Assembly (NCBI GenBank): GCA_015179045.1
Contig: WHUZ01000017.1
Span: forward strand, 682,001-746,000
Direction of reading: 5' to 3'
Length of the DNA: 64,000 bases
Source: Kalaharituber pfeilii
Lineage: Eukaryota; Ascomycota; Pezizomycetes; Pezizales; Pezizaceae
Below the pieces are notes generated by a model. That model made no database searches. It was not told the DNA's origin and was given only the letters and a program-made list of their open reading frames with translations. This document shows, piece after piece, positions 1-64,000 of this stretch. Numbering within the stretch: the first letter of the stretch is position 1; every line of letters begins with the position of its first letter. The translations under genes and the position numbers were made by a program.

Positions 1-33
1 AGTACCACATGCTCTAGTTGGACTAACAGCGGC

Positions 34-695
34 TTACACATCCGAGTTGTCAGGGTTGCAGTGGAAGTACAAGACCTTATTATCCATAGCACTGTCACAG
101 TTTCCACCTGGATAGAAGAAAGATTGAGCCTTGCCATAACTGGTTGTGGGGAGAATTAGGGTCAGCTAATCAACATAGGAAATATGACACACTATGCTTC
201 CTCTCGGGATACTTACAAGAACCAAAAAAAACATATCACACCCTGATCAGGACCAACTGAGCTGATTCGAGACTGCCAATACGGATCTGGATTTATGCGT
301 GTGCATCCAGGATATGCACCCCAATAGCATTGTCCAGCAAAATTTGGATCTATGCGTACAGAAGACGACAAAAGCGTCAGTGCTCTGCCACTTATTCATA
401 AAAAGGAAGAAGGATCTGTTTCAATCAACTTACGTTCACACAGGTAAACTCCCATCTCTCCGCAAGCTTGTCGTTTTTCCAGTTTCACCTTTCCGGATGA
501 TTTTGCTTCATCAACCATCTTTTGGAGCTCCTCATATGAAGCTGGTCCGAGGACGACGATGTCCTCTGCAGGCACGCCTTCTGCTTGGAACGGATTTGGT
601 GTAGCAGGTGTAGACTCTGCGGGAGCAGGGGCAGCTAATGCTGCTTGGAAGCCTGCGACGGCAACGGCAACGAGTGAGAAGTTGATAAGGCGCAT
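34..695 (-). CDS. Small secreted Cys-containing protein, three exons
   Basis: Spliced model: exon 1 695-434, exon 2 349-217, exon 3 139-34, giving 166 residues. Both introns (84 and 77 nt) start GTAAGT, contain CTGAC branch sites and end CATAG or CCAG, and the frame is kept. The N-terminus is a signal peptide (about residues 1-22, ending ALAAPAP), followed by a Pro/Ala-rich linker and a dibasic Kex2-type site (LEKR, near residue 75). The mature part has Cys residues and a GVYLCEHPNFAGQC segment, then ISSVGPD. This resembles the common fungal small secreted family with GVYLCT..NW.G.C and SSFGPD motifs, a beta/gamma-crystallin-like pattern. Function is unknown; an extracellular or effector-like role is inference. 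A 54-bp family A retroposed tail sits about 60 bp upstream of the start codon. Confidence 0.75.
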
Positions 696-755
696 TATGA
701 TAGAGGCGGAGGCGTTCGACAGGGACTTTTGCAGGACTGAGCAAGATATTGAAGG

Positions 756-809
756 TTTTTTTTTTTTATTTCACGTGACCCCGCTTGTAGCTGTTCGCCA
801 TGGCAGGGC
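756..809 (-). mobile_element. Micro-retroposon, family A tail unit
   Basis: A T run is followed by the family A 3' tail in reverse (CACGTGACCCCGC...GCCATGGCAGGG). It is flanked by a 12-bp direct repeat AGATATTGAAGG at 744-755 and 810-821, a target-site duplication. Only about 42 nt of unique sequence are present. It lies in the 5' flank of the secreted-protein gene. Confidence 0.85.
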
Positions 810-821
810 AGATATTGAAGG

Positions 822-1797
822 GTAAAGATCCGTATGATGTATTCCAGTGGGCTGTGGACGGTTTAAATGTTGACTCTAGATGCGGCGATCCAGGCTTAAT
901 TTATACTTTTTCACATTGATTGACTGAATACCGGTCTTCATGCGTGGGTCATCTGATGTTCATCGAAGCCAGTCAGTCCCATGCTCTATTCTGGTTAGCA
1001 TCGGTCAGTTCGCTATGGTGCCGTGTTCTCGTACCTGCTCTGAGGTCTCGGAGAAAAAACATAAGTTTTTCTGTAAGGTGACGTAAACTTTCAGGTTGTT
1101 GGATGCAATGCCGAGAATAAGAGCTTGGACGGTCGGTAAAGTTTTACATGATGACACTGTACTTGCACTCGACGTTCGAGCTTATTGCTGCCTTCTCTCT
1201 CTTCGCAGGCCTAACTCCGCGTACTTTCTCCGATTGCTCCAGAATGAGTAAGCTGTACATATCACCGAATTTCCACAAGGTATCGTTGGTAAGTAACCGA
1301 ATCGGGTAAGCGCAACCGGCTCAAAGGCATTCAGGTAAACCTTATATAGGTTATTCCTGTTCGGAATAACATACACTATATTGACATCGGTTTTTGCAAT
1401 TGATATACTTGTAACCTGAGTATATGCCAAGAAACCATGACTCGACTTACCGATCAGCGCCCGAAACTCACCGGGCACGCAGGGGGATTATTACACGGCT
1501 CCGGCCCGATTCACTCAGGCAAGGATATTCCCGAACGATCCACATCATTGGATAGAAGTATTTGCAATGCCCAATATGGCAATAATAGCAACGCAACACC
1601 CGCACAAATTTTGTGAGGTATTGCGCACCCCCACAAAAATGCGAAAATGCTATGAGAAAGAAGGAAAAATGAATATACTGCTTAAAACAAGACAGCTTGA
1701 TAGTTGGAGTACCAAACAAGTCTTAATGACAGTATGAACGCTTGTAGGCGTGATAAGGACTAATCAATTGCAACTCCTAACAGTGAATGAAAGCATA
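822..1797. other. No supported gene
   Basis: Open stretches on the minus strand at 1182-1478 and 1468-1719 have no recognisable domain and no splice-consistent continuation. I see no repeat structure here. Confidence 0.4.
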
Positions 1798-2081
1798 CCT
1801 GAAGTGCCGTTCTAATGGTCTCAAGTGAGCCTGGCGCGATCTCCAAATGGGGATAATGGGTGTGAAGGTTAGCCTTCACCTTGATTCCAGCATGTTCAAT
1901 AGAGTTGAGCTCCTGGGAGTAAGGTGCCCAGGCAGGAAGGAGTTGAATGCATTTCCTGAAGCATTATCCTTCATGAAAGAAATATTTTCATAACTAAGAG
2001 AAGTATTTTTCGTCAAAGTTTGCAAGACATCAAGGGAGTTCTTTTTCCAGCGTCCGGGTGTAAACGAAGCGATCTACTTTT

Positions 2082-2782
2082 TGTTACGGCTAAGGTAAGA
2101 CTTACCCGCGTAGGGGAACACTTACCCTGAACTGTTCGTAAGACCAATGCTGCTAGAGCGGCCTGATCACCCGTGAGGCTTGGCAGAAAGTTCTTTGTCG
2201 TTCGAATAGGGAAGTGCCAAGGAAGTGTGTGTCATTGTTTATGGTCTTTGACTTGTTAAGCACTCGGTGTATGCGCACATGCATCAGTAACTACTTTTGC
2301 ATGTTTCGTTGTTACGATTATTGGCATTGTTGAAGAATTGTTGTTCCTTTATTTGCTTGCCTAGTCATGTATGATGCGCTCAGTCTATTTAAGCACAGGC
2401 GATAGTACAGTTGAAGAATCAAGACACAAGCGGTGTTCTAAGTTCTCTATTACTCTGAAACCTATCGTTTCCTCATTACGCCCGTGAACCGCTCCGCTCC
2501 GCTGCGCGCTCCACGCAAAACAGCTGCCCTTCCGACCCGCCGTATATACGCCTCCGTAGCCACTTCGGCCCGCAGCATATACGCCTCTGTAGCCTGTTCG
2601 GCCCGCAGCATATACGCCTCCGTAGCCATTCCGGCCCGCAGTATACACACCTCCATAGCGACTCCGGCCCGCCGTATATACACCTCCGTAACGACTCCGG
2701 CCTGCCGAATACGCACCTCCTTAGCCGTAACATCCAGTGCCTTCCAGCGCCCACCGGAGCCTAGCCTCTCACGCCCGTAACA
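2082..2782. mobile_element. Solo LTR with internal minisatellite
   Basis: It starts TGTTACGG and ends CCGTAACA (short terminal inverted repeat, TG...CA) and is flanked on both sides by CTTTT (2077-2081 and 2783-2787), a 5-bp target duplication. Its first about 330 bp match the element at 63579-63935 almost base for base. The extra length comes from the 31-bp repeat array just before the 3' end. No internal retroelement sequence remains. It interrupts the Tc1 relic. Confidence 0.85.
2530..2729. repeat. 31-bp minisatellite inside the LTR
   Basis: About six to seven tandem units of the type CGTATATACGCCTCCGTAGCC plus ACTCCGGCCCGC, period 31 bp. Because 31 is not a multiple of three, several frames stay open on both strands, giving spurious repeat-rich ORFs (GYGGVYAAGR-like). 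The array is absent from the otherwise matching LTR at 63579. Confidence 0.85.
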
Positions 2783-3522
2783 CTTTTCGAGTCTCTGGAT
2801 TTCTCTCCACAGGCCATAACCCACTTTTCTCATCAATAAAGCATTCTCACATCATTTCCTTGATTTCTGCACTTGTTTCAGTTGGCTCTACACATTCTGG
2901 TAGCCCCTTTTCCTCTGAAGTTCCGAAGATCCATTTCATAATTGGGTCCGCACTACACCCCACTCAACGTTCATCACTTCAAATAACTTTATTGAGCCAA
3001 TCCCTATCGATCCAGTGCCTACACCTCTTATCCCACTCATAACGTTTTTGTGCAGTATCTGCAGTACTGATTATAGGGTCGGGTTTCTTGTGATATTTTC
3101 GGATGTATGCTACCTTTAATCTCCAGTAAGTTTTACGCCTATTAACCCCTGGTACAATGTCACGACGGAGAGTTGCATAAGTGAACGAGTGGTCCTATCA
3201 GCTAGCTCTACGCAATCTTTGATCAATCCGTACAGTAATCTTCCTAGGTCGGCCTGATGTTGGTAGAGATACTACTTGTTCGGTTCGCTTCCACTGCTTT
3301 GATAGTATATGTGACAATGGAGATTTATACTCATTGCTGATAACACGGAAGAGTGGACAAGCTCGGCGCATTGCAATATCTGGGTTGGACATTTACTGGG
3401 AGTTCCTTTCCGGGAGCCATGGTGTCGATTTGCTTGAATAATTACGTGGCATGGTAGTTGATATCTGGAGTTACCAAGAACGGTTTCGCAAATACTTTTG
3501 TGCGATGATATGCTCTTGTCAT

Positions 3523-3944
3523 TTTTTTTTTTTTTTTTTTTTTTTTTTCACATAACCCCGCTTGCAGCTGTTCGCCATGGCAGGGTCCCTGGACCGAGGT
3601 CCTTATGGCCCGGAGACAGGCACCTAAAAACAAACAACAACTCACTATATACACCGACATTCAAAAGGGAATAGAGGAAATAAAACCCATGAGACAACCC
3701 GCTATGCCGTCAAGTCCATTTCCTCCACCTCCCTCCCCTTCCCCTTTCTGTCCACCTTTGAATTTCTATCCCAGTCATACAGGCACGAATCGTACCACTT
3801 GCCTGACAACCTTACCTTCGCTGGTGTTTGGCTATCCGATTCCACCTCCCCCTCCAGGTAGATGACAACCGAGCTAGCCTTCTTTCCCTCCCTCCTCTCT
3901 TTCTTCACCAACCATCTTGCCGCAACAATCTTTCCCATCCATGG
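3523..3944 (-). mobile_element. 5'-truncated LINE family A copy
   Basis: A poly(T) run is followed by the family A tail, then about 360 bp of further LINE 3' sequence (GGCCCGGAGACAGGCACC shared with copies at 32.6, 54.1 and 56.4 kb). It is flanked by ATGCTCTTGTCAT at 3510-3522 and 3945-3957. Confidence 0.85.
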
Positions 3945-4412
3945 ATGCTCTTGTCATAGCCCGCGGGGCGGCACTGATACATGAAAAAAATAAAGATACA
4001 TATGTGCGGTCAGGCCGAGCTAATGCTCTACCAAACAATCACCGTGACGCATGTTCAATCACTTGGTAAAGCTAAGTCCAGCGATTCGCCAGCTCTCTGT
4101 TTGTCGATTGCCCACTTTGGCATTGCGGACTAGCACCAGTGTCCCATATCAAGGGTGTCAGTTCCTTCCATCCATTCCCTTCATCAATCTCGGACTGTAT
4201 AAGCAACATTTTCATCCTAGCCTGTGTATTTCGAAGCTACGTTACGGTCTCATCTTTAAGCAGCTATCTTAATCATCTGCCGAAAAAACCTTTTTGACCT
4301 GTTGCATGTTCTGCTAGATGTACGTAAAAACGCACGATAGCAAAGCTTCTCGTTATTGTCGTAAGGGTATAGGTAGATTTTCGGAAAATGCAGGGTTTCC
4401 CTCGGTTTTTTG

Positions 4413-5290
4413 TTACACCAAATAACCCCGCTTGCAGCACGATGCTATTGTAGGGTCTCCGGTAATGCCCTCAGAGATTGGAGATAGGTAGAAGTAAAAT
4501 ACAATCCTATAGTGACTACATGACCGATTCTTTCCCTCCCTTTCTTGTGATCTCCTATAATACCGGATATGATTGAAAAATGTAACTCATCCCATACCCC
4601 CATTTTCCTTCGTCTTCCAATTTTATCCACCTTCTCCCGGAGGCCCTCCGATATTCCTCCCTGCGCTTCGCACTCAAAAACTAGATGGCTCCCGGTTTGT
4701 ATCTCTCCCCTCCCACACTGTCGGAATCTATCTTTCCTATCTCCTTCAGCCCGCCTTGTCATTCTGCCTCTTTCTAACTCCCCAATTTCCTTCACAGCCA
4801 TTTCCATCTTCTCGCACTCCCATCCTCAGCTCTCTCTTGACTCACTGCTTTAAGTCCATCCTCCTTCACCGTTGCCTATTGTAGTCCCCCATATGCCCAT
4901 TCTCTCCCTCCTTCTCAATTCCACTAATGTCCGTTTTCCATCGGATGCGCCGTATTGATGGATTCTTGACCTTTCATGTTGCTGTTCTTGTTTGTGCCAC
5001 ATCCAAGATCGTTTCCATATCTTTACCTCGACTATGAAGTTGTCACTTCTATCTGGCTCCAGTACCCTCTCCGGTTGCTCTTTTGGGACGACTGGTATTG
5101 GAGTCTCTCCATCTCCTTCTTCCACTCTTTCTGTCCCTTCCACTCTATCTCACATCTCCATATTGGTATAATCCTAATCATTCCCGTAGACATGCTCCTC
5201 CGGCTTCTTAGGCTCATACCCCCATTGCTGTTCCCCAATCCGGTCGCCATTTTCCTCACCCTTGTATTCTACTTCAACAATGTTCACTGA
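4413..5290 (-). pseudogene. Degraded LINE family A 3' region
   Basis: The 3' tail at 4420-4450 is diverged (AATAACCCCGCTTGCAGC, no poly(T)). On the minus strand an open stretch at 4807-4445 carries RQCGRGEIQTGSHLVFEC, a C-x2-C...H...C pattern like the zinc motif after RNase H in Tad/I-type LINEs. The segment at 5143-4850 is arginine/glutamate-rich and fits the upstream linker. Stops and frame changes show it is old. Confidence 0.6.
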
Positions 5291-5466
5291 AGGTTAAGTT
5301 CTCATCGAAACTAACTCTAACCGTTTCAGTTTTTCACCCTTTTCTAATAGCTTTTCCCTTTCCGACATAACTCTATTATCAACCGTGACTTTTATTTTCT
5401 GGAATCAAAATCAAATTCTATATCTCCTACTTTCGGAAAAAAACAAAAGCCGAACGACGATTATTT

Positions 5467-5739
5467 TTATGCCAGGTAATATTGAAAGAAAATGTCTGGA
5501 TTATTGAGATAACATTCTAAACTCGCGCACTCTGTTCTGTGCCTCTTATTGAGGCTCAGTATTAGCATCGGTGTTTGAGCCGTTTCATTGAGCCCCGACC
5601 TGCAGTCAATGCTAAGTAGGCGTTGGAAATTGACGAAATCTTGGTCGATGAATGCATATCCGGTAGCGCAGCAATCACCGCAATGACCAAGGTAATCGAC
5701 ATCGATTATTATGGTTTTGAGGACAGTGAAAGATCCCAA
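5467..5739 (-). pseudogene. Possible LTR-retrotransposon protease fragment
   Basis: A 90-codon minus-strand frame contains CGDCCATGYAFIDQDFV, reminiscent of the D-[CST]-G-A-[TS] active site with following FID..F seen in fungal gypsy-type gag-pol proteases; here the Gly is replaced by Cys. No gag or RT sequence is visible next to it. It may also be a chance frame. Confidence 0.35.
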
Positions 5740-5862
5740 TTGTTATTGGATTCTCCGAGAGGAAAAGGCTTCATAGTGAACATGGTTGACATTCATAGAG
5801 TGAGTATGATGTCACGGTTAGTTGTAGCAATAAAATCGTCCGTCAGTGAGGGGAGTCAATAA

Positions 5863-6958
5863 TCGAAATGAGATTTGGAGCATGGGCTGTCTTCATTGAA
5901 ATTCCTTTTACCGTCCTTAATGCTGGTTGTTGAATTGCATAGTTACCTGCTTGAATAAACGGAGTAAGGTGATAAAGGGTAATAAATACTATGGGGAAAA
6001 TAGTGGTGCTTGTGTCTATGATAACCTATGGAGTCGCAAATTTGTGGGGCAGTTCTCCACAATACGAATTAATTATCTACCAGGCTTGGGGAAATGTATG
6101 ACTTGATTAAATAGTTGTGGGCATTTGCTTAAGGATATGTTTATTTCTCCAAAGTAAGCGGGCTTTTTCAAAATTCTCGGAGTTTAATGTATACAGAGCT
6201 ACCGTTGTCACAGCAACATTGAAGTACACGTACTGCGAAAATTAGGGTGATGTTGCAATTAACTAGTGCGACCAAACCACCTACAAGCATACTAGTATCA
6301 TAAGCGCAGTTCACAGTTTTGGACTTTGCTAGATTCCTCGAGCAGGATTACATAATTCAGGTCAGTACTTACCTAAGTTCTATTTATCCTGCTCTGATCA
6401 ATCGTCTTATGTGACGAATTTGAACTGACATTTGCCCGAAGTATTCTACGAATATTCGCCATCACTCTACATGACTCGGTTTCCTTAAGAATTGCAGGTC
6501 TCCGGGCGAATACTTGTTTTTTATGGTGATTTCTGGTGTAGATTTTCGACCAAAAAGTATTTGCGATTTTTCATGTTCGACAGTACCCGATCACATACTT
6601 GTGGTTTGAAAACTACTTGTCAGTTTGTCTAAAGATTAAAAATCCAGCTAAATGGTATAATATATTAGGCTAATGATTACAGCTTGATCATGTTCTACGT
6701 TGTGTAACATGCAACAACCAGTAAAATATCAGTGTATGATTGGCATCACATAAAGTGGGTATGTCTTTCAGTACGGAGTACCCCTATCTTATTTTGGCAA
6801 ATGTCTGCAAGTGATGTCCAAGAATTGCCTCGTGGCTTCGCTGATCTAGGGGGGTATGCAGGTTAACTTTGTGTAACCGTCAGGCGGCGTAGATGTTTAT
6901 TTTTCAGTTTACTTCTCTTCAGCCTTTCACCTGAGCTACATTTACACCTATACATAAA
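5863..6958. other. AT-rich intergenic stretch
   Basis: No gene, tandem repeat or mobile-element end recognised. The last about 60 bp before 6959 are pyrimidine-rich and could hold the promoter of the CFEM-like gene. Confidence 0.4.
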
Positions 6959-7345
6959 ATGGATCCTTACTTGGGCACATGGCACTGGTTAAGCCTAAGC
7001 CTCCAACTAATTCTCATCCTGATAGGGGTGTCTTGTGGACAAGAAAACAATGACGACCTCATCAACTTCGGAGATCTCGATGTGGATTGGGATGCTTATC
7101 CCAAATGCCTAGCAGATTGTTTCCTCCGGTGTTCTCGGACGTTCTTTTGCCAGGATATCACCGCTGGCTGTGCGACAAACAAGTGCCTATGCAGCCCGGC
7201 AAAATGGAAGGAAGCGCAAGGCAGAGCACGAAGTTGTGCAGTCCTTGAATGCCCTTGCATCTCCGGTGACCCTGATACTGCAGAAGAATTGTTTATACAG
7301 TATTGTCAGATGAAGGGTTATGAACTTGTAAGTACCTCCCACTGA
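6959..7345 (+). CDS. CFEM-like secreted Cys-rich protein
   Basis: 128 codons from ATG to TGA. A hydrophobic N-terminal stretch (about residues 10-26) is a likely signal peptide. Ten of its cysteines are spaced as in CFEM domains: residues 50, 54, 58, 64, 71, 76, 78, 93, 98 and 116, plus 100, with the diagnostic GC....CLC core at 70-78. CFEM proteins of ascomycetes act at the cell surface in haem/iron uptake or as effectors. The residue three before the CLC motif, usually the haem-ligating Asp, appears to be Thr here. A GTAAGT at 7328 could be a splice donor with an acceptor near 7411 (CTACAG), which would lengthen the C-terminus by about 40 residues; I cannot decide between the two ends. Confidence 0.7.
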   Translation: MDPYLGTWHWLSLSLQLILILIGVSCGQENNDDLINFGDLDVDWDAYPKCLADCFLRCSRTFFCQDITAGCATNKCLCSPAKWKEAQGRARSCAVLECPCISGDPDTAEELFIQYCQMKGYELVSTSH

Positions 7346-7850
7346 ATACTACCATAGTAAGTTTTGATCATTATAACGCCTGAATCTGTGCTTATCATGG
7401 TTGCCTACAGTGCCATCTTTATATTCCTAGTAGAAGACTTATATCTATTTTCCTTGTTCTGATACGTAGGTATAGGACTGTTGGTATTGCAAGTTCCAAA
7501 TTCATTATATCAGCTGTCCAGATACTTCTGATATAATAAAATTGGACACTATCCACGAAATTTGGACTGGTCTCATAAACATTCACAGCCAAGCATACGA
7601 AAATATGCTAGTTTATGCCAACTACTGCATAGCGCATAATATGCAGCTATCCCCTGTCCGGATCATACTTATTTTTCGGCTAGTACTAGCCCGTAGGTGT
7701 CTTTGTTGTTAAACTACGGATTACGGGCTAATGAGTTGGCCAAACAAGCGTCCCAAAAACGGCTCTATTTATGTAACAGAGTTCAGGGAGTACTAGTACC
7801 TTCATCTCCCACTAAACATTCATTGATGCGGTATGAGGTTGGGCATAACA
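7346..7850. other. No supported gene
   Basis: May contain a downstream exon of the CFEM-like gene (7412 onward, open to a TAA near 7540). Otherwise AT-rich with no recognisable feature. Confidence 0.35.
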
Positions 7851-8297
7851 GCGGATTCAGATGGTAAAAAAACAGACCCTTCCAACGACTCGGAGGACTG
7901 ACTGCCACGCTGGCAGGACTACTGGGGGACAAAGGCCTCAAAGCCTGGAAGTTCAGAATCAACAAGGCGGAGAGCCCAGAGTGCTGATGGTGCGGGAGAA
8001 GGGGAGGAGACGGCAAGACACATCTGGGAAGAGCGCCGGGTATGGCGACGGAAATGGCCAGGGAGTTAGGCGGCGGTGAAAGTACCCCCAGAAGCGAAGG
8101 AACAGGAGAGAGACCCGCTGGCAGCTATGTTGGAGTGGGCAAGGGGGACTAGGGTTTCATTCCTTTACATTTCGTCGGGCTCCATGGTTCGGGATATTTA
8201 TCTGTTATTTCCTAACTCTCCTATGTACTTAATCTCGCCATAGCCCACGGCGGCCTGCGAGTAATGGGGAAAAAAAAAAAAAAAAAAAAAAAAAAAA
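7850..8297 (+). mobile_element. 5'-truncated LINE family B copy
   Basis: Ends in the family B tail (TCGCCATAGCCCACGG...GCGAGTAATG) and a long poly(A) to 8297. Upstream, across frames, the LINE C-terminus is legible: GRTTGG..L..W....NKAESPEC followed by a W-C-G.G.E.TARHIW-like zinc motif. It resembles the better preserved copies at 10.5 and 59 kb. The 5' end is approximate; no target duplication was found. Confidence 0.65.
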
Positions 8298-8555
8298 GGA
8301 CAGTGTAGTGGTAACCACGGTACCAATGGAAAGAATAAGGCCAAACTCGGCCCAGAGCGGTACTCATCGGTAAGGCCATATGATGATACATGCATAGGAT
8401 CAGTAAGCGAGTTACATTTAAGAAGCGAGATGTGGATGTATAGGCTCAGTTGGAAGATGAAGGTGGTCTATAAATTGTATGTAGATAGGACTGTGGAAGC
8501 AAGCAAGCAAGCAAGCAGCAACAGACATGGATACGCAGGTATAGATCAGACAGAC

Positions 8556-8700
8556 CAGAAATCGCAGACAAGACTACAGGCCACACATGATCCTTTCCTT
8601 GACATTTGACTATTGAGACCGCCCTTGAGACTTTGTTCCGCCAGCTTTAGATACCAGTACCCGTGCGAAACAGTGGATGCTGTTGCGCCGTCATCACAAC
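8556..8700. repeat. Direct repeat, possible remnant of a copia LTR
   Basis: About 130 bp (GACAAGACTACAGGCC...GGATGCTGTTG) recur in the same orientation at 11460-11578 with substitutions. The two copies flank the minus-strand copia relic, as LTRs would. Ends are not sharp. Confidence 0.45.
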
Positions 8701-8740
8701 GGTAAAAAGGATATAAATGGCATAAGAGATAGAAAACCAT

Positions 8741-9349
8741 GGAAACATAAAAATATCAGCCTACATCATGGCTATAGCTCAGGTTGCATATATTCAGCAC
8801 ACCTGACCACTGTGAATGATGTTTCACTGCAGCGCTGCATATTCTTCAACACTCCCACTCAGCCAAGATGGTGGCACAATCATGTCAATGCTTCAGAAAA
8901 TTCATGGACTGATCAGTCAAAATCAGATGAGTTAAAAACGCTTCCAAAATCCGATAAGGAGATAGTTGTAGAACATGTGAAAGCCCATATAATCCAGAAT
9001 CGGAAAAATGGAAATATACAATCCTCATAGCCTCATTAAAACTGTCGATGCCTTTTGCATGCCGCCACAGAAAAACCCAGTGGGTAAAAGCTGTGCGTGA
9101 GAAAGAGTACTACTATCAGAAAAATACCTAAAAATTGGAAAATCAGAAACGAGATTAAGTCAGAAATTCAGAAAAGTACGCGATCAATGACATATATATA
9201 TATATTTAAAAAATAAAAAATAAAAATAAAAATAAAAATAAATTCAGAAACAATCAGTATCATCATGGAATGACCCAAAAAATCAGAAATATAATCAAAA
9301 ACGGATCTATCAGGAAATTGAACAAGCACCCATTGCAGTCATGTGTCTC
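8741..9349. other. No supported gene
   Basis: A 117-codon frame at 8677-9030 has no recognisable domain. The A/T-rich runs at 9195-9240 look like slippage. It probably lies between the copia 3' LTR remnant and its RNase H end. Confidence 0.4.
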
Positions 9350-9502
9350 TCATGCTTTTCTCTCGCCAGGCTTCGTAAGTATATCAGCTATGTTGGATTC
9401 AGTGGGAACGTAGCGGAGTGTAACTGATCTGCGTTCGACAACTTCACAGATGAAATGATGTGTGATGGCAATGTGTTTCGTATGGTCATGGTGCTTCGGG
9501 TT

Positions 9503-9560
9503 CCCTGCCATAGGTAGCCTGCATGCGGGGTTACTTGACCCAAAAAACAAAAAAACAAAA
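9503..9560 (+). mobile_element. Micro-retroposon, family A (subtype 2) tail unit
   Basis: CCTGCCATAGGTAGCC...GCGGGGTTACTTGACC and an A-rich end, flanked by GGTGCTTCGGGTT (9490-9502) and GGTACTTCGGGTT (9561-9573). It splits the copia frame between ENP and HHDHTKH. Confidence 0.85.
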
Positions 9561-9800
9561 GGTACTTCGGGTTTTCAGCTAAATCCATCGCCCCATTATT
9601 GTCAATGTGGATAATTTGAGACTGGGACTCAGAGGACTTATCCTATGCATAAGTTACCTCATTGAATAGCTTGCGAAGTCAGATAGCTTCTTTGCAAGGT
9701 TGCAGCCATATATTCTGCCTCAGTGGATGATAGAGCTACGGTGGGTTGTTTTCGTGATTTCTATGAAATTGTGGCATCATTGAGGGTGAACACATATCCT

Positions 9801-9860
9801 TTTTTTTTTTTTTTTTTTTAATTCACGTGACTCCGCATGCAGCTGTTCGCCAAGGCAGGA
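9801..9860 (-). mobile_element. Micro-retroposon, family A tail unit
   Basis: Poly(T) then TTCACGTGACTCCGC...GCCAAGGCAGG, flanked by AACACATATCCT at 9789-9800 and 9861-9872. Inside the copia relic. Confidence 0.85.
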
Positions 9861-9966
9861 AACACATATCCTGATGTTGAGCACCTGTCATGAAGGTCAC
9901 CAGCCCTGTCAGAATTGCAATATCCACTAAGGTTACCAGCTTAGTCCTGTCTTGGACAAGTCCATG

Positions 9967-10041
9967 CCCTGCTATGGCGAACAGCTGCAAGCGGAGTTAT
10001 GTGATTAAAAAAAAAAAAAAAAATAAATAAAAAAAGAAAAA
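9967..10041 (+). mobile_element. Micro-retroposon, family A tail unit
   Basis: CCCTGCTATGGCGAACAGC...GCGGAGTTATGTGATT plus an A-rich tail with interspersed T and G, flanked by GGACAAGTCCATG (9954-9966) and GGACAAGCCCATG (10042-10054). Inside the copia relic. Confidence 0.85.
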
Positions 10042-10524
10042 GGACAAGCCCATGATTGAGCGTCTGTAGAAGGTATCGAAGAACACGTTCGGCACCAACG
10101 TGCTCTGCTGTGGGATTTGAGTTGAAATGCCTATTACTGATACCCTGTAGGCGAGATCTAGGCAGTTCCTAGTATTGCATACATTAATTTTCCCACCAAA
10201 GACTGATATCTGACAACTTCAGCATAAGGAAGGACCTAGTCTGTCGTTCTTTTCTCTTTCAATCCCAAGGCCTATAAACAGACATGCAGCTCCCTTATCC
10301 TTCATCTTGTATTTCTTTGGCAATTTCAGCTTAATTTCATCTGCATTTGCTATTTTGTTAAGCTCGTGGTGTCTGTTTCAGTCCATATCACGCCTCCTTC
10401 AACCGACAGACTTTTGTACTCCCACTCGCCTCAAATCCTCATGGCTTCGCCATATAAACCTCTTCAGCTAGTTCAGGATGTAGAAAGGTAGTAACAACAT
10501 CTATCTAATCTATGTCCCAATCTT

Positions 10525-11097
10525 TATTTATTTTATTTTTATTTTTTATTTTTTTTATTTTTTTATATCAGTACACGCATGCCGCCCTAAGGGCTATGGC
10601 GAGATTAGGTACATGTAAAAAAAGAAAACATGACAGATAGGAAAGATAGGAATTAGTCAGTAATTTCGTGATCCCCGTGACTCAGCGTCCGTAATAGGAA
10701 GAGATAGGAAAAATTCGTAAGAGATAGGAAAAACCCCGCTCCCGAGACATCTATCCTGTCCTTATCCTTCGGCCCATTCCAATATTTCTATCAGGGGGTC
10801 CTTGTCCTTGTTCTTGGGTGGCGTCATCAGGTCTGTCCTTCCCCCTGGCCACTTCCGCTTCCAGGTCCTGCATCTAGTGAGCACGTGTGTGGTGGTCTCC
10901 TCCTCTTCGCCGTATCACCGGCACTCCGGACCGTCTGCTTTGCCGATGTCGTATTGCCATTTTCTCAGTAACTTGCCTCCCAGCAAGCCTGCCAGTGTTG
11001 AGACCCTTCGCCCCAGTCGTGTCAGTGGCCTGTAGCTTCGTTCCAATCGGTTCCTTTCCGTGGCTCTCCAGGACCTGGACAGTTGACGTATCCCTGC
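10525..11097 (-). mobile_element. 5'-truncated LINE family B copy
   Basis: T-rich start, then the family B tail reversed (CGCATGCCGCCCTAAGGGCTATGGCGAG). The minus strand then reads a LINE C-terminus: GIRQLSRSWRATERNRLE..., LLGGKLLRKWQYDIGKAD, GPECRWYGEEEETTTHVL. Its far end stops exactly at the hAT MITE. Confidence 0.75.
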
Positions 11098-11442
11098 TAG
11101 TGAGCGGCACCAGCCGAGCCAGCTCGAGCTCAAACGAGCCAAGATCATGCTTGTGTTTTTCTTGACAGCTCGCTAAAATGCTTAGCCAGTGCAAGGTTTC
11201 ATAAACTGTAAATACCTAATATAGTAATAATTAGAGACTTGGAGCTCATTCTGACCTACCAACAACTTCGAAATGCACAATTTAGCTCATAGTAGTGAGA
11301 AAGATGAAAATTTAGCTTAGTATAGTTTAGTTTGTCAATATTATGTATATAATCAATCCAGGCTCGAGCCGAGCTCACTTACTCACGAGCTGGCTCGAGC
11401 TCACCCTCCAGCTCGGCTCGAGCTAGCTCGTGCCGCTCACTA
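11098..11442. mobile_element. Non-autonomous hAT MITE, copy 1
   Basis: TAGTGAGCGGCAC at the left end and GTGCCGCTCACTA at the right, with GAGCTCGAGCC-type subterminal repeats. The inside is shared with the copy at 19571-19861 in opposite orientation. The 8-bp flanks (ATCCCTGC, CAGACCAG) do not match, so this copy is probably rearranged or old. Confidence 0.75.
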
Positions 11443-11459
11443 CAGACCAGGCATTACAA

Positions 11460-11578
11460 ACGAGACTACAGGCCGCATATGTGATATCTTTCTTGACAGT
11501 TCACCATGGAGACCACTCTTGAGACCTCATTCCGCCAGCTCTAGATACCGGTATCCTGTGCAAGACGGTGGATGCTGT
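11460..11578. repeat. Second copy of the possible copia LTR remnant
   Basis: Matches 8566-8690 in direct orientation (GAGACTACAGGCC...CCGCCAGCTCTAGATACCGGTA...GGATGCTGTTG). Confidence 0.45.
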
Positions 11579-11835
11579 TGACTCTTCTTACACCGGTAGC
11601 CAACTTCATTGGAGACGCCAGCTAATTCAAAGGCAGGGATTTCTTGTAAAGCCATTGTTATTTGTAACTAATGCACATATCACTCGTTTTTTTATCAGAA
11701 GCTCATACAGTGAGGCCATAAGAATATGAACGTAATAAACAACATGGCAATTCCATCGTATTTGAAATGGCAAGCGTTGGTTGATATTAAACACTAGTAT
11801 TATAAAAGATCCATTTAACCATAACAACAAAGCCT

Positions 11836-12960
11836 TTACAATACAGGCATGCGCGAGCAAACACCACCTCTGGTTGCAGCAATATATAAGATGCCGCGTC
11901 CGTCAGGTGCAGTGCCAGTGTACAAAGACTGGCGGAGAAACATTCCCGAACACCGAGAATTGCCCATCGCAGGCCCTGGCGTCACAGTTGCCCACATAGC
12001 CTTCCAGTTAGTGAGTAGGGCTCCTTGGTCATCGGGAATATTCACTTCCACGATCACCAGCCTTCTCCATACTATTCCATTTGACGTCGCCAATGGTGCC
12101 CAGTGCCCCCAAGCATTGTACAAAGGGTCAATTCCCAATGATGGGAGGTCATCTAGCGCAAAAAGTTCCAGGAATGTGGACCCGGTATTATCAAGTGTCC
12201 ACAGGTCCATTCGGTGACCCCCAAGCTTCCTAATGGATAGTAAGAACTACGTTCCAGTTAGGAGGGGGCCAACATGCTCTAAAAGGAGGGTTTTCCAACA
12301 TGGTGATGCTGGGGGGTGTCACTGGGGGCAAACATAGCTCTCGCGGCTTTCTGGTAGTGATGCCGTACTCCCTAAGTACCAATATCAGGACTCAACTTAA
12401 ATTGATTGCCAAAAACATTCACAATGCTTACACTCTCCTCCCACACACACCCTACCCCGCCCTCTTCTTGCTGCCATTTTGCCATGAGCTCCACTAGATT
12501 GATGTCTCGCGGGTCAACCAGCCCCGTTTTCTTTTTCCCATTAAACCAATACGAAACTTTCCATTCATCAATAGTAAGCTGCCCTGTCGTGTACGCAGTG
12601 ATGACTGCATTGACATTGGCGAGGCTGTCAGCATCCAGTTCTGGGATGCGTTTGAGGTCTTGCAGCTGCTTGACGCGGTAGCCGACATTGAACGGAAGTC
12701 CCCGGAGTTCCTCGGGCAATCTGCGTGTTGAAAGTTGGTGGTCAGCCTCCCTCAGCGACTTGGGCTCATTTTAGCATACTCCTCCTCCATAGTTAAAGAC
12801 TTGATATTTTCTAAGGCTTTTTGTGCATTCGCGACATTGTATCCCATAGCAATATGCTGTTCTAGTGCTTCAATGTATGCCGCTCGGTCACTGGTGATGT
12901 CCGTTAGCACTATCACATGAAGCCCGCAGCTAGTCAGAGTCTCACCCGAATGGGAGCGGA
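11836..12960 (-). CDS. Possible multi-exon gene of unknown function
   Basis: Three minus-strand segments look protein-coding in composition. About 12925-12760 reads VIVLTDITSDRAAYIEALE...NVANAQKALENIK. 12719-12372 opens after an acceptor-like CACGCAG with a GCTGAC branch site and reads LPFNVGYRVKQLQDLKRI...LTIDEWKVSYWFNGKKK. 12210-11836 is Trp-rich (MDLWTLDNTGSTFLELF...). The joins between them are not certain; the plus strand is also open over 11849-12217. I recognise no domain. It may be a real gene, a gene fragment or a coincidence of open frames. Confidence 0.35.
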
Positions 12961-13640
12961 GGAGGGATACACGGATCCACTGTAGAAGGAGTGTCCTCTG
13001 GAGCCTCCATCACCGCGTCAAGACCTTCAAATAGACAGAGAGGAGTGCGCGCACAGCAGGTTCTGGATGGATGCCGCTGCTAGTGGAAATGGATCCAGAT
13101 AGTCGATGGACTTGGCGTTGGCATGAGGCTAGTAGGTAAGTGATTAGTCATACTGTGGGGAACCCAGACACTGTGATGAAGTTAAGGTAATGACTACTGC
13201 ACTTACGTTGTAGTAGAATGATCATGTGCACAGAGCTGGATTTTCTTCCTTTATTACTATTTGGGTACCGCATTCATGCCCTATGGTAAGAAGCCTTCAA
13301 TGGTTAACTGCCGAATGCGTAGCAAATTTTATGGTTTCGTTCTCTTGCATGCACTGATTTCCGTCGCCCGGGTCCGCTATTTCGTTTCTAATTAAGACTG
13401 GCCATGTCAATACATTCAAGGCGGGCATAACTATGACACGCACTCAGGTAGGAAGCTCACAGCTCTATGGACATGTATTGCAACTAGTAGCAATTCTACA
13501 ATTGTATATATGTTCGGCGCCAAGGCCTGGGGTCAGTGTTAATCAATGGCCTGGGCCATTCGATTTTTCTTACATAACTCCTGGACGGACTGCGTCCTTC
13601 GAGTTGTGATCTAGGAAGCCTAATTTCTCGTTGTGCCTTA
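12961..13640. other. No supported gene
   Basis: Mixed-composition sequence with no recognisable frame, repeat or element end. Confidence 0.35.
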
Positions 13641-14310
13641 ACTGTTGTAGCCTCCCCACGAACATTGCTAGTTCGCGAACAGGAACCGGCCAATTCCTCA
13701 GTAGGCTGGCCGATTCGCGAATGGGCCGGCCCAACCGGCAACACTACGTCAGCATAGGTACCACTAGGTACCTCCTGGTGGCCACCAGCTATGAGCATAG
13801 GCTAACGTGCTACTGCTGTTGGTATAATTGATAAGCCAGTTACTGCCTACTAGCAGACCCCCTTTTAGTGCCAGATCGCCGTTAGAACATAGTGGCTGCT
13901 GGGATGTGCAACTCACTATTGACCACTGGCAAGTTACTACTATAAGCATATTTACTAGAATAATAGACCATGTATGGAATTTTTTTTGCTGCACTTGTAA
14001 AATTCTGTGGAGTAATAATGGGTTTTAGGTATGTTAATATTTACTGAACAATGCTAGAAAATTTATTTGATGTACTGTAGGTATTTGTCTTGCTCCATGC
14101 GAAATTTTAGAGTATTATCTATATAGACAGAGATATCCAGATTCCTGCGCTATTGTAGATAGTATTTTCTTGAGGTCATAGTGATGCCAAGCCTCTGATT
14201 TTGGGTGGTTGTATTGCCAGATAGGGTAATGAACATATGCTTGCAAACGCCAAGCATCTACTTTAGACAAGTGCTTATATAAAAAAAAATTCAACAACTT
14301 CAAGGCAATA
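13640..14310. repeat. Dispersed repeat R1, copy 1
   Basis: Homologous to 16965-17660: both begin with TTCGCGAA-centred palindromes (GGCCGATTCGCGAATGGGCC), then share GGTACCTC, GATAAGCCAGTTACTG and, further on, AGAGATATCC.GATTCCT. The first about 100 bp are GC-rich, the rest AT-rich. No transposase is visible. Confidence 0.65.
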
Positions 14311-15189
14311 TCCGATTGATATGATTCTTATAGCATTATATCTTCATTAGGTTTGGCTATTACAATCTGTGATATAAATTAAAGGCAAAACTTCTGCTGT
14401 ATTTTTGACCTCTTAGGTTTAATAAGTGCTAACGTTGTAGATTCTGAACAGGATTAAGATGTTATTAAAACAGTAGATAGTCAGAATATAAAACTTTCAT
14501 TTGAGTCTATTATTTATGAGTTAAGAATTTGTTGAGCTATAATAGCACATACTACTAGTTTACTATAAGTATGATTTTTCAAGTATTACTGTCAAAGTTT
14601 GCCACTTGCTAGAACTATTACTGGACTTACTACCATCACCATAAAACAACTCCGAACAAGTACTTGTTACTATTCTAATGATTTTATATCGAATGATCTA
14701 TCCTGAAAAATTTTAGAAATACATAATTATAAAAGGACTCTATTCTTTCGTTCTATGGCTCTCATTAATGCACCATTACCTACACCACCCATACCTTCAT
14801 ATGCATTACACACCCATATCGTCTACGTATTCCTACTAGTCAACTTCAGATTTCATGTACTCGGGGTAGGCTTAAGTCTTCAGAAGCGCGAAAAGTTGCA
14901 TACAATGTGACTGGGATAGTTGCTAGGATACAGTTCACCTGTTGGTTATGTAATACTTTACTTGTTATCCTACAGGCATTTCCTACACGTTACATGATTA
15001 AACATTTGTTTTCAACCAACTCGCACAACTCCATTTCCCAGTCACAGCCTCAAATCCCGCCGAAGCCTCATACAATAGTGAAATGAAAATCCGAGCTCGG
15101 CACACAAAGATTTCGGTCATGAAATTCACAATCGAGAAACTAAGTACTTGAGTTGAGCGTGTCTGAATTATTACTTTACATGATGAATA
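14311..15189. other. AT-rich intergenic stretch
   Basis: No gene, element end or tandem repeat recognised. Confidence 0.4.
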
Positions 15190-16190
15190 TGTGCCGGGCC
15201 ATTCGTAACAAACGTTCCAGTGGCCACTGGCCCGGACTACTCAATGGAACGCTGGTTCGTGACTGGCTAGGGCCACTCAGAATTTGAATTTTCTCATTCT
15301 ACCTACAATTCACCCTCTCAAACTCTCACACACACTCGCGTTTCCACACTTCCCACATCCACTGTTTGAAAAAAACAGCGTCACTAAAGACCCCTCCCTG
15401 CCACAGGAAAAAAACAGCTCTACCAAGGACCCCTCCAGCGACAGGAAAAAACAGCTTCATCAAGGACTGTCTCCGGCGAAAAAAAAAAAAAACAGCAGCA
15501 GCAAGGACCCCTCCGGCGACAGCAAAAACAGCTTCATCAAGGACCCCCTCCAGCGACAGGAAAAACAGCTTCATAGACCCCTCCGGCAAAAAAAAAAAAA
15601 AAAAAAGCTTCATAAAGGACCCCTCCGGCGACAGGAAAAAACAGCTACATTAAAGGCCCCCTTCTGAACCTCTTGCTAAAGCATTATTAACACATCTAGT
15701 ATGGTCTGATCCTTTGTCTTCTGAGGTTCCATTCGATATCTGTTTGTGTGGTCCCGAGATTGAATATATAGCTCGAATTGATGGCAAATTTTGGGTGTAA
15801 AAGGCTCCATAGGTAAAGATTGTTAAGGAATGAGGCTGAAAAGTAATTACCAGTTTAGGTACATAAGATAAGCTTGGTGTTGTATACTAGAGAAGTGTAT
15901 GGAACAGAATGCGATATATGTAGACTACATTCAAAATACCAACAGCATGGAAAAATATCAAGTTTAAATACTTGAGTAAATAAACAAAAAAATAAACAAA
16001 TGATCTAGACAATTACAATTTCGAACCTTCTAGTATTTTAACAGCCACCAACATACCAACATTCTGTTGTAGTTCTGTGCGCAGAACAAAAAGGTCAATG
16101 CATTGTACTAGTGTGTGATCATGAACCAGCGTTCCGTTCAGTAGTCCGGGCCAGTGGCCACTGGAACGTTGTTACGAATGGCCCGGCACA
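15190..16190. mobile_element. TIR element T1 (about 1 kb, non-autonomous)
   Basis: Terminal inverted repeats of about 72 bp: TGTGCCGGGCCATTCGTAAC at the left and its complement ending at 16190. Each arm contains CCAGTGGCCACTGG and GGAACGCTGGTTC. The flanks share AATA. The inside holds a 36-bp repeat array and AT-rich sequence without a transposase. A one-ended relative lies at 48921-49180. The superfamily is not clear. Confidence 0.75.
15366..15660. repeat. 36-bp minisatellite inside T1
   Basis: Seven to eight degenerate units of the type ACAGCTTCATCAAGGACCCC plus TCCGGCGACAGGAAAA, with A runs expanding to 15-20 A in two units. This yields long low-complexity open frames in several phases that are unlikely to be genes. 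Confidence 0.8.
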
Positions 16191-16474
16191 AATATACAAA
16201 AGAAGTGGCAAAGCGCTTCAAGAGTGGGATAAAATGATAAAAGAAAGACTCCTGTCATTAGTTAGAAGTGCGCCAGATTGGCTTTGGTGTTACAGTAGTC
16301 AGATGAAATTATGCAATACTTTATTGACTTGTATGCAGTAAAAAAATATGTGTGTTGTCTTTTTGTGTGCAAATCCCATACAAAAGTTCTGAAAACTTTT
16401 CGACAAACCTTCTTCACTTTCGACCCCCTGTCCAGTGGCATACATTAATGCATGCATAGCGCTTCTGGGTATTC

Positions 16475-16540
16475 CCCCCCCCCCCCCCTTTTTTTTTCCC
16501 CCTCACGTGACCCGCGTGCAGCTGTTCGGCATGGCAGGGC
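16475..16540 (-). mobile_element. Micro-retroposon, family A tail unit with C-run
   Basis: The expected poly(T) is replaced by a run of C, then T, then C; next comes TCACGTGACCCGCG...GGCATGGCAGGG. Flanking repeats are GGGTATTCCCC and GGGTATTTTCCCC. On the sense strand the tail would be mixed A and G. Confidence 0.7.
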
Positions 16541-16559
16541 GGGTATTTTCCCCTGCCCC

Positions 16560-16964
16560 GAGTACTTGTCAAGGTTTTTTGCTCTACTCATCACTGTAAA
16601 TGTATTTGCCAACAAATTACACACTCACATAGATGTGGTAAAAACAAGATTGGGAACTGCACAAATAAGGAGAATGAAAACAGAGTGATACTGATGTATA
16701 TAGTGCTATCGTTGTGTATGGGTAGTTCATTTATGTTGGTATAGCTCGCAAGTGAATAAGCGAGTAATAAAAATATACAACAGAGGGACATGGAAGTACA
16801 TTCATGTTCCTCACCAGGCTGGGTGTTCCTGGGCTGGCCGGGTTCTGTGGGGAATATATGGCGTTTGTCACGGGCCTACCAAGAGAGGCCGGGGATATCC
16901 ACCTGAGTTGACCCGTAAGGCTGCTAGTGACCATTCGGCCTGATCAACTGATAGCTACAGCGAG
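16560..16964. repeat. Dispersed repeat R2, copy 1
   Basis: Shares GGAGAATGA..., ACTGATGTATATAG, AAGCGAGTA and GTACATTCATGTTC...GTGTTCCTGG with 17690-18060. It is followed directly by R1 copy 2, so R1 and R2 may be parts of one larger element. Confidence 0.55.
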
Positions 16965-17660
16965 GTGTTCTGGCCCACCGACGAACATTGCGGTTCGCGA
17001 ACTGGCCAGGCCCATTCGCGAATAGGCCAATTCGTCAGTGGGCTGGCCGATTCGCGAATGGGCCAGCCCACCCGCGAACAATTTTTTTTTACAAGTATCA
17101 CTAGGTACCTCTGTGTGCTGCTAGTAATAAGTATAGAGAAACATTCTGCTACCAGCGTTAATTGATAAGCCAGTTACTGTGTGCTAGCACAGCCCTATTG
17201 CCACTGACAAGTTGCCACCTACAAGTTGCCACTTGAAAGTTGCTGTCGGTGATAAGTTGTTAATATGAGTAGCAAGTTGCTACTTCCTACCCACCTACTA
17301 GAAGATAATACAGACAATTTAATTAATAATTCACTACGCTTCTAGACTACTCTAGTCAAGAATACAAATTTGTAATCATAACTAAATTATTGTTAACCGA
17401 AACACTAGAAGAAAATTACTAAATATGCTTCTAGTATTCTTCTTACTCTAAGTGAAATTTTGGAGTGTTATCTTCATAGGTAGAGATATCCGGAATCCTC
17501 CGCCATTCTGGTATTATATTGAGGCAGTAACAGGGATTGCGTTGATGCCAAGAATGAAAATTTTGGTGGTTGTATTACCAGAACAGTAGATAATAAGGTC
17601 CCTGCAAGTGCCAAGTACCCACTTTAAGCAACCTCATCATGATAAAACTTGTCAAGATAA
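16965..17660. repeat. Dispersed repeat R1, copy 2
   Basis: Starts with three near-perfect palindromic blocks (GGCCCATTCGCGAATAGGCC, then GGCCGATTCGCGAATGGGCC) followed by AT-rich sequence matching 13760-14310. Confidence 0.65.
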
Positions 17661-17790
17661 AATTTCATGTTCTTGTCTAGATACCTGTTCTTCTCTTCGT
17701 TGTACAAACATGCATACGTCAAAAGGTTAAATGTTCTTATTCTTGTAATAAAAGCAATGCTGGTCAATGTACTAACCAGGAGAATGAGAG

Positions 17791-17850
17791 GTTTTTTTTT
17801 TTTTTTTTTTTTTCACGTGACCCCGCTTGTAGCTCCTCGCCATGGCAGGG
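17791..17850 (-). mobile_element. Micro-retroposon, family A tail unit
   Basis: Poly(T) then TTCACGTGACCCCGC...GCCATGGCAGGG between CAGGAGAATGAGAG at 17777-17790 and 17851-17864. Confidence 0.85.
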
Positions 17851-18060
17851 CAGGAGAATGAGAGTGAACATAGTGATGTATATAGAACTACTGTTTGTAC
17901 ATAGATGACTGCATAGGGGGATAGGAGACTGTGGAAATTGCTTAGTTAGCTGTATGATAGATCACTATTACATTAAATCATAAGCGAGTATATATATTAC
18001 ATATAGGTGCATCGAGGTACATTCATGTTCGCCGCTGGGCCAGGTGTTCCTGGCTGGGCT

Positions 18061-18097
18061 GGCCCCGTGAAAAACACCATATGTTTTTCACGGGGCC
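18061..18097. repeat. Perfect 16-bp inverted repeat (hairpin)
   Basis: GGCCCCGTGAAAAACA, a 5-base loop, then its exact complement. It lies within GC-rich repeat R2; there is no downstream T run on either strand that would suggest a terminator. Confidence 0.85.
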
Positions 18098-18184
18098 GGT
18101 CGGTCCGCGAATCGGAAAATGTTCGTCGGTGGGCCAGAACAGGTAGGCCGGCCGTGAGGTCCGCCCGCGCCGGTCCAGGCGGCC

Positions 18185-18849
18185 TGAATGTTTCAGGCCG
18201 GTCCAGGCCATTCAGGCCATTCAGGCCATTCAGGCCGCAGTGTGAGTTAAGTTATACAGTAGCTATATACAGAACGTACTCTAAATTCTACGTATACCTT
18301 ATTCTCTAATGTTTAGGATTTTGCTTGCTGATTTTACACCGCCAGTATCGCTTTCCATTAGCCATGCACAGCTTCACCATACTGTCAAATCCAACTTTGT
18401 CGCACCAGATTTTTGTAACCAAAATTCCAGAAGACTCGATATCGGCATCAGATTGGACTTCAGGGAATCGTCGATGCAAGATCAAAATTTGAACTGCACT
18501 ATGGAGAGTGAAGAATACTAAAAGAATCATCATCGCCAGTACCGGTGGTTGGGATGTCTGTCTCCCTGCAGTACTAATAAGAAATTAGTATATAGTCAAG
18601 CGATACAAAAAAAAAATTACTTACCTGAATACCTGCGAAAAGCGCTGCTCAATAAAAAAAAGTCTAGATAGTTATCCGAAAATATTGCAAGGTTCATATT
18701 AAATCCGTGTCCAAGTAACCTGAAGGTGGCCCCTGAAATAGCCTCGTAACCAGCCCTCCTGCCCCTGAAATTGCTTGAACGGCCTGAATGGCCTGGACGG
18801 CCTGGGCGGTTTCAGTCCTGGTCGGCGGCCTGGCCGGTTGGGAACACTG
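18185..18849. repeat. AGGCC-rich segment with a hAT-like right end
   Basis: CAGGCCATT is repeated three to four times at 18200-18236. A terminus CCTGGCCGGTTGGGAACACTG ends at 18849. That end matches the 91-bp foldback at 26492-26582 and the lone left end at 26021, so it is probably a remnant of the same hAT-like family. Small frames at 18306-18533 are not supported as genes. Confidence 0.45.
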
Positions 18850-19358
18850 TCTGTGGCTCAAAATTCGCTGATGATACTTCTCTAGCCACCCCCCCCCCTT
18901 GGCTGTTTAGACCCTTCCCGAATATCAACTATAGGTTTTCCTCGGCCGTGGCCCCGTATGCGAACTGCCCCACGACTCCTCATTGCAGTCCGCTTAGGTA
19001 CTCTATGTTTCTTCTCTTCTTGCTTCTATTTTTATACTCTTTCATATCTAATCATCTTTTTTCCTCAATAGCCTTTTTTTCCCTTCTTGATAGCATTCTG
19101 CTACTTCTCTGCTTTCTCAGGCTGTTTTTCTACTTTCAGGATCTTTTCCACTGCTGCTCTTAACTTCTTCACTATTACGAGTTCGTTGCAACCATAGGGT
19201 GAGTGGTCGGTCACTAGAAAAGTAACTACCTAAGACAAACCAAGGAGAACGTTAATCACGAGAAAAGAAGTCAGGAAGGAAAAAAAGGTGCAAGACACAA
19301 AACTGACAATTCTACTCCAAAGTCTCCTCATGTAATTCCAGCAGTAAGGAAGATCAAC

Positions 19359-19562
19359 TTACGTTTGGCGAGAAATAGCACCATACCGTTCACTTAGCAG
19401 CGTCACAATGGCTTCACGTCCAGTTTTAGCTGCCTACGCCAAAGGTGTCATACCATCTACATCCATTGAGTTTACATCCACATCCTCGCGCTCGAGAAGC
19501 AGTCGCACAATGGCCTCATGTCCTTTTGCAGCTGCCCATGACAATGGCGTGCGGCCTCTATT
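19359..19562 (-). pseudogene. Detached 3' end of NLR gene 1 (two ankyrin repeats)
   Basis: The minus strand continues the ankyrin array beyond the MITE: DNRGRTPLSWAAAKGHEAIV, then a last repeat ending LLSERYGAISRQT and TAA at 19361-19359. Where PLSWAA is expected, the codon is TAG instead of TGG, so even without the MITE the frame would stop here. Originally part of the gene ending now at 19859. Confidence 0.75.
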
Positions 19563-19570
19563 GTCCTTTG

Positions 19571-19861
19571 TAGTGAGCGGCACGAGCTAGCTCGAGCCTG
19601 GATTGATTATATACATAATATTGTCAAACCAAACTAAACTAAGCTAAATTTTCATCTTTCTCTCTACTATCAGGTAAATTGTGCATTTCGAAGTTGTTGG
19701 TAGGTCAGAATGAGCTCCAAGTCTCTAATTATTACTATATTAGGTATTTACAGTTTATGAAACCTTGCACTGGCTAAGCATTTTAGCGAGCTGTCAAGAA
19801 AAACACTAGCATGATCTTGGCTCGTTTGAGCTCGAGCTGGCTCGGATCGTGCCGCTCACTA
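19571..19861. mobile_element. Non-autonomous hAT MITE, copy 2, in the NLR ankyrin exon
   Basis: 291 bp with TAGTGAGCGGCAC / GTGCCGCTCACTA ends, flanked by an exact 8-bp duplication GTCCTTTG at 19563-19570 and 19862-19869, as for hAT transposition. No transposase. Same family as 11098-11442. Confidence 0.9.
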
Positions 19862-22800
19862 GTCCTTTGCATCAGCGTCCACATCCTTGCGCTCGAGAAG
19901 CAGTCGCACAATGGCCTTATGTCCTTTTTCAGCTGCCCATGACAATGGCGTCCGATCATTATTGTCCTTTGCATTAGCATCCACATCCTTGTGCTCGAGA
20001 AGCAGTCGCACAATGGCCTCATGTCCGTTTTCAGCTGCCCATGACAATGGTGTTTGGCCATATCTCTTGTCCTTTGCATCAGCGTCCACATCCTTGCGCT
20101 CGAGAAGCAATCGCACAATGGCCTCATGTCCTTTTCCAGCGGCCCATGACAATGGCGTCCGATCATCATTGTCCTTTGCATCAGCATCCACATCCTTTCG
20201 CTCGAGAAGCAGTCGCACAATGGCCTCATGTCCGTTTTCAGCTGCCCATGATAATGGCGTTTGGCCCCATATCTTGTCCTTTGCATCAGCGTCTACATCC
20301 TTGTGCTCGAGAAGCAGTCGCACAATGGCCTCATGTCCCCTTTCAGCTGCCGATGACAATGACGTTTGGCCCCATCTCTTGTCCTTTGCATCAGCATCTA
20401 CATCCTTTCGCTCGAGAAGCAGTCGCACAATGGCCTCATGTCCTTTTGCAGCTGCCCATGACAATGGCGTGCGGCCTCTATTGTCCTTTGCATCAGCGTC
20501 CACATCCTTGCGCTCGAGAAGCAGTCGCACAATGGCCTCATGTCCTTTTCCAGCTGCCCATGACAATGGCGTCCGATCATTATTGTCCTTTGCATCAGCA
20601 TCCACATCCTTTCGCTCGAGAAGCAGTTGCACAATGGCCTCATGTCCTTTTTCAGCTGCCCATGACAATGGTGTTTGGCCATATCTCTTGTCCTTTGCAC
20701 CAGCCTCCACAACCTTGTGCTCAAGAAGCAGTCGAACCACAGCTTCATGCCCTTCCATAGCTGCCCATATCAGTGGCGTGTGCTCATCCTTGTCTCTTGA
20801 ATTCCAGTCCTCAGGTGTATTCACTAATGCTGTTATATAGTGGTCCAATCCGAAGCAAGCAGCTGCATGTATGCCAGAGAACAACTTGCTATATGGGCGG
20901 ATCCAATAATAATTAGGCCGTAAATACCTGTAGTGCAACGCTTGTAAAGCACAATGGGGTTCAAGTTCCTTATTCCGGTGCTGTAGCAACTTCAAGGCAA
21001 GACCTCTAACAGAATCATTCGACTGCTCATGTCGTGCATACCGACCCCATTGACAGGCTGCATATTCTAAGAAGGGAAAGTCTCTCATTCGTTGCTTCAA
21101 ATTGTCGATGGAGGTACAAGGTGAAGCTAATTCGTTGAAGTTCAGGTATGTTAGACAAGTCTCTGCCGCAGTGCTGTATCTGCTAGGAAAATATGTGCCA
21201 GCATGTTGCTTGAAATATTCCTCCACTGAATAGTGCACGAACCGAACAGTCTTTGTCTCCTCATCCAAGGTGGCCAGTCCAACACAGCACTCTAGCAATG
21301 CTTTCTTCGAATGAATATTGTCTATATGCAATTTGATATCACCTGGCTCCACCGCAAGTGCATGGCTGAGCTCATCCAGCTTTAGTGGTCGGTAGGCGAG
21401 ATGCAGCCACATTAGTACTCGCATGCCCAGTTCCGAGTCAGCGCTCGGTAGCAACTTGATTCTATCAATCATGCCTGCAAAAGCCTTATCAAGGTTTACA
21501 GGCAATTCTTTCAGTGCCTCCCGCCGCTTTCTTTTCGTCCTCTGGCCAAGTACCATGCTAATATGCAAAACTGGAAGTAGAAACATCCCTTGGGACTTCT
21601 CTATAATCGCACTAAGGATATCAGCTTTCAGCCCTTCATCTATTGCATCTTGATTTATATCGTTTCTAATTGCATGATCAATGTATGCTCTGATGTCGCT
21701 TGCGTTAGCCGTTACATCAATTGCATGTTGCTGTTTGGCTAGATAGGTGTCGACTGCTGGCTGTATATGAGGTCTCCCAGTAAGAAATATTCGAGTAGTA
21801 CTGAATTCACTGCGAAGCGTTTCAAGGAGGCCTTTCTGAACCTGAGAGGCTAGCTCATCTAGAGCATCTATGCAGACAAAGTTGCCGTCAAAATAAGATA
21901 GAGTAATCTCAAGCATTTTGGAAATATCCTTCCTCTCTACTCTCCTATCCCGGTGTTGGATAGATTCCAATATGCTGACCACTGTCTCCGGTACTTGTGA
22001 TCTCGCAATTAGAAACTGTTTAAGGAGGCTGCCTAAGATATTGACTTCTGTTTGCTGCCCTTGGTCTCGATAGTCGCAATATATATAGGCGATGCCTACC
22101 GTATCTGGCACAACGAATTTGGATGTAAGATGATCGATCACGATGGAACTACACAGATGCAAAGAGTTATTAATGATTTAAGTCCTATATCTGTATGGAC
22201 AACAGGATAAACATACCAGATCGTTGTTTTTCCTGCACCAGGGGCACCATAACAGCATAGAATACGGTTGCACAGGCTTGCATCTTGTGCAGTACTATCA
22301 CACCATTGTTGATAATGGTCAAGGTTGAAGAGCCAGGTACCTGTGCCATCGACGCGACGAGACTGCACATCCTGATGTCTTTTCGGGGATTCCAGTGGAG
22401 ATAGCATTTGTAGAAGTTCTCGGATTCGACGGAGTTCTGCCTTTGCAGTGTTGTTCAAGATTTTATTGAGCTTGGATAATGGTGCAAGTTCAGATTCAAT
22501 ATTCCGGAGATGATTGCGCATCTGCTCAAGCCTCTTAGAGTGCTGCATGATCCTATCCATGACAGCCATGTCTGCACACTCTCGAACACTCCGTTCCTTT
22601 TCAGAAATATCGTTGATCAATGGCTGGAACTCGGTAGCAAAGGGTTTGAACATGTATCCTAGCTTCATCATCCTAGAGGTTGAAGGGTCAAAATATTGGC
22701 CTGCCTTCACAGAGAAAACCACAATAGCAGCGTAAAGCTCTGGCAGAGCGGAATCCAGTTTTTGTTGAAGATTTGGTGTTGTTGTTGCAGACAACATAAT

Positions 22801-23650
22801 CTCCGATGATGTTTCTGTATACACACTGGCATAAAAATCGCATACTGCCATTTTTTCAGCGATAATGGCAGTAAATTGTTCAAGACTCTCCGTAGTTTCC
22901 ATATGGTTCAAAGTAATCTACCAGCGGTCAATTAGCTGCCGTAATAAATACTAATATTCCAACTGTAAAAAAGGATAATATTTAAATAAAACCAACCTGC
23001 AATATTCCTCTCACACCTGCCCAAACCAGGGCTGTAACCTCCGGACTATGCTGTATTGCCACATCCACAATCTGTGCATAGCTATTAAAGGTTCTCAGGA
23101 TGCCTTGCAACCGCTGTATAGTCACAGATTTATTGCTCTGCTGTATAGCAGTCTTTAAGTCGCCTATGGTCAACTGTACAATTTCGCTTGCTGCTTGATG
23201 TGCATGCTTGCTGGTTTCGAGAGGTGGCAATCCCATTTTTGGTAGCTTTTTCTCGGCTATCTTAAGCGACTTTTCCCACAGTGATTGGAGGTTACTCGGA
23301 GGAGCAGCTTTGGCACTGGGGTCATCTCCGGAGGTTGTTGAAGGTGCCGATGCAGCAGTAATTGTGGCTGGCACAGCGGCATCAGTGCTTGGGTCATTTC
23401 CGGGATTTACCAGGGGTGTCGATGCGACAGATACAGTAGGTGAAGACGCCCCTGGGAGGGGAGATGCCGGGTTTGTAGAACGCCATAGAAATCGCAAAGG
23501 AGATCTTGATCTCGCTGGCTCTTGGTTGTTCGAGGGTTCAGGGGACAAGGTCTCTCGCTGTCGTGTACCCGAGTTCTGTGTGCGAAAACGCTGGCGCCAG
23601 CCTGCTGCCCGATTCTTGAGAAATGGTTCCTTTTGCTTTTGTCCGCTCAT
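19859..23650 (-). CDS. NLR gene 1: DUF7708-like, NACHT, ankyrin repeats
   Basis: Spliced: exon 1 23650-22997, exon 2 22917-22217, exon 3 22148-19859 (introns 79 and 68 nt), 1214 residues. Residues about 1-130 are Ser/Pro-rich. About 140-400 match the alpha-helical N-terminal domain common in fungal NACHT proteins (HSPEVTALVWAGVRGILQ). Walker A is GAPGAGKTT at about 442-450, formed with an intron right after it; Walker B is VCIDALDEL at about 543-551. A winged-helix region with RPLKLDELSHALAV and FVHYSVEEYF follows. About ten ankyrin repeats close the protein, the last nine (about 906-1214) nearly identical. Fungal STAND proteins of this type act in non-self recognition and regulated cell death. 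The stop codon is the TAG of the inserted hAT terminus; two further repeats lie beyond it. Confidence 0.85.
19862..20780 (-). repeat. Nearly identical ankyrin-coding tandem repeats (102-105 bp)
   Basis: Nine units share GHEAIVRLLLE.KDVDADAKD. They differ mainly at a short window after AKD (KRYG, NND, NRG, KRWG, KIWG, NDD) and at one or two framework sites. DNA identity between units is very high, suggesting recent unit duplication or gene conversion. The complementary strand is also open through the array, which is a shadow. Confidence 0.85.
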
Positions 23651-23869
23651 CCTGGCTATTTCTGTTCTTGATTTGTCGCTAACGGAAGCGCTGACAGTAG
23701 TGAAGATTATTACTATATTTCGTATCTTGGAGCCGATGGAGAGATATCCTGACAGATTGCGTTGCTTCGCTGCATACTATCTATCACCCAGAGCCCCGCT
23801 CTCAGCCGCTCGGCTGCAAGTGTTTGCTTATAATACCTCCATACCAGGTCCCGGAGGGGGATGATGGGG

Positions 23870-24321
23870 CAGGGGTAACAAGCGGGCATCTTGGCATCAG
23901 TTTAGTAGTCAGTATCATAACTCGCAGAATAGATGGATTAACATATTCACTAAATTAACTGCACTGAGCCTGCATCTGAAGGGGGAAAGGTAAAAAGGCT
24001 CCATCTCTAGCATGCCCAGGAGCGAACTCAGCTTGCTGAGGAGTGTATGGGTTGGTTACAAGCTGCCCAGTGTTTTTCGTCCCAATTTGGTCATATTGCC
24101 AAGAAATTCGGTCAAATGCCAAGACCTGACGTCGGCTCAGACCTGCCATCGGCTCAGACCTACTGTCGGCTATTATAATACTATAGTTACAGGAATCGCG
24201 GCCACTCGTCGTAAGTACTGCTGGTTACGCCTCGCGCCGGATTGAACCCAGTCGCATTTGACATACCTTGCGCCTAACCTAAAGTGCTGAAGTGCCAAGT
24301 AGTCCAGCAACCTGAGCTCAA
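23870..24321. other. No supported gene; small tandem repeat
   Basis: Upstream flank of NLR gene 1. Contains CGGCTCAGACCT repeated about three times at 24130-24170. Nothing else recognised. Confidence 0.4.
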
Positions 24322-25116
24322 ATTAACAATTATGACAGGTCTCTCTCGCCAGCATTGAATTTGATAGATTGTAATAATCCAACCTGGACCCCTCGCCCAA
24401 GACCCCCAGCCCCGGTCCTATACTGGCAATCAACATACTAAGTACATGCCAGTACTCGTACACGTGCAGCTGACCCTGACCCCCTCGCAACTCGTCATAC
24501 TCCCGGTATATATCCCTGCACCTGTAAGCTCGCTTAAGCAACATGGCCGCCAGCATTCCGGTCATCGCTTAACAACCCGAACCCGAGAACCTGCCAGAAT
24601 CTGCTAGAAGAACCCGGATCCCCAGAACCTGCCGGAAAGCCGTAGAACCTGCCGGAAAGCCCTAGAACCTGCTGGAAGACTCCGGAATCCACTAGCGACA
24701 GGTATCGCCGAGCTCATTCCCGGATATTCCTGACGGTTCTACCTGCTTCCAGTCATTTCCTTGGCCTTCCATGTAGCTCCAGTCGTTTCCTTTGGTTTTC
24801 CATGTACTTCCAGCCGTTTCCTCGGTTTTCTATGTACTTCTTTTGTTTGTTTGCTCGTTTGCTTGTTTGCTTGGATTTGCCACCGAGGGCTTTCTATAAA
24901 GAGGCCCTCCCCCTCCTCCATCTTGCCTCTCCACGCAACAACTTGTATTCTACCCAAGTTGTGTATTTAGCTTTCAAATACATCTACCTCTCGGTATCAC
25001 ATAGCTCCGACCGCCTCTGCCTCTGCCTCTGCCTCTGCCTCTGCTGTGAAATCGCCCCCGTCCTGTACCTGGATCCTGTACCCTGACCTGACCCAGACCG
25101 ATTTATTACATAGATA
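24322..25116 (+). other. LTR-like segment with core promoter
   Basis: The segment ends in features typical of a fungal LTR U3-R-U5. A CTATAAAGAGG TATA-type motif lies at 24891-24902, a pyrimidine-rich start region follows, then a (CCTCTG)n microsatellite at 25012-25045. ATGACAGGTC occurs at 24332-24341 and again at 25117-25126. About four AGAACCTGCCGGAAAGCC-type units lie at 24590-24690. LTR boundaries are not proven, and no coding sequence is present. Confidence 0.35.
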
Positions 25117-25119
25117 TGA

Positions 25120-25771
25120 CAGGTCCGGCCTGATAGCATGAGATGTGGCAGAATGAATTGAATTTAAGGAATATGGTAGGTCCGGCCCTACGGCCTCAGG
25201 TGAAGAAGAATGAACTCAATTTTACAGGTATAGCAGGCCCCACCTACCGCCATGAGATGAGGTAGAGTGAGCTGAATTTGACAGGCATAGAAGGCCCAAC
25301 CTAACAACGGCGTGAGAAAGTTGACAGGTATGGCCGGCCCACGAGATGAGGCAGAATAAGCTAAATTTGGCACGTATAGCCGGCCTGACATAACAGCGCG
25401 AGATCAGGCACCATGAGCTGAATTTGACAGGTATGGCGGGCCTAACCTGCCGGCACGAGATGCTGCAGAATGAGCTAAACTCGACACAGGTTTGGCAGGC
25501 CCTATTCGACGGCGTGAGATGAGTCAGAATGAGCTGAATTTCACACGAATTGCAGGCCCTATTCAACGGCGTGAGGTGAGCCAGAACGAGCTGAATTTTA
25601 CACGAATTGCAGGCCCGGGCTGTCGGCACGAGATAATGCAGAATGAGTTGAATTTGACACATATAGCTGGCCCGACATGACGGTGCAAGATGTGGTAGAA
25701 TGAGCTGAACTTGATAGGTATGGCCGGCCCGAGCCTACAATGCAAATGAGATAAGTTTGAGACGTATGGCA

Positions 25772-25803
<32 letters not shown>

Positions 25804-26010
25804 ATAACCCCACTTGTAGCACGTGGCCATGGCAGGGTGAGACGTATGGCATGCCCAAGGTACGAGATGGGATGAGGTAGAGTGAGCTGAATTTCAGATG
25901 TATGGCATGCCTGAACCGAGACACGAGAAGATACGGAATGAGCTGAATTTAATAGATGTGGCAGAACGAGCTGAGCTAGAATCAGCTGAATTTGACAGGT
26001 ATGATAGGGC
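25120..26010. repeat. Degenerate 60-bp minisatellite
   Basis: About fourteen diverged units of the type GAATGAGCTGAATTTGACAGG plus TATGGCCGGCCC..., period 55-65 bp, drifting at the right end. Frames open on both strands here are repeat artefacts. It contains one micro-retroposon. Confidence 0.8.
25773..25837 (-). mobile_element. Micro-retroposon, family A tail unit
   Basis: Poly(T) then AAATCACATAACCCCACTT...GGCCATGGCAGGG between TGAGACGTATGGCAT at 25758-25772 and 25838-25852. It sits inside one minisatellite unit. Confidence 0.85.
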
Positions 26011-26020
26011 CCACTCGATG

Positions 26021-26400
26021 CAGTGTTCCCAACCGGCCAGGCTGCCAAAACGGCTGCCAACACGGCTACCGAAAGGGCTACTGAAAAGGCTGCTGAAATG
26101 GCTACTAAAATAGATTCAATGAATCCAACAGGCCAGGCCAGGCCAGGCCAACCGGAGGCCTGGACTGGCCTGGACCGTGAAATTCTGGGCCTGGCCTGGC
26201 CTGAACAATCAGGCCAGGCCGTGAGGGCCGCCTGGACCGGCCCAGGCGGCCTGAAACAATCAGGCCAATCAGGCCGGTTCAGGCCATTCAGGCCGGTTCA
26301 GGCCAATCAGGCCGGTTCAGGCCAATCAGGCCGGTCCAGGCCAATCAGGCCGGTCCAGGCCATTCAGGCCCCATTCAGGCCGGTTCAGGCCAATTAAACG
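26021..26400. repeat. Lone hAT-like left end and CAGGCC array
   Basis: CAGTGTTCCCAACCGGCCAGG at 26021 matches a hAT-type terminus. It is followed by CGGCTGCC-type 12-bp repeats (26040-26110), then many alternating CAGGCCAATCAGGCCGGTT units to about 26395. ATGAATCCAACAGGCCAGGCC at 26119-26139 has its inverted counterpart at 27584-27604. Confidence 0.6.
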
Positions 26401-26491
26401 AATCACTCCACAGCTATCCAGCTGAATTGAGGCCAGCATTTACCAGATTGTTTGAGTATTTAGATGAGTAGAATCTCCCGTATGTCTAGAA

Positions 26492-26582
26492 CAGTGTTTC
26501 CAACGGCCGGCCAGGCCAGGCCATCAGAAGCTCCGCCGGGGCCGCCCCAGGCGGTTTCAGGCCTGGCCGGTTGGGAACACTG
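26492..26582. mobile_element. 91-bp hAT-type foldback MITE
   Basis: CAGTGTTTCCAACGGCCGG...CCGGTTGGGAACACTG, almost entirely palindromic, flanked by exact 8-bp duplications GTCTAGAA at 26484-26491 and 26583-26590. Confidence 0.9.
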
Positions 26583-26835
26583 GTCTAGAATTTTGAACAG
26601 CAGCGGTCTACGACTTTTGTCAAGTATGTATCACACTTTGTATTCAAGTATATATACTAAGAAATATTTTAGAAATGATGGACCTTCCAGATAATACAAC
26701 AGACTGGACTCAATTCTTCGATGATGATACCTGATGCGCAACTGTCAATTACTGATAGTGGAAATATCCAGGACTATTAAAATCTAATTCACCTGGGTTA
26801 AATTCCAAAATCGCTTGAATTTACGTAAATGGCCT

Positions 26836-27564
26836 AGTCGGCCTGCCCAAGGCAAGAACCGCAGACCTAGCGCGGGTGATAGAGCTGATTGCAGAGAGGC
26901 GGCGGAGGCTAAGGAAGGCGGATGCAGTGAAGCTGGCATGGGTCAAGGCCCACGTGGGGATAGAAGGCAATGAGAAGGCGGATGAGTTGGGCAAAGAGGG
27001 GCCCAAGGGCATGAGGTATGATGGGCAGGCCACTGAGGGTGGGCTGCGTCAAGAGTTAGTTCGAAAAAGAAAAGAGGAGAGGGAGCGTGCAGGGTTTGGG
27101 AAGGGCAAATTCGCAAAGTGGGGCAGGAGAGCACTCACAAATACCACATGGCTGCGGACTGGAAAAGGCGGAGCTATGTGGAGGAGGATGGTCAGTGGCG
27201 AGGAGGTACAATGCACATGTGGTGAGGCATGGAGTGCTGAGCATGTGGTGTTCAGATGCACAGAACTGGAGCGGCCCCAGAGGAAGAACAAAAATGGGGC
27301 ACATGTCACCTGGCAGTCCTGGAAGGACCTAGAGGAGAAAGGATGGAAGCAAGAAGGCGTGGAAGGTCACCCGGTCGAGTACTGGTTTGCCTGCCTCGAT
27401 CTGGGGTAGCCGGGGACCGGGGACGGAGGGCACTGGGTGCTCAAGGGTGTATGTAGATTCCGTAGTTAGTTGTCTCAAACCTGGCCCGGGTATATGGGTC
27501 CCTGCCATAGGCTGGTAGCCTGTATGCGGGGTTACGTGAATAAAAAAAAAAAAAAAAAAAAAAA
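26836..27564 (+). mobile_element. 5'-truncated LINE family A (subtype 2) with RNase H end
   Basis: An open frame from about 26845 to 27409 encodes the RNase H C-terminal half: DLARVIELIAERRRRLRKA, then AWVKAHVGIEGNEKADELGK (the H...D of RNase H), a basic linker, then CTCGEAWSAEHVVFRC (zinc motif) and YWFACLDLG, stop. The 3' UTR ends CCCTGCCATAGGCTGG...GCGGGGTTACGTGAAT and poly(A). This anchors the micro-retroposons of subtype A2 to a LINE. The upstream RT is missing. Confidence 0.8.
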
Positions 27565-27570
27565 GATCAC

Positions 27571-28391
27571 GGCCTGGGGCCGGCCTGGCCTGTTGGATTC
27601 ATTGGGTCGGTAGATACATGTGCGTATACGAAATGCATATATGCAAGCAATATATGAGCTAATGTCGGGCAACGTCGTAGTCGCATAAATGAGTACTATA
27701 TAAGCTACGCCGAGGACTAGCGAGCATCGCCTGGTAGATAGTAACTCTCTGCATTTACCATATCTGTTACATTCTCCTCTTATCTATTTTTCTAAATTTT
27801 ACTTTTTCTTTTCCACTACCTCAAGCACTGCTTTCACCTCTGCAATCTAATTATAATAGGGATTATAGATATAGAGAACCATTTGACTAGCTGTGTACTC
27901 TACGCAGCTTATATAGCAATGCAATAGTAATAGCATATCGTATACATCATATATGTGTACACATTCGCTTTACTAGCCACCACCCAGTGCTAAAGGTATT
28001 ATTAGCAAATTCTGAGCTACAGAGCTCATCATCTCCACTGAAGGCCTCAAATAAGGCTACAGTCATTATCTCCAGTCCTTCAGCTATCACCATGCATAGT
28101 TCTAGCATTTCTGGATCACCTGAAAACTCTGAGTACACTAATAGTAATATTGATGTATAAAGATTAGCCTGAGAATGTAAGCTTTCTTAATATATTTGAA
28201 AGTATAGTTATTCTAGATGAACTCTGCATACAATTGCTGACTATAACCTAATAGACTGATGGAGGGCAAATATGTATTGATAGATTTCTATAATAATATC
28301 TTGATTTTGTGCAATATTGAATAGGTTATATAGAAGAGGGGCTTGTTACGGGCGTGAGGGGTTCGGCTTCGCCGTGCGCTGTGCCGGAGTG
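27571..28391. other. Repeat flank, no supported gene
   Basis: Starts with the inverted counterpart of 26116-26140 (GGCCTGTTGGATTCATTG). Then an AT-rich segment (ATATGCAAG..ATATGAGCT, CATAAATGAGTACTATA) resembles 60860-60980 inside another TIR element. TTACGGGCGTGAGG near 28345 resembles an LTR end. Confidence 0.4.
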
Positions 28392-28833
28392 ATGGGATTT
28401 GATGTTATGCAGGTTCCAAAGGCAAATGGCAACAAGCCGGAGCCAGTGGCTACCACCCCAGCAAGGATCCACCCCGAGCCCTACTATCCTCACCTTGTTG
28501 AGACCGGAAATTCAGCCGAGGTTAGCTTTGATCTAGATGATGCATGGGATATGTGAGTTTTACCTTTTCGTATCCCGTTTGTGAAATATACTACGGTTTC
28601 AACATTACTGACCTGTCAACCCATCAATAGTACTACCGGCTATCCACAATGCCTAAACAATACTACTGACAACTTCGAAAGTATATTGAAGCCCAGGGTT
28701 GGCTGGTGGTTCTACGAGATGAGGACACCCGAAGAGTGAGCGGTCTTTGCCCGGTTGTGCCCAGGATGTGAGACTAACTACGAGTTCTATACACAGGGTT
28801 GCCGCTAGGCAAAAGAAATCGGAGAGGTTCTGA
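28392..28833 (+). CDS. Small three-exon protein of unknown function
   Basis: Exon 1 28392-28552, exon 2 28631-28735, exon 3 28797-28833, 100 residues. Introns of 78 and 61 nt have GTGAGT/GTGAGC donors, TACTGACC and GACTAAC branch sites and AATAG/CACAG acceptors, and keep frame. The sequence includes HPEPYYPHLVETGNSAEVSF, DDAWDI, TTGYPQCLNNTTD and ILKPRVGWWFYEMRTPEEVA. No signal peptide or membrane segment. I do not recognise the family. A longer 5' end is possible; the frame is open upstream into sequence that resembles an LTR end, so this may be the 3' remnant of a larger gene. Confidence 0.5.
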
Positions 28834-31800
28834 AAATTGAGATTAATGTGGACTTTGGAGAGGGATATTACTTACCGAACGGTAGTACTGGATATTGACA
28901 TAGTAGGATCAGAAGCTGGACTTCAAAGTTCTATATCTGGATATGGAGGACAGTAGATGCGGTGAATGCAGTGAACGGTGAATGTTGTTAGGTTTGGGGA
29001 TGCAGTAGTTGTTGTCGCATTACAGTAATGTGTAGATAGAGCAGGAGCGAAAGGACAGCACAAGTAATACAATTTTGACTAATAGCTTAACGATCTATAC
29101 TAGATCCCTAGTAAGGAAAGTGCTCGTGAATGACATCGATTCCAGATTCCAGTACGAGAGAACATTTACAACGAGGGCCAAGCTTTCAATGCACCTAGAA
29201 TGCTATGCGGCTTAAGAGCAGGGACTTGCGCGCAATCTTGTAAACCGGTTACATTTAGCTTACGTAAGGTTGTCCTGGGAATGGTTATTGGAGGAAATAT
29301 GCGAGTACACAAGGTAGGTGTCGTGAGGTACCCGTGCGATAATTTATTCGCAAGTAAAACCATCGTCGCATACGTGTACTCGCTGCAGTCTCGTGACTAT
29401 ACTCGCTGGCCCAAAAAAGTTTCGGAACGGCTGACTGGCGCATCATAATTAGTCAGCCGTTCCAATACTTTTTGGACTGACCATTGATCTTTTACAACAT
29501 GCGTAGTCTATAAGCTGTAATACTACAATAATTGATGCATGAACGAAGAACATAAAAATGAATGGGATGTGTGTGCATTATTTGTGTTTGTGGATGCGCG
29601 CTGAATGTGAACGCGGGTGGTGAGTGTGGAGGTGTGAGCTCTCTGCTTTACCCATTTACTGGTGGTGAACGAAGGGCCAAGGCACTAAAAGTAGTAAAAT
29701 ATGGTAACCATTCTCAATCATTCGTCGACAAAGCTGGGCACTGAAACCAATTCACGTCAAGCAGACAGGTTGGTCATACTGTATGCATACCAGACTAAAG
29801 CATGTGAAGCAATACCTTGCCTGTGATCCAGCCATTCCGCGCAAAATTATGCAATCAAATTAAGAGGTTCACCACCACTTACTAAACAGTTCAATACTCA
29901 GCAACTCAGCTGCTTACAATTTAGATCCGCACAAGTTCTTTTTTCTCAGCCAGTCAGGACATTCGCGCGACTTTACGTTGAAAGGTGATATGCAAGCGAA
30001 GTGGTACTACAGTCAGACGTTGCTATGATAGAATGAAGACGTAAGGTTTTCAGTATAGAAAATTTTGGCAGATTACCATAGTCATATAGTCTTGGCAGCT
30101 GAGTTCGAAGTCTTTGCTGAGCTTCGCAATTAATTAAGACTTACTAGTAATAGAAATAACTGCATTAAGAAATCAATTCGAATACGGTGGTGGTAGGATG
30201 AGTAGGAATCGAAATAGAAATGTATGGAGTCGAGATATCTACTAGATAGCGGCGACCAGCAATATACCCGAGAGCAACAGACACTCACAGCTTGGTTCAA
30301 ACCAACAAACAGTGCTTAGCGATATAGTTTCTGTTTTCTGGGCTGCTCAAGAATCACTGGTGCACAGGAGGCAAGGCAGTAAGTAGCAGGGGGTTCCTAT
30401 GGATTTAATTAGCGTCTGTTCATTATAGCATGAACAAGTAAGTAAAAATAACTTCCTCTAGATTTTTTTTCATTACACCCTTTGGTGGGATTTCATTATA
30501 GCCAGGTGGGGATGGAAAGCCGAGAGTGTGGTGTGTTACATTGTAGCAAGGTTTTCACTATAGCGAGGTTCATTATACTAGTAGCAAGGTCTGACTGTAG
30601 TGCGTTCTCCGCGTTTAATGTGAATGGTCTGCCAAATGGCTGCAGACAGTCCACCCAATGGGGAACAAACCCTTGGTGCAGCTAGCCAACCCCAATTATT
30701 GAAGAATAGCAAAAAGTGGCTATACACAGCAGATGCGTGTGGTGCTGTTATTATGCACGACGCTACACTATCACAATCCAAATGTAAGAGTGATAAGAGT
30801 GCAGTAGGTGTCCAGTTGTCAATCCAGTGGCGCTGGTTTTGTATATTGTTTCCGTAAGAATGTAGCAACCTGATACCTACATCTGTTGTAATTATGCGTA
30901 CATCCGAGTTGCTATCCGCCACTGAGTGGCGAAGCGCTAGGTACGAAAAAAGCATATTGTATCATTTCTATGATTCCTATTGATTTCATTACTGCTCATA
31001 TCTTGACGTAAATATTGTGGCTTGAAGACGAATATACACTATGTCATTCTTTCACTATTGTTAGATTTATTCTATATTTGGCTATCATTATTCATGTATA
31101 TAAGTCAGAGCTTCTGGCGACTCTTCATACAATATACGAAGTCTGCTACATAATTCTAGATATTTACTTCAACATCGATGCTGCATTGGTGTGATGTAAT
31201 TTCTATTCGATGCTCACACTAGCTATGTCTGGGCATTTATTTCGTAGTGTGCTAACTTATTAACTAAATATTGCAGCATCTTATATTTTGATTGGAAAAT
31301 CCGGCCAGATTTTTCGGAATTCAAAAGTTTATTGAATCTGGAATCGTTGAAAGTTTTATCCAGTGGTTCTCCAAAAGTTGCATTGGCACACATAAATCTG
31401 GGTAAATTTTTAGTCAAAACCGGTTGTCAATTTTGAAATCCAGTCCAGCTGAATACAGCTCTGGATTTCAATATACTCGCTGATTAAAAAAGTATTTGGA
31501 CACGGGTTGTTGCATATAAATTATCCGCTTTTGTGAATAGCATTATATCCAACATTCGCTCATATAAACGGAGGGAGTCTAATCTGAATACCGCTAATGT
31601 TTAGTCCATTGTAGGGGCCTACATAGTTTATAGTAAACGAAACAGAATTTAATTATGCTGCCAGTCTTAATCGCTGCAGCCAGAGGACACCAGAAAAATA
31701 GTTTAGGTCACTATCAACCGCAACGCAAGGCTGTCGGTAATCCTTCCTCTGTATGTAAAGCAGTAAAACAAAAAGTAATATTAGTAATATGATATGAACT

Positions 31801-32186
31801 CGTTAATATCCTCACATAATAGGGCTTTATTTACTCTGCCTGATGTATTATCTAATGCAATTGAAACTGTTCACCAATTCTGTAATGTGCAACATTTTTC
31901 GACCGCTGCCAGAATTGCGCTTTTAACTCGGTCATTACGCTGAATTACTATTTGTATATAAATTTATGATAGGTTGCTACCGCAGCAGAGCCTATTTTGC
32001 TTTTTTCAGTTCCTCCTCCCGAAAACCCCTGCAACGGTGATTCAGCCTCACTCGTCCCAGCCGCATCGTAAGAGCAAACTGTTTAATTTCTTGTCGCCAT
32101 CCTGAATTTACAGTCTGCACGCAAACTATTTTTCTGACAAAAGCATAAGACGTTACACACTAACAGGGAAAGTTATTTACCAGACG
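28834..32186. other. Long stretch without supported gene; DNA-transposon remnants
   Basis: Contains the imperfect palindrome at 29411-29475 and a related TACTCGCTG..TAAAAAAGTAT end at 31483-31510, both like Tc1/mariner termini. Pogo-like CATTATAGC.AGGT motifs occur at 30490-30580. Open frames at 30482-30955 and 29166-29744 have no recognised domain. Confidence 0.4.
29411..29475. repeat. Imperfect palindrome, mariner-terminus-like
   Basis: GGAACGGCTGACT is followed by 14 nt and AGTCAGCCGTTCC. The arms extend outward imperfectly to CCCAAAAAAGTTTC / CAATACTTTTTGG. It may be two Tc1/mariner ends left after internal deletion. Confidence 0.6.
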
Positions 32187-32246
32187 AGTAAGTCGAAATA
32201 GGATTTTGTTATGACTCGGAACGATGACTAAGCAGTGTTTACACAG

Positions 32247-32618
32247 CATTGAGTTTCGCAGCAGCCTCAGCTTCCACTAGTGCCTCCAGGCCTCTTATCA
32301 ATAGCGACCAGAAGGGCCAAGTAATGTTAAATCAAGCTATCAACGGCTTTACCCAATTTCTTACCCCGCAACAAAAAGCCACGATCCAAAATGGGCCAGC
32401 TCCCGAGCGAGAACAGATCCATGAATTGACAACTGAAATCGCCAATAAGATCCTCCTCAAATTCCAGGCCAAGAAATATGTTCGTAGAGTCCAGCAATTT
32501 CTTGAGCTTCTTCAACAATATTTCCCCATTATAGACACATTCGTTTCAAGTGAGCCAAAGGTAGCTGCCTTGGTTTGGGGCGGGGTGAAGCTTCTTATCT
32601 TTGTGAGTTTATGTTATT

Positions 32619-32656
<38 letters not shown>

Positions 32657-35600
32657 GTAACCCCGCTTGCAGCGCTAAGCCATGACAGGGTCCCTGGGCA
32701 AGTCCTCAAAGCCCGGAGACAGACTTAACAAAGAAAGTTCTAAATACACATCCCCGTTCTACCCCCCCTCTCCCCTTCTAGAAACCTGATTTTAGAAACT
32801 TCCAAGGGGTTCTTCTGGTTTCTACATTGGGGAGGCTTCCCTCAGTCTCGAACCAGACTACCGCTTAGTGGTTGACTAAGCTACTCCACACTACGCGGTT
32901 GCTTCGTGGGAGAACTTCTATCTCTCCACCTCTCCCCTCTCCTTCCTCTCTCCTCTCCTTCCTGTCTCCTCTCCTTCCTCCATACCTTCGCAGCCTGGAA
33001 CGAAAATTTCTCGTTGCATTACGTTATCCCCTCTCCTCAAGAAGTCCCGATCCGGGTCGGGGAATCGCGCGCTTCTAAAACCTTTATGTAATTTCTGTTC
33101 ATTACATGGTGCACATATAGCTAACATTTATCATTCTTAGACGGCACTCAATTACTTTCAGTATTTCTCAAAACTAACGGCATTGCTGGAACGAATTGGA
33201 AAGCTTGTTCCAATTTTCGACAAATTCGAGGTGCTATTCAATAGCAACCTCAAACTCAAGGATGCTGTAGCCGAATTCTGGGCAGTGGCTATATCTATCT
33301 TGACCAAGGCATTCGAGTTCTTACAAAAAGGAGGTAGGCTATTCAGACTTCCGAATATATCTTCAGACTATATGTTAATCCTATATCGTAGGCTACAAGC
33401 GTTTTCTCTACTCCGTGTTCAGCCCTTTTGATGCTGAATTCCAAGACCTTGAAGCCTCATTATGTTTCCAGCGCTCGGTTATTATGGACCTTGTGCACCT
33501 TGCATCAGAAGAAGCAAGCCATAAGATGCGCCAACAGATGTCGCTTTATGAATTTAAGAGTGAACAATGGATGCTGCAGCAGGACTTAGCAAGTAAAGGT
33601 TAGTAAATTGCACGTCATGCCCCCCCAAAATATATTTATGTTTTTGGATTTAACATAAGGACGTTACGTATAGAGCAAAGGCGCCGAGCATTAGTGGATG
33701 CAATCTCGGATTTTGATTATACGACAACTTTCTCGAATGCACGCGTGAGGAAGCATGAAGGTACTGGCAACTGGCTTTTCGAGTCGCTAGAATTTATACA
33801 ATGGGTCGAAAAATATCAAGATGCCCCTGCCATAATGTGGTGTCATGGAATTCGTACGTATGCCTGCTATAATATCAATTTGCCTTATGGTTGGTTGCTT
33901 ATTGTTCTGGAATATTAAGCTGGATCTGGTAAAACTATTCTCACAACAGCGGTAATTGACCACTTGTTTTCTGGACCATTATTGCAAAGTCGCCATGATA
34001 CCTTTATTGGCTATTTCTTTTGTGACTTTCATCACCGTCAATCATTGAAGGTTCAGACACTATTACAGAGTGTAGTAAAGCAAATACTTCGCACATTTGT
34101 TCACAAAATCTCACCGGAGATGGAACAGGAATTGTCGAAATTCTGCAAAGGACAGTTAGGGTACCGAGGCTCCCCAAGCAATGATAAGTGGTTTGACCTA
34201 TTGCAGCTAGCGGCCTCTCTTCCGTCACACCTATATATTTGCATAGACGGCATTGATGAATGTGAGCAGGAGGATCAATGCCAGATCATTGAATACCTCA
34301 AAAAACTAGTTATATCGAGACCTGGTAGCAGTTCAGGTTTACTGAGTGGAGAGGAGCATGCACAGGACTACCACAGGAAACTCTTTCTTTCCTGTAGGCC
34401 TGAGATCCCGATATCGAGACTCCTCGCCCTGGAAAATTCAATTTCATTACTAGCCGAGATTTCATTATCTATACCAGGCTTGATTCGTCCAGAGATTGAA
34501 AATTATATCGTGAAAACAATAGACGAACGGATTCGGCAGGGAAGACTTGTGCTCCGTGACGATTCAATGAGGCAAGAAATAACAACCTCCTTGCTAAGAG
34601 GTGCAGAAGGAATGTAGGTAACTTAAATTCACTAACGATTGGTTGCATTGTTCTAACTTATATATGACCTGTCACTCTATAGGTTCCTTTGGATTTTCTT
34701 TCAAATTGACGACATCTGCTTAAGGAATAACGACAACGCCATTCGTGAAGCGTTGAAATCATTACCAAAGGGTCTAGATGAAACTTATGCTCGAATCCTT
34801 GATAGGATATCCACTCGTGTTCCAGAGGTCGCCGCCAAGGTATTCCAGTGGGTTGCTGGTGCTAAGCGCCCATTGACAGTGCACGAGATCGCCGAGGCAA
34901 CCGCAATCGAGTTAACGGACACCACGTGGGATGATGTGCGAAAGAAATATCCCACTGACAGCTTCAAAGTTCTGGAAAATTGTGCCAATATGATAATCGT
35001 GAATGACGACGACACAATTCAGTTTGCTCATTCCTCTGTCTGCAAGTTCTTACAGTCGTCAAAGCTGCAATCAGGGCCCTATCAAACGTTTTCTCTGGAC
35101 ATGGAAGGTGTCAATACTTATCTAGCGCAGATCTCCATTATCTACCTAACATTCCCTGAATTCGGTCATGCTGCATCTCATAAGTCTGCAAGTCAAAACG
35201 ATCAGAGGACAGTTGCGTGCAAACCACTGCCCGATTGTCCTATTCAATGGGTACCTGCGATGTTCAACCAAGGGACCTCTAGTACGATGGGCCGAATCTC
35301 TCAGCTCGTGGCAAGACAACGTCAAAAGTCTTCAACATCGAAGGTTCAACTTACGCGGCAGGTACACGTAGCGTCCAAGAAAACATTTACCACAACGTAT
35401 GTATTGCTTTCATACTTCGCCTCACATTGGCTTGCCCACTGTGAGGAGGTTGTCACATTGCTTGCAGCCGATGCAAACTGGGAACGCAGCCTTACCGACC
35501 TCTGTTTTGGTCTCCAGCTTCCAGAAGATCATCTACCTTGGCAGCTTCCAAAGGATACCCCAGTGTCGTCATCTCAAGACATAGACCCTTATCAGCGCCC

Positions 35601-37455
35601 GTTCACATGGGCAGTGGAACACAAAAACCAAACTGTTATGGGACTGATTGAGAGAAAAGTCATTAGCAGGAAGAGCTCCACGGACCTTGGTTCGGTGATC
35701 CTTCATAATGGCTCAGCCTTCGAGTTGCCTAATGAGTTTACTAACCATAGTGGGCATGCGCTTGTCGGCAGCGAAGGTAGTCTCCTTACAACGGTCCCCT
35801 CTATGATAGCAATCGTGCGGGGCTATGTGAAAGCCTTTGAATTGATTCTAGACAACTGCCCCGTGGATCTAGGAGATCTAGCACTTCCATTCTTAATTGC
35901 TTGCGAACTTGGGCACCTCGAACTTGTAAAGGTAACTCTGCGCCGTAAGGTTGATCTCACCGTCCGGAGCAATCTTGGCCAAACGGCACTGTCATTGGCA
36001 TCGAGAAACGGCTGCAACGCGGTTGTGCGACTGCTCCTTCAGCGCCAGGACGTCGATATCAATGCGAAGGACAACTCTGGCCGGACCCCACTGTCATTGG
36101 CAGCTGGAGGTGGGCACCAGGCTGTTGTGCGGCTGCTTGTTGACCGCGTGGATATCAATATCAATGCAAAGGACGACTCTGACTGCACCCCACTCGATAG
36201 GGCAGCTGAAGGTGGACATGAGGCTGTCGTGCGGCTTCTTCTTGAGCGCAAGGATGTCAATATCTATGGGATGGCCAGGCCCGACCGGACGGAACTATTA
36301 TTGGTAGCAGCCTCACGTGGGCACGAGGTTGTCGTGCGAGTCCTTCTGGAGCGTAAGGATGTCGACATCAATGCAAAGGACGCCTCTGGCCGGACCGCAC
36401 TATCCTGGGCAGCTGAATATGGACGCGAGGCTGTTGTGCGGCTGCTTCTTGAGCGCAAGGATGTCGATGTCGATGTAAAGGACAAAGGTGGCCGGACCCC
36501 ACTAGCCCTGGCAGTTGTAAGCGGGCACGAGGCTGTTGTGCGGCTGCTTCTTGAGTATAAGGATGTCGACATCAATGCAAAGGACGGCTCTGGCCAGACC
36601 CCACTCTTCTTGGCAGTTGTAAGCGGGCACGAGGCTGTTGTGCGGCTGCTTCTTGAGTGCAAGGATGTCGACATCAATGCAAAGGACAACTCTGGCTGCA
36701 CCCCACTATCCTGGGCAGCTCAAACTGGATACAAGACTGTTGTTCGGCTGCTTCTTGAGCGCAAGGATGTCGACATCAATGCAAAGGACCGCAATGGCCG
36801 GACCGCACTATCCTGGGCAGCTGAATATGGACGCGAGGCTGTTGTGCGGCTGCTTCTTGAGCGCAAGGATGTCGACATCAATGCAAAAGGCAACCCTGGC
36901 TGGGGCAACCCTGGCCGGACCCCACTATCCCTGGCAGCTGAAGGCGGGTACGAGGCTGTTGTGCGGCTGCTTCTTGAGTGCAAGGATGTCGATATCAATG
37001 CAAAAGACGGGCATGAGGCTGTTGTGCGGCTGCTTCTTGAGTGCAAGGATGTCGACATCAATGCAAAAGACGACTTTGGCTGGACCCCACTATCCTGGGC
37101 AGCTCAATATGGACACGAGGCTGTTGTGCGGCTGCTTCTTGAGTGCAAGGATGTCGACATCAATGCAAAAGACAACTCTGGCTGGACCCCACTGTCCTGG
37201 GCAGCTCAATATGGACGCGAGGCTGTTGTGCGGCTGCTTCTTGAGCGCAAGGATGTCAACATCAATGCAAAGGACGACTGGGGCTGGTCCCTACTATCCC
37301 GGGCAGCTCAAAGAGGACAAGAGGCTGTTGTGCGGCTGCTTCTTGAGCGCAAGGATGTCGATGTCAATGCAAAGAACAATTCTGGCCAGACCCCACTGTC
37401 ATTGGCAGCGAAATATGGGCACAAGGGTGTTGTGAGACTGCTAAGCAATAAATAG
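32247..37455 (+). CDS. NLR gene 2: DUF7708-like, NACHT, ankyrin repeats
   Basis: Exons: 32247-32602 (5' end uncertain), 33141-33333, 33392-33598, 33674-33853, 33920-34613, 34683-37455; introns 538, 58, 75, 66 and 69 nt, all frame-consistent, about 1466 residues from 32249. No ATG lies in the first frame; 32247 follows ACACAG with a GTAAGT at about 32190, so a short upstream exon is likely. N-terminus resembles DUF7708 (EPKVAALVWGGVKLLIF). Walker A PGSGKT is formed across the 33853/33920 junction; Walker B is ICIDGIDE. A winged-helix region (ETYARILDRI, RPLTVHEIAEA, FAHSSVCKFL) precedes about fifteen ankyrin repeats (roughly residues 969-1466; INAKD..G.TPLS.AA..GHEAVVRLLLE). One repeat lacks its first ten residues and another has an 8-residue NPGWGNPG linker. 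Likely a non-self or cell-death receptor by family; ligand unknown. Confidence 0.85.
32619..33082 (-). mobile_element. LINE family A 3' fragment in NLR gene 2 intron
   Basis: Poly(T), family A tail, then GGGCAAGTCCTCAAAGCCC and about 400 bp more. Flanked by TTTATGTTATT (32608-32618) and TTTATGTAATT (33083-33093). It expands an intron of about 65 bp to 538 bp, and both splice sites are intact. Confidence 0.85.
35954..37440 (+). repeat. Ankyrin-coding tandem repeats (about 102 bp)
   Basis: Fifteen units; those from 36500 onward are nearly identical at the DNA level (GAGGCTGTTGTGCGGCTGCT). The deletion in one unit (near 37010) and the short duplication at 36890-36915 are exactly in frame, as expected if unit number is changing under selection for an open frame. 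Confidence 0.85.
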
Positions 37456-39040
37456 AGTACGGTACACCGTTTTAGTGTAAGCATACTAGTCTGAGTCTAG
37501 GTGATTAGAAGGATGACAGGCGAAAAGCTAGTTATTGACATTCTTTTTGACAATATAGCATGTATGACCAGACTGTTGTGCTTGGAGAGCCGATATGTTT
37601 TTCAAAGCAGAGGAAATTAATGTCTTCATGATATATCCGAAATGTATTTTTTTCGTACCTTGTTTTTTAGGCTGGCGTAGTTGTAGTATTGCTGAGTTGT
37701 ATTGATGAGTATAGTATTACTATTATATATATGCAGGAGTAAATACCACTTGCAAAAAAGTTATGCACGCATTGGTACCGACTTTGTGTTTGTACGTATC
37801 ATCTATTATAGTACTGAGTTACTAGCGAATGCCCGCTCGCTACGCTCGCAATGGGGGCAGAGCGTGCGGTAGGAGCTGACGCGACACTCGCGACTGGGAT
37901 TAATGTTGTCACGGAGTAGTAAATTGTACGCTCCCGACCGCGAGGACTTTTTCTGGTGAGTTTGAACATACGTTTTCAGCCGCTTGCACACATGCTCACT
38001 GAGGGACCCCACTCGCTTCGCCGTACAACTGCTAGGGGAGGTGGCGCACCTAGGGAGGTGACGCGCCTAGGGTGATGCGCCCTGTGGGGGTGACATCAAG
38101 AGGAGAAAAACTGATAGAGGTGTCCACTTAACACCGAAGGATAGCACTGTATTATCAAGACCCGCACCTTTAAAATTGGTCTCTACTATCCTTAGATATC
38201 ACATTCCGGTCTGGATACTCGTATCCCTCCGCTGCAGTATTTGTAACAACTATATCTGTCAACTTTATCTAATCAACCACTCTAACTAAAATCCCACCAC
38301 TATGCTCACTATCTCTTCTGAACTTCCAACTTTCCAGTTGCCCACCCATTAACTACAACTTGCTGAAACACTTGCTGAATGGACCACTGAATGACCTGCT
38401 GAATCCCCCGCTAAAGTGCCTGCTGAATCCCCTACCGAATCGCTTGCTGAATTGCTTGTAGAACTATATGCTGAACTTGTTTGTTGAACTTTCTAACTCA
38501 TCTGCTAAGCTGCTAGTTAGCTCACATAATGAATTGCTCGCTGAACCCTTCACCAGTCAGATTGACTCCACCGTCTTTCGCTTATAGATTTGAGCAGTGA
38601 GGCCTCGAGACAGGTACGTAGGTACTCTTGACAGGAATTGGTTTGGCACTTGTACAGGAGCCTGGCGGACCTCCTCCAAAATAGTATTCTTTCGCCACTG
38701 CATGTTTTGGTGCTGGCTGCTCAATATCCTGAATCTATTGGTCCGATCTCAGCGCACTGAGCTCTTTCGATCTATGTAGGTTTCGCTTGGGGGAACGTTG
38801 TGGTTGCGGAGTAACTTCCAAGTCCTCGCGCTGTGGAAGTGGTTGTGGCTGTCATTGTTGGGCTCAATAGGTTCAGGAAAGTGATATTCACAAAGATGGT
38901 GGCAGGGACGCTGATTTAAACATTGATTATTATTGTAGGCTACAGAATGGTTAAACCATCCGTATACACATCACATCATAGGAATATTGGCCAAGACTGA
39001 CAAAGAGGCAGGAGCGGCGGTAAGTGCAGAGTTTTCACAT
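37456..39040. other. No supported gene; degenerate 12-bp repeat
   Basis: 38360-38530 is a loose array of CTTGCTGAATxx units. 38035-38080 has three GAGGTGACGCGCCTAGG-like units. No coding frame is supported. Confidence 0.4.
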
Positions 39041-39055
39041 CACGAGGTAGTACAT

Positions 39056-39057
<2 letters not shown>

Positions 39058-39094
<37 letters not shown>

Positions 39095-39135
39095 AATATC
39101 ATTACTCGCGTGCCGCCCTGTGGGCTATAGCGAGA
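39058..39135 (-). mobile_element. Micro-retroposon, family B tail unit
   Basis: Long poly(T), then ATATCATTACTCGCGTGCC...GGGCTATAGCGAGAT, flanked by AGGTAGTACATTC (39045-39057) and AGGTAGTTCATTC (39136-39148). Confidence 0.85.
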
Positions 39136-39284
39136 TAGGTAGTTCATTCATTAATCTAGGTCACTCACTTTGTGTGGAAGAAATGCCTGACCGGCCCGGT
39201 TGGATGACTGGCCTCGAACACGTAGACCCAGAGGAACCAGTGGTCTTCCGTTGTGGACATACAGAGAGTATACAGTGATATATC

Positions 39285-39592
39285 GATACTATGTCTGCAT
39301 GTACGAAAGGACCGGATCTAGACTTGATGGTTATCAACAGCGAAATGGTAGCTCAGTGGAAGAAAGGGATCAATTCCTATCGTAAAACATAGGAAATAGC
39401 GTAGCAATAAAACAAAAACGGCATGCAAGCAAGGAAGAGATACTATGTCTGCATGTACGAAAGGACCAGATCTGGACTTGATGGTTATCAACAGCGAAAT
39501 GGTAGCTCAGTGGAAGAAAGGGATCAATTCCTATCGTAAAACATAGGAAATAGCGTAGCAATAAAACAAAAACGGCATGCAAGCAAGGAAGA
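39285..39592. repeat. 154-bp tandem duplication
   Basis: GATACTATGTCTGCATGTACG...GCAAGCAAGGAAGA occurs twice back to back with only two substitutions visible (GGACCGGATCTAGAC vs GGACCAGATCTGGAC). It is not obviously coding. Confidence 0.9.
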
Positions 39593-39609
39593 AAAGAAGA
39601 AGCTGCCTC

Positions 39610-39714
39610 CCCGTAACCATGTACACTCATACCTACCCGTAACCATGTACACTCATACCTACCCGTAACCATGTACACTCATACCTACCCGTAACCATGT
39701 ACACTCATACCTAT
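39610..39714. repeat. 26-bp tandem repeat, four copies
   Basis: CCGTAACCATGTACACTCAT plus ACCTAC, four near-perfect units directly after the 154-bp duplication. Confidence 0.9.
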
Positions 39715-40324
39715 TATATCAGTAGATTTCAGTACGCTGATTCTGGTGATCAGTTTTATCCCTAAAATTTTTTTTTGCGATGTCGGCCACACACGACGCG
39801 TCTTCTCCGATGCGACATAACTTACCCAAAATCACTCTGATTGGTCAAACACGCGACCTGAGCTTACATAGAGGCTCAAGGGGTGGCCACCGAGGAAATC
39901 GGTTTGTACCGGCTACTCCACTCAAGACCCATCTCAAGCATCAGAGACCTCTAGTCCTGTACACTGTCCACGTGCGCGGCCAAAAACGGTTTTTCTAACA
40001 AGTATGATAGTCTCAACAACGCAGCAAAATCGAAGCGTTCTTCTTGGTTAAAATATGATGACTAATTCTATTTTTTGAAGTTAAGTGAATCATTTATCTG
40101 CTTATTTACTTATCATCATTCAAAAATAAATGTTGATCGACAACGCTCCTTTGCAGGCGGCTGCGCACCCCCCAACCCCAGAATTCAATCACAGTAAAAT
40201 CTAATCGACAACGCTCCTTTGCAGGCGGCTGCGCACCCCCCAACCCCAGAATTCAATCACAGTAAAATCTAGAGGGAGTAATCTCCATTAACACTAGCAA
40301 ACAGCAATAATCAACACCTATAAT
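39715..40324. repeat. Intergenic stretch with 68-bp tandem duplication
   Basis: ATCGACAACGCTCCTTTGC...CACAGTAAAATCT is present twice, perfectly, at 40136-40203 and 40204-40271. The rest holds nothing recognised. Confidence 0.85.
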
Positions 40325-40720
40325 TCATTGCATTGTAGAACGATTAAACAGCTCAAATTCCATCCGCGCCGCAGCCATAGGCCCACTCCTAATCTCCCCC
40401 ATCATATCCAATCCAGGTGGAGAATCAACCTCGAACACAAGTTCACCTGTACCCCTCATGTTAGCCAGCACTGCCTGCCGGAAGTGCAAGGGTCTTGAAT
40501 ACATTGCTGGTCAAGATATGTCCCTGCAGAAACCTGAAAGCTTCTGGGCGAGAGTTCTAAGCTGTAGGTCCTTAAAGGGCTCGACAGGATGGTTCTAACT
40601 TCTAAAGCCAATGTCAGCAGTTGCAATGCTCAATGCTTTGGGACTATCACTCACCACCATGCTGCAGAACCACTGGTCATGAAATGTTAAACCTGTGCAT
40701 CAGGTCCTGTGGGGGCCTAA
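40325..40720 (-). pseudogene. Degraded gene fragment of unknown family
   Basis: Minus-strand reading gives QWFCSMVVSDSPKALSIATA, then an in-frame TAG, then HPVEPFKDLQLRTLAQKLSG, another stop, and a last open part of 59 codons (40504-40325) with LHFRQAVLANMRGTGELVFE, SPPGLDMMGEIRSG and a TGA. Composition and continuity look like true protein sequence with nonsense changes or unrecognised introns. I do not recognise the family. Frames further upstream to 40930 may belong to it. Confidence 0.45.
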
Positions 40721-40929
40721 GGGTCTAAATGCCACTGGGAACAGGTGAGGGTATGGACTGCAACTCAGTGGGTGTAGTTACTGGCATTCGGTTCTGAGGG
40801 AGCGGAAGCTTAGCGAAGGACTTAAGGTGCAAGGGTGCAATCCCATAGAGCAGCCCCGAGAGGGGTATATTAGGCCGGCTCAGCCTTAAGGGTTGCAAAC
40901 GGGGCCAAGAACCTAGTCTAGAAAGGGGA

Positions 40930-41365
40930 CCTCAGCTATAGCGTGGCTTGATGGGGGGAAAGGCTTGAAGCCATAGGGACACAAAGTCGGCAAGGGCCGC
41001 AAGGCGGGCAGCCCCGAATGCAGGTGGTGTGGGATTGAAGAGGGGCCAATGGCACACATCTGGAACAGATGCGAGACGTGGAGGAGAAGGTGGGCAGGGA
41101 GGTTGGAGGCGACAAGGATGCCGCTGGCAGGCGAAGGGGACCCACTGGCTGACCTGTTGAGGTGGATGGACCCAGGGCGGCACGGGATTAATGATTATAT
41201 ATATAAAAAAAAAAGAGGTGGATGGAGAGATGACGGGCGTAGGGGCTTTGAGATATTATCCGTTTGATCTAAATAGTCTTTGTTTTCCTTAATTACTTAT
41301 CCTGTTATTGTACCTATTCTTGTCATAGCCGTAAGGTGGCATAAGAGTGATGATATTAAAAAAAG
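40930..41365 (+). mobile_element. 5'-truncated LINE family B copy
   Basis: Plus-strand frame near 41049-41160 reads AHIWNRCETWRRRWAG...DPLADLLRWMD, the end of the LINE zinc region. It continues to a weakened family B tail (CATAGCCGTAAGGTGGCATAAG...AATGATATT-like) and A run at 41365. A second tail unit is nested in it. Confidence 0.65.
41171..41214 (+). mobile_element. 44-bp micro-retroposon, family B tail unit
   Basis: CCCAGGGCGGCACGGGATTAATG and A/T tail between GAGGTGGATGGA at 41159-41170 and 41215-41226. Shorter than most units: about half of the stem-loop. Confidence 0.8.
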
Positions 41366-41452
41366 GGCGAATGGGTAGCGAAATGAATAGAAGACCTACC
41401 GTATCGAAGGTGAGAACCACAGCCAAGCCAGGGTGCAAGAAACTCTAGCGCC

Positions 41453-41849
41453 TTGGCTGTGGAGTACTGCCACAATGTACTAGTACATCCTCACCTGACT
41501 TTTCAGGGTACACACATACAAAATGATTGGCTGTCGATGAAAGATATACAAGTTGTGCGAGCTGGGGAGCTTGACCTCAAAAGCCATTGGCTACAAGCTC
41601 TCATTGCACCCTCACCTCGTCCAAATCATGGAGTACGCATTTTGCAATGTTTTGTGCACATGACGTTCTCTTCGAATACTTTGCCAATTCTAGCATGGGT
41701 CTTGCAATCATTCGCGATCATTCCAGCATATAAAAGGCTTTTTGCTACAAGTGGGGAGCTTGCGACAGCTGCAATCTCACCCCTAGACCCCACTTACTTC
41801 ACCGCCATGTCAGTGTTTAACTTTGAGCATCTACGTACGAAATTGGAGA
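41453..41849 (+). other. Open frame of unknown status
   Basis: About 130 codons without recognised domain (TFQGTHIQNDWLSMKD, RPNHGVRILQCFVHMTF). It runs straight into a retroposed tail, so its listed C-terminus is not real. It may be a gene fragment or chance. Confidence 0.25.
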
Positions 41850-41872
41850 TGCTCCCTGCCATAGGCGGGTAG

Positions 41873-41911
<39 letters not shown>

Positions 41912-42000
41912 CATCACGTAGCGCCGCTTGCTGCTGTTCGCCATGGCAGGGCAGGCGGGTAGTCTGTATGCGGGTTACGTGACTATAAAAGAAAAAAAAG
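41850..42000 (+). mobile_element. Micro-retroposon, family A subtype 2, itself interrupted
   Basis: CTCCCTGCCATAGGCGGGTAGTCT... continues after an inserted unit as GTATGCGGGTTACGTGACT and A-rich tail. Flanked by AATTGGAGA at 41841-41849 and 42001-42009. Without the nested unit it is about 61 bp. Confidence 0.85.
41876..41952 (-). mobile_element. Micro-retroposon, family A, nested in another
   Basis: About 35 T, then CATCACGTAGCGCCGC...GCCATGGCAGGG, between AGGCGGGTAGTCT at 41863-41875 and 41953-41965. Opposite orientation to its host unit. Confidence 0.9.
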
Positions 42001-42342
42001 AATTGGAGACGCAAGCAATGCCAAAAGCTTAGGGTAACTAAGTATAGATGCCCACCACAAGTGAATCCGAGCAGCACAAAGGAGAGATTGAGTCCCCATG
42101 GCAGGCCGTACTGCACATCTGGTATCGGATCCGTAACCGACTGTGCTGCACATACAAACCTGCAATGTAACTTTCATTCATCGACTCAATCAGAAGATTA
42201 TACTTGAATTTTTAGTGTAAGCAATGGGGGTAGCAGGTACGACCGCATAACTGATTATCGGCAGAAAAAAGGAAATATGTGGAAAAAGGAGATGGCAAGG
42301 ACATAAAGGAGATGGCAGGGATATAGTAATAGGAAAAGAGGA

Positions 42343-42399
42343 CTGGCCGTAGCCCATAGGGCGGTATGCGAGTAATGATATTAAAAAAAAAAAAAAAAA
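42343..42399 (+). mobile_element. Micro-retroposon, family B tail unit
   Basis: CTGGCCGTAGCCCATAGGGCGG...GAGTAATGATATT plus poly(A), flanked by AAAAGAGGA at 42334-42342 and 42400-42408. Confidence 0.8.
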
Positions 42400-42594
42400 A
42401 AAAGAGGAGCAAAGCAAGCAAAAACAATACACAGATAAAGGGGTACTTCCCCCAATTCTGGGCCATTTCCATTACCCGCTCCATTCCCTCGCTGGCCCTG
42501 ACCGAGTGCCCTCTGCTTGTTGTTTTTGTTCACCCACTTTTCCAACAAGGCATATACCATCACTGTGATCAATCCCAGCATATGTGACACAGTT

Positions 42595-43294
42595 TCAGAA
42601 ACGAAGGGCCACCAGTAAGGTGAAGTAGAGTTGCCGTTGTGGGCAGTAGGGCATTGGATGACAGGGAGTGCCGGGGAGGAGGGCAAGAGGAGCATGCGGA
42701 AGCGCGCATTGCATTGTGGAGCATGAGCCGCACGTGAGGTTTGGACAGGCTGCACAAGTGAGACTTGGGCAGGCGGGGCAGGCGGCGCACACGGGGCACG
42801 CGGGGCATGCCACTTTGGGGTACGGAGGACAGAAAGCACCACTGCAGTGCACTTCCCCGCTGACTTTTGCATGCTTCTCCCCCTCGGCCAATGTTGCGGC
42901 CGCTGCCCCCTCTCTCACATCCCCGTTGGTAGTAGGCTAGGCCCACAAACCCAATAATAGAATACCAAGAGGTCAGTTCATACTCAGGCAGTCAGAAGTG
43001 CTATAGATAGGGCTCTAGTACATACCCGAAGCACACACTCGCCAAGAACTTCAATAGAACGTACGATACTCGCAAAGTGGGGGATTTTGGGATAGAAGAG
43101 ATTGTTGGAGATGGGTTGCTTGCAGGATGACTGTATAGATTTCCTGGAGTCGAACTGTCATGAGAGGTCTTTGTGGAGTGGGTGAGCGTGAGCGCCGTCC
43201 ACCATCGACCGCTTCGTAGGACCCTCGGCGAGGCAGTGTGGGAAGTGTCTTCCGTATTGGGTGATTCCCCATCAGGCCCCATCTGCAGATGCAT
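42595..43294 (-). CDS. Possible Cys/Pro-rich protein, unknown, in a duplicated segment
   Basis: Minus-strand frame 42918-42595 is strikingly Cys-rich (CPACPVCAACPACPSLTCAAC, abridged at 42840-42720). 43294-43001 has a Ser/Pro/Thr-rich stretch and a short hydrophobic end (VLLKFLASVCFGYV) before a GTATGT donor-like site. The exon join is not resolved. Related sequence in the second copy (43620-43966) keeps CPNFTCASC but is otherwise broken. It could be a membrane-anchored Cys-rich protein or an artefact of GC-rich repeats. Confidence 0.3.
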
Positions 43295-44298
43295 TGTCAG
43301 ATCAGATGGGGTAAGTGCGAAGTCCTATGCAGCAAGGAGGCCATACCTCGGCGCGGATGGATGTGTTTTTGTACTGGAAAGACGTCTTATTAGCCAGTCC
43401 ACATGCTGGGCGATCTTAAGGTTCAGTAGCTGTACCCTTATCCACAAAGCTTAGAGACTCAATCAGACTCTGCGCTACTTGGTGCGGAGACAAACGCTTT
43501 GGAGGACGGTGTCGTTACTTAGTCATATAAAGTTTCATCGTTCCGAAACACCCAGCCAGCCAGTATGCTTGTTAAGACGGAAGCTATTGTATGCCTACAT
43601 TAACTCAAGTGCTCATTGTATTGCAGGGCAGGAGGCGCAAGTGAAATTTGGGCACTGTCTAGAAGGGAACGCCTGTGAGGAGCAGTACGCGGGGCATGTA
43701 CGGTAGGGAAAGGGCAGATAGCACTATAGTGCGCTCGCGCGTTGATTTTGCATGGTTGAGAATTGTCTCCCCCTCGGCCAGCCTTTGTAGCTGCTGTAGC
43801 AGTGTAGCCTCGATGATATCTCAGATTTGGCCTCCACAAACCCAACAATAAGAAGTCTGGTGAGTGCACTCTTCCTTGGCGGAGTGGGTGAGCGTGAGGG
43901 GCATCCACCATCGACCGCTTGGTAGAACGCTTGGCGAGGCGGCTCTTCGAGGGGTATGTATTGCAACTAGACTAGCGAGGCGGGCCGGGAAGTGACTTCC
44001 GTATTGGGCGATCGTGTGGAATCCTGATCAGACCTCATCTGCATATGCATTGTCTGGAGGATGCAAACGCCAAGTCTAATGCAGGCTGCAAGATCTCGGC
44101 AGGGACGGATGGCCTTTTATGCTGGGAAGACTCAATCGGACTCTGTGCTGCTTGCCGTTACGAAACTTAGCCTTATCTTCACCCCCTATATCGGCATGCG
44201 AGTAATGAAAAAAAAAAAAAAATCACCCCCTATGTACCTTTGGGGGAAGGAGCAGTTGCTTAGTCATGTACAAGTTTCATCGTTCCAGAACACCCAGC
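42640..44298. repeat. Diverged segmental duplication (about 0.7-0.9 kb, two copies)
   Basis: 42640-43560 and 43614-44298 share ordered blocks: CTCCCCCTCGGCCA, GAGTGGGTGAGCGTGAG, CCACCATCGACCGCTT, CTTCCGTATTGGG, ATGCATTGTC and AGTTTCATCGTTCC...AACACCCAGCC. The second copy is cut at its end by the MULE. Confidence 0.7.
44190..44222 (+). mobile_element. 33-bp micro-retroposon, family B
   Basis: Only ATCGGCATGCGAGTAATG plus about 15 A, flanked by TCACCCCCTAT at 44179-44189 and 44223-44233. The shortest sequence-bearing insertion in the window. Confidence 0.85.
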
Positions 44299-44504
44299 CC
44301 AAAACCTCTCGGGACAGGCACTTTCTGCCTGTACGCACACTGGCCGTTTTTCTCACTTATGATCGCCTGGTCTCAGCCTGGGCCTCAGCTTGAGTCCGAG
44401 CTGGCCATGGAATTGCCCCAAGATGCCGGTAGCCTCCGCTTGTCTGAGAGTGCTTTCACTTGATCTGCCGGTAGCTTCCGCTTGATCTGAGAGTACGTCC
44501 CGCT

Positions 44505-44675
44505 TGGTCTGAGAGTTCAACGTCCCGCTTGGTCTGAGAGTTCAACGTCCCGCTTGGTCTGAGAGTTCAACGTCCCGCTTGGTCTGAGAGTACAACGTCC
44601 CGCTCGGTCTGAGGGTACAATGTCCCGCTCGGTCTGAGGGTACAATGCCCCGCTCGGTCTGAGGGTAGGTTCAGC
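44505..44675. repeat. 25-bp tandem array in the MULE left arm
   Basis: Units GTTCAACGTCCCGCTTGGTC plus TGAGA, changing to GTACAATGTCCCGCTCGGTC toward the inside. Such subterminal arrays could be transposase-binding sites; that is inference. Confidence 0.85.
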
Positions 44676-44789
44676 TTGATCTAAGCTTATCCTGAAGGCA
44701 TTCTTATGACTGGCCTAATATAGTAAATATTGCAACTGTAGTGGCTATAAATGGACATGTTGTTGTCGGCAATCAAGTAGATATCATTA

Positions 44790-44847
44790 CCTCGCCGTAG
44801 CCTATCAGGCGGCACGCGAGTAATGAAATAAAAAAAAAAAAAAAAAA
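44790..44847 (+). mobile_element. Micro-retroposon, family B, in the MULE leader
   Basis: ACCTCGCCGTAGCCTATCAGG...GCGAGTAATGAAAT plus poly(A), flanked by AAGTAGATATCATT at 44776-44789 and 44848-44861. It lies about 100 bp upstream of the transposase. Confidence 0.85.
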
Positions 44848-44951
44848 AAGTAGATATCATTCAGCACTTTCACTGATAAACACGCTCCGAATTCATTACC
44901 TGCTATCTGCTTCCTATACCAAGTCCTTTTCTACTATTTTATATATATCCA

Positions 44952-47261
44952 GTGTATAATATGTCTCTAAGTCCTAATATGGCTACACAGCAGGGTTGGG
45001 TGCCGCATCCTGATCTTCCACCAAGCCTTCGCCCAGCAGTTCAAAGTTACGTTGATGCTATCCCAGCTTATGAGAGACTTCCGCCACTTGCAGATGAGCG
45101 ATTTGCAGACCCAGATAGTGCTTATGACCGAATTCAAAATGCAGCTTTCTGTGCTGGGTTTGCAATTGCAAAGCAATGTGGGTCATTGAAACAGGGACGA
45201 GTGAGATTTTGGTGTGTACACTCAGGAATGGCACGCAATACCCATAAGATTACCGAAGATAGTAGAAAAAGGGAAACAAATAGCTTGAAAAAGGATTGTC
45301 CATATCGGATCTATGTCTCATTGAGGTCCATTCGAAATCCAAATCAGGCTGATGCCAGTGGATCCGAGTCAGAAACAGCATGGCAGATTGGTATAACTCA
45401 TAATGGTCATAACCATCCTATGACATCAAATCCACTTGTATATCAGATTCACGAAAAGCGCCATCCAGACTATATTCACCTTCAGGCTCAAGCGCGCGCT
45501 TTACGAACTGCACATGTTTCCTACAACACTTCACTTCGTGTAATGAGCCAGAATCAAGAAACATTGCGCTTACGTCCAAGTACATTTTACAATACCGTGA
45601 GATCGAATCCTTCTATGAATACACCAGGCCAAGTTCTTGAAAATATTCGCAAAGGTCTTACAGCAGCTGGATTCATATACCGATCACGATATTCCTATAT
45701 CTATCGCCATGGAAATCCAATTCCAGAGTCTAAACAGCTTGAGCAACTCTTCTTTTGTACGCCAGATCAAATCTACTTGGCACAGCGATTTGTTTCCGAT
45801 TTCTGTATGCAAATTGATGCAACATTCTCTACAAATATTCTCCAAATGCCACTCTCTTCATGTATTGGGATAACGAATACTGGCTTGACATTTCCATTTG
45901 CACTAAGCTTTATACGTTCAGAAAGCCAAGAGGCATTTGATTTTATTTTTACTTGTTTGGGAGAGTTGATTTGGTCAGATACATCAGAGTTTCTATTTCC
46001 AAACATTGTTCTTGCAGATCAAGCACAAGGTTTGATTGCATGCCTTGCTAATAGCAGTAATGCTATGACCTCGGTAGTTCAACATCAATTGTGCGAGTGG
46101 CATGCAGCTGAAAACATCAAAGCACGACTTACCAACTCTGGCCATTATGACAAACTTAAGCGGAATGAGCTTGCAGGGTATGTTTGGCGATACATCAAAT
46201 CCTCAACACCTGAGCAGTTAGAGGATAATCGGAATGCACTTAAAGCACAGCTTCATGATACTGAAGTTATGTATTTAGAGAATAATTGGTTTTGTAAAGA
46301 GAACCAATTTATTCGTCTATATACTTATAGGCTGTCAAATTTAGGATGTTATTCAACACAGCGGACCAAAAGCTATCACCGGCCTCTCAAAGCAGCATTA
46401 AGTCCACAATCATCACTGCAAGATGCAGTTGCAGCCCTAACAGATCATATTCAGACTCTTACTTTTCGGGTTGCTGAATCAGAGGCTGATAGTCGTACTA
46501 AAATTCCTATTAGCCTCCCCAATTCCTTACATAGCCTTTGTGGTGTTATCACACATTATGCTCTCAATTTTATTCGAACTGAGTGGCTAAAGGCATGTAC
46601 CGCTACATTAGAAGAGGAGGACTGTCAATGTACAATACGAAATCAATTTCAGCTTCCATGTTATCATGAGCTTAAGCCTTTTGTCTCTACTTCCAATATT
46701 CCACTATCCTTAATTCATTCTCGTTGGTACCTCAATTCTTCTCAACTTTCACCAGCTGGGTCTAGTGCTACTCCCGGACCTAGTCTTCCAACACATGCCA
46801 GAACCCTGCAACCAACCTTGATTGAGACAACAGTAAAGCTAGAGGAGTTTCACGCTCAGCTACCAGTTGAGCAGGCTCAACGATTTGCTTCCTTTCAAGC
46901 TCGTCAGGCTACACAACTTATCCGTCAATTTCAAAGTCGACACGAAATTGAAGAACGAATTCCTGAAGTTCTTCCTCCTACACCTACTCCAAGGGCACAA
47001 ACTTTAAAGCGGCGACGGCAACAAACTGCCAATGAACTCGCAGAAAACCGTCAGAGGCAACGAGTCGCTAGGGCTGTACATCTCGATTCTGGGGCGGCAG
47101 CCAGGGCTGGGGTGGCAGCTGGGGCTGGGGCGGCAACAGGGGCTGGGGCGGCATTACGTGGATCTGGATCTAGACGTGGAAAAAGACAGGGACATGCGCG
47201 TGGCAGGGCACCATCACCAGGACTTAATGAAACACACGATCTTATTGTTGTAGCTAGATAG
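44952..47261 (+). CDS. MULE transposase (FAR1-like)
   Basis: 769 codons without a stop or intron; ATG codons at 44961 and 44979 are alternative starts (the annotated frame opens at 44952). In order: a FAR1/WRKY-GCM1-type DNA-binding domain (about residues 55-160; CAGFAIAKQCGS...FWCVHSG, later HNGHNHP), then the MULE transposase core with first Asp in FCMQIDATFSTN (about 287), second Asp in NIVLADQAQGL (about 355) and CEWHAAENIK following. A SWIM-type zinc motif CQCTIRNQFQLPCYHE lies at about 558-573. The C-terminus is basic and Gly/Ala-rich. Intact motifs and TIRs suggest a recently active autonomous element. Confidence 0.9.
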   Translation: MYNMSLSPNMATQQGWVPHPDLPPSLRPAVQSYVDAIPAYERLPPLADERFADPDSAYDRIQNAAFCAGFAIAKQCGSLKQGRVRFWCVHSGMARNTHKITEDSRKRETNSLKKDCPYRIYVSLRSIRNPNQADASGSESETAWQIGITHNGHNHPMTSNPLVYQIHEKRHPDYIHLQAQARALRTAHVSYNTSLRVMSQNQETLRLRPSTFYNTVRSNPSMNTPGQVLENIRKGLTAAGFIYRSRYSYIYRHGNPIPESKQLEQLFFCTPDQIYLAQRFVSDFCMQIDATFSTNILQMPLSSCIGITNTGLTFPFALSFIRSESQEAFDFIFTCLGELIWSDTSEFLFPNIVLADQAQGLIACLANSSNAMTSVVQHQLCEWHAAENIKARLTNSGHYDKLKRNELAGYVWRYIKSSTPEQLEDNRNALKAQLHDTEVMYLENNWFCKENQFIRLYTYRLSNLGCYSTQRTKSYHRPLKAALSPQSSLQDAVAALTDHIQTLTFRVAESEADSRTKIPISLPNSLHSLCGVITHYALNFIRTEWLKACTATLEEEDCQCTIRNQFQLPCYHELKPFVSTSNIPLSLIHSRWYLNSSQLSPAGSSATPGPSLPTHARTLQPTLIETTVKLEEFHAQLPVEQAQRFASFQARQATQLIRQFQSRHEIEERIPEVLPPTPTPRAQTLKRRRQQTANELAENRQRQRVARAVHLDSGAAARAGVAAGAGAATGAGAALRGSGSRRGKRQGHARGRAPSPGLNETHDLIVVAR

Positions 47262-47555
47262 TTCAGCCCTCGTACAGTAGCTTTGTATTTTAGCTCAATA
47301 TATATTAGTTATATTCTCAGGCCGAGCGGGATGTTGTACTCTCAGACCAAGAGGGACGTACTCTCAGATCAAGCGGAAGCTACCGGCAGATCAAGTGAAA
47401 GCACTCTCAGACAAGCGGAGGCTACCGGCATCTTGGGGCAATTCCATGGCCAGCTCGGACTCAAGCTGAGGCCCAGGCTGAGACCAGGCGATCATAAGTG
47501 AGAAAAACGGCCAGTGTGCGTACAGGCAGAAAGTGCCTGTCCCGAGAGGTTTTGG

Positions 47556-48303
47556 ACAACATATGGGGGGATGACTTTGCCAGCTGCATTTACTGTCTCT
47601 AAATTGGTAACAAACTCTCTGTTACCATCAGTAGCTGCAATTTTGCGACCTCTTCCTGTACGAACAATATATTTGCGTCTGCCAGTAGCAATACTCATGA
47701 CAATGCCCTTTTCGTCATAGTTCCACAGATTGCCAGGGGTGATCTTCAGCTGCTGAATTGTAGTACGGAGTGATCGATAGAATGCTATTTGTGCTGGAAT
47801 GTTTGTACCCTGTACCTGTCGAATTTATCGCCATAGCCCACAGGGCGGCAAGCGATTAATGATATATATATAAAAAAAAAAAAAAAACCTGTCGAATTCT
47901 CTTTATGTATTGTACATATTTTGCTTTCACTGCAGGGTGGCGTGTAAAGTATCTTTCATGCCATCGGTGGGGAGGAATTTGGTTGCTATATCTTCGTTGC
48001 AAAAGCAAAACCACCATCGATCTCAACATTTGAAGATGAACAGGGAAACCCATATCACTCATTTCAAGTGCCCAACACTCTAGTGCATTTTCTTCACTTC
48101 TGGTAAGCAATTGCTGCTTTTCTTGTGCCTCTTTCCTTGACTTGTGTGTCCCTTTAATCCGCCTACTTAATGTACAGGGATCAACATCAAAGTATTCAGC
48201 TATTTTCGATAAAGACTCGTTTCGATGCTTATAAAAATAAGCGATTGCTCTATTGATAGCTTCATGAGACTAGATAGCTTCAGGCTGGTTCCGGCATATC
48301 ATG
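47556..48303 (-). pseudogene. Pogo/Fot1-type transposase, truncated
   Basis: Reading minus from 48303: MICRNQPEAI, then a TAG, then SHEAINRAIAYFYKHRNESL (HTH_psq), the Tc5/CENP-B-like HTH (HRWHERYFTRHP) and, after a micro-retroposon, the DDE start with WNYDEKGI (first Asp) and VRTGRGRKIAATDGNREFV. The frame ends at PPYVVQN exactly where the MULE TIR begins; the rest of the DDE domain is not on the other side of the MULE. Confidence 0.8.
47826..47886 (+). mobile_element. Micro-retroposon, family B, in the pogo relic
   Basis: TATCGCCATAGCCCACAGGGC...GCGATTAATGATATAT plus poly(A), flanked by ACCTGTCGAATT at 47814-47825 and 47887-47898. It splits the pogo frame. Confidence 0.85.
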
Positions 48304-48920
48304 GCTGTAAAATGCGAGTATTTGGAGTTCAAGGAGTAGAGAAATGGCTACGATATTGCGATTATACGTGATAGTGGGGATTGTCTTACCGAGGCTGAAA
48401 TGTGTGCATCATTACAGGTGGGCACATCATTACCCCATCGGTGATGGTATTGGGTTCTCCCCTGTTCAATGCATAATATAGCCAAGCATTACTACTAATA
48501 CAGAACGAGCGTTAAATTTAGTGCCCAAGAGTGAAAAATGGTGCTCTTACATACCTTCTGGTCCCCTCGGGAATTGTATTAAATTCCTGAGAACCCTGGG
48601 CGTGCGAAATTGAGGAAACTCAGTAGCGCTATGCTTTGCAGTTAATGGTTATGTCGCAATTGAATCGATATTCTCAGGAGATAGTAACGAACTGAGGGCA
48701 GGGAAGGGAAGGGGGTGCGTGTGCTTTTATAAGCAGGAATGACCCGGGCCGCTAGATATGCAAGGCTCCAATCTTATACTTTATAATTTCATAATAGCAG
48801 ATGCTTTGAAACGTCTTCATCCGAGTCAGGAAACTCGGCGTGGGCGCTGCCTACTTGCTTGCGTACAGTAAAAGCAAAACTGAAGAAGAAGGCAACAATG
48901 GGACCTGGAGCAGTGATATA
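48304..48920. other. No supported gene
   Basis: Nothing recognised beyond the likely 5' flank of the pogo relic. Confidence 0.35.
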
Positions 48921-49180
48921 TGTGCTTGGGCCATTTGTAACAGTGATTCAGTCGCCACTGGCCTGCGCGAACTCAACGGAACGCCGGCCCGTGATCACAT
49001 ACTAGTACAACGCATTGACCCCTTTGTTTTACACACAGAACAATAGCGAAATGTTGGTATGTTGGTAGCTGTTAGAATACTAGAAGATTCGAAACGATAA
49101 TTATCTAGATTATTTTTTTTTTATATTTTTGTTTTTTTTGTTTATTTACTCGTGTATTTAAACTTTACATTTTTCCATTC
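48921..49180. repeat. One-ended relative of TIR element T1
   Basis: TGTGCTTGGGCCATTTGTAAC at 48921 matches the T1 terminus, and the following GTTGGTATGTTGGTAGCTGT..AATACTAGAAG..TCGAAA is the complement of 16020-16080. The other end is missing. Confidence 0.65.
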
Positions 49181-51149
49181 CGTTGACGGGCACCACGATA
49201 GGCACCATGGCATGTCAGCTCGTGTCCCCCAGTATATCAAAAGGTCCGCGCTCCCGCTTTTGGAAATTCAAAGCCCAACTCAGGCAGGCTTGCTTCCCCC
49301 GGTCATAATATGGACCTGGTTTTTTTTTTCTGGAGCTCCCATGTACCCTCCAACACATCTTCCTGTTCGGAATTAATAAAAAGGAAAGACAATGACCCTT
49401 ATAGAAATATCCGAAAAAGAAAGCAAAATGAAATGGTGGCAGTCAAGCATCCAGGGGTAACTTGCTTGTTGCTGTAGGGAGGCGGCTAGAGCGCTGCTAG
49501 ATGAGCCGCGGGGAGAGAGACGGCGGGGGGGAGTACTGTACCAGTGGAAGGAAGTTGTCTACGTTCCGACCTGACTTATAGATAGTTTAGTGTAGTCCTT
49601 GTGGGTTGTTTATAATGCCGGAACTTCCAACCACGGTACCATCATTTCACAACATAGACCGTCTTGCAAACCATTAAATCGTTACTCTAGACTTCGTGAG
49701 TCGTGGAACATACCGATCCCGAGTACCTTTTGCTGATTCCCAAGTTACTGCCCTCGCTGAATATGAAATGGATACTAGTACTGTTAGTGATCTGCAATAA
49801 TATGATGGGTCGGAGTTGTCCAATATCAGTAGGACCATGATGGGGTCTAGGAAGAGGCCCAAGAGCAACCTCATGCTCTACGTATACAGATAACTGTACT
49901 TTGCTTACTACCTCCAGAGTAAAAACAATCTCTTCTGCCTACAGTTTTCCAGGTATCTTGACTTCAAGTTCGGTAGACCCAGCATCCTCAGCGCCGCCGG
50001 AACTTATCCGGACAGGCACAGTGTCCCTGCGGCTCCCGAACCGCATCAGATTATAAACATTCCCTCTATGATTGCAAGACAATCGACAAAATTATCGCCA
50101 AAACTAAGCAACCAGCCCTAGCAGTTCACAGCACACGAACGATTCCCACACAGAACCAAGATCTTCACATACTCACCCGAGGGCATCCCTCGACTAAGTT
50201 AACCTCACAGTCGTGAAGGACAGTGTTTCCCTAGGCCTCTCCAAACAGCTATTAGCCTTCCAGACCTAACCGAAGGGAAATGAAACAACCACTAATGTTT
50301 CGGGCCTTAATGGAGGGAAGCAAAACAATCATTAGGGTTTAGCCCTCATCATCAGTATTTTATTTGAGAATGACAGTACTATAGAATGGAGTACGCCAAT
50401 CTATGATAGAATCGTAGTAGGCTTTACTAGAGAGTCAATGTTTAACCCTCATCGAGCGCCGGGGTAAGCGCAGAGGCGGCCGGACAGGAGCGAGTCGCGG
50501 CAGTGCAAGCGGCTCAGAGTTAGAAAATTACGCCGGTTAACCGGACAATGGGCGCCGGCCCGGGTATAGGTATGCTGACATAGCAGCAATCATGTAAAAC
50601 AGAGTAACGTCAAATGCTCAAGCCCTACTTTCCTTCAGCTTGCTTTGCTTCCCCCACAGCGAACATGAGGGCAGTTTGTTGAACCGCAAAGTAGACCAGA
50701 CCTGCTCTTCGTAAACCGTCTTTCGCTTATAACCCTCGCACGTAAACCGCCGCCCTAATTGGCTACGTTCTCAGAGCAGGAACCAGTCATCGCAGTAAGC
50801 TTAATTTTTTTTTTTTTTTTTTTTTTAACTTTATCGCTACAATAGAATATCTTGCAACAAAGCTTTTATTTTGTTTTTCCGGGGGTGGCGTTTCGACAGC
50901 TCGCTTAAATTTCCAAAAGTGGTAGCGGAAGACTATAGGCGTGCCTGCCCCATGGGGAAGCGGGGAATAAGCGAGAAGGGAATTAGCGGTGGGAAACTGC
51001 GGGGGGATACCGCAACCTGGGAGCAGGGGCAAGAAAAACATAGGACTTTCAAAGTAGAAATTTACACTGAATGCTTGTGAGAAGAGAAACAATGAGATCT
51101 CAGTACCCACTTGCCACCATCTTGTTCTCAAGCTTCGGTTTAAGGCCTT
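49181..51149. other. No supported gene
   Basis: Includes a T run at 50806-50826 with no recognisable tail unit. Short open frames (49674-49874 minus, 50787-51131 minus) lack domains. Confidence 0.35.
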
Positions 51150-51610
51150 TGGAAAGACAGGTAAAAACCCTCCATAGAGATTCCCACACCCAAGCCTAGC
51201 GAGCCGTTTGCTAAGATTGTTGACCAGTTTAGCGCAGATTGTTTCTTTCTGTCATAATCTAAATGTTCTTCGGGTCCCTTGCAGATGAACCAGAAGGGTG
51301 GCTCGCTTCGGCTCCCTACACTGTTCCCTTCGCCCGAGCCGCCCTGAGAGTATACCCTCCTCAATGTTTAGACTGAGAGCCGTAGGCAGGAAAGACAGCA
51401 GTCACAAAACAAAAGCCCTGCAGACGATGCCTATACCCAAGCGTAGCGAGCCCTTTTGCCAACTTGTCAATCAGCCTAGTGCAGAATGTTCCTTTGGTGT
51501 CATAAGCTAAAATCTTTATAGCCGTCCCTTGGGGGGAAGAAATCAGAACGGGTACTTCGCTTCGAGGCCCAAAACCGCCCCGTTCGATATAGTTGATCAG
51601 AATCTTGATT
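51150..51610. repeat. Imperfect tandem duplication, period about 247 bp
   Basis: CCCAAGCCTAGCGAGCC / CCCAAGCGTAGCGAGCC, CAGTTTAGCGCAGA / CAGCCTAGTGCAGA and CTTCGGGTCCCTTGCAG / TAGCCGTCCCTTGG occur in the same order in two adjacent blocks. It lies upstream of the 549-aa gene and may be regulatory or simply duplicated. Confidence 0.55.
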
Positions 51611-51872
51611 CTCAGTCACCCCCTTTTGACTTTTATGGACAGGTACGGAAAAGGGCAAAGCAGTTTCTCCAGTTTTTGTTTTTGTCGTATATAAGGGACA
51701 GTCTGTGTGTCCTGATTCCTTTTCCCCCCATCATTTATGGATCATCATCCTGCAGGAGACTATCTATCTGCTGCTGCTCTTGCTGCCACAAATCTGACAA
51801 CTTTGACAACACTCCATATTAAAAAAAAATCTTGCCTCTCGTACCATTTTCCTTCTACACTGCCTGTCAAGA

Positions 51873-53643
51873 ATGTCTTTTCAGAACCAGGAGATGAACT
51901 CCAATATGGACCTTCTGGATCTTGACAGCCTGTTCGACGAAGATCTCCCTATGCTCCTTAACCAATTCCCCGGGTTGTGGGAAGCTGATGTTGGAGGGGA
52001 AGCTGAAATTCCTCGAGACCTGGATGAACTCTTCTATGAGGATGACGAGAGAAAAAACATGGGCAATGACGCTGAGTTGGGAGAAGTTGTCAGCACCCAA
52101 GAAGGTATGTCTCCCTGCCTAAGCCAAGCGTACTTTCAAATGCTCACCCCCCTGAAACCCTGGTTATAGCCCCTGCCACTGCCGCTGCCAATAGGTGCAG
52201 TTCTGCCGGTACCGTGAACCCAGCCACCAGAGTTCCTGGCACACAATCTATGCCAAGCGCTCCTGGTACAATCGATCCTGGGAAGACCGTGTATGCCAGC
52301 TTATTGCAGCCTACCCAGCCTGTCGCTTCTGGCCCCGCGCAACTTCCTCACTGGATACGCCTTCCCACTGGCCCGTCGACCATGAACGGTGCAGGGACTG
52401 CCAATACAGGAAACCTGTCCCACCCACGCGAGCCTGCCCCAAATGCACCAGCAGGGAATCCAATCTCGCATCCGTCCTCAACGCCCGCACCGAACGCAGC
52501 AACCGCGGTGTCGAGGATGGGCCCCGCCGCTGCAGAGCTTCAAGCATCGCCAAAAAGGAGTGCCAAGAAGGGGACAGCAAAGTCCTCTCTGAGCGCCCAC
52601 AATAGCGAAAGTAACAGAGTTACGAAGCAAACCGCTGCCACCCAGCGTGTGCCGTGCGCGCTTCCACGGCTTTCTGCGGGGCTACAGCTTCCCGCCATCC
52701 TGCCGAGCTTGAGCAGCGCAGAGACAGCCAGCAGTGCCCACGTGGCCGGCCCACGCGCGCCCATCACAAGTACCACAGCGGGGAGGGAGCCAAGCCCGTT
52801 TCTGCCAAGGCATCCGCCTCCAGACCTCGCAGCGGCTACGTGCAGCAGTGCCAGCGGTGCCCAGCCTGCCCCCGTCACAGAGCAGAGTGCTCCGCCGAAG
52901 CCCTCCACAAGGAGCGACAAAAAGGAACCCGGGGCAAAGCCCCCACGTCCCCGGGCCAGAGCTGACGAGAGCGGCAAGGTCACAACGAAACCTACGCGTG
53001 CACCACCGAGAAGGCCAATCACCCCGCCTAGTCTCGCTACCAACACACCCTCCTTAACTTCCTCCACTATTTCAACCCCTCACAGCGTGGGCGAGATCAT
53101 CCCTCCGAGGCCACCGACGCCTAAAAAGAAAAGTTTCAAGGGCAGGGGTCCCTGCAAGGGCCGTGATTGGTCTATAAGGCCGGAACAGCAGAGTGCAAAC
53201 GGCCCGGCCTCGGGCTCACAAGCACCAGCTCCACCACAACAGCAGTTCCTGCAACCTGCCCCACAGGCATACCCTTCGCTGCCGGCAGGCATGCAAATGG
53301 GAGAGACTGCTCACGCTCAGGGGCTTTCCATGAACTGGGCACCACCGCCAGAGCAGGCCCTGCAACAACAGCTCTTGGCCGCTCCCCATCATGGTTATGA
53401 TTGGGCAGGAATCGGGCATGACGTCTCTTCACCCTTGCAGGAGCCACTGTCGGTACGTCGAAAAAAGTTACCTAAGCCCCATCCACATAAATCTAACATT
53501 TGAACTAGGATTATGATGCAACGATAGCAAGACAGCTTGCATCACAATTGGCGTGGTTTCCTCAGGACGCATCACAGGAATTCGACGCCAGCTACCAACT
53601 GGCACCAGAGGAGAGCAGGTTGTTCTTGAAACCAAAGTTATAG
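51873..53643 (+). CDS. 549-aa Pro/Ala/Ser-rich disordered protein, unknown
   Basis: Exons 51873-52104, 52170-53452 and 53509-53643; introns 65 and 56 nt (GTATGT...TTATAG; GTACGT...TCTAAC...ACTAG), frame kept. ATG has A at -3. The first about 75 residues are acidic with LLDLDSLFDEDLPMLLNQFP, like an acidic activation domain. The middle (about 78-505) is low complexity, rich in P, A, S, T and with basic clusters (KKSFKGRGPCKGRDW). The C-terminus is a compact segment, DYDATIARQLASQLAWFPQD...LAPEESRLFLKP. No enzyme domain, signal peptide or membrane segment. A nuclear regulatory role is only a guess from composition. Spliced structure and lack of stops support a real gene. Confidence 0.65.
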
Positions 53644-54061
53644 AGGTGGTTTACTGGGGGCCTAGATTGAGGTCAGGGATTAGGAAGCAGGATTTGTAAC
53701 CGGGGGGTGCATTTGGGAGTCCTTGGGTGGATGCGTTCATATTTTTGTACTGTATATATTGTTCAATTCATGCATGATAGACGTGCACAGTTCATATCCC
53801 ACAAACCAGAAAGAAAAGAAAGGAAAAAGTTAAAACAGCAATCTGTCCCAATCACGATAAATAGGAATGCTTGCTTGTATTTTGTACCGATTTCACCTGC
53901 AATGTTAACTCGTAACTCCATTCTAACTAACCCAAAACCAATAACATGACACCTACCACGCACTGCGACGCCCTTTTGAAAACTCCCAAGCGCTGCAACA
54001 TTTTACCATTTCTCGTGCGCCGTCCAGTGGCCTATGACGAGATAACATGTCTTGTTTTTCA
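53644..54061. other. 3' flank of the 549-aa gene
   Basis: No further gene; GCGCCGTCCAGTGGCCTATGACGAG near 54010 weakly resembles a family B tail. Confidence 0.3.
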
Positions 54062-54490
54062 TATTTTTTTTTTTTTTTTTTTTTTTTTTTGCAGTATTAT
54101 TAGTATATAATCCCGCTTACAGGTACTCGCCTAGCAGGGCCTCTACACCGAATTCCTCAATCCCCGGGGACAGGCACCTGTCCACCAACATACACAAACC
54201 TCCCCTTATATGACAATGACAAATTAATGCTACCTCTCAAACGACCAAGACCAGGTCGTCAACAGGCCAAGAGTTAAAGCGACAACTAAACAGGGCCTCC
54301 ATGCACTTCTGTCCCACCGCGCAGTTAGCATCTCCTCCTCCTCCTCCCTTCCCCATCCCGGCTCATCCTGTCCTCAAGAGGGCTTCCCTTTTTTCCTTGT
54401 TACCCACTCTATTGCACTCCTACAGCCCCAAGTGCAGCGATCTCTGCGATAACCTTACTTTGGCTGGAGTTTGACGATCCGATTCTATGG
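54062..54490 (-). mobile_element. LINE family A 3' fragment
   Basis: Poly(T), then a diverged family A tail (AATCCCGCTTACAGGTACTCGCC) followed by CCCCGGGGACAGGCACCTG, matching the longer copies at 3.5 and 56.4 kb. Right end approximate; no target duplication found. Confidence 0.65.
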
Positions 54491-55178
54491 ACTCATATTG
54501 GCATACACATTCTATGTACTACGTGAGGAGGTTGGGCTATTAGATATATGTATACAACTGTAGTGCTCAACTGCCCCAACCATTTGTCAGTGCTGCAAGG
54601 CATTCAGAAAACATCTCCCTATACATGTACTTCTATTATACCGCTTTACAGAGTCTCTGTACATCTTTCCCATAGAAACAACAGCTCAATGCCGCCATTT
54701 TCGGTGCCTACCGTTAAGACAAAAATTAGGCCTGAGACAGCCCTTGATGCCTTAGTAACGCTTCTTGATACTCTACAAGCCGAACCAACTCGTGATATCC
54801 CAGATCTCCAAGAGGTCTTATACTCTCCTATGTGTAAAGTTATATTTTAGAGCATTCTGAACATGCCTTATGTTTTAGGATTATATACAGACTGAGTATC
54901 CAAAATTCGCTATTAGCAGCAAAAATATCTCTATGGATATTAGCTCACCACTTGGTCCATATGTAATCCAATTATCATGAAACATTCCAGATTCTCTCAA
55001 ATACATACTATAGAAGGGATATGCACTTGCTTAAGGCCTTAAATAGCCATCGTGCCATTTGACACCTGTGTAGGATTCAAATGCCTAATTGGGCAACTGC
55101 CACCATAGAGAATCATTCAAAATTTACATTTGGCTAACTGAGGTGTGAAACTTACTTTCCTATACCTTTCCAAGCTGC
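54491..55178. other. No confident gene; one open frame
   Basis: A frame at 54548-54850 (plus) ends ALVTLLDTLQAEPTRDIPDL...; from the internal Met near 54689 it reads MPPFSVPTVKTKIRPETALD. It could be the start of a small gene, but no splice-consistent continuation or family is recognised. Confidence 0.25.
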
Positions 55179-55530
55179 GTGTGCAATTTGGTCATCTTTT
55201 ATGAAGGTTTGGCCTTACAGGAGGCTGTTGGTTTAATTCCGGAAGTGCGCCGGATCCCGGTCAGTGACGTTAGGCAGTGTCTGACTTTCAGGTTCGCCTG
55301 CTGTCACTGTGTAACTGGACTACGTATTGTACCTTACCTTGTTACCGATCGTCATTATCTCACACCACTCAGCATATCCTCAAATGCCAGTTGCAAGGAC
55401 AACTGCAACGAGGCCACCCCACTCGCGCCGAAGTCATCTCCATGGACACCTGGGGCTGGCCCTGTTTGAAGCATGAAGGTCAAGGCATTGCTTTACTACG
55501 GTTCTACTACCAAAGGCCCTAGCTTTCTAA
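55179..55530 (+). pseudogene. Possible LINE zinc-motif relic
   Basis: Frames here include C-x2-C-like spacing with TTQHILKCQLQGQLQRGHPT, similar in pattern to the H-x-C end of LINE RNase H regions. Frames are mixed and short. Confidence 0.3.
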
Positions 55531-55630
55531 ATATGATTAAAGGCGGTCCAGCGAAGATGTTTGTAGAGGAGTTTGATGCACATTTAGTAGTAGCGTGTGT
55601 GGAGACCATGTTAATTGGATAGTACTAGTG

Positions 55631-55680
55631 CCCTGCCATGGCGAACGGCTGCACGCGGGTCGCGTGAAAAAAAAAAAAAA
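55631..55680 (+). mobile_element. Micro-retroposon, family A tail unit
   Basis: CCCTGCCATGGCGAACGGC...GCGGGTCGCGTG plus poly(A), flanked by an 18-bp duplication AATTGGATAGTACTAGTG at 55613-55630 and 55681-55698, the longest in the window. Confidence 0.9.
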
Positions 55681-55698
55681 AATTGGATAGTACTAGTG

Positions 55699-56356
55699 AG
55701 GTCGGATGAGGCAGTGAGAATGCCCAGTAAGGTTTAACTTGAGATTTTGCATACAAGTCCATGTACTTCTTTTTCATACCTGGACCCAGTGCGAGGTCGC
55801 AGATCATTGACATCATCAATGATATATTGCTAACTGTGAAAGCAGATTCAGTTCCCAGGAAAAAACCTCAAATTTAACTCCATTAACAATAACAATTACT
55901 ACTACAGCACAGTTTCCACCCATTCTGCGAAACTATCGCTTATTACGATTCAATTGAAGTCCCCAGCAGTAGGAATCCAGCCTCTGAGACACTACCAGAA
56001 GGAAACCAAGAATTCACCACAGATCCAAACGTCAGTTCCAAATCAAGCCCACATTAACAAAGCCCTAAAGATATACCGTCCATTGTTTGTACATCCCTCC
56101 AGAACAAAGAATTTGATAAGTCTAAGACTATAAATTGAAGAATAGGAAAGCTGGAGCCCATTGTGGACTACGTGGTTGTCTGCATTCCAATACCGCGCTT
56201 CATCTTGAGAACTATTTTCGACTGTATTGTACTGTACAACTGCACAATTGCGGGTGAACCAGCTGTTCGTTGTTCGTAGCTTGACATGTCCTATGATTCT
56301 AAAGTCAAGCTATACTTTTTTTTTCCATTTTAACTAAGCCAGCCTGGATTGATTCT

Positions 56357-56361
<5 letters not shown>
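55699..56361. other. No supported gene
   Basis: AT-rich with no element ends or coding frames recognised. Confidence 0.4.
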
Positions 56362-56397
<36 letters not shown>

Positions 56398-56669
56398 ATA
56401 ACCCCGCTTGCAGCGCCAAGCCATGGCAGGGTCCCTGGGCAAGCCCCCGAAGCCCGGAGACAGGCTTAACAAACAAAGAAATTTCTATCTACTTCTAAAA
56501 CCTGATTCCATAAACCTCCGGACGGTTCTTCCGGTTACTGCCTCAGGGAGGCTCCACTATATATCTCCCCCTCTCCCCCCTCCCCTCTTCTCCACTCCTT
56601 CGCATCCCGGCAAGCAAACTTCCCTGACGGCAAATTTTTACCCGACCCGGGTCGGTAAATCGCACAGTG
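56362..56669 (-). mobile_element. 5'-truncated LINE family A copy (308 bp)
   Basis: Poly(T), family A tail, GGGCAAGCCCCCGAAGCCCGG and related sequence, flanked by TTGATTCTAACTT at 56349-56361 and 56670-56682. It ends just downstream of the gene at 56696. Confidence 0.9.
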
Positions 56670-56695
56670 TTGATTCTAACTTACCATCCGCAACC

Positions 56696-57329
56696 TCATA
56701 CCGCATTTAGTAGATAATTCGAAGGATGACATCCACCACCCATGGGCCATGGAGAAACAATTTCCAACACTTTACCAGCTGCCCAGCTGCCAATGATGCT
56801 CTTCAAGACTTTCTTCAAAGCACCCTTGATCTTGTTATTGAGCCAGTTCCTGTGTGCTTTGGTGGTCTTGCTCAGGCTCTTGGCCTTGCTCTTCAAGTAT
56901 TCCGTGATGGACTTTCGCAGGCCACCTCCAAGCGCATTCCAGACCTTCTTGCCAAGAGACGTCTTGCTGATCTTCTTGAGGAGGATTTTAACAATTTTGA
57001 CCACAATCCCATGTCTCTCAATGTAGTCACGGTGCTCGAGTGCAACATCGTCATCGTCATGCTCTTCTGGGAGGTCCGCAAGGCTGCGGAGGAAAGCCTC
57101 GTCCTCAGGGTCGGCGGCCTTCACATTATCATTCTTATCCTCTGGTACCGACCACAGATGTCACCGGGGGTTCTGGAGCCATGGCAGGAGCCGCTGCAGC
57201 CACGTGTTTGGCGAGAGTCGAGTCTGCAACCTGAACATCGCGGGCATTCACCTCCACTGCAGGGACAGCGAGGGCGCTTACGGTGATGGCGGAGAAAGCA
57301 AGATCAAGAAAGGAAGTAGTGAACTTCAT
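56696..57329 (-). CDS. Secreted preproprotein with cationic helical region
   Basis: The ATG at 57329 opens a frame with an N-terminal signal peptide (about residues 1-23). That frame stops near 57135. The continuing coding sequence is in another frame from about 57145 to TGA at 56696, so a short intron (acceptor CCAGAG near 57146, TGAC branch; donor not typical) or a single-base shift joins them. After an acidic stretch rich in D and E (57120-57020) comes about 85 residues dominated by K, hydrophobic residues and short repeated amphipathic patterns (KIVKILLKKI, IKGALKKVLKSI), with one Cys near the end. The layout signal, acidic pro-region, cationic helices resembles secreted membrane-active peptide precursors; activity is inference. 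I do not recognise the family. Confidence 0.55.
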
Positions 57330-57413
57330 TTTGAATGTGCTTTGGATTCAGAGTTGGGACTTGATATAGAAGATGTCAAGTGGAGACTAAGATCTAGAGG
57401 CGTCCAAATCTAA

Positions 57414-58111
57414 AACTGTGGAATTGATATTCAAATGACGTTCTGGAGAAGGGAGGAGGATGTGAAGGGAGGATTGATTGTTTGGTGGGTGGTGAGGAAA
57501 GAAGGAAGTGGCTGAGAAGGGATCTTGGGAACTCTTTATAGTTTCAGTGATTGCGCGATGTTTCCTGCAGAAACATCATGACATAACAGTATAACAGTAT
57601 GCTGTGACTACTGCATACAATAGCGTGTCGGTGAAGGAGAGCGCTGCTACTCGGAGGCATGTGGGGTGCAGCATGGAGATTGCAGCACAGACGCCTTGTA
57701 TCTCGTGCATGTCCGTGAATTTGTGATGTTTAGTACAACGTTGTGAGGTTCACTTTCAGTGAGAGCGGCTACAATGAAGCAGGGTAAATGCATTTTGAGA
57801 ACTGTTTGAATACTGCATTGGTTGTGAAAGCTTGTTTGCATTGCTAAATCCAAGTATGTAGGTAATGTAAAACTAGGATGGGCTACCAAAGCCTAGTGCC
57901 TGGTGCTCTCATGGGAATGCCGAACGTTATTTTAGTCAATGCGGCTAAGCCGTGACGGACTCACCAGTTGCAATCAGCAGCATCTAATTTTCATGGCGCA
58001 TTAGGGATTCGGCAATGGCTCGTATTTGCGAACGTGCCGAATCATTTCTAAGTACATAATGTCTTATTCACAACATGCGTTGTGAAGCTCCATGCATGAA
58101 ACCAAGTATAC
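57414..58111. other. No supported gene
   Basis: 5' flank of the secreted-protein gene and AT-balanced sequence without recognised features. Confidence 0.4.
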
Positions 58112-58123
58112 ACAAGGCAGGGA

Positions 58124-58293
58124 TTTTTTTTTTTTTTTTTATATATCAATACTCGCAGGCCGCCCGACGGGCTATGGCGAGGTCTTTATTAGAAGAGAGA
58201 AAGAAAGAAAAAAGTCAACAACCCTAACTACTCTCAACCAACTACCTAACTACCTACATGTATTGCCCGCGAACTCCTCCATGATGCGGGTGG
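58124..58293 (-). mobile_element. Short LINE family B copy (170 bp), nested
   Basis: Poly(T), then ATATCAATACTCGCAGGCCGC...GGGCTATGGCGAGG and about 110 bp more. Flanked by ACAAGGCAGGGA at 58112-58123 and 58294-58305, opposite in orientation to the surrounding copy. Confidence 0.8.
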
Positions 58294-58782
58294 ACAAGGC
58301 AGGGAGAAACACATCTTGAGACTCACGTCCATACGCACCTACGCACGGCAGCATTGATAGCTCCTGGCATAATACTGCAGTTGCCGAAAGCAGGATAGAG
58401 CGAGAGACAGATGAAGGGTGGAAAGCGGTATACACCGACGGAAGCAGGATAGCAGAGAGAACAGGGTGGGGCTGTAGAGAGAAGGGCCCACGTCGATGTA
58501 TTTGGGAGCCAGGGCTATGGTAAACGACGCAGAGCTAATAGCGATGGCAAGCGCCCTCAGAGAAGGAAACGAGGAGCTGCTGATAGTCACGGACTCCAGA
58601 GTGGCCATCCGGAAACTTAGAAGCCTAGCCGAGGGCCTCCCAGCGCCAGGAGGAGCAGCCCACCTGGTCAAGAAGACATGGGAGAACAGGATGGCTCGAG
58701 GGGTATAGACGTAGCAATACTTTGGGTCAAGGGCCACAAAGGCATCGAGGGAAACGAGCGGGCTGACAAGCCGGCAAAGATA

Positions 58783-58842
58783 TCGCCGTAGCCCATAGGG
58801 TGGCAAGCGATTAATGATATATAAAGAGAAAAAAAAAAAAAA
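58783..58842 (+). mobile_element. Micro-retroposon, family B, inside a family B RNase H
   Basis: TCGCCGTAGCCCATAGGGTGG...GCGATTAATGATAT plus poly(A), between AAGCCGGCAAAGATA at 58768-58782 and 58843-58857. It breaks the frame right after the RNase H GNERAD motif. Confidence 0.9.
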
Positions 58843-59502
58843 AAGCCGGCAAAGATAGGTGCCCTCTTACCATACCAGGAAAAGACGGTAACGGAGGCTG
58901 GAATGTGAATGGAGGCGAGAGCCCAGAGAGCGAGAGAGAGAGACAGGCTGGGCCTAAGATACAGACCGCTGGAGCACCTAGGCGGGCAGGCCACGGTTCT
59001 AGCGGGCCTTTTGAGAGGCAAGGGCCTCAGAGACTGGAGGCACAAGATAGGGAAGGAAGAGAGTTCAGAGTGCAGATGGTGCGGGGAAAGTGAATAGACA
59101 GCGGGGCACGTCTGGAATGAATGCAGAGTATGGAGACGAAGATGGCCAGGGGGAGCAGAGGCAGTGAAAGACCCCCTGGTAGAGATGCTGGAGTGGACAG
59201 GGCGATAACGGGCAGTTCTTATGTAACTTTCACATATATGGGGAGAGGTGCAGGGTTTGGAGGAGGTGGTGGCAGGGCGGGCTGGAAGCGATACACGGAC
59301 CACCGGAGACAGGCGAAGGAGAAGGGGATGCATTGGTAGAACTCTTGAGGTGGGCGCATCAGTAGCACGCGAGTTAGTAGCTTTAAACATTGTATTTCGT
59401 GCCTGTTTACCTCACTTTATTTTCCATTTTCTCCTTTGTACTTAATATCACACCATAGCCTTCAGGGCGGCACTCGAGTAATGATATCGAAAAAAAAAAA
59501 AA

Positions 59503-59631
59503 TTATGTACGTTTCACGGAGCGGCAGCAATAGGGCGGAGTCTTTTAACTTTTTCATTTTTCTTTTCTTTTCTCTCTACTTCCATATGTAACTAATCTCG
59601 CCATAGCCCGAAGGGCGGCATGCGAGTAATG

Positions 59632-59663
<32 letters not shown>

Positions 59664-59784
59664 TGCTGCAGTCGCCATGGACAGTGTCAAGAGGGGGCTA
59701 AGCCCTGCCATAGGGAACAGCTGCAAGCGGAGTGATGTGAATATCCCCCCCCCCCCCCCCAAAAAAAAAAAAAAAAAAAAAAAG
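59503..59784 (+). mobile_element. Two stacked LINE tails (B then A)
   Basis: 59585-59662 is a family B tail with poly(A); 59708-59784 is a family A tail (CCCTGCCATAGGGAACAGC...GCGGAGTGATGTGAATAT) with a C run followed by A run. Around the second, GGGCTAAGC and GAGCTAAGC are similar, a possible target duplication. The tail C-run parallels the one at 16475. Confidence 0.65.
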
Positions 59785-59840
59785 GCCGGAGCTAAGCGAT
59801 TCGCCCATGAAATCGCATGCGCCCTGTCCATCAAACAGTA

Positions 59841-61682
59841 CTGTCGCTTACCTATTAGTGACCGATCTCTTGGCACTCCTCCTCGTACAACTTCCACATG
59901 CAATATCTTCAATATCAGGCATGCCAGCAACATGAGGTAAATTGCAAAATATACAGCAGGCATGCCTGAATATTTGGAGGATATTTGATGGCCACACTAT
60001 ATATACACCTTTTGTAATACAATGATATGCAGAGAAAGTATAGCATTCTACCCCCCTCTTGCATAGCAAAGGATAGCATACACCAAATCTATATAACTAT
60101 TCTCAACTATAGCTCTTCACACTCTCAAGTGACTATAGAAGAAGATAGCTAACTTAAATGGTCATAGAATAAGGCTGCTCTGGATTTCTGTAGCCTTAAA
60201 TCAGTCACTGAAATGGTCAAAAGTGCCGGAAGTGCCAAAACTGCCAATATATTCTCTTATTACTTGCAACAAGCAACTGCATATACTAGAAATGACAGGA
60301 TTAATAGCTATAAGACTACTCTTATGATTACGATAGTATGTAACATAATTGGGAGTGTTGGCTACTAGAAAAAGATCCTCAAGCATAGTATAGTATATTT
60401 CAGGACTGATAGTATTAATTGCTAGGAAAAATACTCTCCTGAGTGCAACAGCCTCTAGTAAGATAATAGAATTAGTAGACCTGATAGGTATCTATACCAA
60501 CAATAGTATATAGCTGCAGAATTAGCTGGTAAAGAAGTACTCTCATGGCTATAATGGCATATACCTAACTGATAGGATTAGTAGATAAGATAAACTTCTT
60601 ACTATGTTAATATCAATAGCATATACTATAGTTGATAGAGGAGGTAAGAATAATAGTATTGCTGCTATGTACATCTATATAGAATGATATAGAGAGCAAT
60701 ACTAATAAAAATTTAGTATTTCTTATAGCAATATAGTAAGTGGAATTGTATCTGGATATACACTATCCTATAATAACCTCATAGGTATAATTAGCTGGGA
60801 GAACTTCTGTCAGGGCGGTTAGTCTCTTGTTATGGGTTCACCGCAACCGTACGGCAGGCAGTCAGTGGATACACATATGCAAGTGATATACGAGCCGACA
60901 GTGTTGGTGACAGTGCTGGCGTTGGGGTCGCAGTCACATAAATGAGTGCTATATGAGCTATGCAGAGGACTAGCATATGTAGAGCACTCAGACAATATCT
61001 ATAAAGAGTAACGATACTCTGATTTTGAGGTAGCAGCAATTGATATAAATCTGTGCTTGCTGATAGAATATAGCAATTAAAGAATTAGTTCATCATATAC
61101 CTACTACTTTGGTGTATATTTATTATATAAAACACTATTGATTATATCGAGAGCATAGAAGTGCTGCTTTTAGAGTAGTATATTGATTGCAGTAGGGTAT
61201 ATTATGTGTGCAGCAGGACATAGTGGCAGCTTTAGTACTTCCAGCACTTTCGGATATTTTGGTAACTGCTTCTGAGGCTACAGAAATCCACAGCGACTTA
61301 TCCTACCATCATTTAGGTAAGCTACCCTTCTTCTATAGTCACTTGAGACTACGAAGAGCTATAGTTGAGAATAGTAATATAGTAGTTAGTGTATGCTATC
61401 CTTTGCTATGCAAGGGTTTTTTTTTTTTTTTTTTTTTTTTTATGCAAGGGGGGGTAGAAAGCTATACTTTCTCTGCATATCATTGAATTACAAAAGGTGT
61501 ATATATAGTGTGGCCATCAAATATCCTCCAAATATTCAGGCATGCCTGCTGTATATTTTGCAATTTACCTCATGTTGCTAGCATGCCTGACGCTGAAGAT
61601 ATTGCATGTGGAAGTTGTACGAGGAGGAGTGCCAAGAGATCGGTCACTAATAGATGCTCGGTCACTAATAGGTAAGTGACAG
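59841..61682. mobile_element. Tc1/mariner-type TIR element (1842 bp, non-autonomous)
   Basis: CTGTCGCTTACCTATTAGTG at 59841 and the complement of CTGTCACTTACCTATTAGTG at 61682, flanked by TA on both sides (59839-59840, 61683-61684). The inverted arms are about 330 bp. The centre is very AT-rich, with no transposase frame. The right arm contains a partial terminal duplication (GCTCGGTCACTAATAGG). Confidence 0.8.
61417..61440 (-). mobile_element. Poly(T)-only insertion with target duplication
   Basis: 24 T between TATGCAAGGG at 61407-61416 and 61441-61450. The opposite TIR arm (complement of about 60040-60070) reads CTATGCAAGAGGGGGG with no insertion and a single copy, an internal empty site. 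Confidence 0.85.
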
Positions 61683-61684
61683 TA

Positions 61685-61950
61685 AATGGTTGTGGTTCCA
61701 TCACCCAACATCCAATCAGCTAACAGCTTTACATGTCGTAACCAGGGACAAGCCTGTGTGCAAGCCCAGAACCGTACTATGGGTAACAGTTCTGACGTAG
61801 GGGAGAATGTTCCGTACTTTACAGATATAAATGCAGCGTCCTAGTATGTGCGTTACGCCTTGATCGTGATTTCCGAAGTACTGTAAATTGTTCAAGGGAC
61901 AGTGGGCGTTAACATGTTTGAACATTAATATTTTTCCCGTGAGTAACGGC
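61685..61950. other. No supported gene
   Basis: Short spacer between two TIR elements; nothing recognised. Confidence 0.4.
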
Positions 61951-62403
61951 TACTCGTTGCTAGCGTAAAGTGATGCAACTTCTGAAGCTATGGTACGACA
62001 GTCACAGATGACTATGCGTGAAAAAAATTGGAGAAAGAGACAGCTAGAAGAATCATGTAGTATTGAGCTAGGAAATATCTAAAGATACTCGTTACCAGCA
62101 TAAAGTAATGCAATTTCCGAAGCTGTGCGCAAGGTCTGTGCAAATGCCTGTGCTGGGGTATGGCAGGTGTGGGTGAGTGCTCATAAAAGGTGGGGTGAGT
62201 TGCTGGCAATGTTATTGTATTCGGATTTCAGAATACTTTGTGTTTGATGTAATAACCAGCAGAGTAGGAGAGTATATTCTACGTAATATGCTAATATCTG
62301 AGTGGATGCCTTTAGTTGGGAATCATCAGTCTCATGTGCTAGAGACATTCTCAAGTGCCTACATTACCCTGCCATGGCGAACAGCTGCAAGCGGGGTCAC
62401 GTG

Positions 62404-62434
<31 letters not shown>

Positions 62435-62639
62435 GCCTACATTGTAATGCAAGCCATTGAGTTCACCATCTGGTAGAGCAACTTCAATAACCTTGATACC
62501 TTTAGATATTTCCTAGCTCAATACTACGTGATTCTTCTTGCTGACTTCTTTCTCCAATTGTTTTCACGCATTTTTCACCTGTGCACAGACCTTGTACACA
62601 GCTTCGGAAGTTGCATCACTTTATGCTGGTAACGAGTAC
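61951..62639. mobile_element. TA-flanked foldback element(s), Tc1/mariner-like
   Basis: CTCGTTGCTAGCGTAAAG at 61953 and CTTTATGCTGGTAACGAG at 62620-62637, each bordered by TA. The left arm (61953-62080) pairs with 62505-62637. A second internal terminus TACTCGTTACCAGCATAAAG at 62085 pairs with the same right arm, so two nested copies or a duplicated left end are present. Confidence 0.7.
62366..62430 (+). mobile_element. Micro-retroposon, family A tail unit (reference copy)
   Basis: ACCCTGCCATGGCGAACAGC, then TGCAAGCGGGGTCACGTG and 28 A, between AAGTGCCTACATT at 62353-62365 and 62431-62443. The CCCTGC and GCGGGG segments can pair as a stem. Confidence 0.9.
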
Positions 62640-62863
62640 TCATGTAATTTGAGCCCTAAATGCGCTAAGCTTAGACCCCTAAAAGCCTATCCCACATGCA
62701 CTCGGCAATCTAGTTATCTTCCATGACGTCGACAGAGGGGCTTGTAACATCCTGGTAGAGTTGTTAGAGTATTTATTAAGCAATGTTGCAGTAGCAACAG
62801 AGAGTTTGCGGTACAGTTAAGAGCATGTATACATCTTAATCACCAGCAAGCTTAATCACAGTA

Positions 62864-63190
62864 CGTAGGCAAAAATCTTCGGGACTATGCAGTATAAGGA
62901 AAAGCATTTTACCAAGCCTTGGAGCCACGAGCATGTCTGCAGGAGGACCCCCCGTGAGAAAACACAACAACTCAACCAAAAGTACTCCCTTTTGAATTTT
63001 GATAGAGGATTGAGATTCTGTAATGCCCATTCATGTGGTCTATTATTTTTTTCGCAATTCTTCAGCTACTTGATTGATTTTTTCAGTGATTTTTCGAACA
63101 GTACTGAAAAAAGAGGTGCAAGGAGGGTACGCTCGGATGCACGTCTTTGCTTTTCCTTATACTGCACAGTCCTGAAGACTTTTGCCTACG
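62864..63190. mobile_element. 327-bp MITE, mariner-like
   Basis: CGTAGGCAAAAATCTTC...GACTATGCAGTATAAGGAAAAGC at the left pairs with GCTTTTCCTTATACTGC...GAAGACTTTTGCCTACG at the right (about 42-bp TIRs, few mismatches). TA lies at the left border and CA at the right. No coding sequence. Confidence 0.8.
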
Positions 63191-63578
63191 CATTGTACCA
63201 GCAATTATGCCGTTTAAACCTCTTTTCTTGAGATATCTTAGATTCCATACCAAATCAATTTTTTATATTGCGATTCTGTCTGTAGTATCTTTAGATGCTC
63301 CTCTATCATTAGAATCAATAAAATGACTTCTTAAGCAAGTCATGAAGCAAGCAGTTCCAGCCAAATTCCACCTCTGAACTACTCGTATACACCCCCAGTT
63401 GAGCTGCAATGAGTCAGACTTGATCAAGAAAAGTTTATCTTTATATCCTATGCATTGTTGTATTATCCTTGCCGGTAGTTACCTGTGTAGGATACGTATC
63501 GCGGGCGCAGCTATCTCCTAAGGCTGTACTAAGAATTTTACCCAAGTCGCAATCCCAAGTCGCTTGCAAAATCCATAT
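63191..63578. other. No supported gene
   Basis: AT-rich with no recognised feature. Confidence 0.4.
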
Positions 63579-63935
63579 TGTTACGGCTAAGGTAAGACTT
63601 ACCTGCGTAAGGGAACACTTACCCTGAACTGTTCGTAAGACCAATGCTGCTAGAGCGGCCTGATCACCCGTGAGGCTTGGCAGAAAGTTCTTTGTTGTTC
63701 GAATAGGGAAGTGCCAAGGAAGTGTGTGTCATTGTTTATGGTCTTTGACTTGTTAAGCACTCGGTGTATGCGCACATGCATTAGTAACTACTTTTGCATG
63801 TTTCTTTGTTATGATTATTGGCATTGTTGAATTGCCGTTTCTTTATTTGCTTGCCTAGTCATGTATGATGCGCTCAGTCTATTTAAGCACAGGCGATAGC
63901 ACAGTTGAAGAATCAAGACACTTACGCCCGTAACA
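63579..63935. mobile_element. LTR, second copy without minisatellite
   Basis: TGTTACGGCTAAGG...CGCCCGTAACA, near-identical to the LTR at 2082-2782 but 357 bp, without the 31-bp array. The 5-bp flanks (CATAT, TTACA) differ, so it may be one end of a longer element continuing past the window instead of a solo LTR. No clear primer-binding site is recognised in the last 65 bases. Confidence 0.8.
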
Positions 63936-64000
63936 TTACACCGCTTCTCTGTCGGCTCAAGAAGGATCATCAACTCTTCCACTCACCTGGAGCGACCTCT

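What the first reader, a model, noticed from the sequence alone, without database searches (positions are those of the whole stretch)
744..62443. About 18 micro-retroposons: LINE 3' hairpin plus poly(A), with fixed 5' ends and long target duplications
Seen: insertions at 756, 9503, 9801, 9967, 16475, 17791, 25773, 39058, 41171, 41850, 41876, 42343, 44190, 44790, 47826, 55631, 58783 and 62366 are only 33-85 bp yet carry 9-18 bp target duplications and poly(A)/poly(T). Family A units nearly all begin at CCCTGCCAT; family B units mostly at (T)CGCCATAGCCC. Longer LINE copies in the window have extra sequence directly upstream of these points. Known: LINE target-primed reverse transcription gives variable 5' truncations. 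Inference: a constant start means either a discrete short RNA is being retroposed or reverse transcription halts at one structural position.
Basis: partly seen in the sequence, partly recalled or inferred. Interest (0 to 1): 0.95.

Follow-up and report, generated by a model that had tools for sequence, protein, structure and literature searches.

The report
Hairpin-only LINE tails with fixed ends
In what is very probably a desert-truffle genome, a large number of tiny pasted-in copies consist only of the last RNA hairpin of a jumping gene plus a poly(A) tail, and many begin at the foot of that hairpin, which suggests that something trims or bounds the RNA there before it is copied into DNA.

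Summary
Of the 18 listed insertions, 16 begin at the foot of the LINE tail hairpin (some read by eye); 41171 and 44190 are cut inside it. In 143 distinct copies, the target duplications of family A pile up at one nucleotide, -1 relative to CCCTGCC: 27 of 41 confident duplications fall at -2..0. Family B peaks at -3..0 (10 of 23). Flank-shuffled controls put none at -4..+1. Equal-length genome-wide counts show a cliff: 3542 A units, but only 318+370 carry either sampled LINE upstream sequence; further up the decline is slow. Family C: 810 against 374. The fixed start is the outermost base pair of the tail hairpin: position -1 pairs in 44 of 44 distinct full-length A copies, and in B this pair covaries C-G/A-U. 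Position -2 mostly does not pair. I conclude that LINE machinery copied templates ending at the hairpin foot. RNA trimmed 5'->3' down to a stable, probably RT-bound hairpin is the most likely source; RT termination, RNA cleavage and cDNA trimming are rivals. The RNA itself was not observed. Host: very probably Kalaharituber pfeilii. New variant of a known kind (5'-truncated LINE copies).

The parts
756..809 (-). family A hairpin-only unit; TSD AGATATTGAAGG at 744-755 and 810-821
9503..9560 (+). family C hairpin-only unit; 13-bp TSD with 1 mismatch
9801..9860 (-). family A hairpin-only unit; TSD AACACATATCCT
9967..10041 (+). family A hairpin-only unit; 13-bp TSD with 1 mismatch
16474..16540 (-). 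family A hairpin-only unit with a G-run in its tail; only 7-bp TSD GGGTATT (start by eye; the scans put it elsewhere with weak matches)
17791..17850 (-). family A hairpin-only unit; TSD CAGGAGAATGAGAG
25773..25837 (-). family A3 hairpin-only unit; TSD TGAGACGTATGGCAT
39058..39136 (-). family B hairpin-only unit; 13-bp TSD with 1 mismatch (missed by the scans)
41171..41214 (+). family B copy truncated inside the hairpin (not at the fixed start); TSD GAGGTGGATGGA
41853..42000 (+). family C hairpin-only unit split by the nested family A unit at 41876-41952; ends approximate, by eye
41876..41952 (-). family A hairpin-only unit nested in the family C unit; TSD AGGCGGGTAGTCT
42343..42399 (+). family B hairpin-only unit; TSD AAAAGAGGA (weak, A-rich)
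44190..44222 (+). family B copy truncated inside the hairpin; TSD TCACCCCCTAT
44789..44847 (+). family B (ACCTCGCC) hairpin-only unit; TSD AAGTAGATATCATT
47826..47886 (+). family B (TATCGCC) hairpin-only unit; TSD ACCTGTCGAATT
55631..55680 (+). family A hairpin-only unit; 18-bp TSD AATTGGATAGTACTAGTG
58783..58842 (+). family B hairpin-only unit; TSD AAGCCGGCAAAGATA
62366..62430 (+). family A hairpin-only unit; TSD AAGTGCCTACATT
3548..3944 (-). longer family A2 copy (5' end at about -359), tail unit at 3548-3585
26819..27539 (+). family C LINE 3' region: ORF 26819-27409 with an RNase H match, and tail unit 27500-27539
32653..32690 (-). tail unit of a longer family A3 copy
56394..56669 (-). longer family A3 copy (5' end at about -238)
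58143..58293 (-). longer family B copy (5' end at about -113)

Best explanation
These are retroposed copies of LINE 3' tails made by target-primed reverse transcription, from RNA templates whose 5' end already lay at the foot of the tail hairpin. Shown: target duplications, poly(A), the fixed start in several tail subfamilies, and its coincidence with the outermost base pair of a conserved stem. Inferred: long polyadenylated LINE RNA is degraded 5'->3'; the process stops at the stable tail hairpin, probably because the LINE protein is bound to it; and the surviving hairpin-poly(A) RNA, still held by the reverse transcriptase, is copied to its very end.
For: 27 of 41 confident A duplications end at -2..0 and 10 of 23 in B at -3..0; flank-shuffled controls gave none at -4..+1 in 3 x 141 trials. 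30-mer counts at up to 3 mismatches: 3542 inside the A unit, 318 and 370 across the two sampled LINE junctions, then 255 (A1), 373 and 238 (A2) further up. C: 810 units, 374 with the junction. Position -1, the first base of the insert, pairs with 30 in 44 of 44 distinct full-length ungapped A copies (12 of 67 copies dropped) and in 23 of 25 confident solos; -2 pairs in 18 of 44 A and 3 of 41 B. The outermost B pair is CG 24, AU 12, other 4, and 0 of 500 shuffles reached the covariation score. In A the end pair is G-U in 33 of 44, which is a pair in RNA but a mismatch in the cDNA strand. In A1, two copies (L012, L059) start at -38/-39, at the foot of the next stem, with clean duplications, and a third (L026) with a weak one. 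Joins show little microhomology: 3 with one extra base, 16 at -1, 8 at 0, one each at +2 and +7. In B a TGTANNTAA-like motif before the tail is found in 26 of 60 copies (13 strict, 13 looser) and in 0 of 10 confident solos. For R2 templates, 5' truncation before cDNA synthesis, with a stable fold as barrier to 5'-3' exonucleases, is proposed in PMC11331408 (passages).
Against: No RNA was observed. The B peak is weaker and 3 nt wide. Some copies start inside the hairpin. In A1 RNA the stem could extend to a G-C pair at -2, yet most solos start at -1. Five A copies have their duplication end at -4 to -7 in the scan (one confident, L009; one of them, the window unit at 16474-16540, is read differently by eye), with extra bases that do not match the LINE. 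Two A1 places (L062; L004/L006) run past the second hairpin. Binding by this LINE's protein is inferred from other LINEs.
Confidence: 0.5

Rival explanations
1. Reverse transcription of long LINE RNA terminates at the hairpin foot, because the RT or a bound protein sets a template boundary, as a helix does in telomerase RNA (recalled).
For: A1 and A2 have a further potential hairpin about 5 nt upstream of the start (GGGTCTAGACCC; GGACTTCGGTCC), seen in the sequence and, for A2, in folds with 60 nt of upstream sequence. Several subfamilies share the stop.
Against: Stalling directly at that hairpin predicts starts near -5 that carry LINE bases; the five A copies whose duplication ends at -4 to -7 carry bases that do not match the LINE, against 27 confident solos at -2..0. 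In 3 of 7 B copies folded, 60 nt of upstream sequence adds at most 3 kcal/mol (the other 4, and longer stretches, add more), yet B also peaks. A polymerase is expected to stall on entering a helix, not after leaving it.
Confidence: 0.25
2. An endonuclease cuts the LINE RNA just 5' of the hairpin (RNase P- or RNase III-like), giving a discrete tail RNA.
For: Single-nucleotide sharpness in A; the A stem including -1 has 7 pairs. Recurrently truncated U3 in human L1 chimeras was read by its authors as a sign of a specific cleavage (PMC13174262, passages).
Against: I see no shared sequence between A and B at the cut; B ends are spread over 3 nt.
Confidence: 0.12
3. The cDNA is made longer and its single-stranded 3' end is trimmed back to a hairpin in the DNA before joining.
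For: Structure-bounded trimming of cDNA would give nearly the same geometry (inference; no call).
Against: The end pair in A is G-U in RNA terms in 33 of 44, a mismatch in cDNA; G-U and A-U types both start at -1 (few A-U cases).
Confidence: 0.08
4. A separate small-RNA gene (a SINE of about 38 or 77 nt) feeds the LINE machinery.
For: A1 copies often stop at the first or second hairpin.
Against: Several subfamilies, each matching its own LINE tail, would each need a gene. No Rfam family in the window.
Confidence: 0.03

Closest known systems
5'-truncated copies of stringent-type LINEs (UnaL2, ZfL2)
   Same: 3' stem-loop that the LINE protein recognises in zebrafish LINEs (PMC4176376, abstract and introduction read); target-primed insertion
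   Different: 5' ends here peak at the foot of the stem, and the copy holds nothing but the tail
R2 SIDEs (Short Internally Deleted Elements)
   Same: Short non-autonomous elements moved by LINE machinery (PMC3414825, abstract read)
   Different: SIDEs join a 5' ribozyme to the 3' end; these units show no 5' module
SINEs sharing a LINE tail, such as Mg-SINE with MGL in Magnaporthe
   Same: Capture through a LINE-like 3' end, target duplications (PMC2104539, passages read)
   Different: No SINE body in the 38-40 bp unit
Truncated snRNA and U3 retrocopies moved by human L1
   Same: Truncations cluster at particular segments of the RNA structure or recur at one place (PMC4476161 and PMC13174262, passages read)
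   Different: Those are cellular RNAs, truncated 3' or joined in chimeras, and the snRNA cuts lie in single-stranded parts; here it is the LINE's own tail, cut at a stem foot

Membership tests
Target-primed LINE insertion | target site duplications | tested here: met
   41 of 66 A, 23 of 59 B and 2 of 16 C copies have a confident one within 600 bases, the rest were not resolved or have longer bodies
Target-primed LINE insertion | 3' end at poly(A) | tested here: met
Target-primed LINE insertion | source element codes for a reverse transcriptase | tested here: inconclusive
   RNase H above the cut-off beside one B tail (L032) and the window's C tail; below the cut-off, with a sub-threshold zf-RVT match, beside another B tail (L011); no RT domain was looked for further up
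Ordinary 5'-truncated LINE | scattered 5' ends | tested here: not met
   not met as a whole for A and C; longer copies, and much of B, do scatter
Stringent-type LINE | conserved 3' stem-loop | tested here: met
Stringent-type LINE | LINE protein binds that stem-loop | not testable with these tools
   needs a binding assay
SINE | body derived from a small RNA gene with a Pol III promoter | not tested
   no promoter or tRNA scan was run; no Rfam hit in the window; no room for a body is visible in a 38-40 bp unit

The most novel reading that the evidence does not exclude
LINE RNAs of this fungus give rise to a discrete hairpin-poly(A) tail RNA (about 38-40 nt before the tail), by exonuclease trimming against an RT-protected hairpin, and in family A this fragment outnumbers longer templates in retroposition: a record, written in the genome, that 5' truncation can be set by RNA decay before reverse transcription.
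Probability: 0.42. Interest if true: 0.8.

Novelty: new variant of a known kind. Interest (0 to 1): 0.62.

Why it matters
Why LINE copies are 5'-truncated (RT drop-off, host repair, or degraded template) is an old question. Here a large set of natural insertions shares a truncation point at a structural boundary, which makes the template-decay model directly testable. It would also mean that a tail hairpin plus poly(A) is enough for efficient retroposition.

Tried and rejected
Cap-derived extra G at the start: disfavoured, because the -1 base mostly follows the LINE subfamily (G in A1, A in A3 and most A2, T in C), with exceptions (two A1-like solos have A), and in A1 a cap G cannot be told from template. 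Branch-point stop: B has YTAAY-like motifs shortly before the start, but A and C show none by eye. Microhomology-directed joining: no clear excess (not formally tested). A1 as an element that never exceeds two hairpins: my first impression from 4 A1 copies, dropped after one search showed that L062 and L004/L006 share sequence further up. Rfam: no match in the window. Literature: the searches listed no paper whose title or abstract start reports hairpin-only LINE copies with fixed starts; only open-licence papers are held, and most hits were seen as listings only. PMC7550596 and PMC10455484 were seen as passages.
Full report
What was checked. The 18 coordinates were read directly and scanned for direct repeats. 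Sixteen have the reported anatomy with the start at the foot of the hairpin; 41171 and 44190 begin inside it. For 16475, 39058, 41850 and 42343 the start was read partly by eye, because homopolymer tails or nesting confuse the scans; searches placed some of these elsewhere with weak matches.

Where the window lies. It is G000:C79:682001-746000 of a 78,031,657-base assembly in 360 contigs. Both relatives listed for a host protein of the window (47% and 50% identity) are Kalaharituber pfeilii proteins, and one lies on a contig of 1,541,133 bases, exactly the length of contig C2 of this assembly. The genome is therefore very probably that of this desert truffle (Pezizales). All three LINE RNase H relatives listed are Kalaharituber proteins too.

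Copies. Profile searches with three tail models found 143 distinct copies (A 67, B 60, C 16) in the window, 30 three-kilobase loci, 20 ten-kilobase stretches of C1 and 40 short stretches. Copies were made distinct by genome position; segmental duplicates such as L003/L005 and L004/L006 were left in. The 30 loci were brought in by an exact match to the start of the A unit, so they cannot show A copies cut inside the unit. The 40 short stretches were seeded on the extreme 3' end plus poly(A) and are unbiased for the 5' end, but they are the first listed places, all on C1 and C2, 20 of 100 listed for each seed. Ten earlier places (7 A-seed, 3 B-seed) were skipped because they lay in loci already held.

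5' ends. With a confident duplication (score at least 8.5; 66 A, 59 B and 16 C copies were usable), A gave 41: 27 at -2..0, two at -38/-39, seven at -69 to -581, one at -7, one each at +2 and +7, and two (duplicates of each other, L004/L006) at +30. B gave 23: 10 at -3..0, three inside the hairpin, ten at -8 to -545; one of these ten (L073, -26) has a clean 13-bp duplication at -2. C gave 2 (0 and +30). This scan looked 600 bases up; one search looked 1500 bases up and found further long A copies. Exchanging the 3' flanks among copies put none at -4..+1 in three sets of 141 at thresholds 7 to 10, although elsewhere it gave 11 matches per set at threshold 8 and 4.3 at 9, against 70 and 63 in the real data, so some long starts are chance. 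In the 3'-seeded A/C sample, by my reading, 11 of 20 are hairpin-only, 1 starts at the second hairpin, 1 inside, 6 run further up and 1 is unresolved. In the B sample 3-4 of 20 are hairpin-only, 2 are cut inside, and 14 run further or are unresolved.

Genome-wide. Thirty-base patterns at up to 3 mismatches, reversed controls all 0: inside the A unit 3542; across the A1 junction 318; across the A2 junction 370; A1 -39..-10 255; A2 about -43..-14 373; A2 some 260-340 bases up 238. So up to 81% of A units lack both sampled upstream sequences. This is an upper bound for hairpin-only copies, since other upstream subfamilies and mutated junctions also count as lacking. Family C: 810 units, 374 with the junction. 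For B only unit counts were made: 3666 exact tails and 3160 exact units. The tool warns that counts of repeats are lower bounds.

Structure. Of 67 A copies 55 are full-length and ungapped, 44 of them distinct: -1 pairs with 30 in 44 (GT 33, AT 10, GC 1), while -2 pairs with 31 in 18. The inner helix as I first drew it (pairs 9-20, 11-18, 12-17) is not supported. Of 60 B copies 42 are full-length and ungapped, 41 distinct: -1 pairs with 28 in 37 and -2 with 29 in 3. On an alignment of 40 distinct B tails the stem has 96.1% paired cells and 21 cells changed on both sides; the end pair is CG 24, AU 12, other 4; a loop-closing pair is CG 31, UA 8, other 1. No shuffle of 500 reached the covariation score, and slid partners fell to 16-47% paired. 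The number of further pair types was lower than in the shuffles (4 against 5.2), and relatedness of the copies weakens the shuffle test. Of 25 confident ungapped A solos 23 have a pairing -1 base.

Reading. The start follows the foot of the stem across subfamilies whose sequence at the boundary differs. A second boundary, at the foot of the next stem, appears in A1: L012 and L059 have clean duplications; L026 has a weak one with two mismatches (one search had placed it at -1074). L062 and L004/L006 run further up, with shared sequence, so A1 has longer copies too. Five A copies end their duplication at -4 to -7 with extra bases unlike the LINE. In B the motif upstream of the tail, which resembles a poly(A) signal (recalled), is missing from all 10 confident solos, so these units probably came from longer RNA that was already polyadenylated. 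Together this favours a template that ended at the stem over a separate gene. Whether decay, cleavage or polymerase termination made that end is not shown.

Against the reading. The B peak is broad and minor; copies cut inside the hairpin exist; the RT domain and its clade were not determined; the A2 copies L025/L026 carry upstream an ORF without Pfam match (L025 tested), so they may be non-autonomous. No expression data were available.

Noticed in passing
2081-2427 and 63578-63921: Two copies of a repeat of about 350 bp, 94-98% identical, near both ends of the window; looks like solo LTRs (by eye).
   Followed up: no
16474-16540 and 59703-59790: Tail hairpin copies whose poly(A) is joined to long G or C runs.
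   Followed up: no
41853-42000: A family A unit sits inside a family C unit, so A moved after C at this place.
   Followed up: partly
8235, 10602, 59598 and further B copies: A TGTANNTAA-like motif after a T-rich stretch lies a few nt before the B hairpin in longer copies (13 of 60 strict, 13 more in a looser form), perhaps the poly(A) signal of the LINE.
   Followed up: partly
19859-22917 (-) and 34657-37455 (+): NACHT-like proteins (NPHP3_N in the first, GPIID_WHD in both; below the cut-off in the first) with long ankyrin arrays of 102-bp repeats, 61-92% alike to their reference copies.
   Followed up: no
44880-47261 (+): ORF of 793 aa with a MULE transposase domain.
   Followed up: no
L025:407-1201 and L026: Two A2 copies 99.3% identical over 1.3 kb, with TSDs and, in L025, an ORF without Pfam match next to the tail; possibly an ORF1-only LINE derivative.
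   Followed up: partly
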